Assembly (NCBI GenBank): GCA_013115145.1
Contig: JAAPAO010000160.1
Coordinates: 1,147-59,702 of the forward strand
Direction: 5' to 3'
DNA from: Perkinsus chesapeaki
Lineage: Eukaryota; Perkinsozoa; Perkinsida; Perkinsidae
DNA length: 58,556 nucleotides
Shown: positions 1 through 58,556 of the stretch, one piece after another
Layout: each line of letters opens with the position of its first letter
Numbering within the stretch: the stretch's first letter is position 1
The notes under the pieces: generated by a model
Seen by the model: only the letters and a program-made list of their open reading frames with translations
What the model was told of the DNA's origin: nothing
Databases searched by the model: none
Program-made: the position numbers and the translations under genes

Positions 1-207
1 TAGGTATTATATTATAGAGGTTAATAAGTATTATATTATAGAGGTTAATAGGTATTATATTATAGAGGTTAATAAGTATTATATTATAGAGGTTAATAGG
101 TATTATATTATAGAGGTTAATAGGTATTATATTATAGAGGTTAATAGGTATTATAATATAGAGGTTAATAGGTATTATATTATAGAGGTTAATAGGTATT
201 ATAGAGA
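1..207. repeat. 24-bp AT-rich tandem repeat
   Basis: About eight and a half head-to-tail copies of a 24-bp unit containing GGTATTATATTATAGAGG. Copies differ by single bases (TAAG versus TAGG at the junction, TATAATATAG in one copy), and the array decays into unique sequence near 207. The left end of the array lies outside the window. No gene function is suggested. Confidence 0.95.
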
Positions 208-369
208 TTTTCCTCGTTTCATGTGTATAGATTAAATAGTAATATTGACAATATTGACAATATGACCAGATACCAGTAACGGAGGAGGGCAGCAACGATT
301 GGCTATCTACCGGACTTTACTCGTGGAGGTCATATTTCATCCTTACTACCAGGCAGCTTAGAAGGAGGC

Positions 370-427
370 GTGAGGATAATTTCGTGGCGTGCGGTCATCA
401 TTGTTATCCTTGTCTCCTCCTCCCCAG
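370..427 (+). other. putative intron with AATTTCGTGGCG motif
   Basis: A GTGAGG...CCCCAG stretch of 58 nt with a pyrimidine-rich 3' end. It contains AATTTCGTGGCG at 378-389, the same 12-mer found in three well-supported introns elsewhere in the window. The flanking exons could not be assigned to a family, so the intron call itself is tentative. Confidence 0.45.
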
Positions 428-786
428 GCTCAAGCGATATATCGGACCCTATACTGGCTGGGCAGAAGAGTGGTGATGCTGGTGATGCTGGTGTTTCTGC
501 TCATCATCGGCAGGGCCCGGTGAAATGTGGTGTGACGGTTGTGCTGATGTATCCAAACGTCAGTGTTAGATTTATAGCTTTTCAGGTAGCCATTTTAGTG
601 ATGTGATTTTATTATTATTTTTTAGGGAGTTTTCAGCGATTTCGCGGCGGATTCGGGAATAGTGGCGGTGGTGCCGGCATTTGATAGATCGCTGTTGGTT
701 GTGGGTAGGATGAGTGTTCTGACACCTCTAGCTGTCCATAGCGGCCATTAATTAGGAAATAACGCTTCCACGGGTAATGCCTGTGT

Positions 787-3700
787 GTATGCCTTGCATG
801 AAAAAGCTATCACCGAGGAAGTGTCCATGTTGCAGCAGAAGGGTATGTACGAGTCGGCGGTGGAGGTGGCCATGAGGGAGAACCTACCGGTGATGCCTTA
901 CCTCACACAGTTGTATACAAAGTAATACATTAGAGATGGAGGACGGCTACAATTGGGCATACTCAACTTGAGAGGAATGAGGCGTCGGTGTGGTCAGGTA
1001 CGGGATGAGCTTGGTGGAGAACAATCAGATCGATGACGCCCTACGAGTGCTTTTGAAGGCGGCGGCTGACCTGCGATTGCCGATACAAACCAGCACTGTT
1101 ATTGGTAAGCCGGTATCTCATCACCCTAGTAAAAATACATTACAGTATTAAGCTGCTCGGAATTGCTTGACGAATTTGTTAACACTGTGCTGGCCGGCAT
1201 GGGATAGCAGCACTACAAAGCCGGACCCTAGACTCTCGATACTGTAGGCATAATCGTTAGGGGAAATGATTAGTAATCAGTAATATCGATGTGATGACGA
1301 GCTACGGTAAGGCGGCTGTGAAGCCGCTGATTTGTGATTTGGGGAGAACTCTCGGATGAGAAGTGTTTTATCGAAGAGTCTGGGGGGGATGTGTCTGGAA
1401 GAAGGAACGGTGCTGGGGTTAAATCTCCGACAGCTTCCTCGTTTATCGTGCATCTTGCTCTTCGTCATGAGATTAGAGGTCTACGCAGCCATATGGGAAA
1501 GGTGGCATTACTGTGGAAAGTTGAATAGGAAATAGATTTGCAGTGAAAAAACAAATGGGAATCTCTTGGCATCCTCAATAATATGGCAATGGTCCGAGCC
1601 TATGTGCCCGATTTTCTCAGAAGCGTTCAGAGCCCGACATAGAGTCCCAGCGATCACTACCTTCCTTTTGCGACTGCACGAGGCTGAGGCGATCAAACGG
1701 GGTCCGAATGGCGAGAAGTTGAGGCCAATCACACTGTAGCGGAAGGGAGAATGAAGGGTGGCGGAGAGGCCTTTCTGTAGGTATAAGGAGCATACGTATA
1801 TGTTGATGAAGTGCCTGTGTCGATTGGGGGACTATAGAGGATTGGAGAGGCTCGTGGAACTGTTGACCAGGAAGGACTGTGACTTACCTGTGGATATTTC
1901 TGCGGTCATCGACATTCTGCTGACTGGCGGGTAGTAGGCTTTGGTCACCTCGGCCACGTGACCTCCTTACGAAGTGGACCTCGGGGAGAAGGAACGCGAG
2001 ACTACCGATCTATAGGAACCGATCTTTGAGATCTTCGCAGAGTCATCTCTAATGCATACATATTGAATTGGGAAAGTCTCCAGGAACTAACTGCCTGAAG
2101 AGTGCCGCCAAGGAATAGGTCACTTGAGGAGATGGAGTGCTGTACTGAAAAGTGTGTAAATAAGAGCCCGCACAGGCGTACAGTCGAACGGCGGGTCGCG
2201 AGATATTTTGGGGGCTTTCAACTGGATTTGCCGTCGTCCCGAAGGTACCCGAAGTTGGCCTCCCGGTTGGCCCTGGCATGGGGCGGCGAAGGCACTACAG
2301 CATCGGCTGCTGAACTGTGAGTGAAATCGAAGTAGGTTAGTGTGAATAAGCATTGGAGGTTTGTTATTAGATATGTTGGAACATGTCTTGAAGCAGATGA
2401 TGGTGATGTGAAGCGAGAGGCTGCGATAGAGTAAGATTGAAGTAAAGGCATTTTGAGGTATCCTATGTTCGTAGGTATCTTAAGGGTCTTATAGATCGAG
2501 GACAGGATGCTGCGGTAGGTTGTATTGGTTGACGTCATCAACAAGAAGAAGAAAACAATGGTTATGTTGTAGGTTATTGCTGTGTTGACGTCATCACGGG
2601 GGATTGGTCGTTCTTTAATGCATGCGAATGCTGAGGGTATGATGCCATTGTTGGAGACAATGCTCGAGTAGGTTGGTGTGATGGGATAACACGACACATG
2701 CCGTATTTTGTTTTAAACAACGCTGGAATGGTCTAGTTGGTTATGACGATCGCCTCACACGCGATAGGTCCCGAGTTCGATTCTCGGTTCCAGTATTTTT
2801 TCTGTCGTCTTTTTCAGACGACACCCTGTTTTGAAGGATGAGGAAACGACCTCACATTTAGTAGGATGTCCACCCGCTGCACGGCAGCAGACCCTTCTTT
2901 GGTTCAGGCGTCATCCAATGGTGACAGCGACTCGGACAATCTCAGCGTACCTATTGAAATGGCCCTATCGAAGCTTCTACCACCAACTGAGGCATGTCGG
3001 CAGCGGCTGCGCTATCAACGAACTATTAGACTCTTACTTCAGGCTGCTGCAAACATGCTTTTGGATCACCTTAGCAGGAAGTCACGCTCATGCAACGCCA
3101 GTAGGAAACCTCTTGGGCTTGCTTATCTTGTTCTTATACGGTTAGATGAGACATCCCTACTGCCTCCTTTATGTCTGGAGTTGTGCCTTCGATCTGGACT
3201 TCAGCGGAAAGATGAAGAATCTCGAGAGCGTATGGTTGACATTCTGTTTGATCGCAATTTGGGAGTAAACGCTCCGACCATGGCAGATGCATGTAGGTTT
3301 CTGCACCTATGCCGTCTGACGAAGCGAGACCGAGAAATTGTTATTAGGCTTCCAGTTCGCATGGGTGGATGGCATCACGGCCTTGATAGAGTCATCGTAC
3401 ACCAAACCAGAGCAAACCAAAGCTTTGGCGAGGGAGCTTTTTGACACCGCAGGTGGTGGCAGGGGACTTGGAAGGTATTCGTGATTTTGTTGCCTGAATA
3501 GATCCGTCCGACTTGTGGCCTAACTCATACGTGAAGATATGCGATGCTGTGAGTGCTGCTGGAGATGGTAGGAAGAAACGTAAGATTAGTGGAGCGATAA
3601 GCTGATCGGAGTAGTCTTTGATAGTAGACACTACGCTGGAGGACAGCACGAGGCGTCTGTGGCTGCAAGCTCTGAGGAAGCTTAGACGACGGCCAGTAAA

Positions 3701-4606
3701 GGAGGATCCACGGGAACGGTCGGCGACACTGCAAGCTATGAATGAGATTATTGGTACGTGTAGCGGCTGCGGGGTGTGTGGAAGGGACCTTCTTCTAGGT
3801 ACGTTAACTCGGTATTGCGGCGGCTCGGCTGCGGTAACCTCAGAAGTGTTGGACGCTCTTACTTTGGATCCGAGTGTGGAAGGGGACGATGGCACGATGG
3901 TGGATATGGGCACTTTAAAGCCGATGGTCGGAGGTTCGAATCGAGGCCTCGGAATTTTGGTGTCTCCGCAGATAAGAGTTTTACTGAAGAACACCTCGCA
4001 GAAATGCTCAACGTCGCTCGACAATTTACAGCAAGATAAAGAGGAACTCCAGCGAATGCGACAGGAAGTAAAAATGACAAAGAAAACACATATTCTGAGC
4101 GGAGCGATGCACCCAGGTCGAGAGCCTCAGAACTACGGCCAGGGTTTTCAATGGTCGAGAAGGAGGTGGTTCACCGAAGTGTGCCGAGTGCGGGCAAAGA
4201 ATGGATCTTCCGGCCGTAGGTGTACCCGCCCCACGGGCCCATCCAGAAGTCCGTTGGCAGGTCCACTTCATGTGTATGCATTCGTTTCATCAATTGTGTC
4301 TATCTTCTGATAACAGTGATGAGGAGTACAAGTGCCCATTGTGTCAACCGGAGGCTCTGTAGGCTATGTTCGGGAGCACGTACTAGTTTGAAGGTGGTGT
4401 CTATCAGATACAAGGAGACAACGAGGATGCAAAGGGAAGAGTCGGTGAAGGATCCAGAAACTCTCTCGACACTGTGGGATCGAACGCATGTATTTTTATA
4501 CCAACTTTTCCTCAGATACAAGGCGATCGGTGCCTCCCCGGAAGATTTTTCGATTATTGCGGACTACCTTGGCCGCGGTCTGTTCCATACTAGCACTGAT
4601 TCGTGA
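787..4606 (+). CDS. VPS11: VPS11-like HOPS/CORVET subunit (many exons, 5' part unresolved)
   Basis: Subunit of the HOPS/CORVET tethering complexes acting in endosome-to-vacuole traffic. Several exons match the family in order. The 787-924 exon carries HEKAITEEVSMLQQKGMYES, the start of the clathrin-repeat region. The 1800-1931 exon contains LERLVELLTRKD. The block at about 3170-3340 contains LELCLRSGLQRKDEESRERM, and the 3618-3740 exon contains RRLWLQALRKL. The 3972-4060 exon contains FTEEHLAEMLNVARQ. The 4150-4363 exon encodes a RING finger (CAEC, then MCMHSFHQLC, then CPLC). The last exon ends in SIIADYLGRGLF, the conserved VPS11 C terminus, with stop at 4604-4606. One clear intron is 3874-3971. 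A 28-nt GT-AG segment separates the RING exon from the last exon. Exons between about 930 and 2860 are only partly resolved, and the WD40-type N terminus lies further left or is unrecognised. A tRNA-Val gene lies in one intron. Confidence 0.8.
2722..2795 (+). tRNA. tRNA-Val (anticodon CAC)
   Basis: A complete cloverleaf can be drawn. The 7-bp acceptor stem closes with one G-U pair, and the D arm contains TAGTTGGTTA. The anticodon stem ATCGC/GCGAT encloses loop CTCACAC with anticodon CAC. The T arm is CCGAG-TTCGATT-CTCGG. A T6 run follows within 6 nt and could be a Pol III terminator. The gene lies between VPS11 exons on the same strand, 21 nt upstream of a CTTTTTCAG acceptor, so it is an intron-resident tRNA gene. 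Confidence 0.93.
3874..3971 (+). other. VPS11 intron carrying degenerate tRNA-like sequence
   Basis: A 98-nt GT-AG intron whose removal joins Asp-Pro to Asn-Lys-Ser-Phe-Thr-Glu-Glu in frame. It contains AGGTTCGAATC (about 3934-3944), preceded by CACTTTAAAG, the layout of a tRNA anticodon-loop-to-T-arm segment. The T stem pairs poorly, so this is a relic rather than a tRNA gene. Confidence 0.55.
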
Positions 4607-4705
4607 ACATTGCTACTCGCGCTCACAAGTGTTTCTACCTCCCTCGTCTTGGGTGACCAGCGCGATGGGTGATGGCTTAATTGACAGTTTTTATCGAATA
4701 GTAAA

Positions 4706-6297
4706 ATGTCCGTGGAGCCTGCCTACATCCCAATGGATGCCCGGCCGGAATGGAGGGACACAAAGCCTGTCCCGCAAGATGATGGACCGATGCCTTTGGT
4801 GGAAATACAGTATACGGAGGAGTTCACGGTAACGAGGAGGGAGTCGGGATAGGGATAAATGATCGTCGATGGTTAAGGATACGAGAGAGGTTGGAGCTTG
4901 AAAGATACAAAAAAGGTCGTAGATCGCAAAACAGACTGTGGCGCGTGACCTAACTCTCTTACGCTAGCCCTGTCAGGATATACATAACTACTTCAGAGCA
5001 GTGGTGAAAGCAAGAGAGACAAGTCGAAGGGCATTCAATCTCACAGCTGAAGTTATTTCCCTTAATGCTGCCAATTACAGTGCATGGTACGTCGACGTCG
5101 ATGATTCCTGCTATATTCACTTTCTTTCCTCTCGGCTTTGTTATTAATAATTGATTATATCGCTATATGGTAGGTACTGGCGGCGGAAGTGTCTAGAGGA
5201 TATGGGGGATGATGGCCTACTCCAGGAAGAGCAACAGTTCACCAGTAGCGGCATAATCTCCACCGTCCGATCCAACAGCTTGTTCAGGGGAATGGGCCAC
5301 GGACAGCCCGAAGAACTATCAGGTTTGGTTTCACCGTCGATGGGTGGTCCAACAGCTCTTCGACAAAAAACTTTTAACAGATCCTGATGAGGTGGCGGTC
5401 GAGTCGTATGGCGAATGGCATGCGTATCTTGTCTAATAGGAATTCGAGTTCACTGCGGAGGCGCTGGGCGAGGATGCGAAGAACCTCAACGCTTGGAGCC
5501 ATCGAATGTTCGTGGTAGGTGTTGTTGAGCTTTGATTATATTAGTTGTACTGTATCATCAGCTTCGGCTATTCGGGCGTGTTGATACTGTAGAGGGATTG
5601 GAAGCTGAGTTGGAGTTCAGCGCCGATCTTCTGAGGACAGATATTCGTAACAATTCTGCGTGGAATCATCGCTTTGTAGTCCTACAAATGCTGGCAAAAG
5701 CAGGTAGGCGAGAGGAGGTCGAGGGTTCGATCCCTGGCAACGGTGTTTTCTAGAGCCTGATACTCTTGCGGAGCGACGTGAGGCTGAGATTATTTTCGTC
5801 ATGGAGGCGTTGAAGTTGACGCCGAACAACGAGAGCCCGTGGAACTACGCCTTGGTAGACCTTTTACAGCCGCCGTTCACCCACAGCTGTTTTTGTAGGC
5901 GATCCTTTTCGATTACGCCCCGACTGACCAACAGCAGATTGCCGGTCTAGTGGAGCAGGTCCGATCGTTCGCTACCAAGGTGGGGTGATGCAGCAGCAGC
6001 ACCTTGACCAAGTCGGAAGTCTTTGTTTGTGCCAGTTGGTATGCGACAGTCACTCGACCAGCCTACCCCCGAATAGATTCGCCCTGGAGTTCATGGGACG
6101 TTGTTCATGGAAGTACGACCGAGATCATAATACAGTGAGGTCCATGTATATCATATACATTATATTCTATTGTTCAGGCATTATCCTACTATACCAGCTT
6201 AGCGGACACTGATCGAGTACGTCAAGGGTATTGGTGCCATGTTATGAACAAGATAAGGGGAGAGGAGAAGGAGGCTACCACAGCCACTGGCGTTTAA
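4706..6297 (+). CDS. FNTA: protein farnesyl/geranylgeranyltransferase type-1 subunit alpha
   Basis: Alpha subunit of the cytosolic CaaX prenyltransferases, with a helical prenyltransferase-alpha repeat fold. The start at 4706 gives MSVEPAYIPMDARPEWRD. Repeats are seen in order: RRAFNLTAEVISLNAANYSAW (4985-5085, in pieces), NPKNYQVWFHRRW (about 5310), EFTAEALGEDAKNLNAWSHR (about 5440-5515) and LRTDIRNNSAWNHRF (about 5630-5680). A last block, LTPNNESPWNYAL, lies at about 5815. The C terminus RVRQGYWCHVMNKI fits the family, with stop at 6295-6297. Most introns are 45-50 nt. Apparent in-frame stops near 5430 are removed by an intron starting GTGGCGG just after TDPDE. Intron 5704-5753 carries a tRNA T-arm-like sequence. 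Exon limits between 5880 and 6180 are approximate. Confidence 0.88.
5704..5753 (+). other. FNTA intron containing a tRNA T-arm/B-box
   Basis: A 50-nt GTAGGC...TTCTAG intron; splicing gives LAKAEPDTLAERR in frame. It contains GAGGGTTCGATCCCTGG (about 5721-5737). The AGGG/CCCT stem around TTCGAT and the strict B-box GGTTCGANNCC match a tRNA 3' half. No D arm is present, so it cannot be a tRNA gene on its own. Confidence 0.75.
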
Positions 6298-6613
6298 GTT
6301 CACAGTTGAATAAGCTTGTTTTTCTCCCACTTCATCATTATCTGTTATGTTGTCAATATCCGCTTATAGTCTTTGGATAGGGTAGATCCTTTTGGATGAT
6401 TCATGGGAACCGATGATGATGGTTTAGAGTTCACTTTCGGGGTAAGTGCCGCCGTTCAGCACTTTTCATCTGGTATGTCGACGCGACTTTGTTATTTTCG
6501 CTCAATTTAACATCCGATATCGTGCCTGCCTAACACCACCACCACCACCTTTAGCTGGTTTTCCGCTCGAACCTGACAAAGATGCATAACTCTGTACGCC
6601 TCAGACTGGTGAA

Positions 6614-7452
6614 ATGAGTAAGGCACTGGCGACTGCAGGAGGGAAGAATGAAGTCAGCGAGGCTGCTGCTAAGTCAGTGAGAGAGAGTTCCATTTCCGAG
6701 CTACCTGATGGTGGTGATGATGATGACGATGCTAAAAGTACACCTGAGGATGAGAGGCCGCCATCGCTGAAAGCAGAGTCAGACAGCAGAGTAAAAACGA
6801 GCGTATCTTTGAGGAGTTCAGCAGTGGCCTTTTTTATTAGCCCCCCTCGAGCACGCAGGATCCCAAGAATCACACGTTCACCTTTGGGAACAGCGATACA
6901 TCGGCCAAGATGATACAACAGGCCGCCGCACAGTTTAAGATTAAGTCAGAAGAAAAATACCAGATACAGACCACAACTGCCGTACAACCTCCCACTACTA
7001 GTATAGGTGATCTACATCCCCTAGATCCACATGTCATTCGTCCATTCTACCAATCTAATGTACCCGAGGCCCCGATGAGCTTGCCGGCAGCACCTTACCA
7101 TAGCCAGAACTACGACGGGTTCCATACAAGCTGGGACTCTGGTGCTTACAGCCACCCCGTTTATGGCCAATACGGTACGGGGCCAGCAGCGTACTATGAG
7201 CCACCTCTACCGATGATGGTGCCTTATACTGCTCCGGCTCCTCCACCGCTCCCAGTGTCTTACGGACAGAGAACAAGCTTTGACAGTCGGAGATCCTCTC
7301 ATGATCGTAAATACAGCTGTGAGAATAGCCATAATAATGATGATCCAGGAGGGGATAAGGATTCTGGGAGAGACTGGCGGTGTTTGATTGGTATGACATG
7401 CACAATATGTTTGATCACGTTGTCTGCGATTGTTGTTATTTTACTGAGGTGA
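6614..7452 (+). CDS. acidic/proline-rich protein with C-terminal membrane anchor, unknown function
   Basis: Not recognised as a known family. Two exons (6614-6790 and 6841-7452) around a 50-nt GT-AG intron give 279 - 17 = 262 residues. The N-terminal third is Ser/Glu/Asp-rich, with a GGDDDDDAK stretch. The middle is Tyr/Pro-rich, with repeated Pro-Tyr-Gly and Pro-Pro-Leu-Pro elements that could bind SH3, WW or GYF-type domains (inference). The last about 20 residues, ICLITLSAIVVILLR, form one hydrophobic segment at the extreme C terminus, so a tail-anchored protein with a cytosolic N terminus is likely. The intron was chosen because it removes an in-frame stop and keeps STQDPKNHTFTFG open. 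The 316 bp before it hold only a possible short upstream exon at 6401. Confidence 0.6.
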
Positions 7453-7476
7453 TTTTATCCCCAACCCTCTGGACTT

Positions 7477-8054
7477 GTGTTGTCATCTCATCAGCATCAG
7501 GATAGGAATATGAGCCATTCAGCCAGCGATGATGATAGCCCTGAGAAGGCATCGCTATCCCCTCTAGAAGAAGTGGCATTAGACCCAGCCGATGTGTACC
7601 CTAGCAGGCAGCCATGTGATACCAGTGAAGCTTCGGAAAAGGATCTAGATGTACCCATCAGTGCGGACAAGCCGAGCGAGATGCCAATAAGTACGCTGTT
7701 AGATTAGTTATTAGTCGCTGACTTGTGCTGTAAGGTCGCCTTGGGTCTGACGAGTTCGGCGGCGGCATGGAGAGAGAAAACACACTGGATACCCACATGG
7801 AGGAGCTCCAGGGGCTGAGTATGGAACTAACGAGGGAGTGTCAGGAAAGAAGGCAACAACTTCAGCGAGATAAGATTGTAAATGGCACGTGAACTGTTGA
7901 TATCAGTTGTTGATGTTGATGGAGGTGTTTGTGGCAGTTCCAAAACGAACTGGTGAATGACATAAATACCCTGTGGAAGGAGTGTGTCGAAGTTGTTGGC
8001 AATGACAGGCTCATGGCTGAGTTGGATGCACAAAGACATGAAAGATATGAATAA
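7477..8054 (+). CDS. small acidic coiled-coil protein, unknown function
   Basis: Three exons (7477-7690, 7735-7877, 7938-8054) separated by 44- and 60-nt GT-AG introns give a 157-residue protein in one frame. A second Met at 7510 is an equally good start. The N-terminal half is Ser/Asp/Glu/Pro-rich and probably disordered. The C-terminal half (EELQGLSMELTRECQERRQQ, later NDINTLWKECVEVV) is charged and heptad-like, predicting a coiled coil. It starts 24 bp after the stop of the preceding gene on the same strand. No family was recognised; the gene call rests on frame continuity across two introns. Confidence 0.55.
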
Positions 8055-8845
8055 TTTAGGCCAATCTTAGTCGTTTTGAGTGCCTCCAGTATCACAGGCT
8101 TCTTGCCACGTACAAGCTTCATGCTACTTTCACCTGCAAGCTTCTTGCTAGGATGTAGCGGTGGGCGAGTGGGCGATACGAATGCACATCGGCCTTCCCC
8201 GGAATCTGGAACTCTCCAGGGCCTTACTTTAAGAACTACTATTCTAACATCTTTTATCAAGTGGCAAATTGTTACGTTGAACGCTACTATAGTTACAGCC
8301 GTAACCTGATGGCGTATTAGAAATAACAACATCCTTTACGAAAAGCAACGAGATTACACAAGCACACAACAATCGGTACCTCAGTCTGAACGAGTGCGGC
8401 GTTGTCTGCAGTGAGAATCTCGTCATTCAAAAGCTTTTGAGGTTGGCATTATTGCTGAGTTGCCCAGTGATAGATATTGACAGTATTATATAACGAAACG
8501 GTAGAAGCCGAAAGAAAGAGTCTACCTTGTAGCGAGTAAGCTATTCGACCACCGCAATGGGGCCATTTTATCATAAGATTTACTGATATGAGTACCATAG
8601 CGACTCAAGTTAAGTCACTCAACTTTAAGCCATTGCTACTACCACAAACACAGATTAAGAAGGGATCTGGTGGGCAGCAGCCTAACTATGTGAACTGCTG
8701 GGCGGACACTGCGAGCTGGTTAAACCTTAGTTAAGGCAACAGAAGTCCCTTCGAAGCCAATGAACGCCGTATGATTAGTAGCGAAGACCATGTTAGTCAG
8801 ATCCTCCGGCTTCAAGTTTTTGTCTGGGCAGAAGCGCTTGAGGAC
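8055..8845. other. intergenic, nothing recognised
   Basis: Separates a plus-strand gene ending at 8054 from a minus-strand gene ending at 8846. Short open frames on both strands show no family resemblance and no exon-like continuity. Confidence 0.5.
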
Positions 8846-9457
8846 CTAGTCCAGAGGCGCACTCCCGCCATAGGGTTTAACATCATAGGACCTATATGGG
8901 AGAGCATGTTCGTTCTCTTGCAGAACGTAAGGCATTCTAGGGGTCCTGGACATGCATCCAATCTGGAGGCCCAGGCGCCCGTCAGCTCTGATGTCGTACT
9001 GGAAATAAAGGGTAGGGTCAGAAGGATCTCCCTCGACGTACTTGAACGTGCCCTCTACCAACTTGAACCCGTATCTTGTCAAGGTCAACCTCTGACTAGC
9101 GAGCCCAACATCAGCGCGGTCACGACTTGAGAAGATTACAAGCTTCAGGTCGTCATCCCTAGGCTTGAGCTTAGGATACATATTATGGATGACGTTGTGC
9201 AAGTGACGAGCACCATCATGCGTTCCGCTGAAGTCGAGAGTGTATGTGGCCGAATCGTGCTCGACCAGCGGGTATGGCCCTTCTCTGGGGAAATTGCCAC
9301 CGGTGGCAAAGATTACATAGGCAACCTTGTTCTCGTAGATATCGAACGCGAGCGTATAAGCTCCTGGCTGATCGTAGACGTATCTACCAACGGTCTGGGC
9401 TGTAGCAGTAAGCGATGCTTGACCGGCTAGAACTAACCAAATTGACGAGAATCTCAT
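8846..9457 (-). CDS. secreted protein of unknown function (203 aa, single exon)
   Basis: The start at 9457 was chosen because it places a signal peptide (MRFSSIWLVLAGQASLTATA) at the N terminus; a longer open frame reaches 9565. The mature part begins TVGRYVYDQPGAYTLAFDIY. It has alternating hydrophobic beta-strand-like segments (KVAYVIFATGG, DDLKLVIFSSRD, RLTLTRYGFKLVEG) and only one clear Cys (IGCMSRTPR), so it is not a disulphide-rich toxin type. No domain was recognised. It is intronless in an intron-dense neighbourhood, which would fit a lineage-specific secreted family, but this is inference. Confidence 0.65.
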   Translation of the reverse strand: MRFSSIWLVLAGQASLTATAQTVGRYVYDQPGAYTLAFDIYENKVAYVIFATGGNFPREGPYPLVEHDSATYTLDFSGTHDGARHLHNVIHNMYPKLKPRDDDLKLVIFSSRDRADVGLASQRLTLTRYGFKLVEGTFKYVEGDPSDPTLYFQYDIRADGRLGLQIGCMSRTPRMPYVLQENEHALPYRSYDVKPYGGSAPLD

Positions 9458-11100
9458 CAATCCAGGGCAGGAGACAATAGTTGCTGCAAAGACAAGCGAT
9501 GGATCTCGGACTACCCCTCGGGATGATTTCCCGAAGCCAGCAACGCACGCACAGTGATGACACAACTATGGATCGACAACGTCTGGATCATACTCGGTTG
9601 ACAGACGAGCTCTACAAGCTTAGATGACGGGGAATAGAAGAGCTTTAGTAGCTAAGCTGTACACCGCGTCTACCACCTGCGGCCAAGGCCAAATCTGCTG
9701 CAATCTCCTAGGGTAATTAATGAGAGGCAAGGACGCTGTACAATGTGAACTCTACATACCAGGTCATCCGAGCTACAAAAGGTCTATGGCCTAAGAGTGA
9801 GCGATCAGCATATTCATAGCTTAGGAAGGATAAGGAAGTCGGGCGTCGAAGCCTCCAGTACGGCATCAATGACTCCGCCATGTCATCGCCCTCCCATCAT
9901 TCCCGTAAGTCCTGAAGGTTCTGCTTTATACGAGCACTGTGGCTTAACTGTAAACCTGGCAATCATGTGTTGTACTCGTAATTGATTATCAGAGCTCCGG
10001 TTGATATGTGGCCTCCTACTTTGGCACGACCTCTAGGTAGAGTCGGGACAGCCTGTCCCGGACAGGTCCGGAGTCTTAAGGCTTGTGCGTCGCAAAGAAC
10101 GCACCAACGCCATGCGCGCAGGAGTATTCGAACCCAAAATAGGGGGTATCGCTTTTGGGAATCTCCCTCAAATTTTTGTCGTGTGAGATATGCAAGTCCT
10201 ATCATAATACCGTTTTGGGCACAAGCTGTTAAATAAGCTTTCACTGCGAGGCGACTCAGGGATATTCATGACAAGGGTTAGAAGCTACTTATCGTGTGAC
10301 AGAGCTAAGACACACGTCTTGAAAGCGCAACTTGCATCACCTAGCATCATGCTAGTAGCATGCCGTTTGAGTCTTCGCAACTATTGCGCTCCAACGGCTT
10401 AGCTCACCGTGCTTTAATTCGCCGAACGCTATGATCGGGGTGCATTGCTTTCGGCGAAATGTGGCCCTGGAATGTGACATCCTCCAGCGAGAGCGCTGTT
10501 CTTCCCGCGGTTATTCGCGCTTAAATCCAGTGGCATACTGGGTTTCGTGGAAAGAAGGACGATTCGAAGGCAATGCTGCATGATTGACTTACAGGCCTTC
10601 TATTATGACTGAGAACAGTTCTATCCTGCTGAGCTACGTGGAGTAACCATAGTGAATGAGAAGATGAACCCTTCGTGTCTTCAACTTTTCGTAGCGTCCC
10701 GACACTAAAGCTCGAATCCGATCCTCAGAAGCATCGAAAGGTGTTAGGCTTAAGCGGCAGTTGAAGCCTAGAGCGCAATACAACGGCATTCACATAGCTT
10801 GGCCTCGGTGAGTCATACCAGCTATGCCATTGACTGGCAGCCAGTCGTGCCAGGGTGAACAGCTCGTTTAACCTGACTCCAACTCGCCCAGTCCTGAAGT
10901 GCACGCGTCGTTGTATCTCTAGGTTTCAAGCCATAGAACTACGGTATAATACTTTCGAGGAGAAATACCAGAGTATCGTCGCCGTAACTGACATGTAGGG
11001 TTGTGTATCGAGTATAGAGATGAAGTGTTATTGTTCCCTGCACACACTGTATTTTAGATCCTCCTCAATCGCAGTGAAGCTCTTGTTTGTAGCGACATCC

Positions 11101-11190
11101 ATTGAATTCAAGCTTCAGGCCGCCTCCACTATTTAATGATACGCTGCTGAGTTCAGCTTCAAGATCTCAAAACCTCAAGTCCGTAAAGAC
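11101..11190 (+). repeat. 90-bp dispersed repeat, left copy of inverted pair
   Basis: Begins ATTGAATTCAAGCTTCAGG and ends AGTCCGTAAAGAC. It matches the reverse complement of 12834-12923 over its whole length with about five mismatches. The 1.64 kb between the copies has no transposase-like frame, and no target-site duplication is visible outside them. Confidence 0.9.
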
Positions 11191-11603
11191 ACACATGATC
11201 GCACGTTCGTGTGTGATTATGGCATACAGGTTGTATCAGCACCTTTTACCGCAGCCTCTCATTTACACTACAGACAATAACATGCAAGGAACAATATATA
11301 ACGGGTAGCCAGTTGCTGTGCGACAAGCAGTCATCAGGGTTGTTATGAAACCACCGCTGTAACTTAGGCTGAACCTTACAGCACCGGGCACGAGAGCACA
11401 CTGACTAGTAGTTCTTCAGTGAACCCGGAAATGCTGTATACGAGAACTGCTCCCAACTCAAAGGTCGAATGAGCATATAGACTTGAGTTGTCTGGAAGCC
11501 GCGGTGCATGGAAGTCGTTCGAGTACGAGTGGGAGTTCTGGTCTCAGTGCTTTCAATTCAAGCGGTATGGACTCCATACCCCATACCGCATTTCCCTCCA
11601 TAC

Positions 11604-11660
11604 CGCACGATGGAGCCCAGAGGTCTCCATACTATGGAGACCTCTGAGCTCCATCGTGCG
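11604..11660. repeat. 57-bp near-perfect palindrome
   Basis: Two 28-bp arms (11604-11631 and 11633-11660) are reverse complements with a single mismatch and a 1-nt centre (C11632). Just upstream (11565-11603) the motif CTCCATACC recurs several times. Such an arm-to-arm palindrome would extrude or fold into a long hairpin. Confidence 0.92.
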
Positions 11661-12515
11661 CTGCTATGCCGGCACAGCAAGACAACGAGGAGGAGTTGAC
11701 TGTATGGCAGCACCCTCCGATTTTCCTATTGATAACATCCGTTCCGTCAGTCAGTACGAATTGAAGAAAGTTTCACCAGGAACTCCCAAAGGGGCCCTTT
11801 GAGCTCACCCTGAGGGGTAAGCGTTGGTGGAAGTGATCTTATTATCATCATCAACAGCATCGAGGAAAGTGGTTTCTCAACGGCTTTTCACTGTTTTATC
11901 TCTCAGGCCTGGCTAGCCCTATCAAGGTTCGAGCACGGCCACTGGCGGTGACCATTTGTGCTGGACTCAGATAATATAAAGTCATCATAGAGTGACACGA
12001 ATTGAGGGAATGCCCCCTTACTTAGTTTAAATGCCAACTCAATACTTGATTGCACGGAGATTCGCACGGAAACGCAGTAATAGTTCAATAAACAAACATG
12101 CAGCACTTGACATTGAATAACCAGGGGAGACAGCTGACACAACTACTCTCCTCAAAAGTAAAAACGGCACAAGACGAGATGATCCTAGTTGAGCTTGGGA
12201 GCTGTCATACAGTTTGATCTGACTACAGACAAGACAGCCTAGAAGGGGGCACTATAAAAGTACACCAGATAGAGGAATATACAACTCCGTCAAATTGCGG
12301 GTTATTATTGATAATCGTACGACCTATCAATCTAAAGATCCTCCTATAAGCTCAAGCTAGGAGATACAAACAGCAAGAATTGCTTTAAAGGAAAGAGTAC
12401 CACACTAATAACTGTATATCGGTGATTAGAGAGTAAACAGGTAGCATAAGTCATCGCTGAGAAAACCGAGGTATACGAGAGAGCTCTCAGAACGGGCTAC
12501 AGGCTTTCTCCCAAT

Positions 12516-12621
12516 GTTCATTAAACCAATTCTGAGATTCAGAATCGATTCCAGCATCGCATTTTACGTGTTAAAAGCAGTTCTGGAATCGATTCTGAAT
12601 TTCAAAATCGGTTTATTGAAC
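12516..12621. repeat. foldback/MITE-like inverted repeat element
   Basis: Left arm GTTCATTAAACCAATTCTGA... and right arm ...TTTCAAAATCGGTTTATTGAAC pair over about 43 bp. The inner half, CAGAATCGATTCCAG, is perfect, and a loop of about 25 nt contains CATTTTACGTG. The element is 106 bp long with no coding capacity. A flanking duplication is not obvious, so the transposon origin is inferred from structure alone. Confidence 0.75.
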
Positions 12622-12833
12622 GATCCCTGTCAAACGAACGTTCATCAACGGAAGATTTTGCGCGTGCACTAGCGCTCGCCATTGTAATCGATATATTTCC
12701 CGCGAAGCCCGCTTGCGTGGACATGTCAATCACCTGTTGCTCCTGTACACATTAGATAGGCGGTTTTGGTTGCTTTTATCTTGACCATAGTGTCGTCTGT
12801 AAAGGAATTGGTCTTATTAGTATGTTTTCTGGC

Positions 12834-12923
12834 GTCTTTACGGACTTAAGGCTTTGAGATCTTGAAGCTGAACTCAACAGCGTATCATTAAATAGTGGAG
12901 CCGGCCTGAAGCTTGAATTCAAT
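12834..12923 (-). repeat. 90-bp dispersed repeat, right copy of inverted pair
   Basis: Reverse-complement copy of 11101-11190; see that entry. The flanking sequence (GCGTATCATTAAATAGTGG inside, ATCGCCATGCCG outside) is not shared with the left copy. Confidence 0.9.
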
Positions 12924-13132
12924 ATCGCCATGCCGTTGGGAACCTCCACGTTTGCTGCTATCAAAACCGGGGTCTGGGAATACGCCGGAGGATTAAGAGC
13001 TCTTGGTTTAATGGTGTTATATTATACCGTATGCAGAAGGATCTAAAATTAACCTATCGTGCATCTTTCTCGCTTCAAGCTTGGATATTTTTTAGTTTCT
13101 TTGCTGCCGCTGAACTCCTTTCCCTATTAACA

Positions 13133-15793
13133 ATGTTCAAAGGCCCCGTAGGAATTCAATCACTTTTGAAGGACGGTACTCAAAGCTATGCTGGAGTAGA
13201 CGAAGCCCTTTTGAAGAACATCGAGGCCAGCAAATACGTCTCCGAAATAACAAGGGTAAAATCGGCCCGGTCAATATAGCTGTATTTGGTCCCACCCTGT
13301 CAGACATCTTTGGGGCCATGCGGCACTAATAAACTGATTGTTAACCATATTAACAAACACTTTGTAACCAGCGACACTGCTACCGTGCTTAAAGAGCTCG
13401 AGGTAGGATATTATTAAGCTTGTTATCCTCGGCAAACAACAGCCTATATCAGATCTATCATCCAGCTGCCAAGCTTGTGGTGATGGCAGTTCAAGCTCAG
13501 GAGCAGGAATGTGGCGATGGTAAGTGTTATCGCTGCGCTGTAATGCTGCTGTTATGACATCCCTCTTAGCCACGAATTTGGTGTCTATTATTACTGGTGA
13601 GCTGCTGGACAACGCAGAGCAGCTCCTGAAGCAAGGCATTCACGCCTCGGATATCATCCGCGGTTACGAGATGGCTGGTAAGTCCCTCCTTGTTCTATCG
13701 TCCAGGGTAATGGACTTCCAGGCGATCACGTTGTGAAGTGCCTTAACGATAATAAAGATTTGGTGGCTTTTACTTTGGGCGACATGAAGAGCGTCGATCA
13801 AGTAAGCTGGGCTGCTAGTCATGACAATGACTTGCCCTCTTTAGTTGAGCACGATCATAAAGCCCGTGTTGGGCGCAAAGCAGTATGGCCTCGAGGATAC
13901 TCTGGTGGGTTCCGCTCCTCGATATCTTACCCGCACCGCCGCGCATCTTAGACTCGTCTCGTCGCTAAGGCATGCTGCTCGGTGATGCCAGAGGACCCTA
14001 AGAAGTTTAACATTGATAACATTCGGGTAGCCAAGTTGCCTGGCTGTGGCAATATGTAAGCAGAAAAGGGTTAATGGATGCGCCAAACGTCGTCGTCTTC
14101 CTCCTTTAGCCACAACTCTTACGTCGTTGATGGTATGGTAACCACCAGAGATACCATGGGCATCGAGAAGCACAAGAAAAACTGCAAGGTAGGAGGTGCC
14201 AGACAGACAGCGGTGGCCACGGTTCGAACACTGGAGTTGTTCGTCTGTGGCAGGTGGCTGTGTACGGATGTGGCCTTGAGATGACCGGCACCGAAACTCC
14301 TGGTACGGTGTTGCTCGAGTCGGGCAAGCAACTGATGGAGTTCGCCAAGGGGGAGGAGAAAAAGATGGAGGAATTTGTAATTTCGTGGCGAGTGACGATA
14401 AAGCCGCGGAGCTCGGGTTTGATAGGTTAAAAGCTTGGTGGACGCCGGGGTAGAGGCGGTCATCGTCGGAGGAGCTATTCAAGACATTGCTCTTCATTTC
14501 CTTAATAAATATCATATCCTCACGATCAAATGTACGCGCTTCAACCTAAGATACCACTACCGCCGTCATTATTAGGCACCTCTAAATTCGAAATGCGTCG
14601 ACTTTGCTGCACTCTCGGCGCCACCGGAATAGTCCGGCTCGGCGCTCCCCTTCCAGATGAGCTTGGATTCGCCGAAAGTATCGACGTCGAGGAGATTTCC
14701 AGCGCTAAGGTCGGCTGCTTGCCTCATCGTTTCCTTTGCATAGTCGCTCAGGTGACTGTTGTCCGTGCCCCCGATTCGAAGGTCTCGACGATCGTCCTTC
14801 GAGGCGCCACTGCCAACTTCCTTGATGAGGTAATGTTACTGAGGTACTGGGGGGGGGACTGCCAAAGTGGTAGGTTGAGCGAGCAATTGATGATGCTGTT
14901 AACGTCGTCCGGTGCTGTGCTGTGAAGGGACAGAGAGAGTAAGATGCTCCCGCTGGGAATCGAACCTGTGCGGATTACGAGTATGCAGGTTTGTCGTTGG
15001 CGGCGGAGGATGCGAGGTTTCTCTCGGGCTCGATGTTGCCAAGTTCGGTCAGGAGTGCTCTGGTAAGTCGCCCACTTGCTAGTGTCATTAATGTCATCAA
15101 ATCAGGTCTCGAGCAATACGCCGTCCTCAAGTTCGCCGAATCTTTGGAGGTAGTGGCCAATATCATTGCTGAGAATGCCGGTCTGAATGCAATGGATGCT
15201 GTCACCACGTACGTCACCTCTCAACCTGTGTGCGTATCTTCCTGTTCCAGGTTAAAGGCAGCACACGCCTCTGGTCAGACCAAGATGTGCATCGATGTTG
15301 ATGCACCCAATCGTCGGGCCTCACCCATCTGTGATGCTGGTGAGATCGGATAGGGGTCTAAGTTGTAGAGGAATACCAATTTCATTTCAGCCTCTTTAGG
15401 AGCATTCTTCCCATCAAAGTGTTCCATGATTAATCTCCGCAGAACGAGGAGTAGCGAAATTCCTTGACAAGATTTATTGAGTATTTTCTCCGCGAATAGG
15501 AATATTATTTGTCCATTGTGTCTCCTAATGATCTTCGGTGAATCAAGTCTGCGTGAGACGACTGGATTTATCCCTTCTCTTTCGTGTCAGTTTCGAAGAG
15601 TGTCCTCGACCACCGCGGGATCAAATCCTGGGCGATCAGACTGGCCATCGATGCCGTCCTGACCATTCTCAGAATTCAGCACATCATTGTTGCCAAGCAA
15701 GCCGGTGCACCTCAGACCAAGGTACCCAATACATCACCACTCAACACAATATAGCATTGATCTTAGGGAACCCCTTATGTTGATGACGAGTAG
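13133..15793 (+). CDS. CCT8: CCT8, T-complex protein 1 subunit theta
   Basis: Theta subunit of the cytosolic chaperonin CCT/TRiC, which folds actin and tubulin using ATP. All 18 exons can be joined in one frame to 549 residues, the expected length. Exons: 13133-13255, 13304-13402, 13453-13519, 13570-13677, 13722-13801, 13845-13904, 13952-14055, 14110-14188, 14254-14376, 14426-14531, 14576-14709, 14752-14829, 14874-14938, 14989-15062, 15106-15208, 15251-15339, 15591-15721, 15767-15793. Visible motifs are LGPCGTNKLIVNH and TSDTATVLKELE (nucleotide-binding region), QECGDATN (the GDGTN catalytic loop, with G to A), FNIDNIRVAKLPG and FVVGGGG near the C terminus. The last residues are GTPYVDDE. Introns are 42-65 nt except the 251-nt one at 15340-15590. 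Three introns carry tRNA-like or 12-mer motifs. Confidence 0.95.
14189..14253 (+). other. CCT8 intron with B-box-like sequence
   Basis: A 65-nt GTAGGAGG...GTGGCAG intron; removal joins KKNCK to VAVYGCG. It contains CGGTTCGAACACTGG (14219-14233), close to the tRNA B-box GGTTCGANNC but without a paired T stem. Confidence 0.6.
14377..14425 (+). other. CCT8 intron with AATTTCGTGGCG motif
   Basis: A 49-nt intron that begins GTAATTTCGTGGCG and ends TTTGATAG, between codons for EEF and VKSL. The 12-mer at 14379-14390 starts two bases into the intron. Confidence 0.8.
14939..14988 (+). other. CCT8 intron that is an antisense tRNA 3' half
   Basis: A 50-nt GTAAGATG...TATGCAG intron giving KGQREFVVGGGG after splicing. 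Read on the minus strand, it runs CTCGTAATCCGCAC, then AGGTTCGATTCCC, then GCGGGAGCA. That is the order anticodon loop (CGT), variable region, T loop and acceptor end of a tRNA. No 5' half is present. Confidence 0.7.
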
Positions 15794-16545
15794 GCGGAGG
15801 AGGATGATGGATACGTACTACTGCTACAACCATCTACAATACACCCCACCCAACCGCTTAAGCTGTGGATGATGATGATTATGCCAACGTCGTCCGTAGC
15901 TGATAGACTAGCATTGAAATATCGTGTCTCGGGACTGTATAATATTGTGTTGAGTAGTAAATCAAATACTATTTGCAAGTAGTTCATTTTCAATATCCCT
16001 TGGCAGGCTGGGATTGGGAAAGTTAGGAGTTGGTTAAGACTGTAACTCCCTGGCAGCTTCGTGTACGATATATTACTATTAACACAAATCCTTGAGGTTA
16101 TCGAACACAGTTTAAGTGTTGGATAGTGTTCAAATGGGAGGGGATACACCAATAGTGGTTACTCCAAAAAACTAGAGCTCTTCTTCTTCATCATCATCCC
16201 TCGGTCGAGGCTGCCCAACACGATAACTAATAATCACATCAAGTGGCTAACAACCCACTAACAGAATCTTACGGTAGTTGAGAGCCGCCGTTGATGACAC
16301 CGTCCACGAAGGAATCGGCCGCATCGAACCCGCCCGCGTCGATGTCACTACTAGGAACCTTATATCGCCCACGCTTCGGTCGATACCTAATAATAACAAC
16401 CAAACTATCAGCACAGGTGCATGAAGTGTTGCATACGCAAAAAGCCTGGTGTGTGCTGGTAAGTCAAACTGGTTAAGGAAGGCCGAGTCGTCCCAAACCC
16501 AGACGAAACGAACAGGATCGTTACGGTATCTATCAAAACGAGTGC
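15794..16545. other. intergenic between convergent genes, nothing recognised
   Basis: The 3' ends of CCT8 (+) and the DnaJ-thioredoxin gene (-) face each other. GATGATGATGATTATG at about 15867 and short AT-rich runs are the only features seen. Confidence 0.5.
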
Positions 16546-19390
16546 TCAGTGGATGATGGAGGGAGGAATTATGTTACTTCTCGGCGAGGCGTTTGCCGGT
16601 GGCCTTCCAGCCATCATCTGTAGCATCATGATGTTTAACAACGACCATGCAAAACTTCCCATCAACATTTCGAGCCTGATAAGATTCTTCATACTGCGAA
16701 AAGATACGCCGAGTTGAGCGTATCTTACACATTCGCCTTGCTCCAACTTCTCTGGTGTGAGCTCCTTAAAAGATGACGATTTGCTTCTGGCGTGGGATGC
16801 TGGCAGATGAGACGAATCCAACATGGCAACCGTAGCTGCTGCTTACTTAAAACTCTGGTGAAGTATAATGATAGGACATCCTTCGACAGCGTGCTAGTAA
16901 GCTTGTCACCCTGCAAAAACAACAACATGAAGGAAGCAGACACTAGACTGCTGCAATCCGACCTCTAAAGTATCTTCATCAGTAATATGATAGACTGTAG
17001 GAAGCGAAGTAGCATTGATCTTCTTTGCAAGTTCACTGTTCAAATCCGCCGACAAAACCACACCAATACTAATACCTGAGAAACTACCTAATAGGCGACT
17101 TAGTCCCAGCATACTTTTTCTGAAGATCCTCGAATAGGCTTTGATCAGCGCTGGCATAGACTTCTTATCGCTCAACAGTAACACCTTCGCCCGGTCATCT
17201 GCCGATAGCCATCGCTTAAGTGACCTGATAAAAGCCACTGGAAGGGGGCCCCTTCTAGTGTGCATACTTATCCATATGAGATTGGCTTAATAAGGTGGCA
17301 TGGCTCGGCATCTTATCTGAGACCCATCGTGACATCTGCTTGAAGTTACGCTTCTTTGAGGACGGGAACTCAATTGGTTTGTTTTCATCAGGCTCGCCGT
17401 ACCTGATAGGTTGGCACCATCACCGATGCGACGAGTGAGTGATGCACTTGAAGTTGATACGAAGCGGGAAGGTGTCAGGGAGAAGTAGATTCGGCAAATG
17501 CTGAAATGTAACTCAGACCATCGTATAGTCCACCAGTCTCACTGTAGAATGGTTGGCTACGTCTACGCAATGTAATAAAACTACTGTCAGCGACAAAATC
17601 TAAAGTACCGAGAGATATACCTATCCAGAGCGTGCTCGACGATAGTACTCTGCAATGCAGTAATATTAATACTGGCCTGACGAGTCAATACCAGAGTAAT
17701 ATGAAAAGGTATTTCATATTGCCCTCCACAATAGGAATGTTCGTTAAAACCACCGTGCCTGTCGTCGTCGTTGCCCCATAGTAGTACATTCGTATAGTAG
17801 GATACGCCTTTATTCCCGCCTCCTGGCAGATCTCTTGCTGTGCCGCACAGTTCACTGCAGCAATCTGACAAGGAGCCATACAGCAACATGGCCAGGCAAG
17901 GAACGCGTCGATCATCTAATCGGCCCCCCCCCTCGAAACGAGTATCATCCGAGGCATCTTAGTAAGGCTAGGAGAAGCCCTGGGCTGTTACCGTGATAAT
18001 GCCTTCATATGCATCGGCAAGCTTCTTATAGTCATTAACAACCTCCCTGAAAGTAATAAGGGGTAATTCTTGCGCGCCACGAAATTGCCTACTTGCAATG
18101 GGCACATCCCGGAGAATAAAAATTAACTACAACCGGTTCCTCACGCTCGCTCACTGAAAGGAAAGACATAATTTCGTGGCGCAGTGAGAAATACTATTAC
18201 CTAGGACTTCCCAGTTTGTATCCGATACCTCCAGCACTGAACCCTCATCGTAGAGATTCTGAAAGATACCAAATGAGGTCGAATGCAAAAGATACCTCTG
18301 CGCACCACGAAGAATTTTACCGAAGCTCTGTAATTTACCGAGAAAGCATCTAGTCCATCCCAAAGATATGTTTGAGGTTGATTGAAGAATACATGCGCCC
18401 CATTTTATAGATGATATTCAATATATGATATGCTACTTAACCGAGCAACTATAATCGTAAAAAGGCACCTGTGCTTTCGCTACATTAGCTTTACCAAAGC
18501 GCATCTTAACTGGAAAACAGGATAGTCTTTTTTAAATTAGACCATAGTCTTATTACCTTCGCTGGTTGTTGATGGTGCGCCCTCCTACCTCCTCCAGCAC
18601 CCCCAAAACCACCAAACCCTCCGCTGCCTCCACCGAACCCACCAGAACCAAATTCAAAATGAAAACTACCGCCGCTGCCACCTGCCCCGCCTTGTCCGAA
18701 GAACGCACTGAACAACATATCCCTCCACGAAGGCAGCAGTTGTACTACTTGAAAATATCTTCAGGTCTAACGTTGAAGCCGCCTCCCCCACCAGGACCTC
18801 CCGGGCCTCCTCCTGCACCTTGCTTTAAGCCTTCTTCGCCTGCAGAAATTACACGTTGGGTAAATCCCTTCGCCAAGACACTACCGTATTGGTCGTAAAT
18901 TTTCCGTTTTTCCGGGTCTGACAAGGCCTCGTAGGCCTCGGAGATATCGTAGAACTTCTTCTCGGCTTCCTCTTTATTATCACTAACAACCCAAAGGTCC
19001 CCGGTTCGAATCCCCCTGGATGGTAATTACGCATTTTTATCAGGATGCCACTTTAAAGCAGCCTTCCTATACGCCGCCTTAATCTGGCTTTCGCTCGCTG
19101 TTTTGGGTATACCGAGTATCTGATTGGATCCCATCAAGTAACATCGGACACTATTTTAGTGTAGTGTTGGTCCAGAGATATATGATATTCGCACGGAGTC
19201 AGCCACGATTTGCCCCTTGTTTCAAAGACCGAGATGGATAGAACGACAGAGGAGAACAATCGTAATGGTCGCGGGTCAACCTAAGATACGTCCAGGCCGA
19301 TAGGGTCACCTTATAAAAGTCCTTTCCACACTGAACGAGGCCAATTAGTCCAACATATATTAATAGTAGTATATAACGCAGTATGAACAT
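16546..19390 (-). CDS. ER DnaJ-thioredoxin membrane protein (DNAJC16-like)
   Basis: A J-domain co-chaperone with a thioredoxin fold, expected in the ER lumen with a membrane anchor. The start at 19390 gives a signal peptide ([21 protein letters not shown]) followed by GKDFYK. After introns 19120-19309 and 18983-19030 the J domain reads [27 protein letters not shown] (HPD motif), then [21 protein letters not shown] long Gly/Phe region follows (18508-18870). The thioredoxin domain has [13 protein letters not shown] (18096-18135) with CxxC, continued by [14 protein letters not shown] and [12 protein letters not shown]. Downstream exons (about 16930-17260) give a second thioredoxin-like stretch, [11 protein letters not shown]...[12 protein letters not shown] hydrophobic segment ([19 protein letters not shown]) lies near the C terminus. 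The exon just after the Gly/Phe region and several between 17000 and 17600 are not fully resolved. Two introns carry the 12-mer motif and one a tRNA half. Confidence 0.85.
18047..18092 (-). other. intron with AATTTCGTGGCG motif (sense)
   Basis: A 46-nt GTAGGC...ACTTTCAG intron between CAHCK and EVVNDYKK. The 12-mer starts six bases after the donor, at 18086 down to 18075 on the minus strand. Confidence 0.8.
18154..18200 (-). other. intron with AATTTCGTGGCG motif (antisense)
   Basis: A 47-nt GTAATAG...CTTTCAG intron joining TNWEVL to [10 protein letters not shown]. The 12-mer is present in reverse orientation relative to the gene (plus strand 18170-18181). The next intron of the same gene, one exon away, carries it in sense orientation. 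Confidence 0.8.
18983..19030 (-). other. intron that is an antisense tRNA 3' half
   Basis: A 48-nt GTAATTACC...TGTTAG intron inside the J domain (HPDKNA to DNKEEAEK). On the plus strand it reads AACAACCCAAAGGTCCC, then CGGTTCGAATCCCCC, then TGGA, a tRNA variable-region/T-arm/acceptor order with a strict B-box. The T stem is imperfect. Confidence 0.72.
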
Positions 19391-19549
19391 TCCACAAGGA
19401 ATAAACAACTATCACAAAATTCAATAACAACAACAACGCAACCACAATGTTGCTGGTGAACGCAACCCAAATCGATCAGAATGGCGTGCGCTTTTGCAAC
19501 GCGCTTGTTTGGCAAGTCGTCCTCTTAACATTACTACACACAGCAGCTA
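19391..19549. promoter_or_regulatory. bidirectional promoter region
   Basis: 159 bp separate the divergent starts of the DnaJ-thioredoxin gene (19390, -) and the small mitochondrial protein gene (19550, +). The region contains CAATAACAACAACAACGCAACCACAATG-like CA-rich sequence. No TATA box is evident. Promoter function is inferred from the divergent layout only. Confidence 0.4.
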
Positions 19550-19958
19550 ATGGCGGCTCTTATGGCCTGTTCCCGTCGTCTACTTGCACCGTCCTCGAAG
19601 GGTCTCCTCTATCGTAGCGGTATTGGTCGTATGAGGGTAGCTGAGGATATAGTATTCACTAAAAACAGATATACTAGAAGGGTAAGCATACCGACATAAC
19701 CATCTTAAATGCCAATATCAGTATAATATGGCAACTGAAGACCGTATCAAGCTCCTCAACTGGAACGCCTTCTGCATCGCTATTACAGCTCTACCGGTCG
19801 CCTATGTGTAGGTTGGTACAAGTAATATGGTTTAATCGTTTGTTAGGTACTATTCTTGGTACGAGTCCTCTGAGGACACTGATATGATATATAGAACTAT
19901 GGACCCTATGAAAGAGGTTAAGGCGGAGTATTATCTGCCATTGCTGAGAGGACACTAG
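19550..19958 (+). CDS. small, probably mitochondrial single-pass membrane protein
   Basis: Three exons (19550-19681, 19722-19807, 19847-19958) with 40- and 39-nt introns give 109 residues in one frame. The N terminus (MAALMACSRRLLAPSSKG) is basic and hydroxylated without acidic residues, as in mitochondrial presequences. One hydrophobic segment follows (NAFCIAITALPVAYVYYSW), and then an acidic tail (YESSEDTDMIYRTMDP). This architecture resembles small accessory subunits of respiratory complexes or ATP synthase, but no family was recognised. Confidence 0.65.
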
Positions 19959-20133
19959 ATAGTTGCTGTCATGATATAACCTATTTTTTGTTTTTTCTAT
20001 CAGAAAGTTTTGCGTTGGGTAAACAGGAAAGGACGATTCAAGAAACTTGTATAACCGAAAGATTCATCAGAGGTTGACATGAGGTCCCTTACTGATAAAC
20101 TAGAATAGCGTTACAAAGGTGTTTTGAAGGCTA

Positions 20134-23100
20134 ATGGCACCTCCATTACCAGCTGCACTGTCTCCTACCATTCACGACACAACACCAACCGCTATACTCC
20201 AGCAAGATGGTGTGGTGAACTCCCATGCTCCACAGCAACATAACGGCCACACTCTGGACGATGACGACGACGGCCATTTAACAACTGGTAGACATTTCGT
20301 TTTAATAGACATCATCTTTGTGGGTAGTTCCAGGCGAGAGCCCCAGTAATGGTGGCCCACCAGGGTCTGAGCATTCCTCTACTAGTAGCCACCAATACGG
20401 AAGAGGAGGTCAGCAACAATCCAGCAGCTCTCGGGCAGCAGGCATTGCTGCAACTGCTGCCATGGCACAGTCACCTCATGATGAATATATGAAAGGGGAA
20501 GATAGAACAAAGGCGAAGTGGGCTAAAATGGTAGGAAAGGATAAGTCAGGGTTGGATGATGATGCTGCTAGGGAGTTGTCTACTGAAACAGGAAGGAAAT
20601 GCATACTAAATAGGAAATTAGCTAATAGGGAAGTAGTCAGTAGTACTGATGGTTACACTAGTAACTATATACGCACCTTGGCCAGGACTAAGGGATCGGT
20701 ATTACCCACATTGCTCGAAGAATTCTCCTCATCTAGGGTTTTTCGATCTTGGAATTTTAAGGTCACATTAGTCTCCATGGGCTCAGCATATTCATAGTAT
20801 AGTCCTTATTCATCTGCACGCATCATTTCACCGACATGTTCGCACTGGTACCAGATTTATCGGAAAAATTAACTCCTCAGCGCGCGACATTCTTATCAAC
20901 CACTTGTAGTCCCATGGAAAGTAAAGTTACCAATTCGGCAAATGGTTAGGATGTCCAGAAGAGGTTCAGCGTTAGAATCATTGCATACGCTCGCTTTGTG
21001 TTTGGGAGGTATGTCTAATTTGACGGATACCACACAAACCTCGGGGGGACTTAATTCTTCCCAGTTAATACATTTCCTGCAGCGATTAAGTGAGGCACTT
21101 GGGGCCTTAATCGATTAGAGCAACCGGTAGGTATTCAAGCGCCGAGAAGGAAATGTCTTGAGAATTTCCTCCCCCTACCAAGGCGGTAATAAGCATACAT
21201 TTGCTCAGGTGAAACGGGGTATCAGTAACTTCATCCGAGAACAACCGGAGAAGTTCCACCGACGAGCTCGACGGGGCATCCCTGCTGAATATCGATGGAC
21301 TGTTTGGAAGGCATGCGTCTCCCACGATGAGAGATTCGTCCGGAATGTGTATTGGAAGCTAACAGGCTTGGGATCGGAGAACGAGCAGTGGGGGAGGGCT
21401 ATCAAGATTGATGTAAGCGGTTTAACGGTTGGTTGTATGGTTAGACTTAATAGAACCGCCTTGGGGAACCAGTCTTTGCTTCTTCATTCATTGTCGTGAG
21501 GGTGGTGCCAATACAAAGATATGAGGTTACAAAAAAGAGAAAATGTTAAGAGTGAGAAATAGATTTTTGGAGGAAACATCGTCCTTCAGGCCATTCGTAT
21601 ACTTTTACTTCAGGTGCCGCGGACGTTCCCACGAGACCAGGCCGCCAGGACCGGCTCGCAGCTTTCCGAGGTACTACTGTCCGACTCGGTACAGGGTTGT
21701 GGAAATTTCAGAAATTTCAGAAATTTCCGCTTCAGAATTTTCCGGACATGAAATGCAACCAATGGAAATTTCACATAATTGAGGAAATTTTGAGAAAAAG
21801 ACAAATGAACATGTAACGAACCTGTCCTGGGTATTACCCAGTGGGTAATGTGAGGGCGTACAGAATCTTTGGGATAGACACTGACGGGCTTTAATGAATG
21901 AAATTCCGGAGCTAAGGATTAGCAAGTTGCTTGCCAGCACCCAAAAGGCCAATCGATCAAAATAGCACGCGCGACATATGAAACCGTTTCATTGAATGAA
22001 AAGTACCATGATGCGTATCCCTTAGCCCCCCCCCCCTCATAGTTCTATTCACGTTAACGTTGGTTGGTGAACCGACCGCCCTAGCACGCGTGACTAGAGT
22101 CTAGTTTACTCTCTTCATCATATGCCAAGGAGACCCGTGTCCTGGCGAACAGTGATGTGTGATGAGAGTAGCCAGGCACCACTGTGCCCCACAGTCGCAG
22201 AAAGTTTGTGCCACAAACTCTGTGCGCTCCAAAACGTCGGTCTCCTAGCGATAATTTTGGCCCTTATTTGTCCCCAGCTGGGGAACACAAAAACATTCGT
22301 ATTATACAACTCGTATAGGCTATTCTGTTTTCGTATCTTGATATGAAAAGGATATTACATTAGGATACGGGAACCATATAGCCGTTGTAAGTGTTGGTCC
22401 AACACTGTTGGCTGATGTCAGTGGTATAAGACAACGCTTACCGTTCTCGACTCGGCAGGCGATGATATCAAGCTCACTCAATATTATCGAGCGGAAACTG
22501 AGCAAGTTGGAACACCGCCGCTTGCCGGCGGAGCGGAAAAAATCAGTTTTCCTTGTGTGAAACGGTTTTCATGGAAATTTCCATGTGAAATTTCAATGTC
22601 AGAAATGGCTTTACGATTTCCATGAAATCGACAACCCTGACTCGGTATGGGCTATCGAGGGGGACTTCGCTCACTTCAGGCCCACCTGAAGTCGCTGTAT
22701 CGAATACTGGTCGCCTACGCCAATCTCAATCCTGATGTTGGCTACTGCCAGGGGATGAACTTTGTTGCTGGCCTACTATTGCTGGTAACATCACCCGAGT
22801 TCGATCCCTGGTAGATGCATTTCTGACTAGGTTGCCTGTCCCGATACTAACACTCCCCCATCTTCAGTTGAAGAGGTACTAACGCGCCGAGAGTTTGTGT
22901 GATGATCTTAATCTGGACAGGAGGAAGTGTTTTGGGTCTTTGTGTGCCTTATGGAATACGATGGTCTCGCTGGCTTCTATCGGGAGAACTTCCCCTTGCT
23001 CGGTAAGATGCTATTCAGCTGCATAGATCTCCTCGGCCGCTCGCTCTTCTGTTGGTTGTTCGCAATTTCGTGAAGTTAGGATGCACTAACAGTTGCAGTA

Positions 23101-24273
23101 GCCCAGGATCGAACCCGGGTCATTTGACGGGCTTACTCGTCTTCTACCGCGCGACTAACTAAGCTATCTTTCAGGGCGATATACTCACGCCTTTGATGAG
23201 CTTCTTGCCCGTGAGCTGCCAGATTTGCGAGACCACTTCATGGATGAGGGCGTCCAACCAACCCTTTACATCCACCAATGGTAGATGCCATACCGTCCCT
23301 TCGCGGACTCGTCCCCCTACTCAGGTACCTTTCAATCTTCATAAACTGTCTTCCGCTGCATACAGTAATATGATCCTCGTCCTCCTCGGCTACCGCCGTC
23401 TCATTCATTTCCTCAGGTGCTGGTGCTATGGGATGTCATTGTTAGTGACGGTCTGCCGGTGATACTGAGCATCTCTATTGCTCTGCTGAAGGTATAACCA
23501 AAACCGCCCAGGGGTTCATGAACTATCTCGCTGGGGACATTTATACCGCCTCACATAGTTCGCTGGGCGGGAAGCTTCTTCGGGAAAGCTAAGAACAACG
23601 GCTCTATCCTGGAGCTGATTACAGTCAAACTGGCTTCCGAGATCTAATAGTCTGTTCTCCGAGTGAACTGCAAGTGCGCGGAACGGAGCGTCACTAATCG
23701 GATCTCTTCGGGTTTCGAGGGGCCGATCAGAAGCATCTCGTATGGATTGAACTCGACTTGGCTTGGAAAATGGCTCACTTTATTAATTGGATCCTGATCA
23801 TTGTTGTTGTTAGTTGGCTGGTTGTCAGGTATTGAGGCCGGCTCTCATGCAAATGGAGTTTGAGGACATTGTGCGATTTTTCAAAACGATGAAAACCGGT
23901 AGTGCCGTCCTTTCCTGCTACCCTTGCGAGTGACGTCTCAGGTGACGAGAAATGTGACGCTACGGTGATTGGGCAACTTCTAGTGCGACTCTCCGGAAAG
24001 GTTGATATCCCAGACTCCATCCTAGAGTCTCTTCATCTACCCTATGATTGTCAAGACCCTCGCAACACCGAGCCGCCTAGCATAATGCCCGGGCCCGGCG
24101 ATCTAGATCGGACTTCGCCAGCTCCCAACGACGACAAACCGGTGGCCGGTGTGGCGCAGTGGTTGAAGCGAGTATCCGCACAGATCGATGCGAGTTGGAG
24201 CGAACTGAAGGGCGGCTTGGGCGGCGGAGCATCTTCTAGCAGCGATCGATTGTCATCCGATGAGACTGCATGA
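20134..24273 (+). CDS. TBC domain protein (Rab GTPase-activating)
   Basis: The TBC domain accelerates GTP hydrolysis by Rab proteins. The N terminus (20134-20287, 20328-20761) is low-complexity Pro/Gln/Ser with DDDDDGH. The domain exons are 21209-21412 (RRGIPAEYRWTVWKACV), 21614-21670 (VPRTFP), 22680-22794 region ending 22784 (LYRILVAYANLNPDVGYCQG) and 22921-23002 (EEVFWVFVCLMEYDGLAGFY). They continue with 23175-23280 (AFDELLARELPDLRDHFMDE), 23325-23364 and 23417-23491 (VLVLWDVIVSDG). The motif B Gln (YCQGMNF) is present. The motif A Arg position is less clear: IKIDVPRTFPRDQ has the DVPRTFP core with Arg. The tail 23951-24273 is disordered and ends SSDRLSSDETA. Exons between 20762-21208 and 23492-23950 are uncertain. 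Intron 21671-22679 holds a transposon; introns 22785-22920 and 23003-23174 hold tRNA-like sequence. Confidence 0.88.
21692..22639. mobile_element. non-autonomous hAT-like DNA transposon inside a TBC-gene intron
   Basis: 948 bp bounded by terminal inverted repeats CAGGGTTGT(G/C)GA...TTTCA and flanked by a perfect 8-bp duplication ACTCGGTA (21684-21691 and 22640-22647). An 8-bp duplication with CAGGG termini is the hAT hallmark. Both ends carry repeated GAAATTTC palindromes, typical of subterminal transposase-binding clusters. No transposase frame is present. Removing the element plus one duplication restores a 53-nt GT-AG intron (GTACTACTG...CACTTCAG). Confidence 0.9.
22785..22920 (+). other. 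TBC-gene intron with tRNA T-arm
   Basis: A 136-nt intron between VAGLLLL and EEVFWVF. It starts GTAACATCACCCGAGTTCGATCCCTGG, here described in parts: a T-arm-like AGTTCGATCCCTGG lies only about 15 nt after the donor. Confidence 0.6.
23094..23167 (-). other. full-length degenerate tRNA-like sequence (intronic, antisense)
   Basis: Lies within the 172-nt intron 23003-23174, antisense to the TBC gene. On the minus strand it shows D-arm-like TTAGTTAGTCGCGCGGTAG, an anticodon-type hairpin GACG...CGTC and the T arm CCGGGTTCGATCCTGGG. The acceptor strands (GATAGC and GCTACTG) pair only in part and the anticodon loop has eight bases. I read it as a tRNA pseudogene or tRNA-derived repeat, not a functional tRNA. 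Confidence 0.7.
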
Positions 24274-24310
24274 TGATTTCACTGTTTGTTCTGGTATTAT
24301 TTACGTATAT

Positions 24311-24347
24311 GGCGGGAGCGGGGATCGAACCTGCGCAATCCGCTCAC
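24311..24347 (-). other. tRNA 3'-half-like sequence between genes
   Basis: On the minus strand it reads GTGAGCGGATTGCGCAGG, then TTCGATCCCCGC, then TCCCGCCA, with a strict B-box and a T stem pairing at four of five positions. It lies between the TBC stop (24273) and the PTPS start (24468), so it may sit in an untranslated exon, an unspliced UTR intron or intergenic DNA. Confidence 0.6.
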
Positions 24348-24467
24348 ATCACGATATCAGTGTTAACATTATTAGTATTACTATTTTGGCAAGTCGTACA
24401 GTATAGAGGTGTTGAGTCTGTAGTAGAAAACACTCGGACCGACGCGAGCGAACATTTCCGAACCAAA

Positions 24468-25239
24468 ATGGATGATGCTCTGCGAGAAGTCGAGATTCAA
24501 GGGGAAGAGTTCAAGTTCAGCTGCGGACATTTTGTGGCGTAAGCAACTCCTCGAACGACCAACTTAATTTGGTCGATGGTCGCCACTCTAAGAGGCTCAG
24601 CGTCCGCCCTTAGGCACCGTGGATTCCGTGAGCGTCTTCACGGTCATAACTATACAGTGAAGTTGAGTATATCATGCAAGCGGTGGCCAGCGGGCGATGA
24701 CGGATATGTTATCGATTTTGGTATCTTGAAGGTAGAAGCGCGGTTTTGGGAACCGATATGATACTATCTTAGAAATTGTTGCGTGTCATCTGTAAAGGGT
24801 TGAATGAGCATATGATTATACCAGACAAGAGTAGAGTTCTCGACATTGACACCAACCATGTCCACATCACATCAATTGGTGAAGAACAAAGCAGCGTTCG
24901 AGTGTCCACGGCTGACGGGGATGAATTCATCTTTCCCAAGTGAGCCAACATCTGTAGTGTGAAATTATGAAGGTCCATCAGGTCCGACTGTATCATCCTA
25001 CCTATCGAATTCGCTACGGCAGAGGAAATAGCGGGGTACGTTTTCGGGCAGATTGTTGATGGCCTTGGACAACTTCCGGCCGAACGAGGCTTGGCTCGAC
25101 TAACAGTTTCTGTAAGTACCGCATATCCGACCTTCCTTGGTAAGGTAAATTTCTACTTTGGAGTTTTTAGGTATACGAACGTCCCACACAGTGTGCCAAA
25201 TACACTGCTGATTTAATAGCATCGTCTCGGTCTCACTGA
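24468..25239 (+). CDS. 6-pyruvoyl-tetrahydropterin synthase, PTPS-III type
   Basis: Zinc enzyme acting on 7,8-dihydroneopterin triphosphate or dihydroneopterin. Five exons (24468-24538, 24614-24731, 24773-24939, 24982-25111, 25171-25239) join in frame to 184 residues. Zinc ligands are in FSCGHF and HGH (LHGHNYTV). Strand motifs include YVIDFGILK and RLTVSVYERPTQCAKY. The catalytic Cys expected before the HGH motif is absent. GFRERLHGH instead puts Glu three residues before the first His (ExxHGH), the pattern described for the atypical malaria-parasite enzyme that releases 6-hydroxymethyl-dihydropterin and bypasses FolB in folate synthesis. The start at 24468 is the first Met of a continuous frame; the upstream frame contains the tRNA-like stretch and is probably untranslated. 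Confidence 0.9.
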
Positions 25240-25351
25240 ATTGAGCGTTAAACGAGTTTCTTGATTCTTGTTTTTAACGAGTTGGCAAGTTCGCGTCAAG
25301 TGCGGTAGGCTTTTGAGCTGAGTTGTACATGTCCAGTTTGAGACGAGTACA

Positions 25352-25605
25352 ATGAATCAAAGGACTGCCATACACTTCCCCACACTCCATGAAAGTCGGG
25401 AAGACTACATTTTACCATACTCGCCTCGAGGGGTAGAGGACCACCTTCGCTTGTATATCGGCACATTAACCTATAAGAAGCTATCATTATCGATGCTATC
25501 AATGATGTACTATCTGTACTATGATTGTCAGCTTGTTAGTGAGCAGCTGATTCGGTGAGTAGATAGTTTGGTCAATATTGCAGTGCTTGCGGGGAAATAG
25601 GTTAA
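25352..25605 (+). CDS. small protein of unknown function
   Basis: A 68-codon frame starting MNQRTAIHFPTLHES continues after a putative 29-nt GT-AG intron (25555-25583) into ACGEIG and a stop at 25603-25605. Leu/Tyr/Met-rich in its second half (SLSMLSMMYYLYYDCQL). No family was recognised and the intron is unusually short, so the gene could be a UTR artefact or the start of a longer model. Confidence 0.35.
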
Positions 25606-25653
25606 TCAACCCTATCTTCTCTCAAGGACTATAAGTAGCTAGTAACACATAAT

Positions 25654-26223
25654 ATGGCACAACAATACTCCCTACTTGCTGCCAATGGCGGCTTGATAGC
25701 TGAGCGTTGCAATACTTCATCGTTGGCTCAAGATGTAGCGAGGCCGAAGTACTTTCACCGTGAAAGTTTCACGTACACATTATTCTGTTGTATGCGTGGC
25801 CTAATATCTTGCTGACTGCCTGAATATGTAGTGTTATAGAGTACATGTAGGCTGGGATGAGCTGATACAAGGCCATTGCGATTCAATGTCCATGGCGGCA
25901 TACTGTGGTTATGAGGATGATAGTCCTTTGTGAGGGCGATTCATCGGCATCTCGTGTCACACGATCCACAGTGGATAATCGGTTCCTGAGACTAACTTTC
26001 CTGCTTTGTTAGTGTATTGGATTCCACACAAGACGGACAATTCAACAGATCAACAGTAACTGATCCCTTCAGTGTTGGTAGGCAAGGTGGATCGGTAAAC
26101 AAGGAGCAAGCAATACTTTCATGGCAGTTCGAACATCACCGCTGGGTCGCAGAGCTCGACGTATCCGTTCCCGAAATCTCAGGGGCCCTAAACCCGGCTC
26201 AGGAAGCCCTCAAAGTCTACTGA
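25654..26223 (+). CDS. hypothetical protein, 129 aa
   Basis: Three exons (25654-25734, 25832-25929, 26013-26223) keep one frame across 97- and 83-nt introns. The N terminus is MAQQYSLLAANGGLIAER. The middle GWDELIQGHCDSMSMAAYCG is followed by a C-terminal block rich in aromatics, SWQFEHHRWVAELDVSVPE. No signal peptide or membrane segment is evident. No family was recognised; the call rests on codon-frame continuity. Confidence 0.5.
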
Positions 26224-26420
26224 ACCCATACTTCACAGACACGCAGGCTGTGTTGCGTGGCTGAGTGGAATCCGACTCTCTACTCTATTCTAACTCTAAC
26301 GCAATCAGCTCCCCGCTACTAAAGAGATAATTTGGTTACTGGGATAGCTTGTGGATTCATCTGAGTGGTTGGCAATTACACTGATTGAGACTGACTATGA
26401 AAATGATTGAATGAAACAGA

Positions 26421-28181
26421 CTACGAAGTGGAGCTGCAACGAATAGTGAAGTTGCTGATGCGGGAAAAGTCGAACATATCGATAGCATTATACTTGCACT
26501 TCACGTCCTGCAACCTCTTATATGTTCCAACGTGAGGGAAATAACGAGGAATCCATTCCTCTCTGGTCATGGTATCTTCAAGATAGTTCTGATACTTCGT
26601 ATTTGTAGTGTATGGTTCGATAGCTGAAGAGAATTCACCGAGCCATGGCCTAGCAGTCTTTGAAGGATCTTCACCAGTTTGGAGTTGGATGCCATGTTCA
26701 ATGGAGAAGCCTTGTTGGCGATGATCGAAAGCAGTGCATTTTTCGGTGGGACTGCAATCACTTGGTTCCTTCAGCATCTCCCGTCTATAAGGTAGCACGT
26801 ATATGAAACAACCAGAGCTCGCACAGCTAGGCGTGAAGATAGGGTCTACGATCTTTGTCATAGCTTGCGTTCCAAGCACAGCGGGATAGTAATAATGCGC
26901 TGCCATCCACCGGGTCCCATGAGCTTCAATAGCCCGACACGCAGCCGCGGCCTTCTCCGTATCTTCCGGAGGAGTAGCAGGTATTCCAGCCGGGGGGAAA
27001 GTACTGGCGCAACCCCATATGTCGCTCCATTGGGCTTCCACTAAACTCATCTCCTTCATATCAGGGAATACTCCAGTGGAGTTGATGATACCCGTCCTTC
27101 GTCTAAACTTTTCGGTAATGTTTCTGCAACGACTACAATCGCCACTCGTATCATCACAGAAGCATAAAGAAGTGTAAACGTGCACACATTCGGGTGGAGA
27201 CTGTGCCCAGTATCCAAGTATAAGCCTCGCGCTGAACTCTGACGGTGTCGTGCCGGACTGCATAAAATCCGCAAAGGCTTTCGCATGTCTAACATATTCG
27301 GACAGAACACAGTGGTCGAGACTGCCAGAGGAGTATAGCACTTTATTTGCTATAAAGGCCTTATAGTAGAAGTTGGTGACAACACCGTAGTTACCACCCA
27401 TCCCACCACGAATAGCAAACATAAGATCTGCATACTCATTAGTTGTTGTAGCATGAACAACTTTGAATGCCTCGATTGAGTTATCAAAGATAACGACATC
27501 TGCAGCGATAGTACGATCAACAGCTATACCATATTTGGAGCTCATCGTACCATGACCACCACCGGAGATGAAACCACCGATACCAGTGGACGGGGAGAAA
27601 CCACCAGCGAAGCCGAGAGGTGGATCGTGATAAGCCATGAAAGTGTAAACTTCAAGCAAGTCGAGGCCTCCACCTAATTTGGCAATATATTCATTATCCA
27701 CCAAATCCACTTTAAAATCCTTCAAGAGCTGCAGGCTGAGAACGATACTGTTATTGATGGTGCTCTGGCCGATATAGGAGTGCCCAGCACCGCTACGCAC
27801 GGCAACGGGCACATTGTACTTATGGCAAATGGTGAGGGCCGACACCACCTGAGTAGCATTCTCGGGGATAACCATCGCTGCGGGGGTGATGTTGTAGCTT
27901 GAACCAAATATGTTGAAGAATGGGTCTGGAATCCCCTTTGTAATAGTGGCGTTCTCAGGGAGCTCCTTTTGTAGTTCAGCGATAGCCTCAGCCAGAGGAT
28001 CTCGGCCATAGGCTAGACATCCATAAGCGAGGTAACGGGTCGCGAATAGAAATATAGAGTAATTGAGAATCATCACTGCAAGACGGAAAAGCTTTCTATG
28101 GAAATGCGCCCAAGCTCGCTGCTGCATTGTGACGCGCAAACTCAGTGGCACGCGTACAGCTCTAGTTCTCTTCGCTCTCAC
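26421..28181 (-). CDS. secreted/membrane FAD-linked oxidase (BBE-like), copy 1
   Basis: Berberine-bridge-enzyme-like flavoprotein oxidase, 586 codons, single exon. A start at 28073 (MILNYSIFLFATRYLAYGC) would give a signal peptide or anchor directly; the open frame begins at 28181. The FAD-binding PCMH domain contains VPVAVRSGAGHSYIGQS, whose His is the expected covalent FAD attachment site, and GGFISGGGHGTMSSKYG. The second attachment Cys of bicovalent members is replaced: the loop reads FSPSTGIGG with Ser. The C-terminal BBE segment reads RYFPHVGTYKRLQDVKCKYN. Several Asn-X-Ser/Thr sites fit an exported protein. It is paralogous to 32798-34507 in the same orientation. The substrate is unknown (sugars, alcohols or alkaloid-like compounds in other members). 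Confidence 0.92.
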   Translation of the reverse strand: MRAKRTRAVRVPLSLRVTMQQRAWAHFHRKLFRLAVMILNYSIFLFATRYLAYGCLAYGRDPLAEAIAELQKELPENATITKGIPDPFFNIFGSSYNITPAAMVIPENATQVVSALTICHKYNVPVAVRSGAGHSYIGQSTINNSIVLSLQLLKDFKVDLVDNEYIAKLGGGLDLLEVYTFMAYHDPPLGFAGGFSPSTGIGGFISGGGHGTMSSKYGIAVDRTIAADVVIFDNSIEAFKVVHATTTNEYADLMFAIRGGMGGNYGVVTNFYYKAFIANKVLYSSGSLDHCVLSEYVRHAKAFADFMQSGTTPSEFSARLILGYWAQSPPECVHVYTSLCFCDDTSGDCSRCRNITEKFRRRTGIINSTGVFPDMKEMSLVEAQWSDIWGCASTFPPAGIPATPPEDTEKAAAACRAIEAHGTRWMAAHYYYPAVLGTQAMTKIVDPIFTPSCASSGCFIYVLPYRREMLKEPSDCSPTEKCTAFDHRQQGFSIEHGIQLQTGEDPSKTARPWLGEFSSAIEPYTTNTKYQNYLEDTMTREEWIPRYFPHVGTYKRLQDVKCKYNAIDMFDFSRISNFTIRCSSTS

Positions 28182-29179
28182 TCAAGTCCAGAGTAGAAGC
28201 CTTTTGTTGATCTCTCATGCCTCCTGCGTGTTACTAAGAAGCCGCTAATACCTCACTTGGTTAAGGATCTGGTGAACATGGTCATGGTGACCGCTAACTA
28301 GCGTTATACTACAGCTCGGTGTAGTTGTATACAATAACGTACAGTGTTTACGGCCGTAAGAAGTTCTCGTTAAGAGCTATAGCTCTACTGAGAATTTATT
28401 TGGGTCATGGGGTATGTGACACTCATTATACGACCGATGACTCATCGACGTATATCAATTCAATATTTGACTATCCACAATTGCCTATTGGGTAGCCTAT
28501 GAGTAGGCACACACCAAAGGGTGGAACTTATCATGAAGTGCTGATATTGTTATGGCCGGAAGAGATCTAGGTATCCCGATCGGTGGAGGGATGGCGTTAT
28601 GCCATGGCAAGATATGGCTCTCTAAGAGTATCGAGAGGCCTCTTGCGAACACGTCGCTCAAAAAATCGAAGGTTCTTCCCCTACCGATTCCCACTTCGCT
28701 TCGCTGATATAGGGAGAGCAGGGTAAGCCACGGGCTATTGGAAAGGCCAGAATATTGCGATGCATTTTGACGACAGCCTAGGCCATGACCATTTGATATC
28801 GATCCTACTTTGTTCGACAAACTTTCGACTACTTTGTTACTTATTGTCATTCTTGGTTAAGATGATGTCAAACTTCGACCCGATCTTTTCTACTTGTGTC
28901 AAACATCGATACTTATTGTCATTTTTGGGGGAGACATTGACACTGTCAATGCCTGAGCATTTGTCAAACTTGCACGGGAAAAGGTGTAGAAAGACGACTA
29001 CAGTGCATAAGTACATGCTTGTACCAAATACAACATACGTAGGTCATATGAAGCTGAATGATAGGATGCATGCATAACTATATGGCAGTTCTAGGCTCCA
29101 ACTGAGAGCACTTATCAAGGAATTGACTTTCTCTTCAGGTCGAAATTGGGGTAGTCTCCTGAATAGAGAATAAAACATT
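28182..29179. other. intergenic, upstream of FAD oxidase copy 1
   Basis: No gene recognised. Two imperfect copies of a sequence containing TTATTGTCATT(C/T)TTGG preceded by GTCAAAC lie at about 28800-28870 and 28885-28945. Confidence 0.45.
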
Positions 29180-29261
29180 GACAGTGTGTCCGAGTGGTTA
29201 AGGAGGTGGACTCGAAATCCACTAGGCTCAGCCTGCGCAGGTTCGAATCCTGCCGCTGTCG
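29180..29261 (+). tRNA. tRNA-Ser (anticodon CGA)
   Basis: Complete type II tRNA. The acceptor GACAGTG pairs with CGCTGTC (one G-U) and the discriminator is G. Anticodon stem GTGGA/TCCAC holds loop CTCGAAA with anticodon CGA. The long variable arm is AGGCTCAGCCT, and the T arm GCAGG-TTCGAAT-CCTGC is perfect. No intron. It lies 8 nt from the stop codon of the convergent minus-strand gene. Confidence 0.96.
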
Positions 29262-29269
29262 TTTGAGGA

Positions 29270-31831
29270 TCAAGTACCGGAATTTGAATCTAATTCACAG
29301 CTTACATCGTCTGCTGCGAGCTCTGTCTCTGTAGTTTCCGTACCCGTATCATTGGGTTCTGTTGTGGTTAGTCCTGACTTTTCTGTCGTAGGCATCCCAC
29401 TGGCCAGACCTAAGCGCAATCTATATGCAACAAGAGAACCAAACGGTCTCCGAACTCGTGCCACTGCCGTGCTACAGGACCGTAATCACAACAGCAATCG
29501 ATCAGAAGAGACTAGGCAGTGTAATGAATGATCACTGTCGTAGAGACACTCGCTATAGTGCCGTAAAGATCACCTACACGGATCAACTTACCGAGTTGAT
29601 TTGGACGGGTAGCAGTCGGGTTATGTATGACAGTTGGAGTCGGCGAAGGTGCAGCAGACTAGAAACAACCAAGCAACACTCAGCTCATTCGAAGCTCACT
29701 TGTATGGACGATGTAGGGCTCGGTAGAGGTGGAGAGGCGTTGAAAAATGTTGGGCTCGGGGACGACCCTCGAATGGGTTCGAGCACTAACGGCTGGAAGT
29801 CGTCCGGTCTGATGTACGCTGCGTGTCCACGATTATCGTTCATACTCACCGTCGAGCCATCGGTTGGAACAAAACCGGAGGCGCCTCATTTCCATTTTCC
29901 CCTCCGTGATTGAGCCGGTAGTTGCCCGCCGCCAGGTTACCGTTGGATAGAGCCATCGAGTTGCCAGTCATCGCTGAAGCATTCGAGTAGATGCTGGGCG
30001 TCTTCATGGAGCCAGTTGAGTGTCCACCAGGCCCGGCTGGATTCGCATCGGGTGACTGCAATTGATGACGACCGCCTCCACTGAGAAAAGAGATGGGACT
30101 CGGAACATGTGTGTCAGAGCCAGGCATTCTCAGACTGAGAATCTCAGTCGATGAGTAACAAATGAATCAACACAGAGGTCGGTACAGGATGCCACCCCGG
30201 AGGAACGTAGACGACAGTGGCGACTAACATTGCTGATGACTGAGCGAAACAGACTTGTGCACAAAGCACTTGGAAGCTGCGGTTCCTGCGGACCCCCTCG
30301 AAGTTGGTAGTGCAATAGACATCCAATCAGATATTCATCTACTTACTTTGTTCCTTCAGTGGAACCTTGAGCAGGTGGGCTTGCCGCCATGGACATGATG
30401 GCTTGTTGAAGGTTCAGTGCAGGTGGGGGCGAGTAAGGGGCATGTGGTGGTGGACTGTAGCAATGAGGGTAGTAATACCCTGAAACGAACTTCACATATC
30501 AAATATAATTCCCGGATACCTCCGCCATAATGTTGATGAGCCTGCCCATTTTGTAATGGTGGGCTGCCTCGGCTTGGCATTGGCGGTGGATAGGGAGCGA
30601 ACCCATATGGATGAGGATGATGAGGAGGTACGCCAGGCTGGTTGCCAGGATATGGTGGTGGAGGGTACGCTCCGTACGGGCCATAATACTGACATCAACG
30701 ATGCTTTATTCAAGAGCCTCCATTATAGAGGATTCACTAGCTTACCCCTCCATAGGGCGACTCTTGCAAGTTGGGCGACGCTATAGTTGAGGTGTCCCCG
30801 GGACTGATGCTGCTGCTGTTGTTGTCACCTCCCTTCTTGGAGCATGTTACAGCGCCGGCAAGAGGGGATGACTGGAACTCAATCCAAAGCTGTAGCATGC
30901 GCAGCTGCTCCTAAAAGGCAAGGTATTATGCGATCGGGGGAATGCAGGATCAAGATACATCAAGATTCTTCCCAGCCGACACAAAGGTGTACATCCTGTC
31001 TGTAACTGCTGTGTCATCACCTGAGTGAAATGACGACGGCGCACATTACCAAATCCCGCCGTCGCTGTTTACCTAGGACACCACTCATCGCTACCATCGC
31101 TTCTCGAGCAGGAAGCCGCTCCGTCTGCACTGCCTCATTGATAACAGCGCACAGGAAAACTGATGATAATGAAGGCTTATCGATGGGGCGGAGCCAGCCC
31201 ACTTCTAGCTTGAGGAGTCGTCACTTCCAGTGATGTCGAAGGCTTGGGTGGAGTGGCCGACCGAGGGAACTGTAAAAGGGTCTGGTGGAAGTGACGATGT
31301 GAACTGGTCTGCATGTCAGCCAATGTCGCAGCCGACACAACTACACAAGAAAAGAATCCAACTTATGACGGCTGCTTTGAATTAAGGTTAGCTCACGACT
31401 GTGAGAGATACTGCTTGCTGGACTCGTACTAGGAGACGGGTACTCAGAAACGCTTGTATCAAGGACGGCAGAGAAGCGCCTAGAAGGATGTTACCCGTCA
31501 CAGCAGCTGATAGCAGCAGCATCCTACGTTTGTTGTGCAGCCCTCTGACCTGAGGAGGTGTGTACACTTCCCATGGTATCGATGTCCACCTAATGCCAAA
31601 TATATCCAAGGCAGTGTTGCTGGACAGCCCCACCAGTTGCTCATCCTCGGGTATCGGTGGTGTTCCCATTGCTCCTCTCAACATGGATATGGTACCAGAT
31701 GTTCCAGTGGGCATGCAATTTGAGTGTCCTAATTGGAGTGGGAGAGTTCCCACTGAGCTAGGAGGCCGTGAAATACCTTTGCAGTTCCTATCGTGCAGTG
31801 GAGCGTGAACAGCGTCGGCTCGTTGCATCAA
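29270..31831 (-). CDS. Pro/Ser/Gln-rich low-complexity protein, multi-exon, unknown function
   Basis: Minus-strand exons with consistent splice sites encode low-complexity protein. From the 5' side they include a block with QTSSHRHFHQTLLQFPRSAT (about 31200-31310), EQLRMLQLWIEFQSSP (30760-30898) and a Tyr/Pro/Gly/His block GPYGAYPPPPYPGNQPG (about 30510-30690). These are followed by YYYPHCYSPPPHAPYSPPP (30355-30482), a Gly/Asn/Ser block (29858-30127), and a final exon ending ELAADDVSCELDSNSGT with stop at 29270. The open frame 31388-31831 may be the first exon but its junction is unresolved. No folded domain was recognised. The composition resembles RNA-binding or transcription-associated disordered proteins (inference). 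The exon count is approximate. Confidence 0.5.
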
Positions 31832-32797
31832 ACAAGGAATTTGAGGACTTTAGGAATAGGCCCAGAGAAGCTCCCAGAAATTGGCAATTCAAGAAACCGA
31901 GAACATTCGGGTTGCAAAGTATCCAGATGGCTATGCCGGGAAGAACAATATTATTGGCTGTATGGTTTTTGACTCTAGAACAGAACAGAACGCACTTACA
32001 CCATCTCATGCGGAAGAACTGCGAAAACATCTGAGCAGCAGTCCCCTACAGCAAGGATAGAACTGAACTGCATCTAATGCGATGCAGACCTACCACAACT
32101 CGCGCGAACTTCTACTTATCGGTCGAACGGAGCGTTGAGATCGAGCTCACGGCGAAGTTTAGCAGTTCGGTAATCAATAAGTTGAGTTCATCACAATCCC
32201 AAGCAGTTAGCTTACAGTACGGGTAAGGAAACCTCAGTATGGTGACTATATTTTAGTTCCACTCGACGTCGACGTAGAGGAGCGTCACGAGGGGACCGAT
32301 GACCGTCGGACCTCGGCACCCACGCTCTAACTATCGGCTGCATTTGTGACACCCTTCACAGAAATATCTACCAGTGTTATAAATATAGAGACTCGACAGA
32401 CCTAGCATTCAACATCAGCGACACTAGATGAAGATAAATGACGTCTTGAAGCTATATTTAACAGAAAATAGATCCTGGTTTGAGGAATAGCCTGCATCTC
32501 GGAGAAAAGACGGGATAACACGCTTTGGAAATTGAACGGGATGCTCTTATTAACTAACGCTGCTCAACGGTGCAACTTGGGATTAGAAAAGGGGAATAAC
32601 GAAGCTTTATGATTGCTAATGTGAACTGGATCATCGTCCAAAGTAGCAAAAGCCCTGTAGGACGGGCCACAATATAGTGAGATCGATCTCATAAACGTGC
32701 GTCCGGCAAGCGCACCTTATATGTCATAAGCTGGCGAATGTGATATAGTCGTCTACTCTGCTGTTAATCGACCATCTTCATTCGACAGTACAGCTAG
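31832..32797. other. intergenic, nothing recognised
   Basis: Lies between the putative start of the Pro/Ser-rich gene (-) and the stop of FAD oxidase copy 2 (-). Short open frames show no recognisable protein. Confidence 0.4.
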
Positions 32798-34507
32798 TTA
32801 TGGCATTCTACAGTCGAGCTCGATAGTGAAGTTGCTGATGCGGGCAAAGTCGAACATATCGATAGCATTATACTTGCACTTCACGTCCTGCAACCTCTCA
32901 TATGTTCCAATATGAGGGAAATAACGAGGAATCCATTCCTCTCTGGTCATGGTATCTTCAAGATAGTTCTGATACTTCGTATTTGTAGTGTATGGTTCGA
33001 TAGCTGAAGAGAATTCACCGAGCCATGGCCTAGCAGTCTTTGAAGGATCTTCGCCTGGCTTGAGGAAAATACCATGTTCAATGGAGAAACCTCGCTGACG
33101 ATGATCAAAAGCAGTGCACTTTTCTGTGGTCGTGCAATCTTCCGGTTCCTTCAGCATGTTATGTGTGTAGGGAAGAATGTATTGGTAACAACCAGACTCA
33201 CCACAGGTTGGGCTGAACATATGGTCAACCATGATGTCTACTGCTTGTGCGTCAACTTCAGATGGATAGTAGTACTGCATTTGGATCCATTGGAATATCA
33301 CGTGAGTTTCGATCTTGAGACAAGCAGCCATTGCCTTTTCTACATCTTTCAACGGAGTATCAGGTATACCAGCAGGAGGATAGACACTCCCACACTGCAT
33401 ACTAGTCCATTGAGCTTCAACAAAACTCATTTCTTTCATATCAGGGAAGAGTCCAGTAGTGTTGGTCAATCCTGTACTGTTCCTGAAGGCTTCAGTGACC
33501 CTCTGGCAATGTGTACAATCGCCACCACCCGAGCTGCCGCATTGACAGAGAGACATATAGTAGGCCAGACATCGGGGCGTGGAATACCCAAGTATGAGGG
33601 TTGCACTGAACTCAGCCGGCGTTGTTTCCGATTGCACAAAGTCAAGATAAGGTTCCATGTAACCAGCATACTCCGATTTGTTGCATTCACTGAGACCACC
33701 TGAAGAGAATAGCACTTTATCTGCTATAAAGGCCTTATAGTAGAAGTTGGTGACAACACCGTAGTTACCACCCATCCCACCACGAATAGCAAACATAAGA
33801 TCTGCATACTCATTAGTTGTTGTAGCATGGACAACTCTGAATACCTCGATTGAGTTATCAAAGATAACGACATCTGCAGCGATAGTACGATCAACAGCTA
33901 TACCATATTTGGAGCTCATCACACCATGACCACCACCGGAGATGAAACCACCGATACCAGTGGACGGGGAGAAACCACCAGCGAAGCCGAGAGGTGGATC
34001 GTGATAAGCCATGAAGGTGTAAACTTCAAGCAAGTCGAGGCCTCCACCTAATTTGGCAATATATTCATTATCCACCAAATCCACTTTAAAATCCTTCAAG
34101 AGCTGCAGGCTGAGAACGATACTGTTATTGATGGTGCTCTGGCCGATATAGGAGTGCCCAGCACCGCTACGCACGGCAACGGGCACATTGTACTTATGGC
34201 AAATGGTGAGGGCCGACACCACCTGAGTAGTATTCTCGGGGATAACCATCGCTGCGGGGGTGATGTTGTAGCTTGCACCAAACATTTTGAAGAAAGGGTC
34301 TGGAATGCCCTTTGTAATAGTGGCATTCTCAGGGAGCTCCTTTTGTAGTTCAGCAATGGCCTCAGCCAGAGGATCTCCGCTGCAGGCCACTCGCTCGTAG
34401 CACAGGCAAAAGGCTATGAAGAGGCTTGCCAACTCTTGAATGGTCATTTGCGATGAGTAAACAACAGACTGCTGGGCGCTGACGCACGCGTGCCCGAGGT
34501 GACTCAC
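32798..34507 (-). CDS. secreted FAD-linked oxidase (BBE-like), copy 2
   Basis: Paralogue of 26421-28181, 569 codons, single exon. The start at 34447 (MTIQELASLFIAFCLCYERVAC) gives a clean signal peptide; the open frame extends to 34507. The same covalent-FAD His motif (VRSGAGHSYIGQS) and the same Ser in place of the second attachment Cys are present. The BBE segment is RYFPHIGTYERLQDVKCKYN. Identity to copy 1 is mosaic: nearly identical over about residues 45-270 and over the last about 110 residues, but clearly diverged in the central substrate-side region. Gene conversion of the flanks, diversifying selection in the middle, or both could explain this. Confidence 0.92.
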   Translation of the reverse strand: MSHLGHACVSAQQSVVYSSQMTIQELASLFIAFCLCYERVACSGDPLAEAIAELQKELPENATITKGIPDPFFKMFGASYNITPAAMVIPENTTQVVSALTICHKYNVPVAVRSGAGHSYIGQSTINNSIVLSLQLLKDFKVDLVDNEYIAKLGGGLDLLEVYTFMAYHDPPLGFAGGFSPSTGIGGFISGGGHGVMSSKYGIAVDRTIAADVVIFDNSIEVFRVVHATTTNEYADLMFAIRGGMGGNYGVVTNFYYKAFIADKVLFSSGGLSECNKSEYAGYMEPYLDFVQSETTPAEFSATLILGYSTPRCLAYYMSLCQCGSSGGGDCTHCQRVTEAFRNSTGLTNTTGLFPDMKEMSFVEAQWTSMQCGSVYPPAGIPDTPLKDVEKAMAACLKIETHVIFQWIQMQYYYPSEVDAQAVDIMVDHMFSPTCGESGCYQYILPYTHNMLKEPEDCTTTEKCTAFDHRQRGFSIEHGIFLKPGEDPSKTARPWLGEFSSAIEPYTTNTKYQNYLEDTMTREEWIPRYFPHIGTYERLQDVKCKYNAIDMFDFARISNFTIELDCRMP

Positions 34508-35902
34508 AACCTCGTGACACCAACGTAGTGGCGCCCGTAGGCGAACGGACCGACGACCGGGCGGTCAAGTTACGTTTGGGCAATGCTCATCGGCCAGTAC
34601 CGCCCCATCCAGCAGAGGGTGACTCTATGAGGGTCCCAAAAGAAATACAGCGACGTTTCCAAAACGGGTTCGTCTCGGGGTTTTCCTAGCTCTAGCAGCT
34701 CGGGAAGCCATAGACCACCCGGAAGAGGGGCGTTGGAAATTTGGAAATCATTGTTTATTTTCACTCCCGTTTTGCATGGTAGTGGGTACTGTCTAAGGAG
34801 ATTGTTGTGAGAAATTTCGGCCCGATCCCGAGATAACCCGCGGGCCGTTCACAGCAAGCGCTGAGAGCTTATTGTGCTGCGCCAGGGCTACGGGGCACGC
34901 GCCACAGCATTATCTTACACTACATGCTGCAGCACGCAACAAAGCTCTGTCGGCAGCTGCTCAGCTGCATTGCGCCAATGGTTTATACTGAGTGAGCTCA
35001 TTAGCCTTAACACTATATGGCAATCAGTGTAGGTACGATGCATCCTGGAGTTTCAATCTTCCTGGTTGTGCGATTTTTGTTCGCGAGTGTGCGTCTGCGT
35101 GCAGATGTACCCAGCAGATGTCTGTTACAGAGAGGGTTAAGAGTCTTAACCCTTTCTGTCGGATTTAACATGGTGGAGAACCCATCGGCCGCCGATCTGC
35201 AAGCAGATGTAAGCATACACAAATACCATAGATTAAGGATCATCTTAATCCTTTCCGTTGGGTTTAACAGCGAGACGGGTTAACCCTGTTTTCCCCTCAA
35301 GGCATGACTGGCTAGAGCACATACGCCTGAAGCTTCTTCTTACAGTTTCGAAAACTGGATTTGGTGCTTAGTCAAGTCTGTTTCCCAGGGTACCCTCCTC
35401 ATTGGCTGGTCTAGTCCGGATAGGGGACCCATGAAGTCGGGAATCCCGACTCGGGATGTCCGGACTCGCTGCTGACTAGCACCAACACTCGCCAGTTGCA
35501 CTGTGGTATGTTTTTCCACTGATTTCTGACCCGTGGTCAGCTAGGAAAATGGAGCTTGAAAAGCCGTGACAGATAATATCCCTGTTGCAAGGCTAAATTA
35601 TGCAAGCTAAACCTATAAACTTCAACCCATACAGCTCAACAAAGTGAGCTCAAGAGTACTCCACCGCCTTTACCACACCTACCAATAACCCTGCCCTCCG
35701 AGACTATACTGACTAACACAACAATTCTGAAATAATGCCTGGTTTCTATGAACCTAGAGTATATGCTTATGTAGAATAGCAGCAACGCCCTTTCCATCTG
35801 TTTAATGGTGAAATAATATTGTTGGGGCTTACTAGGTCATCGACACTGTGATTGCCATCGCAACCAACAGCAGTCAGACAACAGCTTAATAAACTACAGA
35901 AC
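34508..35902. other. intergenic with duplicated hairpin repeats
   Basis: No gene recognised between FAD oxidase copy 2 and the 3' end of polyubiquitin. It contains two related hairpin motifs about 100 bp apart: GGGTTAAGAGTCTTAACCC (about 35134-35152) and GATTAAGGATCATCTTAATC (35231-35250). Each is followed by CCTTTC(T/C)GT(C/T)GG(A/G)TTTAACA. GTCGGGAATCCCGAC near 35435 is another short palindrome. Confidence 0.6.
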
Positions 35903-37973
<2,071 letters not shown>

Positions 37974-38514
37974 ATGGTAATATGGGATAATCAAGCGGTC
38001 GATTCCCTTTGGTTTTCGTTTGTTGACCTTCCTGGTTCTTATCTACCAGCTGGTGGTGTCTCGCACTGTGAAGGATTCCTGGCTTGGTCGTATTCGGTGT
38101 TAATGTGGTTGATATTGTGTGTTGTTTCAGACCAAGGGTACCACCTCGTTCGGACGTCGCTTGACGAAGTCTCACGGCCTCTGCATCCGATGCGGCAAGA
38201 GATCGTAATAACGGGAATCGAATCGCTTGTTTCGCAACCTATTTTACGAGTTGCTAGCTTCAACCTTGGATTCGGCAATGACGCATCTTTTTTTGTTCTT
38301 TTTCAGCTTCCACACCCAGCAGAAGCACTGCGCTTCTTGCGGTTTCCCCAACAGGAAGATGCGTAGCTTCAACTGGTCCATCAAGGCCAAGCGTCGCCGC
38401 ACCACCGGTTCCGGTCGCTGCCGTCATCTCAAGCTCGTCGATCGCAGAGCTAAGAACGGCTTCAAGGAGGGCACCGTCGTCAAGAAGGCTGGCTCTGCCG
38501 CTGCTTCCAGCTAA
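37974..38514 (+). CDS. RPL37: 60S ribosomal protein L37 (eL37)
   Basis: Cytosolic large-subunit protein. The start codon is alone in exon 1 (37974-37976); exons 2 (38131-38204) and 3 (38307-38514) complete 94 residues. [10 protein letters not shown] opens the protein. A CxxC...CxxC zinc site is present (CIRCGKR, then CASCGFP), followed by [20 protein letters not shown]. The introns (154 and 102 nt) are longer than in neighbouring genes. Intron 2 contains GGGAATCGAATCG, a weak antisense B-box look-alike. Confidence 0.97.
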
Positions 38515-38721
38515 ATTGGAAATGGTGGAAATGATGATGAACTAGTATTAGTCTGATTCGTTAGGCTATGGTTCAGCAACATAACAACAGCTAAGGTCTG
38601 GATGACTGTTCCTGGTACTTCTAAAGGAGGCAACACATTGTTGAGTTGTCTCATATCTTCTAATAGGGAAGGGTGAATTACGGGAATAATAAATAAGTTG
38701 TTAAATAGTATCAACAGTCTA

Positions 38722-39324
38722 ATGGTGGCTGCTGCAGCTGAGTCTAGTAAGACGTCTAAGAAAACTGCCGTCACCAAGAAGACCGCGGCCAACGTCGAGA
38801 AGAAGAGCAGCAAAAACAAGAAGCTGACGGGATCTTGGGCGAGACGGAGAGGAGTGGTCCGTCTTGGAAGGCTCCCGACTGGCTTTTACGAGCCGGAGAT
38901 TCGCAAGTTCCTGTCGCAGTTTGGCACCATTACGCGCCTTCGTTTGGCGAGGTCTAAGAGGAGCACGCGCTCGAAGGGATACGCCTTCGTTGAGTTCAAA
39001 TCGCACGATGTTGCTGAAGTGGTGGCGAAGGATATGGATAAGTATTTTATCATGCAGAAGCCTATCAGTGCCAAGCTGCTGGAGCCGAGCCAGGTCCATG
39101 AGGCTCTCTGGGACGGCTGCACTAAGAGCGGGAAGGGACGTGGAATCATCAATATGAAACGCATTCATGTTAAGGATAATAAAGAGAAGAATAACAGTCG
39201 TCCTATTGATGAGGCCACTGGGCTCCCTCTTCTTAGTGAGGCGGCTAAGTCCCGGAAAGAAGCCAAGAGGGACGCTGTGAAGAGTGCGTTGGAGGCAGCT
39301 GGGGTGGAATATAAGCTGCCGTGA
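38722..39324 (+). CDS. RRM nucleolar protein (NIFK/NOP15-like)
   Basis: Single exon, 200 residues from Met at 38722; an upstream in-frame Met at 38698 is possible. A lysine-rich N terminus precedes one RRM: VVRLGRLPTGFYEPEIRKFL (RNP2 region), then SKGYAFVEF (RNP1). A short basic C-terminal tail follows. The pattern of FYEPEIRKFLSQFGTITRLRL and RSKGYAFVEF matches the MKI67-FHA-interacting nucleolar/NOP15 family, which acts in 60S biogenesis. Located just downstream of a ribosomal protein gene on the same strand. Confidence 0.85.
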   Translation: MVAAAAESSKTSKKTAVTKKTAANVEKKSSKNKKLTGSWARRRGVVRLGRLPTGFYEPEIRKFLSQFGTITRLRLARSKRSTRSKGYAFVEFKSHDVAEVVAKDMDKYFIMQKPISAKLLEPSQVHEALWDGCTKSGKGRGIINMKRIHVKDNKEKNNSRPIDEATGLPLLSEAAKSRKEAKRDAVKSALEAAGVEYKLP

Positions 39325-39699
39325 TGAGGTGATAGCAGTTGATCATCATCATTGACGTCTTTACCATAATAGACCTTACTTGTACGTAGTATCCATTATT
39401 ATAGGGATTTGGGTTAGGAAGTGGAAGGGGAGCTCAACAAGGGCTCAGTTAAGTGGCATGTCGTGATACAACCAAGTGGTGCAAAAACCGACACCAATCT
39501 TCCTCATTTTCGTTAGCCAACGACAAGTCTACGTTCCACTGGTGGAAAGTGAGACCGCCGGATACCTCCCCTCACTGTATAACAATACCGCTCTTTATTA
39601 TATAACAATACCTCGGTTTACTATACGTTATTGCAATGCTTCTTTGAAGGGAGTTCCTTCACCATCTAATAGTAGCTCTATTCACTGTATACTAAAGCA

Positions 39700-42600
39700 A
39701 TGGCAGCCCACCCTACAGGAGACACTGCAGAAGTTAGGAACGTGGACAGCAGCTCAGCGGACTCAGCAGCGTTGCCGGACACTACGGCTGAGATAGGCAA
39801 GGAGCACATGGTCGAAGGCCAACAGCAGTAAGGGGGCAGTTGCACAATCCTAGGGGAATGCTGGTACAGGTACGACATCTGCACCACGGAGGCGCAGACG
39901 AAACATATGAAGGCCAAGGATTTGTATACAGAGGAGTGGACGGAGTAGGCGGGGGGCTTGGAGGTGACCTAAAAAGTATCTTCGGTGCAGATATCAGCAG
40001 AGGGTTAAGGAGGATACCGATTGGCCTAAGGTGGAGGAGTTTGTGAAGGAGTTGTTGGACTGCGACTTGTCCACTGAACAATCCTATAAGGCTGCGTAAT
40101 AAGGAGGGGAGGATCAAATGCAGGAGAAAGATTATTGACCTTTTTTGCTCCTTGAACTGTGAGAAGCTGTAAATCCTTATGATCCCCATGAGTTAATAAA
40201 GCATATTTATTTTTCTGACTGGGAACGCTTTTTCTCGTAAGTTGCTGATCCACGGGAAGCTCTCGGAGGCACAGGTTTCCGCCAGGGTAGCTGAATATGG
40301 CATAGGGAGGGTTCGAACTTGCGCCGATCTGCGTGGGAGTCTTCCGGATTGCCTATCTGAGGTTAATCTGCTGCTCAGATATCGAGGGACGCTGCGGAAG
40401 GCTAAACTTGTGCCCAGCAAGGCTCAGTTGCAGGCGGCATACACCACTCTTGTCACTCGTGGAGACGTCCAAAGGAACGAGCATTTCGAACGTACCGATC
40501 CGTAAAACTCAACCGTCATCGGACAAGATGCTCAGGTATCTTCCTGAAGAAGTCCATACGGTCCAACTCTGGCGTCGTTGTCATCACCATCGTTACTGCA
40601 CCGGGCCCCTTCTCATGCCCGAATGATTGCTACTACTGCCCGAACGAACCTGGGCAGCCGAGGTCGGAGCACGAAAGATTCCCGGAAGGTTGATAGCAGG
40701 CTGTCTGCAGGTCGTATCTTTCCACGGAGCCTGCAGTGGCTCGGGCTAATCAGAACAAGTTCGATCCTGTATTGCAGTTTTGGGATCGGGCCACCACTCT
40801 AGCGAGGCAGGGGCATACTGTAGACAAGGTAAACCAGGAGGTCCCGGGTTCGAAGCTCGGTGAGAGTATCTTCAATCTCGCAGGTTGAGATCATCGTGTT
40901 GGGTGGTACGTGGTCCTTCTATCCGCATGAGTATCAAGAGCAGTTCTGCCGAGACCTCTTCTACGCCGCCAACGTCTTTAATGAGGTGGCAATAGCCAAG
41001 AACAGGAAACTCAGTAAGAGTATTCGCGGGCTCTTTGCGTTTGTCACTGTGAGCGCTCGGGAACAGAGTATTTGCGGGCTCTTTGGAAGTTGTGTATGTA
41101 CTAGACTACTGTGACGTTAGGTGGAGGTACTCCAGCATTCTCCGGACTGCTATTGTAGACTTCCTGAGTCCATGTACAGAGTAATTGCTTGATTGTTTGT
41201 TGAAGGTTCTTAAACTTGTTTGTGACTGGAGAGCGTTCTGCTGCTCGTCGATCCGTACTGGTCCTCTGGAATGTTTCATGGCCCCGTGAACTTCGCATAG
41301 ACTAATCCATCGTTTATTCTACCCACACTTACTAGGAGATTGTCAGTCCACATGGACAAATCAGATCGGTAGCACTCTCACTATGTAGAACAGAAGACGC
41401 ATAAATCTACTCAAGATTCTACTCGGTGCCCGATCATACGGTCCACCCAGATGCCCGAATGGTGAATTGTGTCAGATGTCTCCTCATTGGAAGCCCACAG
41501 CATGCCCTCCTTGAACAGCCTTTACCGCGGTAAGCTATCATTAGAGGAAGAGCAAGTCAGGAATGAAGTTGCCGATTGCAAGATCATTGGTACTAAGGGA
41601 TCATCGGGAGCGGGATAAGATGTCTGGCGGCGGACAGCATGGACAGGTGCAATAGGTATGGCAATACCGCAGAGAGGGCACCGTAGTGGAGATATTTCAT
41701 AAGGGCTACTCCGGTTCAGCGCTAGGGTATCTGCCGCGATTGGCGTGCATTTGTAGACGTCTAAAAATATAGCCTGAGTTGTGCGCGGGATTATTCCGCA
41801 AAGTATGAACCATCCTCATCTATGCATTTCCTTCTGTTTTAAGCTTTTCAACAGAGTTTTAGAATTTGAGAATTTTTGGATCGAAATTTTCTTCTTTTCA
41901 GGTCTGACCTTGGAGACTCGTCCCGATTATATTAATCCAACAGAGCTCAGACGGCTGAGAACTCTGGGATGCACACGGGTGCAGATCGGTGTGCAGCACA
42001 CTGATAACCAAATCCTTAAGACTATCAATAGGTGGGAGCATGCTTCAACCTTGGATATCTATAGCTGTTGCAGGGGACACACTGTGGAAGATTCGATCAA
42101 GGCGGTGAAGCTGCTGAAGGAGAGCTGCTTTAAGGTCGACATCCATCTCATGCCGGACCTGCCTACGTCGGACCCGGAGAAGGATCGAGAGATGTTCCAG
42201 TTCGTGTTGGAGACGCCCTATCTGCAAGCTGACCATTGGAAGATCTATCCATGTGAGGTGACGCCGTTTAGTACTATAGAGAAGTGGTATAGTGAAGGAA
42301 CTTATATGCCTTATACAGAGGTAAGTCTCGGTGTGACTGGAGGCTGGGAAGTGCCTTTGTGATGTAGAAAGACCCGAAGCTTTTGGTGGACCTGCTGGTG
42401 TGGACCAAGGCCAGAGTGCATCCTTGGATACGGTAAGGCGGCTCCCCGCTTGCATTACTCCGGTTGCCGTGGAAGAATGACTCCCACGGCCCATGAATCG
42501 GCCCTCTAGACTGATATAGACGGGCGGAACCTGTCCCAGTATGAACAGACTGGAACGGATCCTGTGCTTTGGCACTGGCTGGCCACACAGAAGATATCGA

Positions 42601-44941
42601 GACCGTCGTCATAGTTAAAGTACTCAGTGCTTGAATCGCTGAAGTCGATCTGGAATCTTCCCCGAAAGTTCCATTCCTAAATAACTTCCTTACGCGCGTG
42701 CTCTTGCACTTGAACCATTTGACCAGTCTCGCCGCCACCGCCGCCGTTTCAGGTTAAACAGAGTTATTCGAGATATTCCTGAAGTTTCTATTATTGCTGG
42801 TAATCAGAATACTAACCTACGTCAAATGGTATTCAAGGAGCTGGCTAAGCAAGGCAAATACTGCAGGTGGGAGGAGGGGCAAATATCTCACCTGGCTTGG
42901 AAAGAGGACTGTGTAAAATTCTAACTGTGCTCCTGAGAAGCACCTTGGGCAATGGGGGTAGCTGGAGCCACTGAAGATTTTCCGATCGGAATTTGTCGAA
43001 ACTTTCCTTCTCTATGGTTGCTCTCCTTAATGGAGCTTAGTCATTCCGGAGCTGGGAAAGGGCGTCTTTGTTCCTCATCACGATGATCCAGGATTCTGGC
43101 AGTTTTCGGAAAAGGAAGAAAATATGCTTTCTACACGGCACCTTTGTGTGTTTCCATACGATGGTCATCGAGCTCCATTCACTTCAGATGCATCCGTTGT
43201 CGAGAGGTCCGAGACTGGCCGGAAGATGAGTCTTTACTACAGCTGGTGAAGCGCTGGTAAGAACTTAGCAAACTTCCTCAACTTTAATCATACTGCTGCC
43301 ATTCATCTACATCATGCGCTCAGTCTTGTCCATTTATAAAACTGCTGCTTTGGGTCCTATTGGGTCGTTTCAGGTATCGTAGTAGTGATGGTGATGAATG
43401 CTTTCTCAGCTTTGAGGGCAGCATAGACAGAGGAGTGTACTAGTATTACTGCTTTATGATGAGATAATATCCTCTGTCGTCCTCAGAGGTGGCGGAGCTA
43501 CAGAGCGAGGTATGAAGAAACGGCAGAAGAAGCAAGAAAAAAAGAGCAAAAAGCAGCGCAGGAAAGATGCCGCCCAGGAGACCACCAGCAGTTCCGCGAG
43601 CTCGGCCATCATGGGCGCCGGAGTGTTCGTTGTGAATAAGCTCAGCGCTGGTGCTGAAAAATGCGGTATGCCGCGGCCGGGGTTCGAACCTGCGTGGTAT
43701 GTTTGCTGCTCGTAGTTGCTGTGCAGCAGGCTGCTTGGAAGTCGGCACGAGCGTGGGTGTTGGGACGCTCGGTTTATGAGAGTCAGCCGAAGGACAATGC
43801 TCCTCTCTATGGATTGCTGCGTCTGCGATTCAACGACAATGGCCTTGAGCAAAAGCACAAGTGACGTGAATGGTGCTGCCACTGTGGGTTTGATCGTCGT
43901 GTCCTGTAGGGTGTTCGCAGAGCTCAGCGGGTGCGCCCTCATCAGAGAGCTGCATGTTTATGGTACTGTACAGGCTGCTAGACAGCACAAAAGCAACCGG
44001 GCGATGAGCCAGGTAGGCAAGGGCAGCAGATTCACGAGAAGCCACTTGACTCGGTCACGACAGCGTTTGACCCGGCGTGAAACTGAGTGCATGGAATGAA
44101 CGAGGAAGATGCTTCCACCAGAGAGCTCGCAATATTTCAGATATCTAATGCTACATCACTGCAGTCCTCTGGTCACGTGTCATCGGCTGCAGGAGGCACC
44201 GATGTGGCTCCGGTTCAACACACTGGTAGGTCTGGCAACACATGAAGTTGTTCAATATTCTGGCCAGGGCTCGGCCGCCGGTTGCTGGCCGAGGCTGAGC
44301 GTATGGCGGTGGAGCGGGGCTACTCTAAGATAGCTGTCATCTCCGGTGTTGGTGTTCGGAACTACTACAGGAAATTCGGGTAAGGGGAGTTGGGCATGCT
44401 CACGTGGTCGGTGGCTATTATTATTCCACCGTAGTGATTAGTGCTGACCTTGTTATATTGCTTGATCTATCTGTACAGTACGTATCATCAATAATAAGGT
44501 TCACCATGCATCATTATACAGTTCAATGTCCACCACGAGTCTTGTAACCATATTCATTACGGACTATTCGCCTCTGCTCACCTGCCTGGGGGATTTTCGC
44601 AAAATTTTGCTCGTCAAGTAGCGTATTTATTTCGACGCTCTGGTGTGGGGGTTGCACAGCTGTTGGTGGGTAATGTCTCTCTCCTTTGCACACTATTATA
44701 TGCCTCAGATACGAGATGCCCAGCGAGGGTGTCGGTCACTTCCTGATCAAGGACCTCAGTGCAGAGCTGAAGGAGCACGAGGCAGCGGTTCGCCAGTTAA
44801 AACGAAGACAAATCCTCCTTGAGACTACCGCAATGGTTGGGGTGAGCTGCCGCCTGCATTAACGCTGAGTATGTCTATGTGTGTCAGCTCGCTGCTGTCT
44901 GCGGTGCCGGCATTGCCTATTTATCTGGCCGCAAACTTTAA
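39700..44941 (+). CDS. ELP3: ELP3 radical-SAM tRNA acetyltransferase with C-terminal membrane tail
   Basis: Catalytic Elongator subunit that installs cm5U-type modification on tRNA wobble uridine. The N-terminal segment ([20 protein letters not shown]) is followed by [12 protein letters not shown] and the radical-SAM motif [16 protein letters not shown] (CxxxCxxC). Next come [36 protein letters not shown] and [13 protein letters not shown]. The KAT domain follows: [19 protein letters not shown] and [18 protein letters not shown] Lys-rich insert ([18 protein letters not shown]) lies just before the KAT part. The last exon adds [16 protein letters not shown] then SGRKL, one hydrophobic helix plus basic end, absent from human and yeast ELP3. 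Resolved introns include 40096-40378, 40829-40883 and 43666-43715, all with tRNA-like motifs. Exon edges at 41080-41540, 42900-43500 and 44000-44260 are approximate. Confidence 0.92.
40096..40378 (+). other. ELP3 intron with B-box-like sequence
   Basis: A 283-nt GTAATAAGG...CTGCTCAG intron joining EQSYKAA to [10 protein letters not shown]. It contains AGGGTTCGAACTTGCGCC (about 40307-40324) next to GGCATAGGGA, resembling the V-region and T loop of a tRNA, with one mismatch to the strict B-box. Confidence 0.55.
40829..40883 (+). other. ELP3 intron with tRNA 3'-half-like sequence
   Basis: A 55-nt GTAAACCAGG...TCTCGCAG intron between RQGHTVDK and VEIIVLGG. The core CCAGGAGGTCCCGGG then TTCGAAGCTCGG has tRNA V-region/T-arm layout with one deviation from the strict B-box. 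Confidence 0.65.
43666..43715 (+). other. ELP3 intron with strict B-box
   Basis: A 50-nt GTATGCCG...TGCTCGTAG intron between SAGAEKC and VAVQQAAWK. It contains GCCGGGGTTCGAACCTGCG (about 43675-43693), a perfect GGTTCGANNCC. Confidence 0.72.
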
Positions 44942-45199
44942 AGCTGATGATGAAAAGTTTCTAGATAGGTTTCACCTCCCATCCGGGTTGTTGTTGTCGC
45001 TGCTGCTGCGGTTGCTGGCCTGGTGGCTACTGTATGTATTTGTACAACGTCCCAATATTAAACCGATGTACCTAAGACCACTGTTCTCGGATTCAGCAAA
45101 GGCTTGCGTTTGTTAGTGCGTCACGTTCAGAGCACAAAATCTTCTTTTAACACGTTCAGTATTGATGTGTGGTTAGTTCAAGTTGATTTCAGCCTAACT

Positions 45200-46141
45200 A
45201 TGCCACCGACAGCACCGGAGTCTGTCGGTCCTGCGGTTCACGTCGCAGCAGCCCCTCCTTCCGCAGGGAGCAAAGCTGCTGCCAAACCCGTGTACGGATT
45301 TATGGGATTCTCGGAATGGCTACTGATAACGTTGCTGACCAAAAGGGGCACTAAGAGCAAAAAGCTGGGCGGTATGGAGCCACAGCAGATTCAAGACCTT
45401 CTGGCTTCATCGGTGCCGATAACGCTTCTGGTCGGAGGAGTAGAATTGGTATTCTTCCATGTGTTCTTAAGACTCTTTACTCGCCCAGTGTGGATGAAGC
45501 TCTTGGTTATTGGCGTAATAGCGATCCAGCAGCATCGCCAGGCTCAACCAGGCTACAATGCAGTACCGTGGGCAGTGCCCAGCTCAGCTGCCTCACATAG
45601 GGCATCCCCAGTGCTAGTATTGCCGCTGTTAGCTAGTCTAGCCGCGACCGCTTGGCGCATTCCCGACTGGAGCGCTGTCAGGTGGCCGATGGTCTTCGAG
45701 GTCGGCTTGGTAATTCCAGTCTTCGAGGAGGTCATCTATCGTCTACTCATTCTCAAAGGTGTTCTACTGCAGCGACTTGGCTCCTTGTCTCTCACCAGCG
45801 CCCCAGTGTCCATGTGCCTCGCTGCAGGCATCGAGTCAGGCCTGTTCGCCTCGGCTCACGCCGGTGCTGGAGAAGAGGCTTGGCTGGTGAGCTTCGTGGC
45901 TGGTGTTGGACTGAGCTTGAGATACGCCGCCACCGACAGCCTCACTGAAGTGTGCCTTATTCACATGTTACATAACTTACACTATTGCTTCGACCTCCAG
46001 CTTAAGGATACGTCTTCTTCGTGGTGGGGTCACATAGCGCCCTTACTCCTGTATGGCGGCATAGCCCTTCACTCACTCTTGCAAATAACGATGTCGAATC
46101 TTAACAGGCCTCAGCGAGCGGAAGCTGAACACGGAAGCTAG
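45200..46141 (+). CDS. CPBP-family (CAAX/ABI) intramembrane metalloprotease
   Basis: Single exon, 313 residues, multi-pass membrane protein. Conserved CPBP motifs: FEEVIYRLLIL (EExxxR), then FASAHAGAGEE (the FxxxH motif) and HMLHNLHYCFD (the HxxxN/D motif), so the catalytic Glu and His set is complete. Hydrophobic segments flank these, e.g. VPITLLVGGVELVFFHVFL, MKLLVIGVIAI and LVLPLLASLAA. The start at 45200 follows an Ala/Pro-rich N terminus; the frame is open upstream to 45104. Family members cleave prenylated or other membrane substrates. Whether this one is a CaaX endoprotease like RCE1, which would act downstream of the FNTA product in this same window, is inference. Confidence 0.85.
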   Translation: MPPTAPESVGPAVHVAAAPPSAGSKAAAKPVYGFMGFSEWLLITLLTKRGTKSKKLGGMEPQQIQDLLASSVPITLLVGGVELVFFHVFLRLFTRPVWMKLLVIGVIAIQQHRQAQPGYNAVPWAVPSSAASHRASPVLVLPLLASLAATAWRIPDWSAVRWPMVFEVGLVIPVFEEVIYRLLILKGVLLQRLGSLSLTSAPVSMCLAAGIESGLFASAHAGAGEEAWLVSFVAGVGLSLRYAATDSLTEVCLIHMLHNLHYCFDLQLKDTSSSWWGHIAPLLLYGGIALHSLLQITMSNLNRPQRAEAEHGS

Positions 46142-46280
46142 ACGAGGGCAAAAAGCTTATAAATAACCGTCGATTTCGTTCCTGTGGCTCTCCTTGGGAT
46201 TCCTATATATTTGACTTAATTGCCTTATAGGAGTTTGGTTATGATTGTGGTTCATCTCGGGAATCAGTTTCTTTTTGGCG

Positions 46281-49200
46281 ATGCGCTCGGCTGCGTCTTC
46301 ATCGAAGACCACGCCTCGAGGGCCAGTGCGGAGCTCCGCGGCTCATAATAACGATACAGACGCCACAGATTCTGCGACTTCCCTTCCTAGAATTCGGCAG
46401 AGTGCCCCGGAGCTCGGAGGCCAGCAACAGCCGACACTGGTTGTGCAACAGGCCACGCAGAACGCTGCTCAGGCGTACGCCAACGCCACCGGTTTGAGGA
46501 TGCTCTGCATGCTCTATCTAACCTTCGATGTGAGTTCGATGGCAGCTCTTGCACTGTAATGTATCTTAGCTCGACTTGGGGTATATGATATCCTGCTCAT
46601 CACCAGATGATCCTCAGCTGCCAGTCTTCCAACCCAGAGCCTTCCATGGTGAGTTCTCTAAAGAATAAAGAAACGTTAACTGTTACCCGTCAGTGCAAGG
46701 ACAGGCTCCGGTGGCCACTCCACAGCAGATGACCGCCACTGGCGTGCTCGATCTCCACGCCAAGGTGAAGGAGTGCGGTTATCACTTCCTACCCGGTTAG
46801 GAATCCTCTCGCACGCCTGCTCAGTGCTTTGTCAGATCGGGACTGCTGCTGGCGAGTCGTCTGTGTGAGCCTTTCGGAGGGTCTGGCTATGATGGGTGTT
46901 CCCGTCTACCTGGAGGACTCCAAATATGAACGGTGCGCTGCTGCTTACTTGGTATTCTACGCAATTAGCTTCACCGTTCAGGTCCTCCTTGGTTTTCTGT
47001 GTGGCTTTCATCGTTCCTGACACCAACTCGGACACGGACGAAACTCCACCATGGGAAGTGTAAGCCACCGGAACCTGTACAAGTCCCAGTTGTGTTGCCG
47101 GGGGTTCTTCGAGTCTGATGGAATATGTCCCCCGAAGGCTATGAAGCATTCTCAGTGTCAAGACATAATAGGATACTCGGACCTAGTGCAGGAGGAATGG
47201 TGACATGCATTCTCACTGGGATGATATGATGTTCCTCTACTAGCACTTGTGTATGGCGTAATCGCTTGATAGAGTTGAACTGTTCAGGTACCGGGAAATT
47301 GCCCAGCAGCTAGCAATCAGCTTCGCTCGAATGGAGCTGGACCCCAGCTTGAGGTTGCTCAGCGACGAGTCACATCGGCCAACCGTTAAATACATTCTCG
47401 AAAGCGTAAGCGTAACGTAACGCGCATGCCTTGGTTCATTTTGGGGCCTCCCCAGAGGAGATAGGAAGTGCGGGTGATATTTCTTGAGCAGGTGCGCGAG
47501 CAGCTGAACTCCTGTACTGGTGTGGGAGAGCTCTTCTACAACGTGAGTGAGATACCCAAACTGCTGGAAAACGCAGACGATGTGGTTCACGTACCAGTAA
47601 CAGAAGTGAGGATCTTTAGCACCTGGCATCGCTAGTGGCGGCATCATTCAGACACATTCGGTGACCTTCCGGCACAGCTTGACCCGACTTGCTAACGAGG
47701 CTTCCTTGTCGGCTACTGTGTGGAATGCAGTGGCGGCATCCGGGCAGACTCAGCGGGGATATTCTGCACTTTACCAACCCGATCCTCACCAACACGATTC
47801 TGATAGTCAGTCGGCGAGCGAAGCCAGGAATAGCAGTGAATCCCCTCGGCGAAGTGAGTCCGAAGAACTTAAATATCACGGACTTCTGTCTCCGTTCAGA
47901 TGCGCCTGCAGGAGACGAAAGCACTCCGGAGTCCGGCCTCTCACTGGCGTGGAACAGTGGTAGCTCCACAGGGCCCTCGTTGAGCTCGGCGAGCTGGATA
48001 ACCGAGCCGCAATCAGAAGAGGATAATGAGCGATGTACCGGCCTCCCTCCGTTTACTAGAACATCGACATGTATTACTCGTTCAGTTCGACGACGAGATT
48101 TGCAGCACGTCGCAGCGTCGCCGATCGAACCGTTCCAGATGCCCTTCCCTCAGCTAGCTTTGGTGTCCTTGGATGATAGCGAAGACGATAATGACCACCG
48201 AATGCGACCGCCGGCGTGTCTAGGCGGAACTGATGAAGTCGATTTGTTTGCCTCTCAAGTGTGCTACTACTTTAACATTTCTCACCAGGACGGCGGCCTC
48301 CATCAGATACTTCACCTCTGCAACGGTCTGCGGACGGTGTGGGAGATTTCCGAGATGGCATGCGCAGCTAACTTGTCAATGACCACCGAGTGTTTGGAGA
48401 ACCTTGTCGCTATAGGGGTGGGTATTGGTGCGTTGCGCCGGCCGTTTTATGGAGTGATACAGTGCGCGTCATCTGGATCGGAATCGATTTGTTTCTGACG
48501 TACAAGTAGTTCGGGCTCGATCCCTTCGCTATCTACTTTAGATAGGGTTCTTGTTGCAGTGTAGGGATTTGGCTTTGTTCAGGCGGTGTTCATGTTGGAT
48601 CCAATAGACGCCCATTCCCACTACATGGTGAATGCAACAGAGCTTCACTCTCACTTTGACGATGAGCTAATTCGGGTAAGCCGTCCATGGTATACGATTT
48701 TGGCGATGTTGGTGTTCCAGGCGGACGCAGTTAGATTTGTCTGCCCCGATCTTGCGGAGACGCTTGCCAGCATGGAAGAGGAATGTTTGATGAGCTCGCC
48801 GCTGGGCTCTCGAGCATCGTCGTTAGCCGACTGGCTGATGGGCTCTGATTTCGAAGGTGGGCCCGAAACGGCTTCCAGTCTACTCCTAATGCATTCTCAG
48901 AGCGTCGTTCGGATGTACCTTCGCTGCCGCCGAGCAGGTGGGAGTCTGCAGCAGAAAACATATATCGCCTTTACTTGGAGATGGATCAATCCCTTCCCCT
49001 CGGCGAGTGGCTGAAGAACAAGTGGCACCATTTCAAGGCAGCCTCAGCAAGCCCACGGCACTTTGTGGTCTACGGCCTGGTTATGGGTATACTGCGGCCT
49101 ATGCGCCTGTAGGGTTGGGGCGATTGGCAACCTTGGTGCGACGATGGCTGGTCTTAGGTTTCCAACATTAAGCCCGTCTGAGCTACATGAGGTTAGGTCA

Positions 49201-49703
49201 CAGGTGATCACTATAGACTTCCCTGTCGATCCTCCCCAGGTAACTATCATCCCACAAGTGTCTTGTTTATCTTGCCCGTAGGTACACTACAGGCATCCCG
49301 TGGGGAAGCTTGGCGGTCGACCTGAGCCCACCCCTCAGTCTAAAGCATGGCCTGTGAAGCAAGCATTCTTGACTCGAGAAGAGCAGGCTTTGGCCAGACA
49401 GCAGGAGATTCTGGTGGGCATCCGTAGCTGCTGCTCCATGCGGGTTTGCGAATAGAACGATACTGTCGTCCTTGGCAATGCGGCACAACTGTGCTTGCTT
49501 TTTGATATGTTACTTGTAGCACTGTTCAATTTCAGACGATGTGTAATGGCTCGCTATCTGTCGACCATATCATTGAGCAATTTAACGAGCGACCCGAGAG
49601 AAGAGGACAATCATACAGAATGATGAACCGTGACGAAGCTTTTCGCTTACTCGAGGATGCCGCCAACTCAAGCACTATTCATTTGTATCTCATTTGGAAA
49701 TAA
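46281..49703 (+). CDS. NPRL2: NPRL2, GATOR1-type TORC1 regulator
   Basis: Subunit of the GATOR1/SEACIT complex, which is the GAP for Rag GTPases and inhibits TORC1 on amino-acid starvation. Family-matching exons in order are LPVFQPRAFH (46618 on), GVPVYLEDSKYER then LVFCVAFIVPD (about 46870-47070), and YREIAQQLAISFARMELDP (47290-47404). These are followed by VREQLNSCTGVGELFYNV (about 47490-47545), LHQILHLCNGLRTVWEISEM (about 48300-48360), RLYLEMDQSLPLGEWLKNKW (about 48965-49025), and a C terminus DEAFRLLEDAANSSTIHLYL then IWK with stop at 49701-49703. The N-terminal 80 residues and a Ser/Glu/Asp-rich insert (about 47900-48200) are low complexity. Introns are mostly about 50 nt; several exon junctions (47550-47900, 49080-49560) are not fully resolved. 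Confidence 0.88.
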
Positions 49704-49777
49704 TGTTTCTACAAATCCTCTTGTGTTCTTTCACATGATACCGAGAAGTCAGGCACGTCACCAGCGCACACAAGAAT

Positions 49778-49781
49778 CTTT
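49778..49781. repeat. target-site duplication (left), CTTT
   Basis: CTTT immediately left of the left LTR, matched by CTTT at 56564-56567 immediately right of the right LTR. A 5-bp reading (TCTTT) is also possible because the LTR end is ambiguous by one T. Confidence 0.75.
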
Positions 49782-50012
49782 AATTCGATGATGAGAACGT
49801 TTAATACCTTGTTACAACCAACACCACAGTCCTAGTATGGACACAGTAGTATATAGTAATCGTAGTATATGAATGCAAACTTATTACAGTGATGCACTAG
49901 CCTAGCTAAGCGCACGCGTGCAAGATGGAGACACATACACAATAGAGGCACAGACTTGCGTGAAATCTTGCGCACTTGCAATTACGTAATATTCAGAGCT
50001 TGTCCCTGAATT
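49782..50012 (-). repeat. 3' LTR (minus-strand element)
   Basis: 231 bp, identical base for base to 56333-56563. Termini are AATTC...GAATT, a short perfect inverted repeat instead of the usual TG...CA. It contains AAGCGCACGCGTGCAAG, a palindromic element with possible regulatory use. Confidence 0.97.
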
Positions 50013-50088
50013 CTCCCGCCGAGCAAAGGAAATACAATAGATATACGAGTTGAAATGATAGATTCGCAATAATCAATTAATTAATCTT

Positions 50089-53000
50089 TCACCTTCCAGG
50101 CGGGGGGAGTACCACAAGAGGAGGTAAATCACCAAGATTCCACTCGAAAGGTAATCGATTCAAATACTGATTGGATGGAACAGGGGGAGCAGTATGAACG
50201 GGAAGTGTAGAATTCGCTTCAGTTGCAACACCACTTTCTGCCATCGTAGTTGTCATGGTCGGCTTCGCACTGGCTTCGTCTTCAAAATGGTTGGCAGAGT
50301 CGTCTTGAGCAGTAGTTGAAGGCCATGGCGGAATAGGAACAACATTAGTAACCCAAGCCTTGAAGCAATCTCCATTAAAACCTTGTAGTAGGACAGTGGC
50401 GCCGTCAACAGGTGCCGCCACTCTAAATGGACCTTTCATCCGAGCTTGTAGTTTAGCGTTAGTGGTTACATAATGATAAACTTCAGTACCAACGGGTAGA
50501 TCACAATTGCGACCATGGCGATGCCCTTCTAGGACCCTAGCACGAGACTTCTCGCGCTGACTTTCCCAATACCTCAAATACCCTAGGACAGAGACACGGT
50601 GGCTTTCCAGGGCAGTTTCTCTGAGGCGTTGGGCTGAGCGAGAGTCGGTAACCGGAACTAGACGTGTAGCAAGGTTACCCACTGATGGGTTATCCTTATC
50701 CAGAAAGGCTTGTGGAGTATAATGTGGAAAGAGCAGCATCCTCGGTGAGACCCAGAGCTGGTCATCGAGTGGTATATCGTTGAGGCTATTAGCGGCGTCT
50801 ACCACTACTTCCCACCATTGCTTTTTGTTAGTATGGTCGTTCACTGTAGATTTAACTGCCCTGGTTAATTCCCTATGGGAACGTTCCCACAGGCTGAGCT
50901 CGGGACAGTAAACTGGAGTAGCTAGTTGCTGAACACCCCGATTGGTAAGCCAAGTCGATACCCCTTTAGATAAAAATGCTTTAGCATTATCATGCATAAT
51001 GATGGTAGGTGTAATCGTGTTACTGAACACGCAGTTGAGAGCCGTGATGACCGAAGACGCCGTCACACTACCATGAAGCAGGTAAGTAGATAGGAATCCG
51101 GATACCAAGTCAGTAAGAACCAAACATCCTGACACCTCTTTTGAAGCATGGCCACCAGCGTTGGGCATTTGGACTTGAGGTAAGTACAGATCCATTCCTT
51201 GCACTTGACCAGGTAATAAACTGCTGACATTCTTAGCTCCGGCTGATGTATTGAACGTCCTCAGTGACTTCGTTCGGATACATGGCCGACACAGCTTCAA
51301 CGCGTTTTTTACATCCTTCTCGAGACCAGGCCAATAATAGAGGGACCGTACCTTCCTAACCAAAGCTCGAGATCCTAGATGAGAGTGTTCAATGTGAATG
51401 GTGAGAATAATTTTACGTTGTAGATGGTGTGCTCCTCGGCCGATAACACGTTGGTGGATGATCTCGCCGTCAGGACGTTGTAGAACACCACGGTATAGTT
51501 TACCGTCTATGATAAGATACAAGTTAGCCGAACGCTTGATCTTCTCAATCGGCAGGGAACCATCAATCTTCTGACCGTTGAGATATAAGTAAATAGCATT
51601 GAAGAATGTGTCAGTAGCTAGTGATTCACAGATGAGGGCATCTAAAGAGGCAAGGTCTGATTCTGTGAGTTGAGGTAGAGTATCATCTTCTGGTAAAGGA
51701 ACCGGCATCTGTCCGGCTCTCGGAGATAGATGACAGAGCGCGAGGTCTTCGTTGTCCTCGATGCAACCGTCTTCAGATACAAGCTGTTCACTAAGACTTG
51801 GCACTTCATAACAAGGTCTCAGTTGTAGATTGTCCAAGAGTAACGATAAGGACTCCATGTCTACAACTGGGGAAGTGTGACACCTCGACGCACCATCAGC
51901 CAAGTTCAACGCAGAGGGAACATGAACTACTACCGCCGGAATAGGGAGTCGGAGAAGATCGTCTCGGATAGCCAATAGACGCTTGAGGTCAAACTCGGAG
52001 AGCTGCCTTTTCTTACCGTGCTTGGCCTTAATCAACGCCTCGTCGTAAGTCATGCGACCCAGCCAGCGTAATCGTTGTAAATTAATCAGGCTATCGGTGC
52101 AAATAATGACCGAAGATGTCGAATACCGTAACCTCGCCAAGTCGCATAGTCTCTTCACTTCTGCCGATGCTTGTTGAAGTGCATGTAGTTCCTTCCTTGG
52201 GGTTGTTCCCACCTCAGGTGCAGTAGTGGAGCCACTGACAATCTGTGATATAGAGTTAGACTTCGTTATCGGAAAGAGACCACCTCTGCCTTTAAGTCTG
52301 GGGGATATGGGGCACTGTTTATCTGGCAGACGTAGACGAGCTCGAACATCTATGGCCCAACCAATACCACTTGCGTCACAGCTGACAATGATCTGGCTGG
52401 ACCCATCAACAAGAGGACCGCTATCTAGAGGAATGAAACGAGGAACGGCGTTCAAGTTAGAGACCACATCAATCCAGTCATTGACTTCTTGTACAAGCTC
52501 ACGACGCACCAGTTGGTTCCAACTCTCCTTAGCATTAGGCGATGAAATAGACTGTACGATGCGCCTCCAGATAAGGCGGGCCTGCATACTATATTCCAAG
52601 TATCGACCCAGTGGGTCATAAAGAGCAGATAATCGTTTGCTGAGCGCTTTCTTAGTAACATTATCATGTTCGGCCTTCTGGACATCGAAGATCAACTGTA
52701 AACCGTCGCTCGTAGTCACCTTGTAACCTAATAGTGTTTTATTGGCGTCATCGGGAATCCTCCACGTGCTGAACTGTTTGGCCTCGGGAAAGGTGAACCC
52801 TCGGAAGTTAGCAGCAGCCTCCATCAGGTTCTTGTTGTACTCAACTTGACGGACATGATAGCCTGCCAGAAGCCAGTCGTCAACATAATCTTTCCAGCAC
52901 GGCTCACGCAGAAGATTCACGAACTTATTGTCAGCGTGCGTGGGGCGAGTAAAAGCGGCTTGGAGGACTGGAAGAGAATAGTCATGACCAATACAATAGT

Positions 53001-56000
53001 GAGGTGGTAAACTGGGACACGGATCCGGGAAATCGTTTGGTGATATTGCCAATGTAGATGTCAACGACCGAGCTTCTGTAGCAACCTCGCCGGTGGCCAA
53101 CTCGAGACCTGCCGGACTCGCATTGAGTCCGAAGGCCATCGACGCCCATAGGAGAAGGATAGGAACCCCGGAAGAGCTTGTGCTAGCTGTAGGCTTCTGA
53201 ATTAAAGTTGCACATAAAGCTGATGAGCGTGGAGTCCACAGCACTTGATTGAAGGCGGAGGCAATGTCCATACAGTGCGCTACTGGCCTTGTGCATGCAG
53301 TGACAAGAAACGACTGAAGGTCCCATCGAGTCCGTGTAGGGGGAGTCAACAACCGGTTGCTATAGCGGGCATCATAGACCACTCTACATGGGGTAGTGAG
53401 ACTCGCCTTAAAAACGAACTGTGATGGGACGAATAGAGGATAATGCCTCTGTAAGTAGTCATCGCAGGCCAAGTAGGTATCTCGAACAAGAGGGTTCCGA
53501 GAGTACAGTCTTGCCAACACCGACCTAGGTGGAGGCTTAGCCGTACATCGCAATGGCATATAACCAACGAAACCAGACGCTAAGAGCTTCTCTATAGCAG
53601 TATCAATCTGCCGAAACTCTTCGGCAGTACGTCCCTTAAGTGAACGTTGTGCTCTGCTGACCGTTGCATGCCACCCATGACACTCGTAATTCTCGACATC
53701 GTTCGGCTTGAAGTCAATGACAAGTCGGCCACCACGTGTATAATCTACCAGTAGAGTATCAGAAGGTGTAGTTGGGGAGGTGGTGGTCGTAGAAGCGGCA
53801 TCCGTATCTAGCAGGCTCGGGTATGTAGTACTTGGTTGATCCAAATGGTGGACAGATTGAAGAGCCAGACGGAAAAACCCCCCAGGGGCGTAGCCGGTAT
53901 CCTCTACTGCAGGAGGAAGCAACAGCATCAAGGACTTATCCTCAATCACCACCGTGCCGGAATGGCCTCCTGTGGCAGCCAACGTGTTGAACACTTCTGT
54001 CGTCGGAGTCGTCGACACATTAGGGGTGTCGGAAGTACCCGTGAGGATCTCAACAATGCCATCTGAACTGAAGCTCAGCCTTGCCTGCAGAGCAAACAGT
54101 GATGGTACTCCTATTACCACAGGGTAGGATAGCCTATCTGTGACATAGGCTTTTACCGTAGCAGAGGTTTTTGGGGATGTTAACGTCAATGAGCAAACAC
54201 CGAGTAGTTTAATTTGGGTCTGATTGTCAGCTAAAGTGGCACTGGCAACACCTTCTCCCGAGCTTGAGGAATGTAGTCGTAAGTTGGCCTTCTCGGCGAG
54301 CTTTTTCAGCACATCGATTCGGATGAAGGTACCGGAAGCACCTGTGTCCCAAAGAGCTAAGGCACAGACCGAGGCAGATGAAGGAGAGTCTGGTAACCCT
54401 ACCTTGATAGATGTACATGGCTGTGTCGGTGTATTAGTAGTACCAGAGGAGAGCTCTGCAACCGCGAGAGAGACCTCTCTGTTAGGCGAAGTAGGGGGAG
54501 TCTTAGTGGGAGACCGAGACTCAGTGGAGTCTGGCAGGGAGATGGAGAAAATCTCAAGCTTGGGGATATCACAACCAATCTCCCCATCGATACGAACCAA
54601 ATTATTGGCAGGAGGTGTAGCCTTGGGCTTCTCAAGTTGTTGAATTTGAGTGAGATCATAAGGGCAAACTCCGGAACGATGAGGATGTTGATCAGGTAGA
54701 GACGGATGATTACCACAGCGTTCACAGCTTAATGCACTAGCTGGTGTTCTACACTCGGCAGCGGAATGAGATGCTGCACCGCAGTGACATCTACTAGTGA
54801 CATTACGAGGGGCCGGGGCCGAGCAAAGAATTGCTCTATGACCACCCTTATAGCATCTACGACAACCCCGGTTCTTAAAATTATGAGGCTTGAAAGTATG
54901 AGCCCGACCTTCAGAGGCCTGGTTAGGGTCACCGTTGGGGCCAGCCTCAGAATCAATAACCGTCTTGAAATTAACGTTATTGCCGCCGTCGTTAGTAGAG
55001 CTTCCAGTCGGCTTAGTGGTAGTAGTAGATGTGGTTGTACTAGAGCTACTTGAAGTCATCGATGATATATTCGGAGGAGGTTGTGGAACATAGGGACGTT
55101 GAGGACCAACCGTTCTTGAGCGTTTCCTTAGAGCCCTGCATATGTCCAGTACCGTCTCGAATGTCACCGGTGCGCCAAGTTGGTGGGCAGAGACCAACGC
55201 ATCATAAAACCAACCTCGGAAAGGATCTCCAAGAGACATCATTATGGAGTTGCTCATGTGGTCGATATCTAGTTGGACGGCACGAGAGGACGAACAGAAC
55301 TTGAGCTCGTCAAGTAGCTCCTCAGCCTTTTCCAAGTGTTTGCTGAGAATCTCATTTTCTTGCCTTAAGTTTAAAACTTTCTGTAGAATGCTGGTGACAT
55401 AGACCGAGTCGGTGTAATGCTCGCTTAGGTAAGAAAGACTGAAACCATAGAACTCCTCGTAGAAATAGCGGGACCTCAAGTTTTGAGCCGATAGTGAATC
55501 TCTCCCATAGGCTCTTTTAATCTCTTCCCTAATCTTGGGCTCGATCACGCCACCCATAAAGGCTCGAACCGAGCTTACGTCGTGGGGTGAGCACCATTTG
55601 GCAAGACAGAACATTTCCCACTTGCGTAGTATAGTGGAAATAGGCTCTGAAGAATCGGAGTCGTTGAACGGAGCGTTGCCCTCATCTCGCCATTGTGACG
55701 TAAGGTGCTCTGAGGTACGCGTAGCACCTCGCCACTCTTCATCAGACACATGGTCTGTGAATCTCGAAGAGCGGTTTGTAGAGCTGTACCGGGGTACCTT
55801 CAAGAAGTTTGCGGGTACCTCTTGTTGTAGCTGAGGAGGATCACGAACTTGGACAGGAGGGGCGATGTTCACGCGTGCCCCAGAGTGTTCTTTCGAGTAG
55901 GGCAAGTCGAAATCAAGAAGACTCGGGTGGTCCTCTACGATTGCTCCTTGGCGTGGATGTTCACGTACCGGTAGTTGTGGTTGTTGAGGATCTTGGCGTG

Positions 56001-56322
56001 GATGTTCACGTACCGATAGTCGTGGTTGTTGAGAATGATGTTGAGATACTTGTTCATGCACTGCTTCTGGATAGGCTACCGTTAGTGCTGGGCTTAGTCT
56101 AGTGCGTCTCGTACCTTTGCGAGTTAGAGGAAGACTGTACAACCGTGTATATGTACCAGCCAGTCTATTCGACCGTCGTGTACCGACAGTTAGTCGGGAC
56201 TCCGGTAGTGGAGTGCTATCGGACGATTTAACCGGCTTGTCTTGACCATCTTGAGAACCTTTAGCAGTACCGATGTGAGCTTCTTCTTGATCGACTTTTC
56301 CAGAAGTTGGGCTTGTCGTCAT
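50089..56322 (-). CDS. BEL/Pao-like Gag-Pol polyprotein
   Basis: 2,077 residues without stop or frameshift. The Gag region is N-terminal, with a coiled-coil stretch near 330-360. Zinc knuckles follow near 489: CRRCYKGGHRAILC and CHCGAASHSAAEC. Aspartic protease LALWDTGASGTFI lies near 660. Reverse transcriptase has MDIASAFNQVLW near 1020 and YVDDWLLAGY near 1146. The A17-type linker KRLSALYDPLG, characteristic of BEL/Pao, follows. RNase H has SCDASGIGWAID near 1316 and CTDSLINL near 1408. Integrase has HHCC zinc binding (HIEHSHLG, then LCRPC) near 1644 and the DDE triad in VLTDLVSGF, IMHDNAKAF and LWERSHRELTRA (about 1740-1815). All catalytic residues looked for are present. No env-like frame follows. 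Confidence 0.96.
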   Translation of the reverse strand: MTTSPTSGKVDQEEAHIGTAKGSQDGQDKPVKSSDSTPLPESRLTVGTRRSNRLAGTYTRLYSLPLTRKGTRRTRLSPALTVAYPEAVHEQVSQHHSQQPRLSVREHPRQDPQQPQLPVREHPRQGAIVEDHPSLLDFDLPYSKEHSGARVNIAPPVQVRDPPQLQQEVPANFLKVPRYSSTNRSSRFTDHVSDEEWRGATRTSEHLTSQWRDEGNAPFNDSDSSEPISTILRKWEMFCLAKWCSPHDVSSVRAFMGGVIEPKIREEIKRAYGRDSLSAQNLRSRYFYEEFYGFSLSYLSEHYTDSVYVTSILQKVLNLRQENEILSKHLEKAEELLDELKFCSSSRAVQLDIDHMSNSIMMSLGDPFRGWFYDALVSAHQLGAPVTFETVLDICRALRKRSRTVGPQRPYVPQPPPNISSMTSSSSSTTTSTTTTKPTGSSTNDGGNNVNFKTVIDSEAGPNGDPNQASEGRAHTFKPHNFKNRGCRRCYKGGHRAILCSAPAPRNVTSRCHCGAASHSAAECRTPASALSCERCGNHPSLPDQHPHRSGVCPYDLTQIQQLEKPKATPPANNLVRIDGEIGCDIPKLEIFSISLPDSTESRSPTKTPPTSPNREVSLAVAELSSGTTNTPTQPCTSIKVGLPDSPSSASVCALALWDTGASGTFIRIDVLKKLAEKANLRLHSSSSGEGVASATLADNQTQIKLLGVCSLTLTSPKTSATVKAYVTDRLSYPVVIGVPSLFALQARLSFSSDGIVEILTGTSDTPNVSTTPTTEVFNTLAATGGHSGTVVIEDKSLMLLLPPAVEDTGYAPGGFFRLALQSVHHLDQPSTTYPSLLDTDAASTTTTSPTTPSDTLLVDYTRGGRLVIDFKPNDVENYECHGWHATVSRAQRSLKGRTAEEFRQIDTAIEKLLASGFVGYMPLRCTAKPPPRSVLARLYSRNPLVRDTYLACDDYLQRHYPLFVPSQFVFKASLTTPCRVVYDARYSNRLLTPPTRTRWDLQSFLVTACTRPVAHCMDIASAFNQVLWTPRSSALCATLIQKPTASTSSSGVPILLLWASMAFGLNASPAGLELATGEVATEARSLTSTLAISPNDFPDPCPSLPPHYCIGHDYSLPVLQAAFTRPTHADNKFVNLLREPCWKDYVDDWLLAGYHVRQVEYNKNLMEAAANFRGFTFPEAKQFSTWRIPDDANKTLLGYKVTTSDGLQLIFDVQKAEHDNVTKKALSKRLSALYDPLGRYLEYSMQARLIWRRIVQSISSPNAKESWNQLVRRELVQEVNDWIDVVSNLNAVPRFIPLDSGPLVDGSSQIIVSCDASGIGWAIDVRARLRLPDKQCPISPRLKGRGGLFPITKSNSISQIVSGSTTAPEVGTTPRKELHALQQASAEVKRLCDLARLRYSTSSVIICTDSLINLQRLRWLGRMTYDEALIKAKHGKKRQLSEFDLKRLLAIRDDLLRLPIPAVVVHVPSALNLADGASRCHTSPVVDMESLSLLLDNLQLRPCYEVPSLSEQLVSEDGCIEDNEDLALCHLSPRAGQMPVPLPEDDTLPQLTESDLASLDALICESLATDTFFNAIYLYLNGQKIDGSLPIEKIKRSANLYLIIDGKLYRGVLQRPDGEIIHQRVIGRGAHHLQRKIILTIHIEHSHLGSRALVRKVRSLYYWPGLEKDVKNALKLCRPCIRTKSLRTFNTSAGAKNVSSLLPGQVQGMDLYLPQVQMPNAGGHASKEVSGCLVLTDLVSGFLSTYLLHGSVTASSVITALNCVFSNTITPTIIMHDNAKAFLSKGVSTWLTNRGVQQLATPVYCPELSLWERSHRELTRAVKSTVNDHTNKKQWWEVVVDAANSLNDIPLDDQLWVSPRMLLFPHYTPQAFLDKDNPSVGNLATRLVPVTDSRSAQRLRETALESHRVSVLGYLRYWESQREKSRARVLEGHRHGRNCDLPVGTEVYHYVTTNAKLQARMKGPFRVAAPVDGATVLLQGFNGDCFKAWVTNVVPIPPWPSTTAQDDSANHFEDEASAKPTMTTTMAESGVATEANSTLPVHTAPPVPSNQYLNRLPFEWNLGDLPPLVVLPPPGR

Positions 56323-56332
56323 CCCGGTAGAA

Positions 56333-56563
56333 AATTCGATGATGAGAACGTTTAATACCTTGTTACAACCAACACCACAGTCCTAGTATGGACACAGTAG
56401 TATATAGTAATCGTAGTATATGAATGCAAACTTATTACAGTGATGCACTAGCCTAGCTAAGCGCACGCGTGCAAGATGGAGACACATACACAATAGAGGC
56501 ACAGACTTGCGTGAAATCTTGCGCACTTGCAATTACGTAATATTCAGAGCTTGTCCCTGAATT
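56333..56563 (-). repeat. 5' LTR (minus-strand element)
   Basis: 231 bp, identical to 49782-50012. As the 5' LTR of a minus-strand element it would drive transcription leftwards, away from PRDX5. Its outer edge is 134 bp from the PRDX5 start codon and so now forms part of that gene's upstream region. Confidence 0.97.
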
Positions 56564-56697
56564 CTTTGTCCCATCGATTATTCGGGCGCAGCGAAAGCTG
56601 CAGTCGTGCTAGTTAACTGGTAGAGTTCGTTCGTTGAACATTCTCGTAGATATACTTTATTTTTCTTAGAGTGTTAAACTGGTTTTCTCATTTAAAT

Positions 56698-57545
56698 ATG
56701 CTTTCTCGTGTCGCTACTGGATTCACGCCTGCTGCCTTGGCGCCTGCTAGTCGCATGGCCGCCTACAGGTGCTTCTCAGTCGCCGCTGGTGATGCCCTTC
56801 CCGATGTTACTGTTAGGGAGGCTGACCCAGGTATTCCCTCAGCTTCAAACCACTTGCTCGATTCCTCCCGTCCTTAGGTGACACCAAATCGCTTCGCGAT
56901 ATTTTTGGCAACGACAAGGGCATCCTTTTCGGCGTTCCCGGCGCCTTCACTCCCACCTGTGATCAGTCTCACTTGCCTGGGTAAGCAGTAGCTCCAATGT
57001 GCCAAGTAGTGTGCTCTGTGATGCTAATATATGAAACTCGTTCCACTTCATCGGATTCTGAAGCAGCACCGACAATGGATGCTCGTGACTTATGATCTTC
57101 TCTCTGAGAGCAATTCGCCAACCAGCTTCCTTGAAGCTTTCTTGTGCTTGCTTGCTTGACTGTCACATCTTCAGATTCATCCGTGATTACGACAAGCTGC
57201 AGCAGAAGGGTGTCAAGACTATTGCTTGCATGGCTGTTAACGATCCCTTCGTGATGCAGGCTTGGGGCAAGATTAAGGGTGCCGACGGAAAGGTCCGCAT
57301 GCTCTCCGATGTTGATGGTGATGCCGCTAAGGTAACGCGATACTTTTTTGGTTGTGAAGGAGTTCAAGTCATATCCTTTTCAGGCCCTCGGTACCAACTT
57401 CGATGCCAGCGGCGTTCTCGGACCAATCCGTACCAAGAGGTTCGCTGCTATCATCGACAACGGCAAGATCAAGGACCTCGAAGTCGAGCCCGATGGAACT
57501 GGTCTCTCCTGCTCCAGGTCATCCAACATCATGGATAAGCTTTGA
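56698..57545 (+). CDS. PRDX5: peroxiredoxin-5-type thioredoxin peroxidase
   Basis: Reduces hydrogen peroxide and organic peroxides. Four exons (56698-56830, 56878-56980, 57175-57331, 57384-57545) give 184 residues. The N terminus MLSRVATGFTPAALAPASRM is basic and Ser-rich, a likely mitochondrial presequence. The peroxidatic Cys lies in PGAFTPTCDQSHLPG. ACMAVNDPFVMQAWG and EVEPDGTGLSCSRSSNI are PRDX5 signatures, the latter holding the candidate resolving Cys. The C terminus NIMDKL lacks a peroxisomal SKL/SQL signal. Intron 2 (56981-57174) contains a sequence repeated downstream at 58316-58385. The upstream region is truncated by the retrotransposon LTR at 56563. Confidence 0.95.
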
Positions 57546-58016
57546 AGGAGTTGTTAAGATCGACTCGTTACTCGAGTGGCTGAAGCATTGACCCCTACTT
57601 GAAGGATAGTCGCTCGCCACTGAGTAAGCATACCTTAATGCTATATCTCATTCAGAATAGTTTAGACTTGCATTGTTGAGTTAATAGTGATGATGTCAAA
57701 TGAGAAGTTGGGGAGTGAGGCAATTTGTGTGTAACTGCTATGTGAGTTTACGCCTTCCGAGTGTCTCTAATTCTCACGCTGATGTTAGTTTTCGTTGGGC
57801 CCTTTTGGTTGCGTCAAATATCAATACACGATGTGACACTAACAGATGGGTTTGCCAGTTGTGTAAATTATGCTTGTGGATCACTAGTTCCATGAAAAGT
57901 CAAGCATGATACTCCGTCTGTTTGTGCGGTTTAAACGTGGGATATTTAAACCCGAATTGATTGGGGAAATAAATCCTGAGCTATTTTGGGATATAAAATC
58001 CCTAGCTATTTATAAT

Positions 58017-58104
58017 ATCCAAGCGTTTCAGAGTATCTAAGCGTTTCAGAGTATCCAAGCGTTTCAGAGTATCCAAGCGTTTCAGAGTATCTAAGCGTTT
58101 CAGA
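58017..58104. repeat. 18-bp tandem repeat, about five copies
   Basis: Unit GCGTTTCAGAGTATCYAA, about five copies with only C/T variation at one position, ending in a broken copy CGTTTCAGATTCAAACG. Confidence 0.95.
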
Positions 58105-58315
58105 TTCAAACGTAGCTCAGAATGAATAACCCAATTGGAGCACTTCTAAGTTGTAGGCAATAAGTTCAATCTGTTATAATGGATGCATTGCTGACCTCAC
58201 TGATTACAAACATTTATATTGTGAGACACCTAAGGGTAGTCACTGAACAATCAACATTTCGATTAGTCTTTATGAAGAGGTCAAAACATATCGCCGATGA
58301 TGTGTAATAGAAGAT

Positions 58316-58385
58316 CGTTCCACTTGATCGGATTCTGAGGAAAGACCGACAATGGTCACCGTTGATCTTTAATCTTCTCTCTGAG
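58316..58385. repeat. second copy of PRDX5 intron-2 sequence
   Basis: CGTTCCACTTGATCGGATTC...CCGACAATGG...ATCTTCTCTCTGAG matches 57039-57108 in the second intron of PRDX5 with roughly 80% identity and the same orientation. Either a dispersed repeat or the remnant of a tandem PRDX5 duplication; no PRDX5 exon is seen beside it before the window ends. Confidence 0.8.
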
Positions 58386-58556
58386 GTTGCCAAGATACCC
58401 CGACGTCACACTAGGGAAATCCATTCAAGTTGTTCAGTTGCTTTTCATTTTACATCTCTTTATTCATCCAAGAAGTTCATAAGTTGTTAAGATGTTCCGT
58501 TCATTCTCTTGACGCAACTCGTTGATGGATGCAGGCATAATGAATGAGTGAGTAGG

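Follow-up and report, generated by a model that had tools for sequence, protein, structure and literature searches.

Elements resembling the B box of tRNA genes number about a thousand outside tRNA genes in the genome of Perkinsus chesapeaki. An element often takes up nearly a whole intron of just 45–55 bases. Their features tentatively favour a control function at the DNA level over an origin as inserted tRNA halves. We read these T-arm-like stretches, again tentatively, as extended B boxes of the type known as extra-TFIIIC (ETC) sites, an interpretation that we hold at somewhat less than even confidence.

In the window (the whole 58,556-nt stretch analysed), the strict B-box pattern GGTTCGANNCC occurred six times, compared with a dinucleotide-shuffle mean of 0.29 and a largest count of 2 in 100 shuffles. 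All six had been taken as non-tRNA sites in an earlier, sequence-only reading of this DNA; the match at 29240 lies in a tRNA-Ser gene, so five non-tRNA sites remain. Across the genome (35.4 Mb) the pattern occurred 1877 times and its reversed form 287 times. We read 56 distinct sites of the 1877, a non-random sample comprising the first in contig order, and 13 of these were inside tRNA genes called by ARAGORN. In most site statistics both strands of one palindromic place were counted, giving 44 non-tRNA sites at 43 places; the two were collapsed in the boundary, T-stem-shuffle and location tests. A 169-kb sample not chosen by the non-tRNA motif held nine strict non-tRNA sites against four reversed, and six element-like places against 0. 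The window was richer, with five strict non-tRNA sites against 0 and seven element-like places (eight rows) in 58 kb; for this comparison, element-like meant at least two of C48, three T and Y72-R73. The genome-wide excess over control, in which real tRNA genes are counted, was 1590 for exact matches and rose only to 2021 when one mismatch in GGTTCGANNCC was allowed. TTTT followed exactly at +11 in 520 cases (control, 0), and the T-run-anchored count with at most one mismatch was 1457 v 42, part of the increase reflecting T-run variation. Given this larger anchored class, the unanchored count may overstate how tightly the B box is constrained. Together, the shuffle, reversed-pattern and +11 T-run counts rule out a chance origin of the motif. 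A T-arm matrix applied to one contig (C1) at 16 bits or more, with tRNA genes masked, gave four intron and four exon matches (shuffled contig, 1.2), and thus no clear preference for introns. The sites of the window, with its two real tRNA genes, were as follows.

2722..2795, + strand: real tRNA-Val(CAC) gene, within predicted intron 2668-2817.
3933..3943, + strand: one-mismatch site GGTTCGAATCG in the VPS11 region; TTTT at +11, splicing not forced.
5704..5753, + strand: FNTA intron, 50 nt; sense, reading GTAGG, AGGTC, B box 5724-5734, 11 nt, TTTT, CTAG.
14189..14253, + strand: CCT8 intron, 65 nt; palindromic TTCGAA site, weak B-box match.
14939..14988, + strand: CCT8 intron, 50 nt; antisense element, B box 14956-14966 on the - strand, 11 nt, then TCTTAC, the complement of the 5' splice site GTAAGA.
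18983..19030, - strand: DnaJ intron, 48 nt; antisense element, B box 19003-19013 on the + strand, without a T run at +11.
22785..22920, + strand: TBC gene, T-arm-like AGTTCGATCCC at 22798-22808; one intron in the sequence-only reading, or 22785-22830 and 22876-22920 in our gene prediction.
23003..23174, + strand: TBC intron, 172 nt; antisense T-arm-like site 23102-23118 on the - strand, without a T run at +11.
24321..24331, - strand: strict B box outside predicted genes, C48 present; by eye, a possible antisense intron GTATATGG..ATATCAG.
29179..29262, + strand: real tRNA-Ser(CGA) gene, holding the sixth strict B-box match.
40306..40322, - strand: ELP3 T-arm-like site AGTTCGAACCC; intron borders uncertain.
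40829..40883, + strand: ELP3 intron, 55 nt; sense, one-mismatch B box 40847-40857, TCTT at +11.
43666..43715, + strand: ELP3 intron, 50 nt; strict B box 43680-43690 on the - strand, a near-palindrome also readable on the + strand.

An Rfam tRNA search of the window returned the tRNA-Val and tRNA-Ser genes only, which rules out the intronic T-arm-like sites as real tRNA genes. The observation of such sites in introns was partly confirmed. Nine introns had been named as forced by reading frame, with ELP3 40096-40378 added as a weaker or unplaced case, which makes ten; five of these were well supported. Introns were predicted with a purpose-built HMM, its splice matrices seeded with those ten introns and generic sites and then refitted in six rounds to the full set of predicted introns. 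A public protein (P0121) agreed with 14 of its 21 predicted CCT8 introns; the misses fell at the two ends and at 14532-14656. Over-prediction in non-coding DNA makes the intron and intergenic labels soft. Both CCT8 introns listed above were supported by the HMM, by junction peptides in the public protein and by a TCP-1 theta alignment spanning both junctions. The FNTA intron was supported by the HMM and by a farnesyltransferase-alpha alignment that crosses the junction in a variable-length loop, and ELP3 40829-40883 by the HMM and a weak 7.9-bit alignment starting two residues before the junction. In DnaJ, the junction of 18983-19030 restores KWHPDKN, which we take to be the J-domain motif; the HMM instead drew 19016-19051. 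For TBC 23003-23174 and ELP3 43666-43715 the basis was the HMM, whose borders were identical. Three introns did not stand as drawn. VPS11 3874-3971 is not forced, the frame being open without splicing, and one HMM run gave 3927-3971 and the other no intron; TBC 22785-22920 became two introns; and the HMM ended ELP3 40096-40378 at 40285, leaving the motif outside.

The 44 non-tRNA strict sites favoured G45 G46 T47 C48, the B box, Y72 A73 and T74-77, with little favoured 5' of about position 43. C48 was present at 1502 of the 1877 sites genome-wide compared with 61 of 287 controls. The T loop (itself part of the search motif), C48 and the 3'-end register of a tRNA gene are present, and in sequence register the tie to tRNA genes is real. 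The earlier suggestion that introns were seeded or invaded by tRNA halves or tRNA-headed SINEs is thereby partly supported; that the sites are copies of either is not supported. An old or unusual process may have seeded introns.

Among the 29 element-like sites (here, and in the similarity, A-box, boundary and location tests, those having C48 plus two or more T in 74-77), the outer T-stem positions 49-51:63-65 paired at 0.425, compared with 0.402 when partners were shuffled (P = 0.34). All three outer pairs formed in 2 of the 44 non-tRNA sites and in 13 of 13 tRNA genes; ARAGORN searches for a T stem, so only the partner shuffle is a fair control. With outer stems unpaired, at shuffle level, the sites do not differ from one another as different tRNAs do, contrary to what had been proposed. 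In the window, the ELP3 site at 40847 forms five of five T-stem pairs, G-U allowed. RNA folding gave z = 0.03 ± 0.14 for the 44 non-tRNA sites and −0.70 ± 0.19 for the 13 tRNA genes, and neither an alternative T-stem bulge nor free folding gave any signal.

The absence of a 5' half, also claimed earlier, held. The best upstream A-box score (−120 to −20) was 2.58, compared with 2.51 and 2.28 in controls and 12.0 in tRNA genes. A permuted or split tRNA, its 5' half lying downstream, was rejected on the same scores (2.51 downstream, 2.28 reversed) and also because its T stem would need to pair. Diverse A-box remnants were not in excess genome-wide: TRGYNNAGTGGTTA occurred 71 times against 30, with 42 copies belonging to four recurrent sequences and the remaining 29 at control level, and 14 of the 15 matches to the strict pattern TRGCNCAGTNGGTNAG (control, 0) were one identical sequence. 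The first of these two counts weighs against the elements being neutral relics, that is, decayed tRNA genes nested in introns of which the B box alone is still recognisable, since A boxes would be expected to survive as often as B boxes. An exact B box beside randomised stems likewise does not fit neutral decay. Real tRNA genes do lie in predicted introns (tRNA-Val in the window; L003, L008 and L022 elsewhere), and the predicted introns of L024 and L015 hold, by eye, nearly whole tRNA-like sequence; even so, this explanation is already disfavoured and we consider it very improbable.

Nor do the elements resemble one another beyond their shared columns. The mean best pairwise identity of the 29 element-like sites was 21.3/43, compared with 21.1 after column shuffling, and so gave no family consensus. 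Against 17 tRNA halves, an incomplete tRNA set, they showed no similarity beyond the column consensus; chimeric tRNAs were rejected on the same incomplete set, both sides scoring at column-shuffled values.

Elements were depleted in exons (4 observed v 12.0 expected, of 24), and their density did not differ between predicted introns and intergenic DNA under these soft labels (odds ratio 1.007, P = 1), with some sampled loci overlapping, so that part of the DNA is counted twice in the location fractions. L074 and L085, called intergenic, read like missed introns, which would shift the balance. Intronic elements occurred in both orientations, as had been reported (7 sense, 6 antisense). Of 16 sampled T-arm introns, 10 were no longer than 57 nt. 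A predicted boundary lay within 13 nt of position 73 in 14 of the 16, three of these inside the element, and the null for this distance disallowed such internal boundaries, making its P-value too small.

This placement is what would be expected if short Pol III-transcribed modules (B box plus terminator) had inserted into exons in either orientation and become introns. In sense copies the T run would then act as the polypyrimidine tract, and in antisense copies its complement would form the 5' splice site; because only transcribed copies multiply, the B box would be kept. In several sampled cases, such as L012 and L019, introns of 42–57 nt are almost wholly element; the boundary falls 6–12 nt past the tRNA-like 3' end in 11 of the 16 introns; GTAGG-N{2,14}-GGTTCGANNCC occurs 82 times against 4 in the genome, real tRNA genes included; and several other core families sit in short introns too. 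However, the T stem is unpaired, the sampled elements form no families and intergenic density equals that of predicted introns. Target-site duplications at splice borders were also absent as a class (2.30 nt in 23 T-arm introns v 2.22 nt in 643 others). One of the 23, L019, carries a 7-nt repeat at its splice borders. Self-comparison for duplicates with and without an element yielded none useful among the 60 longest of 478 matches. We regard such an introner origin as unlikely.

The B-box elements are not the only conserved cores in these introns. A second core, ATTTCGTGGCG, occurred 652 times in the genome (control, 13), a third, AGCGGAGCGAAGC, 394 times (control, 0) and a fourth, TCTGACACCTCTAGCTGT, 120 times (control, 0). 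Introns of 58 nt or less held 9 of 15, 7 of 14 and 4 of 4 of their listed local copies, respectively, exon rows with two or more mismatches having been left out. In core-family clustering the B-box cluster is inflated, as loci L011-L030 and L071-L090 were chosen by the B-box motif. The window contains these examples.

370..427, + strand: predicted intron, second core ATTTCGTGGCG at 379-389.
705..755, + strand: predicted intron, fourth core TCTGACACCTCTAGCTGT at 718-735.
4068..4116, + strand: predicted intron, third core AGCGGAGCGATGC at 4098-4110, one mismatch.
14377..14425, + strand: CCT8 intron, second core ATTTCGTGGCG at 14380-14390.
18047..18092, - strand: DnaJ intron, second core, sense.
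18154..18200, - strand: DnaJ intron, second core, antisense.

These cores raise the prospect that the B-box sites are one of several short dispersed repeat families (cores of about 12–33 nt between unrelated flanks) accumulating in short introns through some copying process, their tRNA resemblance being incidental to their spread. Their abundance and their short host introns favour this, but the second to fourth cores are present in intergenic DNA as well. Moreover, copies of the other cores are near-identical, whereas the B-box family follows the tRNA-gene register column by column and so may be something different; we think this explanation quite unlikely. A broader and still unlikely scheme is modular, non-transposon intron gain, in which perkinsozoan introns would be seeded by a few short modules: a tRNA-gene-3'-end module (B box plus terminator) and at least three other cores of 11–20 nt, present in one hundred to about a thousand copies, frequently within introns of 42–57 nt and in both orientations. 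The core would supply splicing signals, and the rest would be recruited locally.

The ETC reading accounts for a B box that is sharply kept while outer T-stem positions pair at shuffle level, and for independent columns in 29 unrelated element-like sites, as in a recognised motif. The element usually consists of C48, the B box, an 11-base gap tending to Y72-R73 and often a T run resembling a Pol III terminator. Lacking an A box, cloverleaf and T stem, it would act as DNA, most likely as a TFIIIC-binding site, with selection the presumed cause of B-box conservation. By origin it would probably be a 3' end left by a lost tRNA gene, or a mimic of such an end. Such elements lie in non-coding DNA in either orientation; since in this compact, intron-dense genome that DNA is mostly intron and many introns are 40–55 nt, a single element can fill most of its host. 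Several points count against the ETC reading, among them the supposedly intergenic sites that read like missed introns and the larger anchored one-mismatch class, both noted above. An ETC site requires neither a T run at exactly +11 nor Y72-R73, both of which belong to tRNA genes. The short introns with an element near one end are as predicted if element equals intron; a block of ~30 nt in minimal introns would also place it near an end, although this is an argument rather than a test. Finally, no link to TFIIIC is known for the three other intron cores.

Should these prove to be TFIIIC elements, about a thousand sites in a relative of the dinoflagellates, many of them in protein-coding genes, would be marked by Pol III factors, which would bear on how chromatin is organised in a group whose chromosomes are unusual. 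As intron seeds, they would instead represent a new way of gaining introns. In both cases, the presence of several near-invariant intron cores in a single compact genome makes intron origin and function testable with existing Perkinsus assemblies. Among the papers listed by our literature searches, none reported such elements, judged mainly from titles and the opening lines of abstracts.

Among known systems, relic tRNA loci (yeast ZOD1 is one) and intact tRNA genes share the B box and the tRNA-gene 3'-end register with the Perkinsus elements, which differ in having no A box, T stem or 5' half. Transfer RNA-derived SINEs have an A-box head, a B box and a family consensus; the elements have the B box but no A-box head, and our sample has no family consensus. 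Dada transposons insert in tRNA genes of Perkinsus marinus (PMC3706591), which involves tRNA genes in a mobile system within this genus; compared with Dada as outlined in that source, the elements lack target duplications, and their T stems are unlike those of real tRNA genes. Introners, as summarised for Micromonas, Aureococcus and Amoebophrya (PMC9860276, PMC7789003), are likewise a recurrent sequence class in many introns. Unlike introners so described, the elements share a core only, with unrelated flanks rather than full-length common sequence, have no target duplications as a class and are equally dense outside predicted introns. ETC sites are described in a review (PMC12409998) as (extended) B boxes without TFIIIB or Pol III, numbering more than 1800 in human and eight in yeast, where TFIIIC touches bases downstream of the B box. 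Like them, the Perkinsus elements are (extended) B boxes at many sites outside tRNA genes; they differ in also favouring the +11 T run and positions 45–48 and 72–73, and in that many sit in introns of 42–57 nt.

The window contains six exact matches to the B-box motif GGTTCGANNCC (strict sites), against 0.29 expected. The sequence-only reading had counted six non-tRNA sites; the six matches stand, but one belongs to a tRNA-Ser gene. Across the source assembly (35.39 Mb, 884 contigs; the window is positions 1147-59702 of its contig) there were 1877 sites, compared with 287 for the reversed pattern. tRNA genes accounted for 13 of the 56 distinct strict sites read, and removing the controls and about a quarter as tRNA genes leaves, by arithmetic from these counts, roughly 1100 non-tRNA sites. 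In 169 kb not selected for the non-tRNA motif, we found nine strict non-tRNA sites versus four reversed. The same DNA held six element-like places (two intronic, two intergenic, two exonic; here at least two of C48, three T and Y72-R73) versus none reversed; the window, with seven such places in 58 kb, lies above the average.

Alignment of 44 non-tRNA sites on the B box revealed favoured G45, G46, T47, C48, W59, Y60, C63, G70, G71, Y72, A73 and T74-77 (tRNA numbering), with little preference upstream of about position 43. C48 was present in 34 of the 44, and in 1502 of the 1877 strict sites genome-wide, and TTTT lay exactly 11 bases past the motif at 520 genome sites versus none in the control. 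Together these positions follow tRNA-gene register, variable loop through terminator. Where the element is sense to the intron, the T run falls shortly upstream of the AG; where it is antisense, the complement of the T run can supply the 5' splice site, for example GTAAAA or GTAAGA.

Introns were predicted with our own HMM gene finder, whose CCT8 model had 14 of 21 junction peptides present in the public Perkinsus chesapeaki protein that the CCT8 gene matches. The genome is intron-dense, and many of its predicted introns measure 40-55 nt. One predicted intron of a protein gene (window 2668-2817) houses a real tRNA-Val gene, further tRNA genes lie within predicted introns at three sampled loci (L003, L008, L022), and the predicted intron at 41014-41089 contains an internal near-duplicate of GAGTATTCGCGGGCTCTTTG. 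A FAD oxidase matched Perkinsus marinus at 58%; two related FAD-oxidase genes (26424-28181 and 32801-34564) share a strand and 84% DNA identity. The window also carries a polyubiquitin gene of seven ubiquitin units (35906-37540) and a Pao-type retrotransposon (49782-56565), probably a recent insertion, whose 2097-aa open frame lies between two direct repeats of 233 bases with the same sequence, at 49782-50014 and 56333-56565.

The 38 strict non-tRNA sites outside the window fell in introns (19; 12.3 expected), intergenic DNA (9; 6.7) and exons (10; 19.0). The 24 that were element-like (C48 and at least two T in 74-77) were distributed 13 (7.8 expected), 7 (4.2) and 4 (12.0), giving an odds ratio of 1.007 for introns versus intergenic DNA; some intergenic calls (L074, L085) read like missed introns. 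Both orientations occurred, as first proposed, with seven sense and six antisense among the intronic element-like sites. Introns with elements were mostly short (≤57 nt in 10/16), and the predicted boundary lay 6-12 nt beyond position 73 in 11/16, inside the element in 3/16 and farther away in 2/16. This closeness is very unlikely under uniform placement along the intron sequence (P = 5 × 10−10, although under a null that excludes boundaries inside the element). A block of roughly 30 nt within a minimal intron would produce this pattern as well, so we do not take the boundary positions as proof that elements created introns.

The proposal that introns were invaded by tRNA halves or tRNA-headed SINEs was only partly supported: the tRNA-gene register fits it, and the following results speak against it. 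Outer T-stem pairing at element-like sites was 0.425 versus 0.402 with shuffled partners (n = 29, P = 0.34), and 0.447 versus 0.397 across all 44 non-tRNA sites (P = 0.098); 13/13 tRNA genes were fully paired, although ARAGORN itself demands much of that pairing. Elements folded no better than shuffles, mutual similarity in the sample did not exceed that of column-shuffled versions, and junction direct repeats of element introns were at the level of other introns (a 7-nt exception in 1/23). No A box was found at the elements. An A-box/D-loop pattern gave 71 matches versus 30 controls; 42 were four recurrent sequences, and the remaining 29 therefore show no excess of 5' remnants. This bears out the observation that the elements have no 5' half. 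Taken together, these results indicate that the elements resemble neither tRNA-headed SINEs nor recently copied tRNA halves, nor what neutral decay of nested tRNA genes would leave. As exceptions, the ELP3 site at 40847 has a paired T stem, and L024 and L015 resemble nearly whole tRNA-like sequences. Read by eye, the 82-nt predicted intron at L024 1479-1560 consists of a tRNA-like sequence that is all but complete, then TTTTTT and CTGTCAG, with its 5' splice site within the acceptor-stem region.

Motif counting in introns also turned up other cores that are sharply conserved although their flanks are unrelated:

ATTTCGTGGCG core: window 379-389, 14380-14390, 18075-18085 and 18171-18181, each in a window intron (four in all); both orientations
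AGCGGAGCGAAGC core: window 4098-4110 and loci L043, L050, L060, L080, L081 and L090; short introns, both orientations
TCTGACACCTCTAGCTGT core: window 718-735, another contig (C1) at 42070, and loci L036 and L076; 4/4 sense, introns of 42-51 nt

Genome-wide, ATTTCGTGGCG (extended consensus by eye, AATTTCGTGGCGCGYGRGAAAT) had 652 copies versus 13 in the reversed control, and AGCGGAGCGAAGC and TCTGACACCTCTAGCTGT had 394 and 120 exact copies, each versus 0. Local copies, in a list that kept exon rows only up to one mismatch, fell in predicted introns of ≤58 nt in 9/15, 7/14 and 4/4 cases, respectively; the remainder were intergenic (3, 5 and 0), in longer introns (2, 1 and 0) or in exons (1, 1 and 0). 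Sense and antisense copies of the first two were both seen, and AGCGGAGCGAAGC is also intergenic (C1 51 and 84). Forty-five pairs of short introns had 13-mers in common, versus 2-3 in shuffles, a count to which CAG runs add and for which some loci were B-box-picked. The recurrent cores and shared 13-mers are compatible with a possible modular origin of introns.

Among the matches listed for introners, intron gain, tRNA-derived introns and Perkinsus introns, titles and abstract openings gave no account of such elements, most subscription papers lying outside the search; a text search of one introner paper (PMC9860276) returned no word starting with tRNA or SINE.

Our favoured reading, from sequence features, is that these are extended B-box elements that TFIIIC would bind as DNA. 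A DNA-recognition element would fit B boxes that are mostly exact next to stems that do not pair, column independence, strand symmetry and exon depletion. TFIIIC binding alone does not account for Y72-R73 and the T run at exactly +11, which point to descent from tRNA gene ends or mimicry of them. The predicted binding would resemble that at extra-TFIIIC (ETC) sites, which, according to PMC12409998, carry (extended) B boxes without Pol III; the (extended) B box is common to those sites and the Perkinsus elements.
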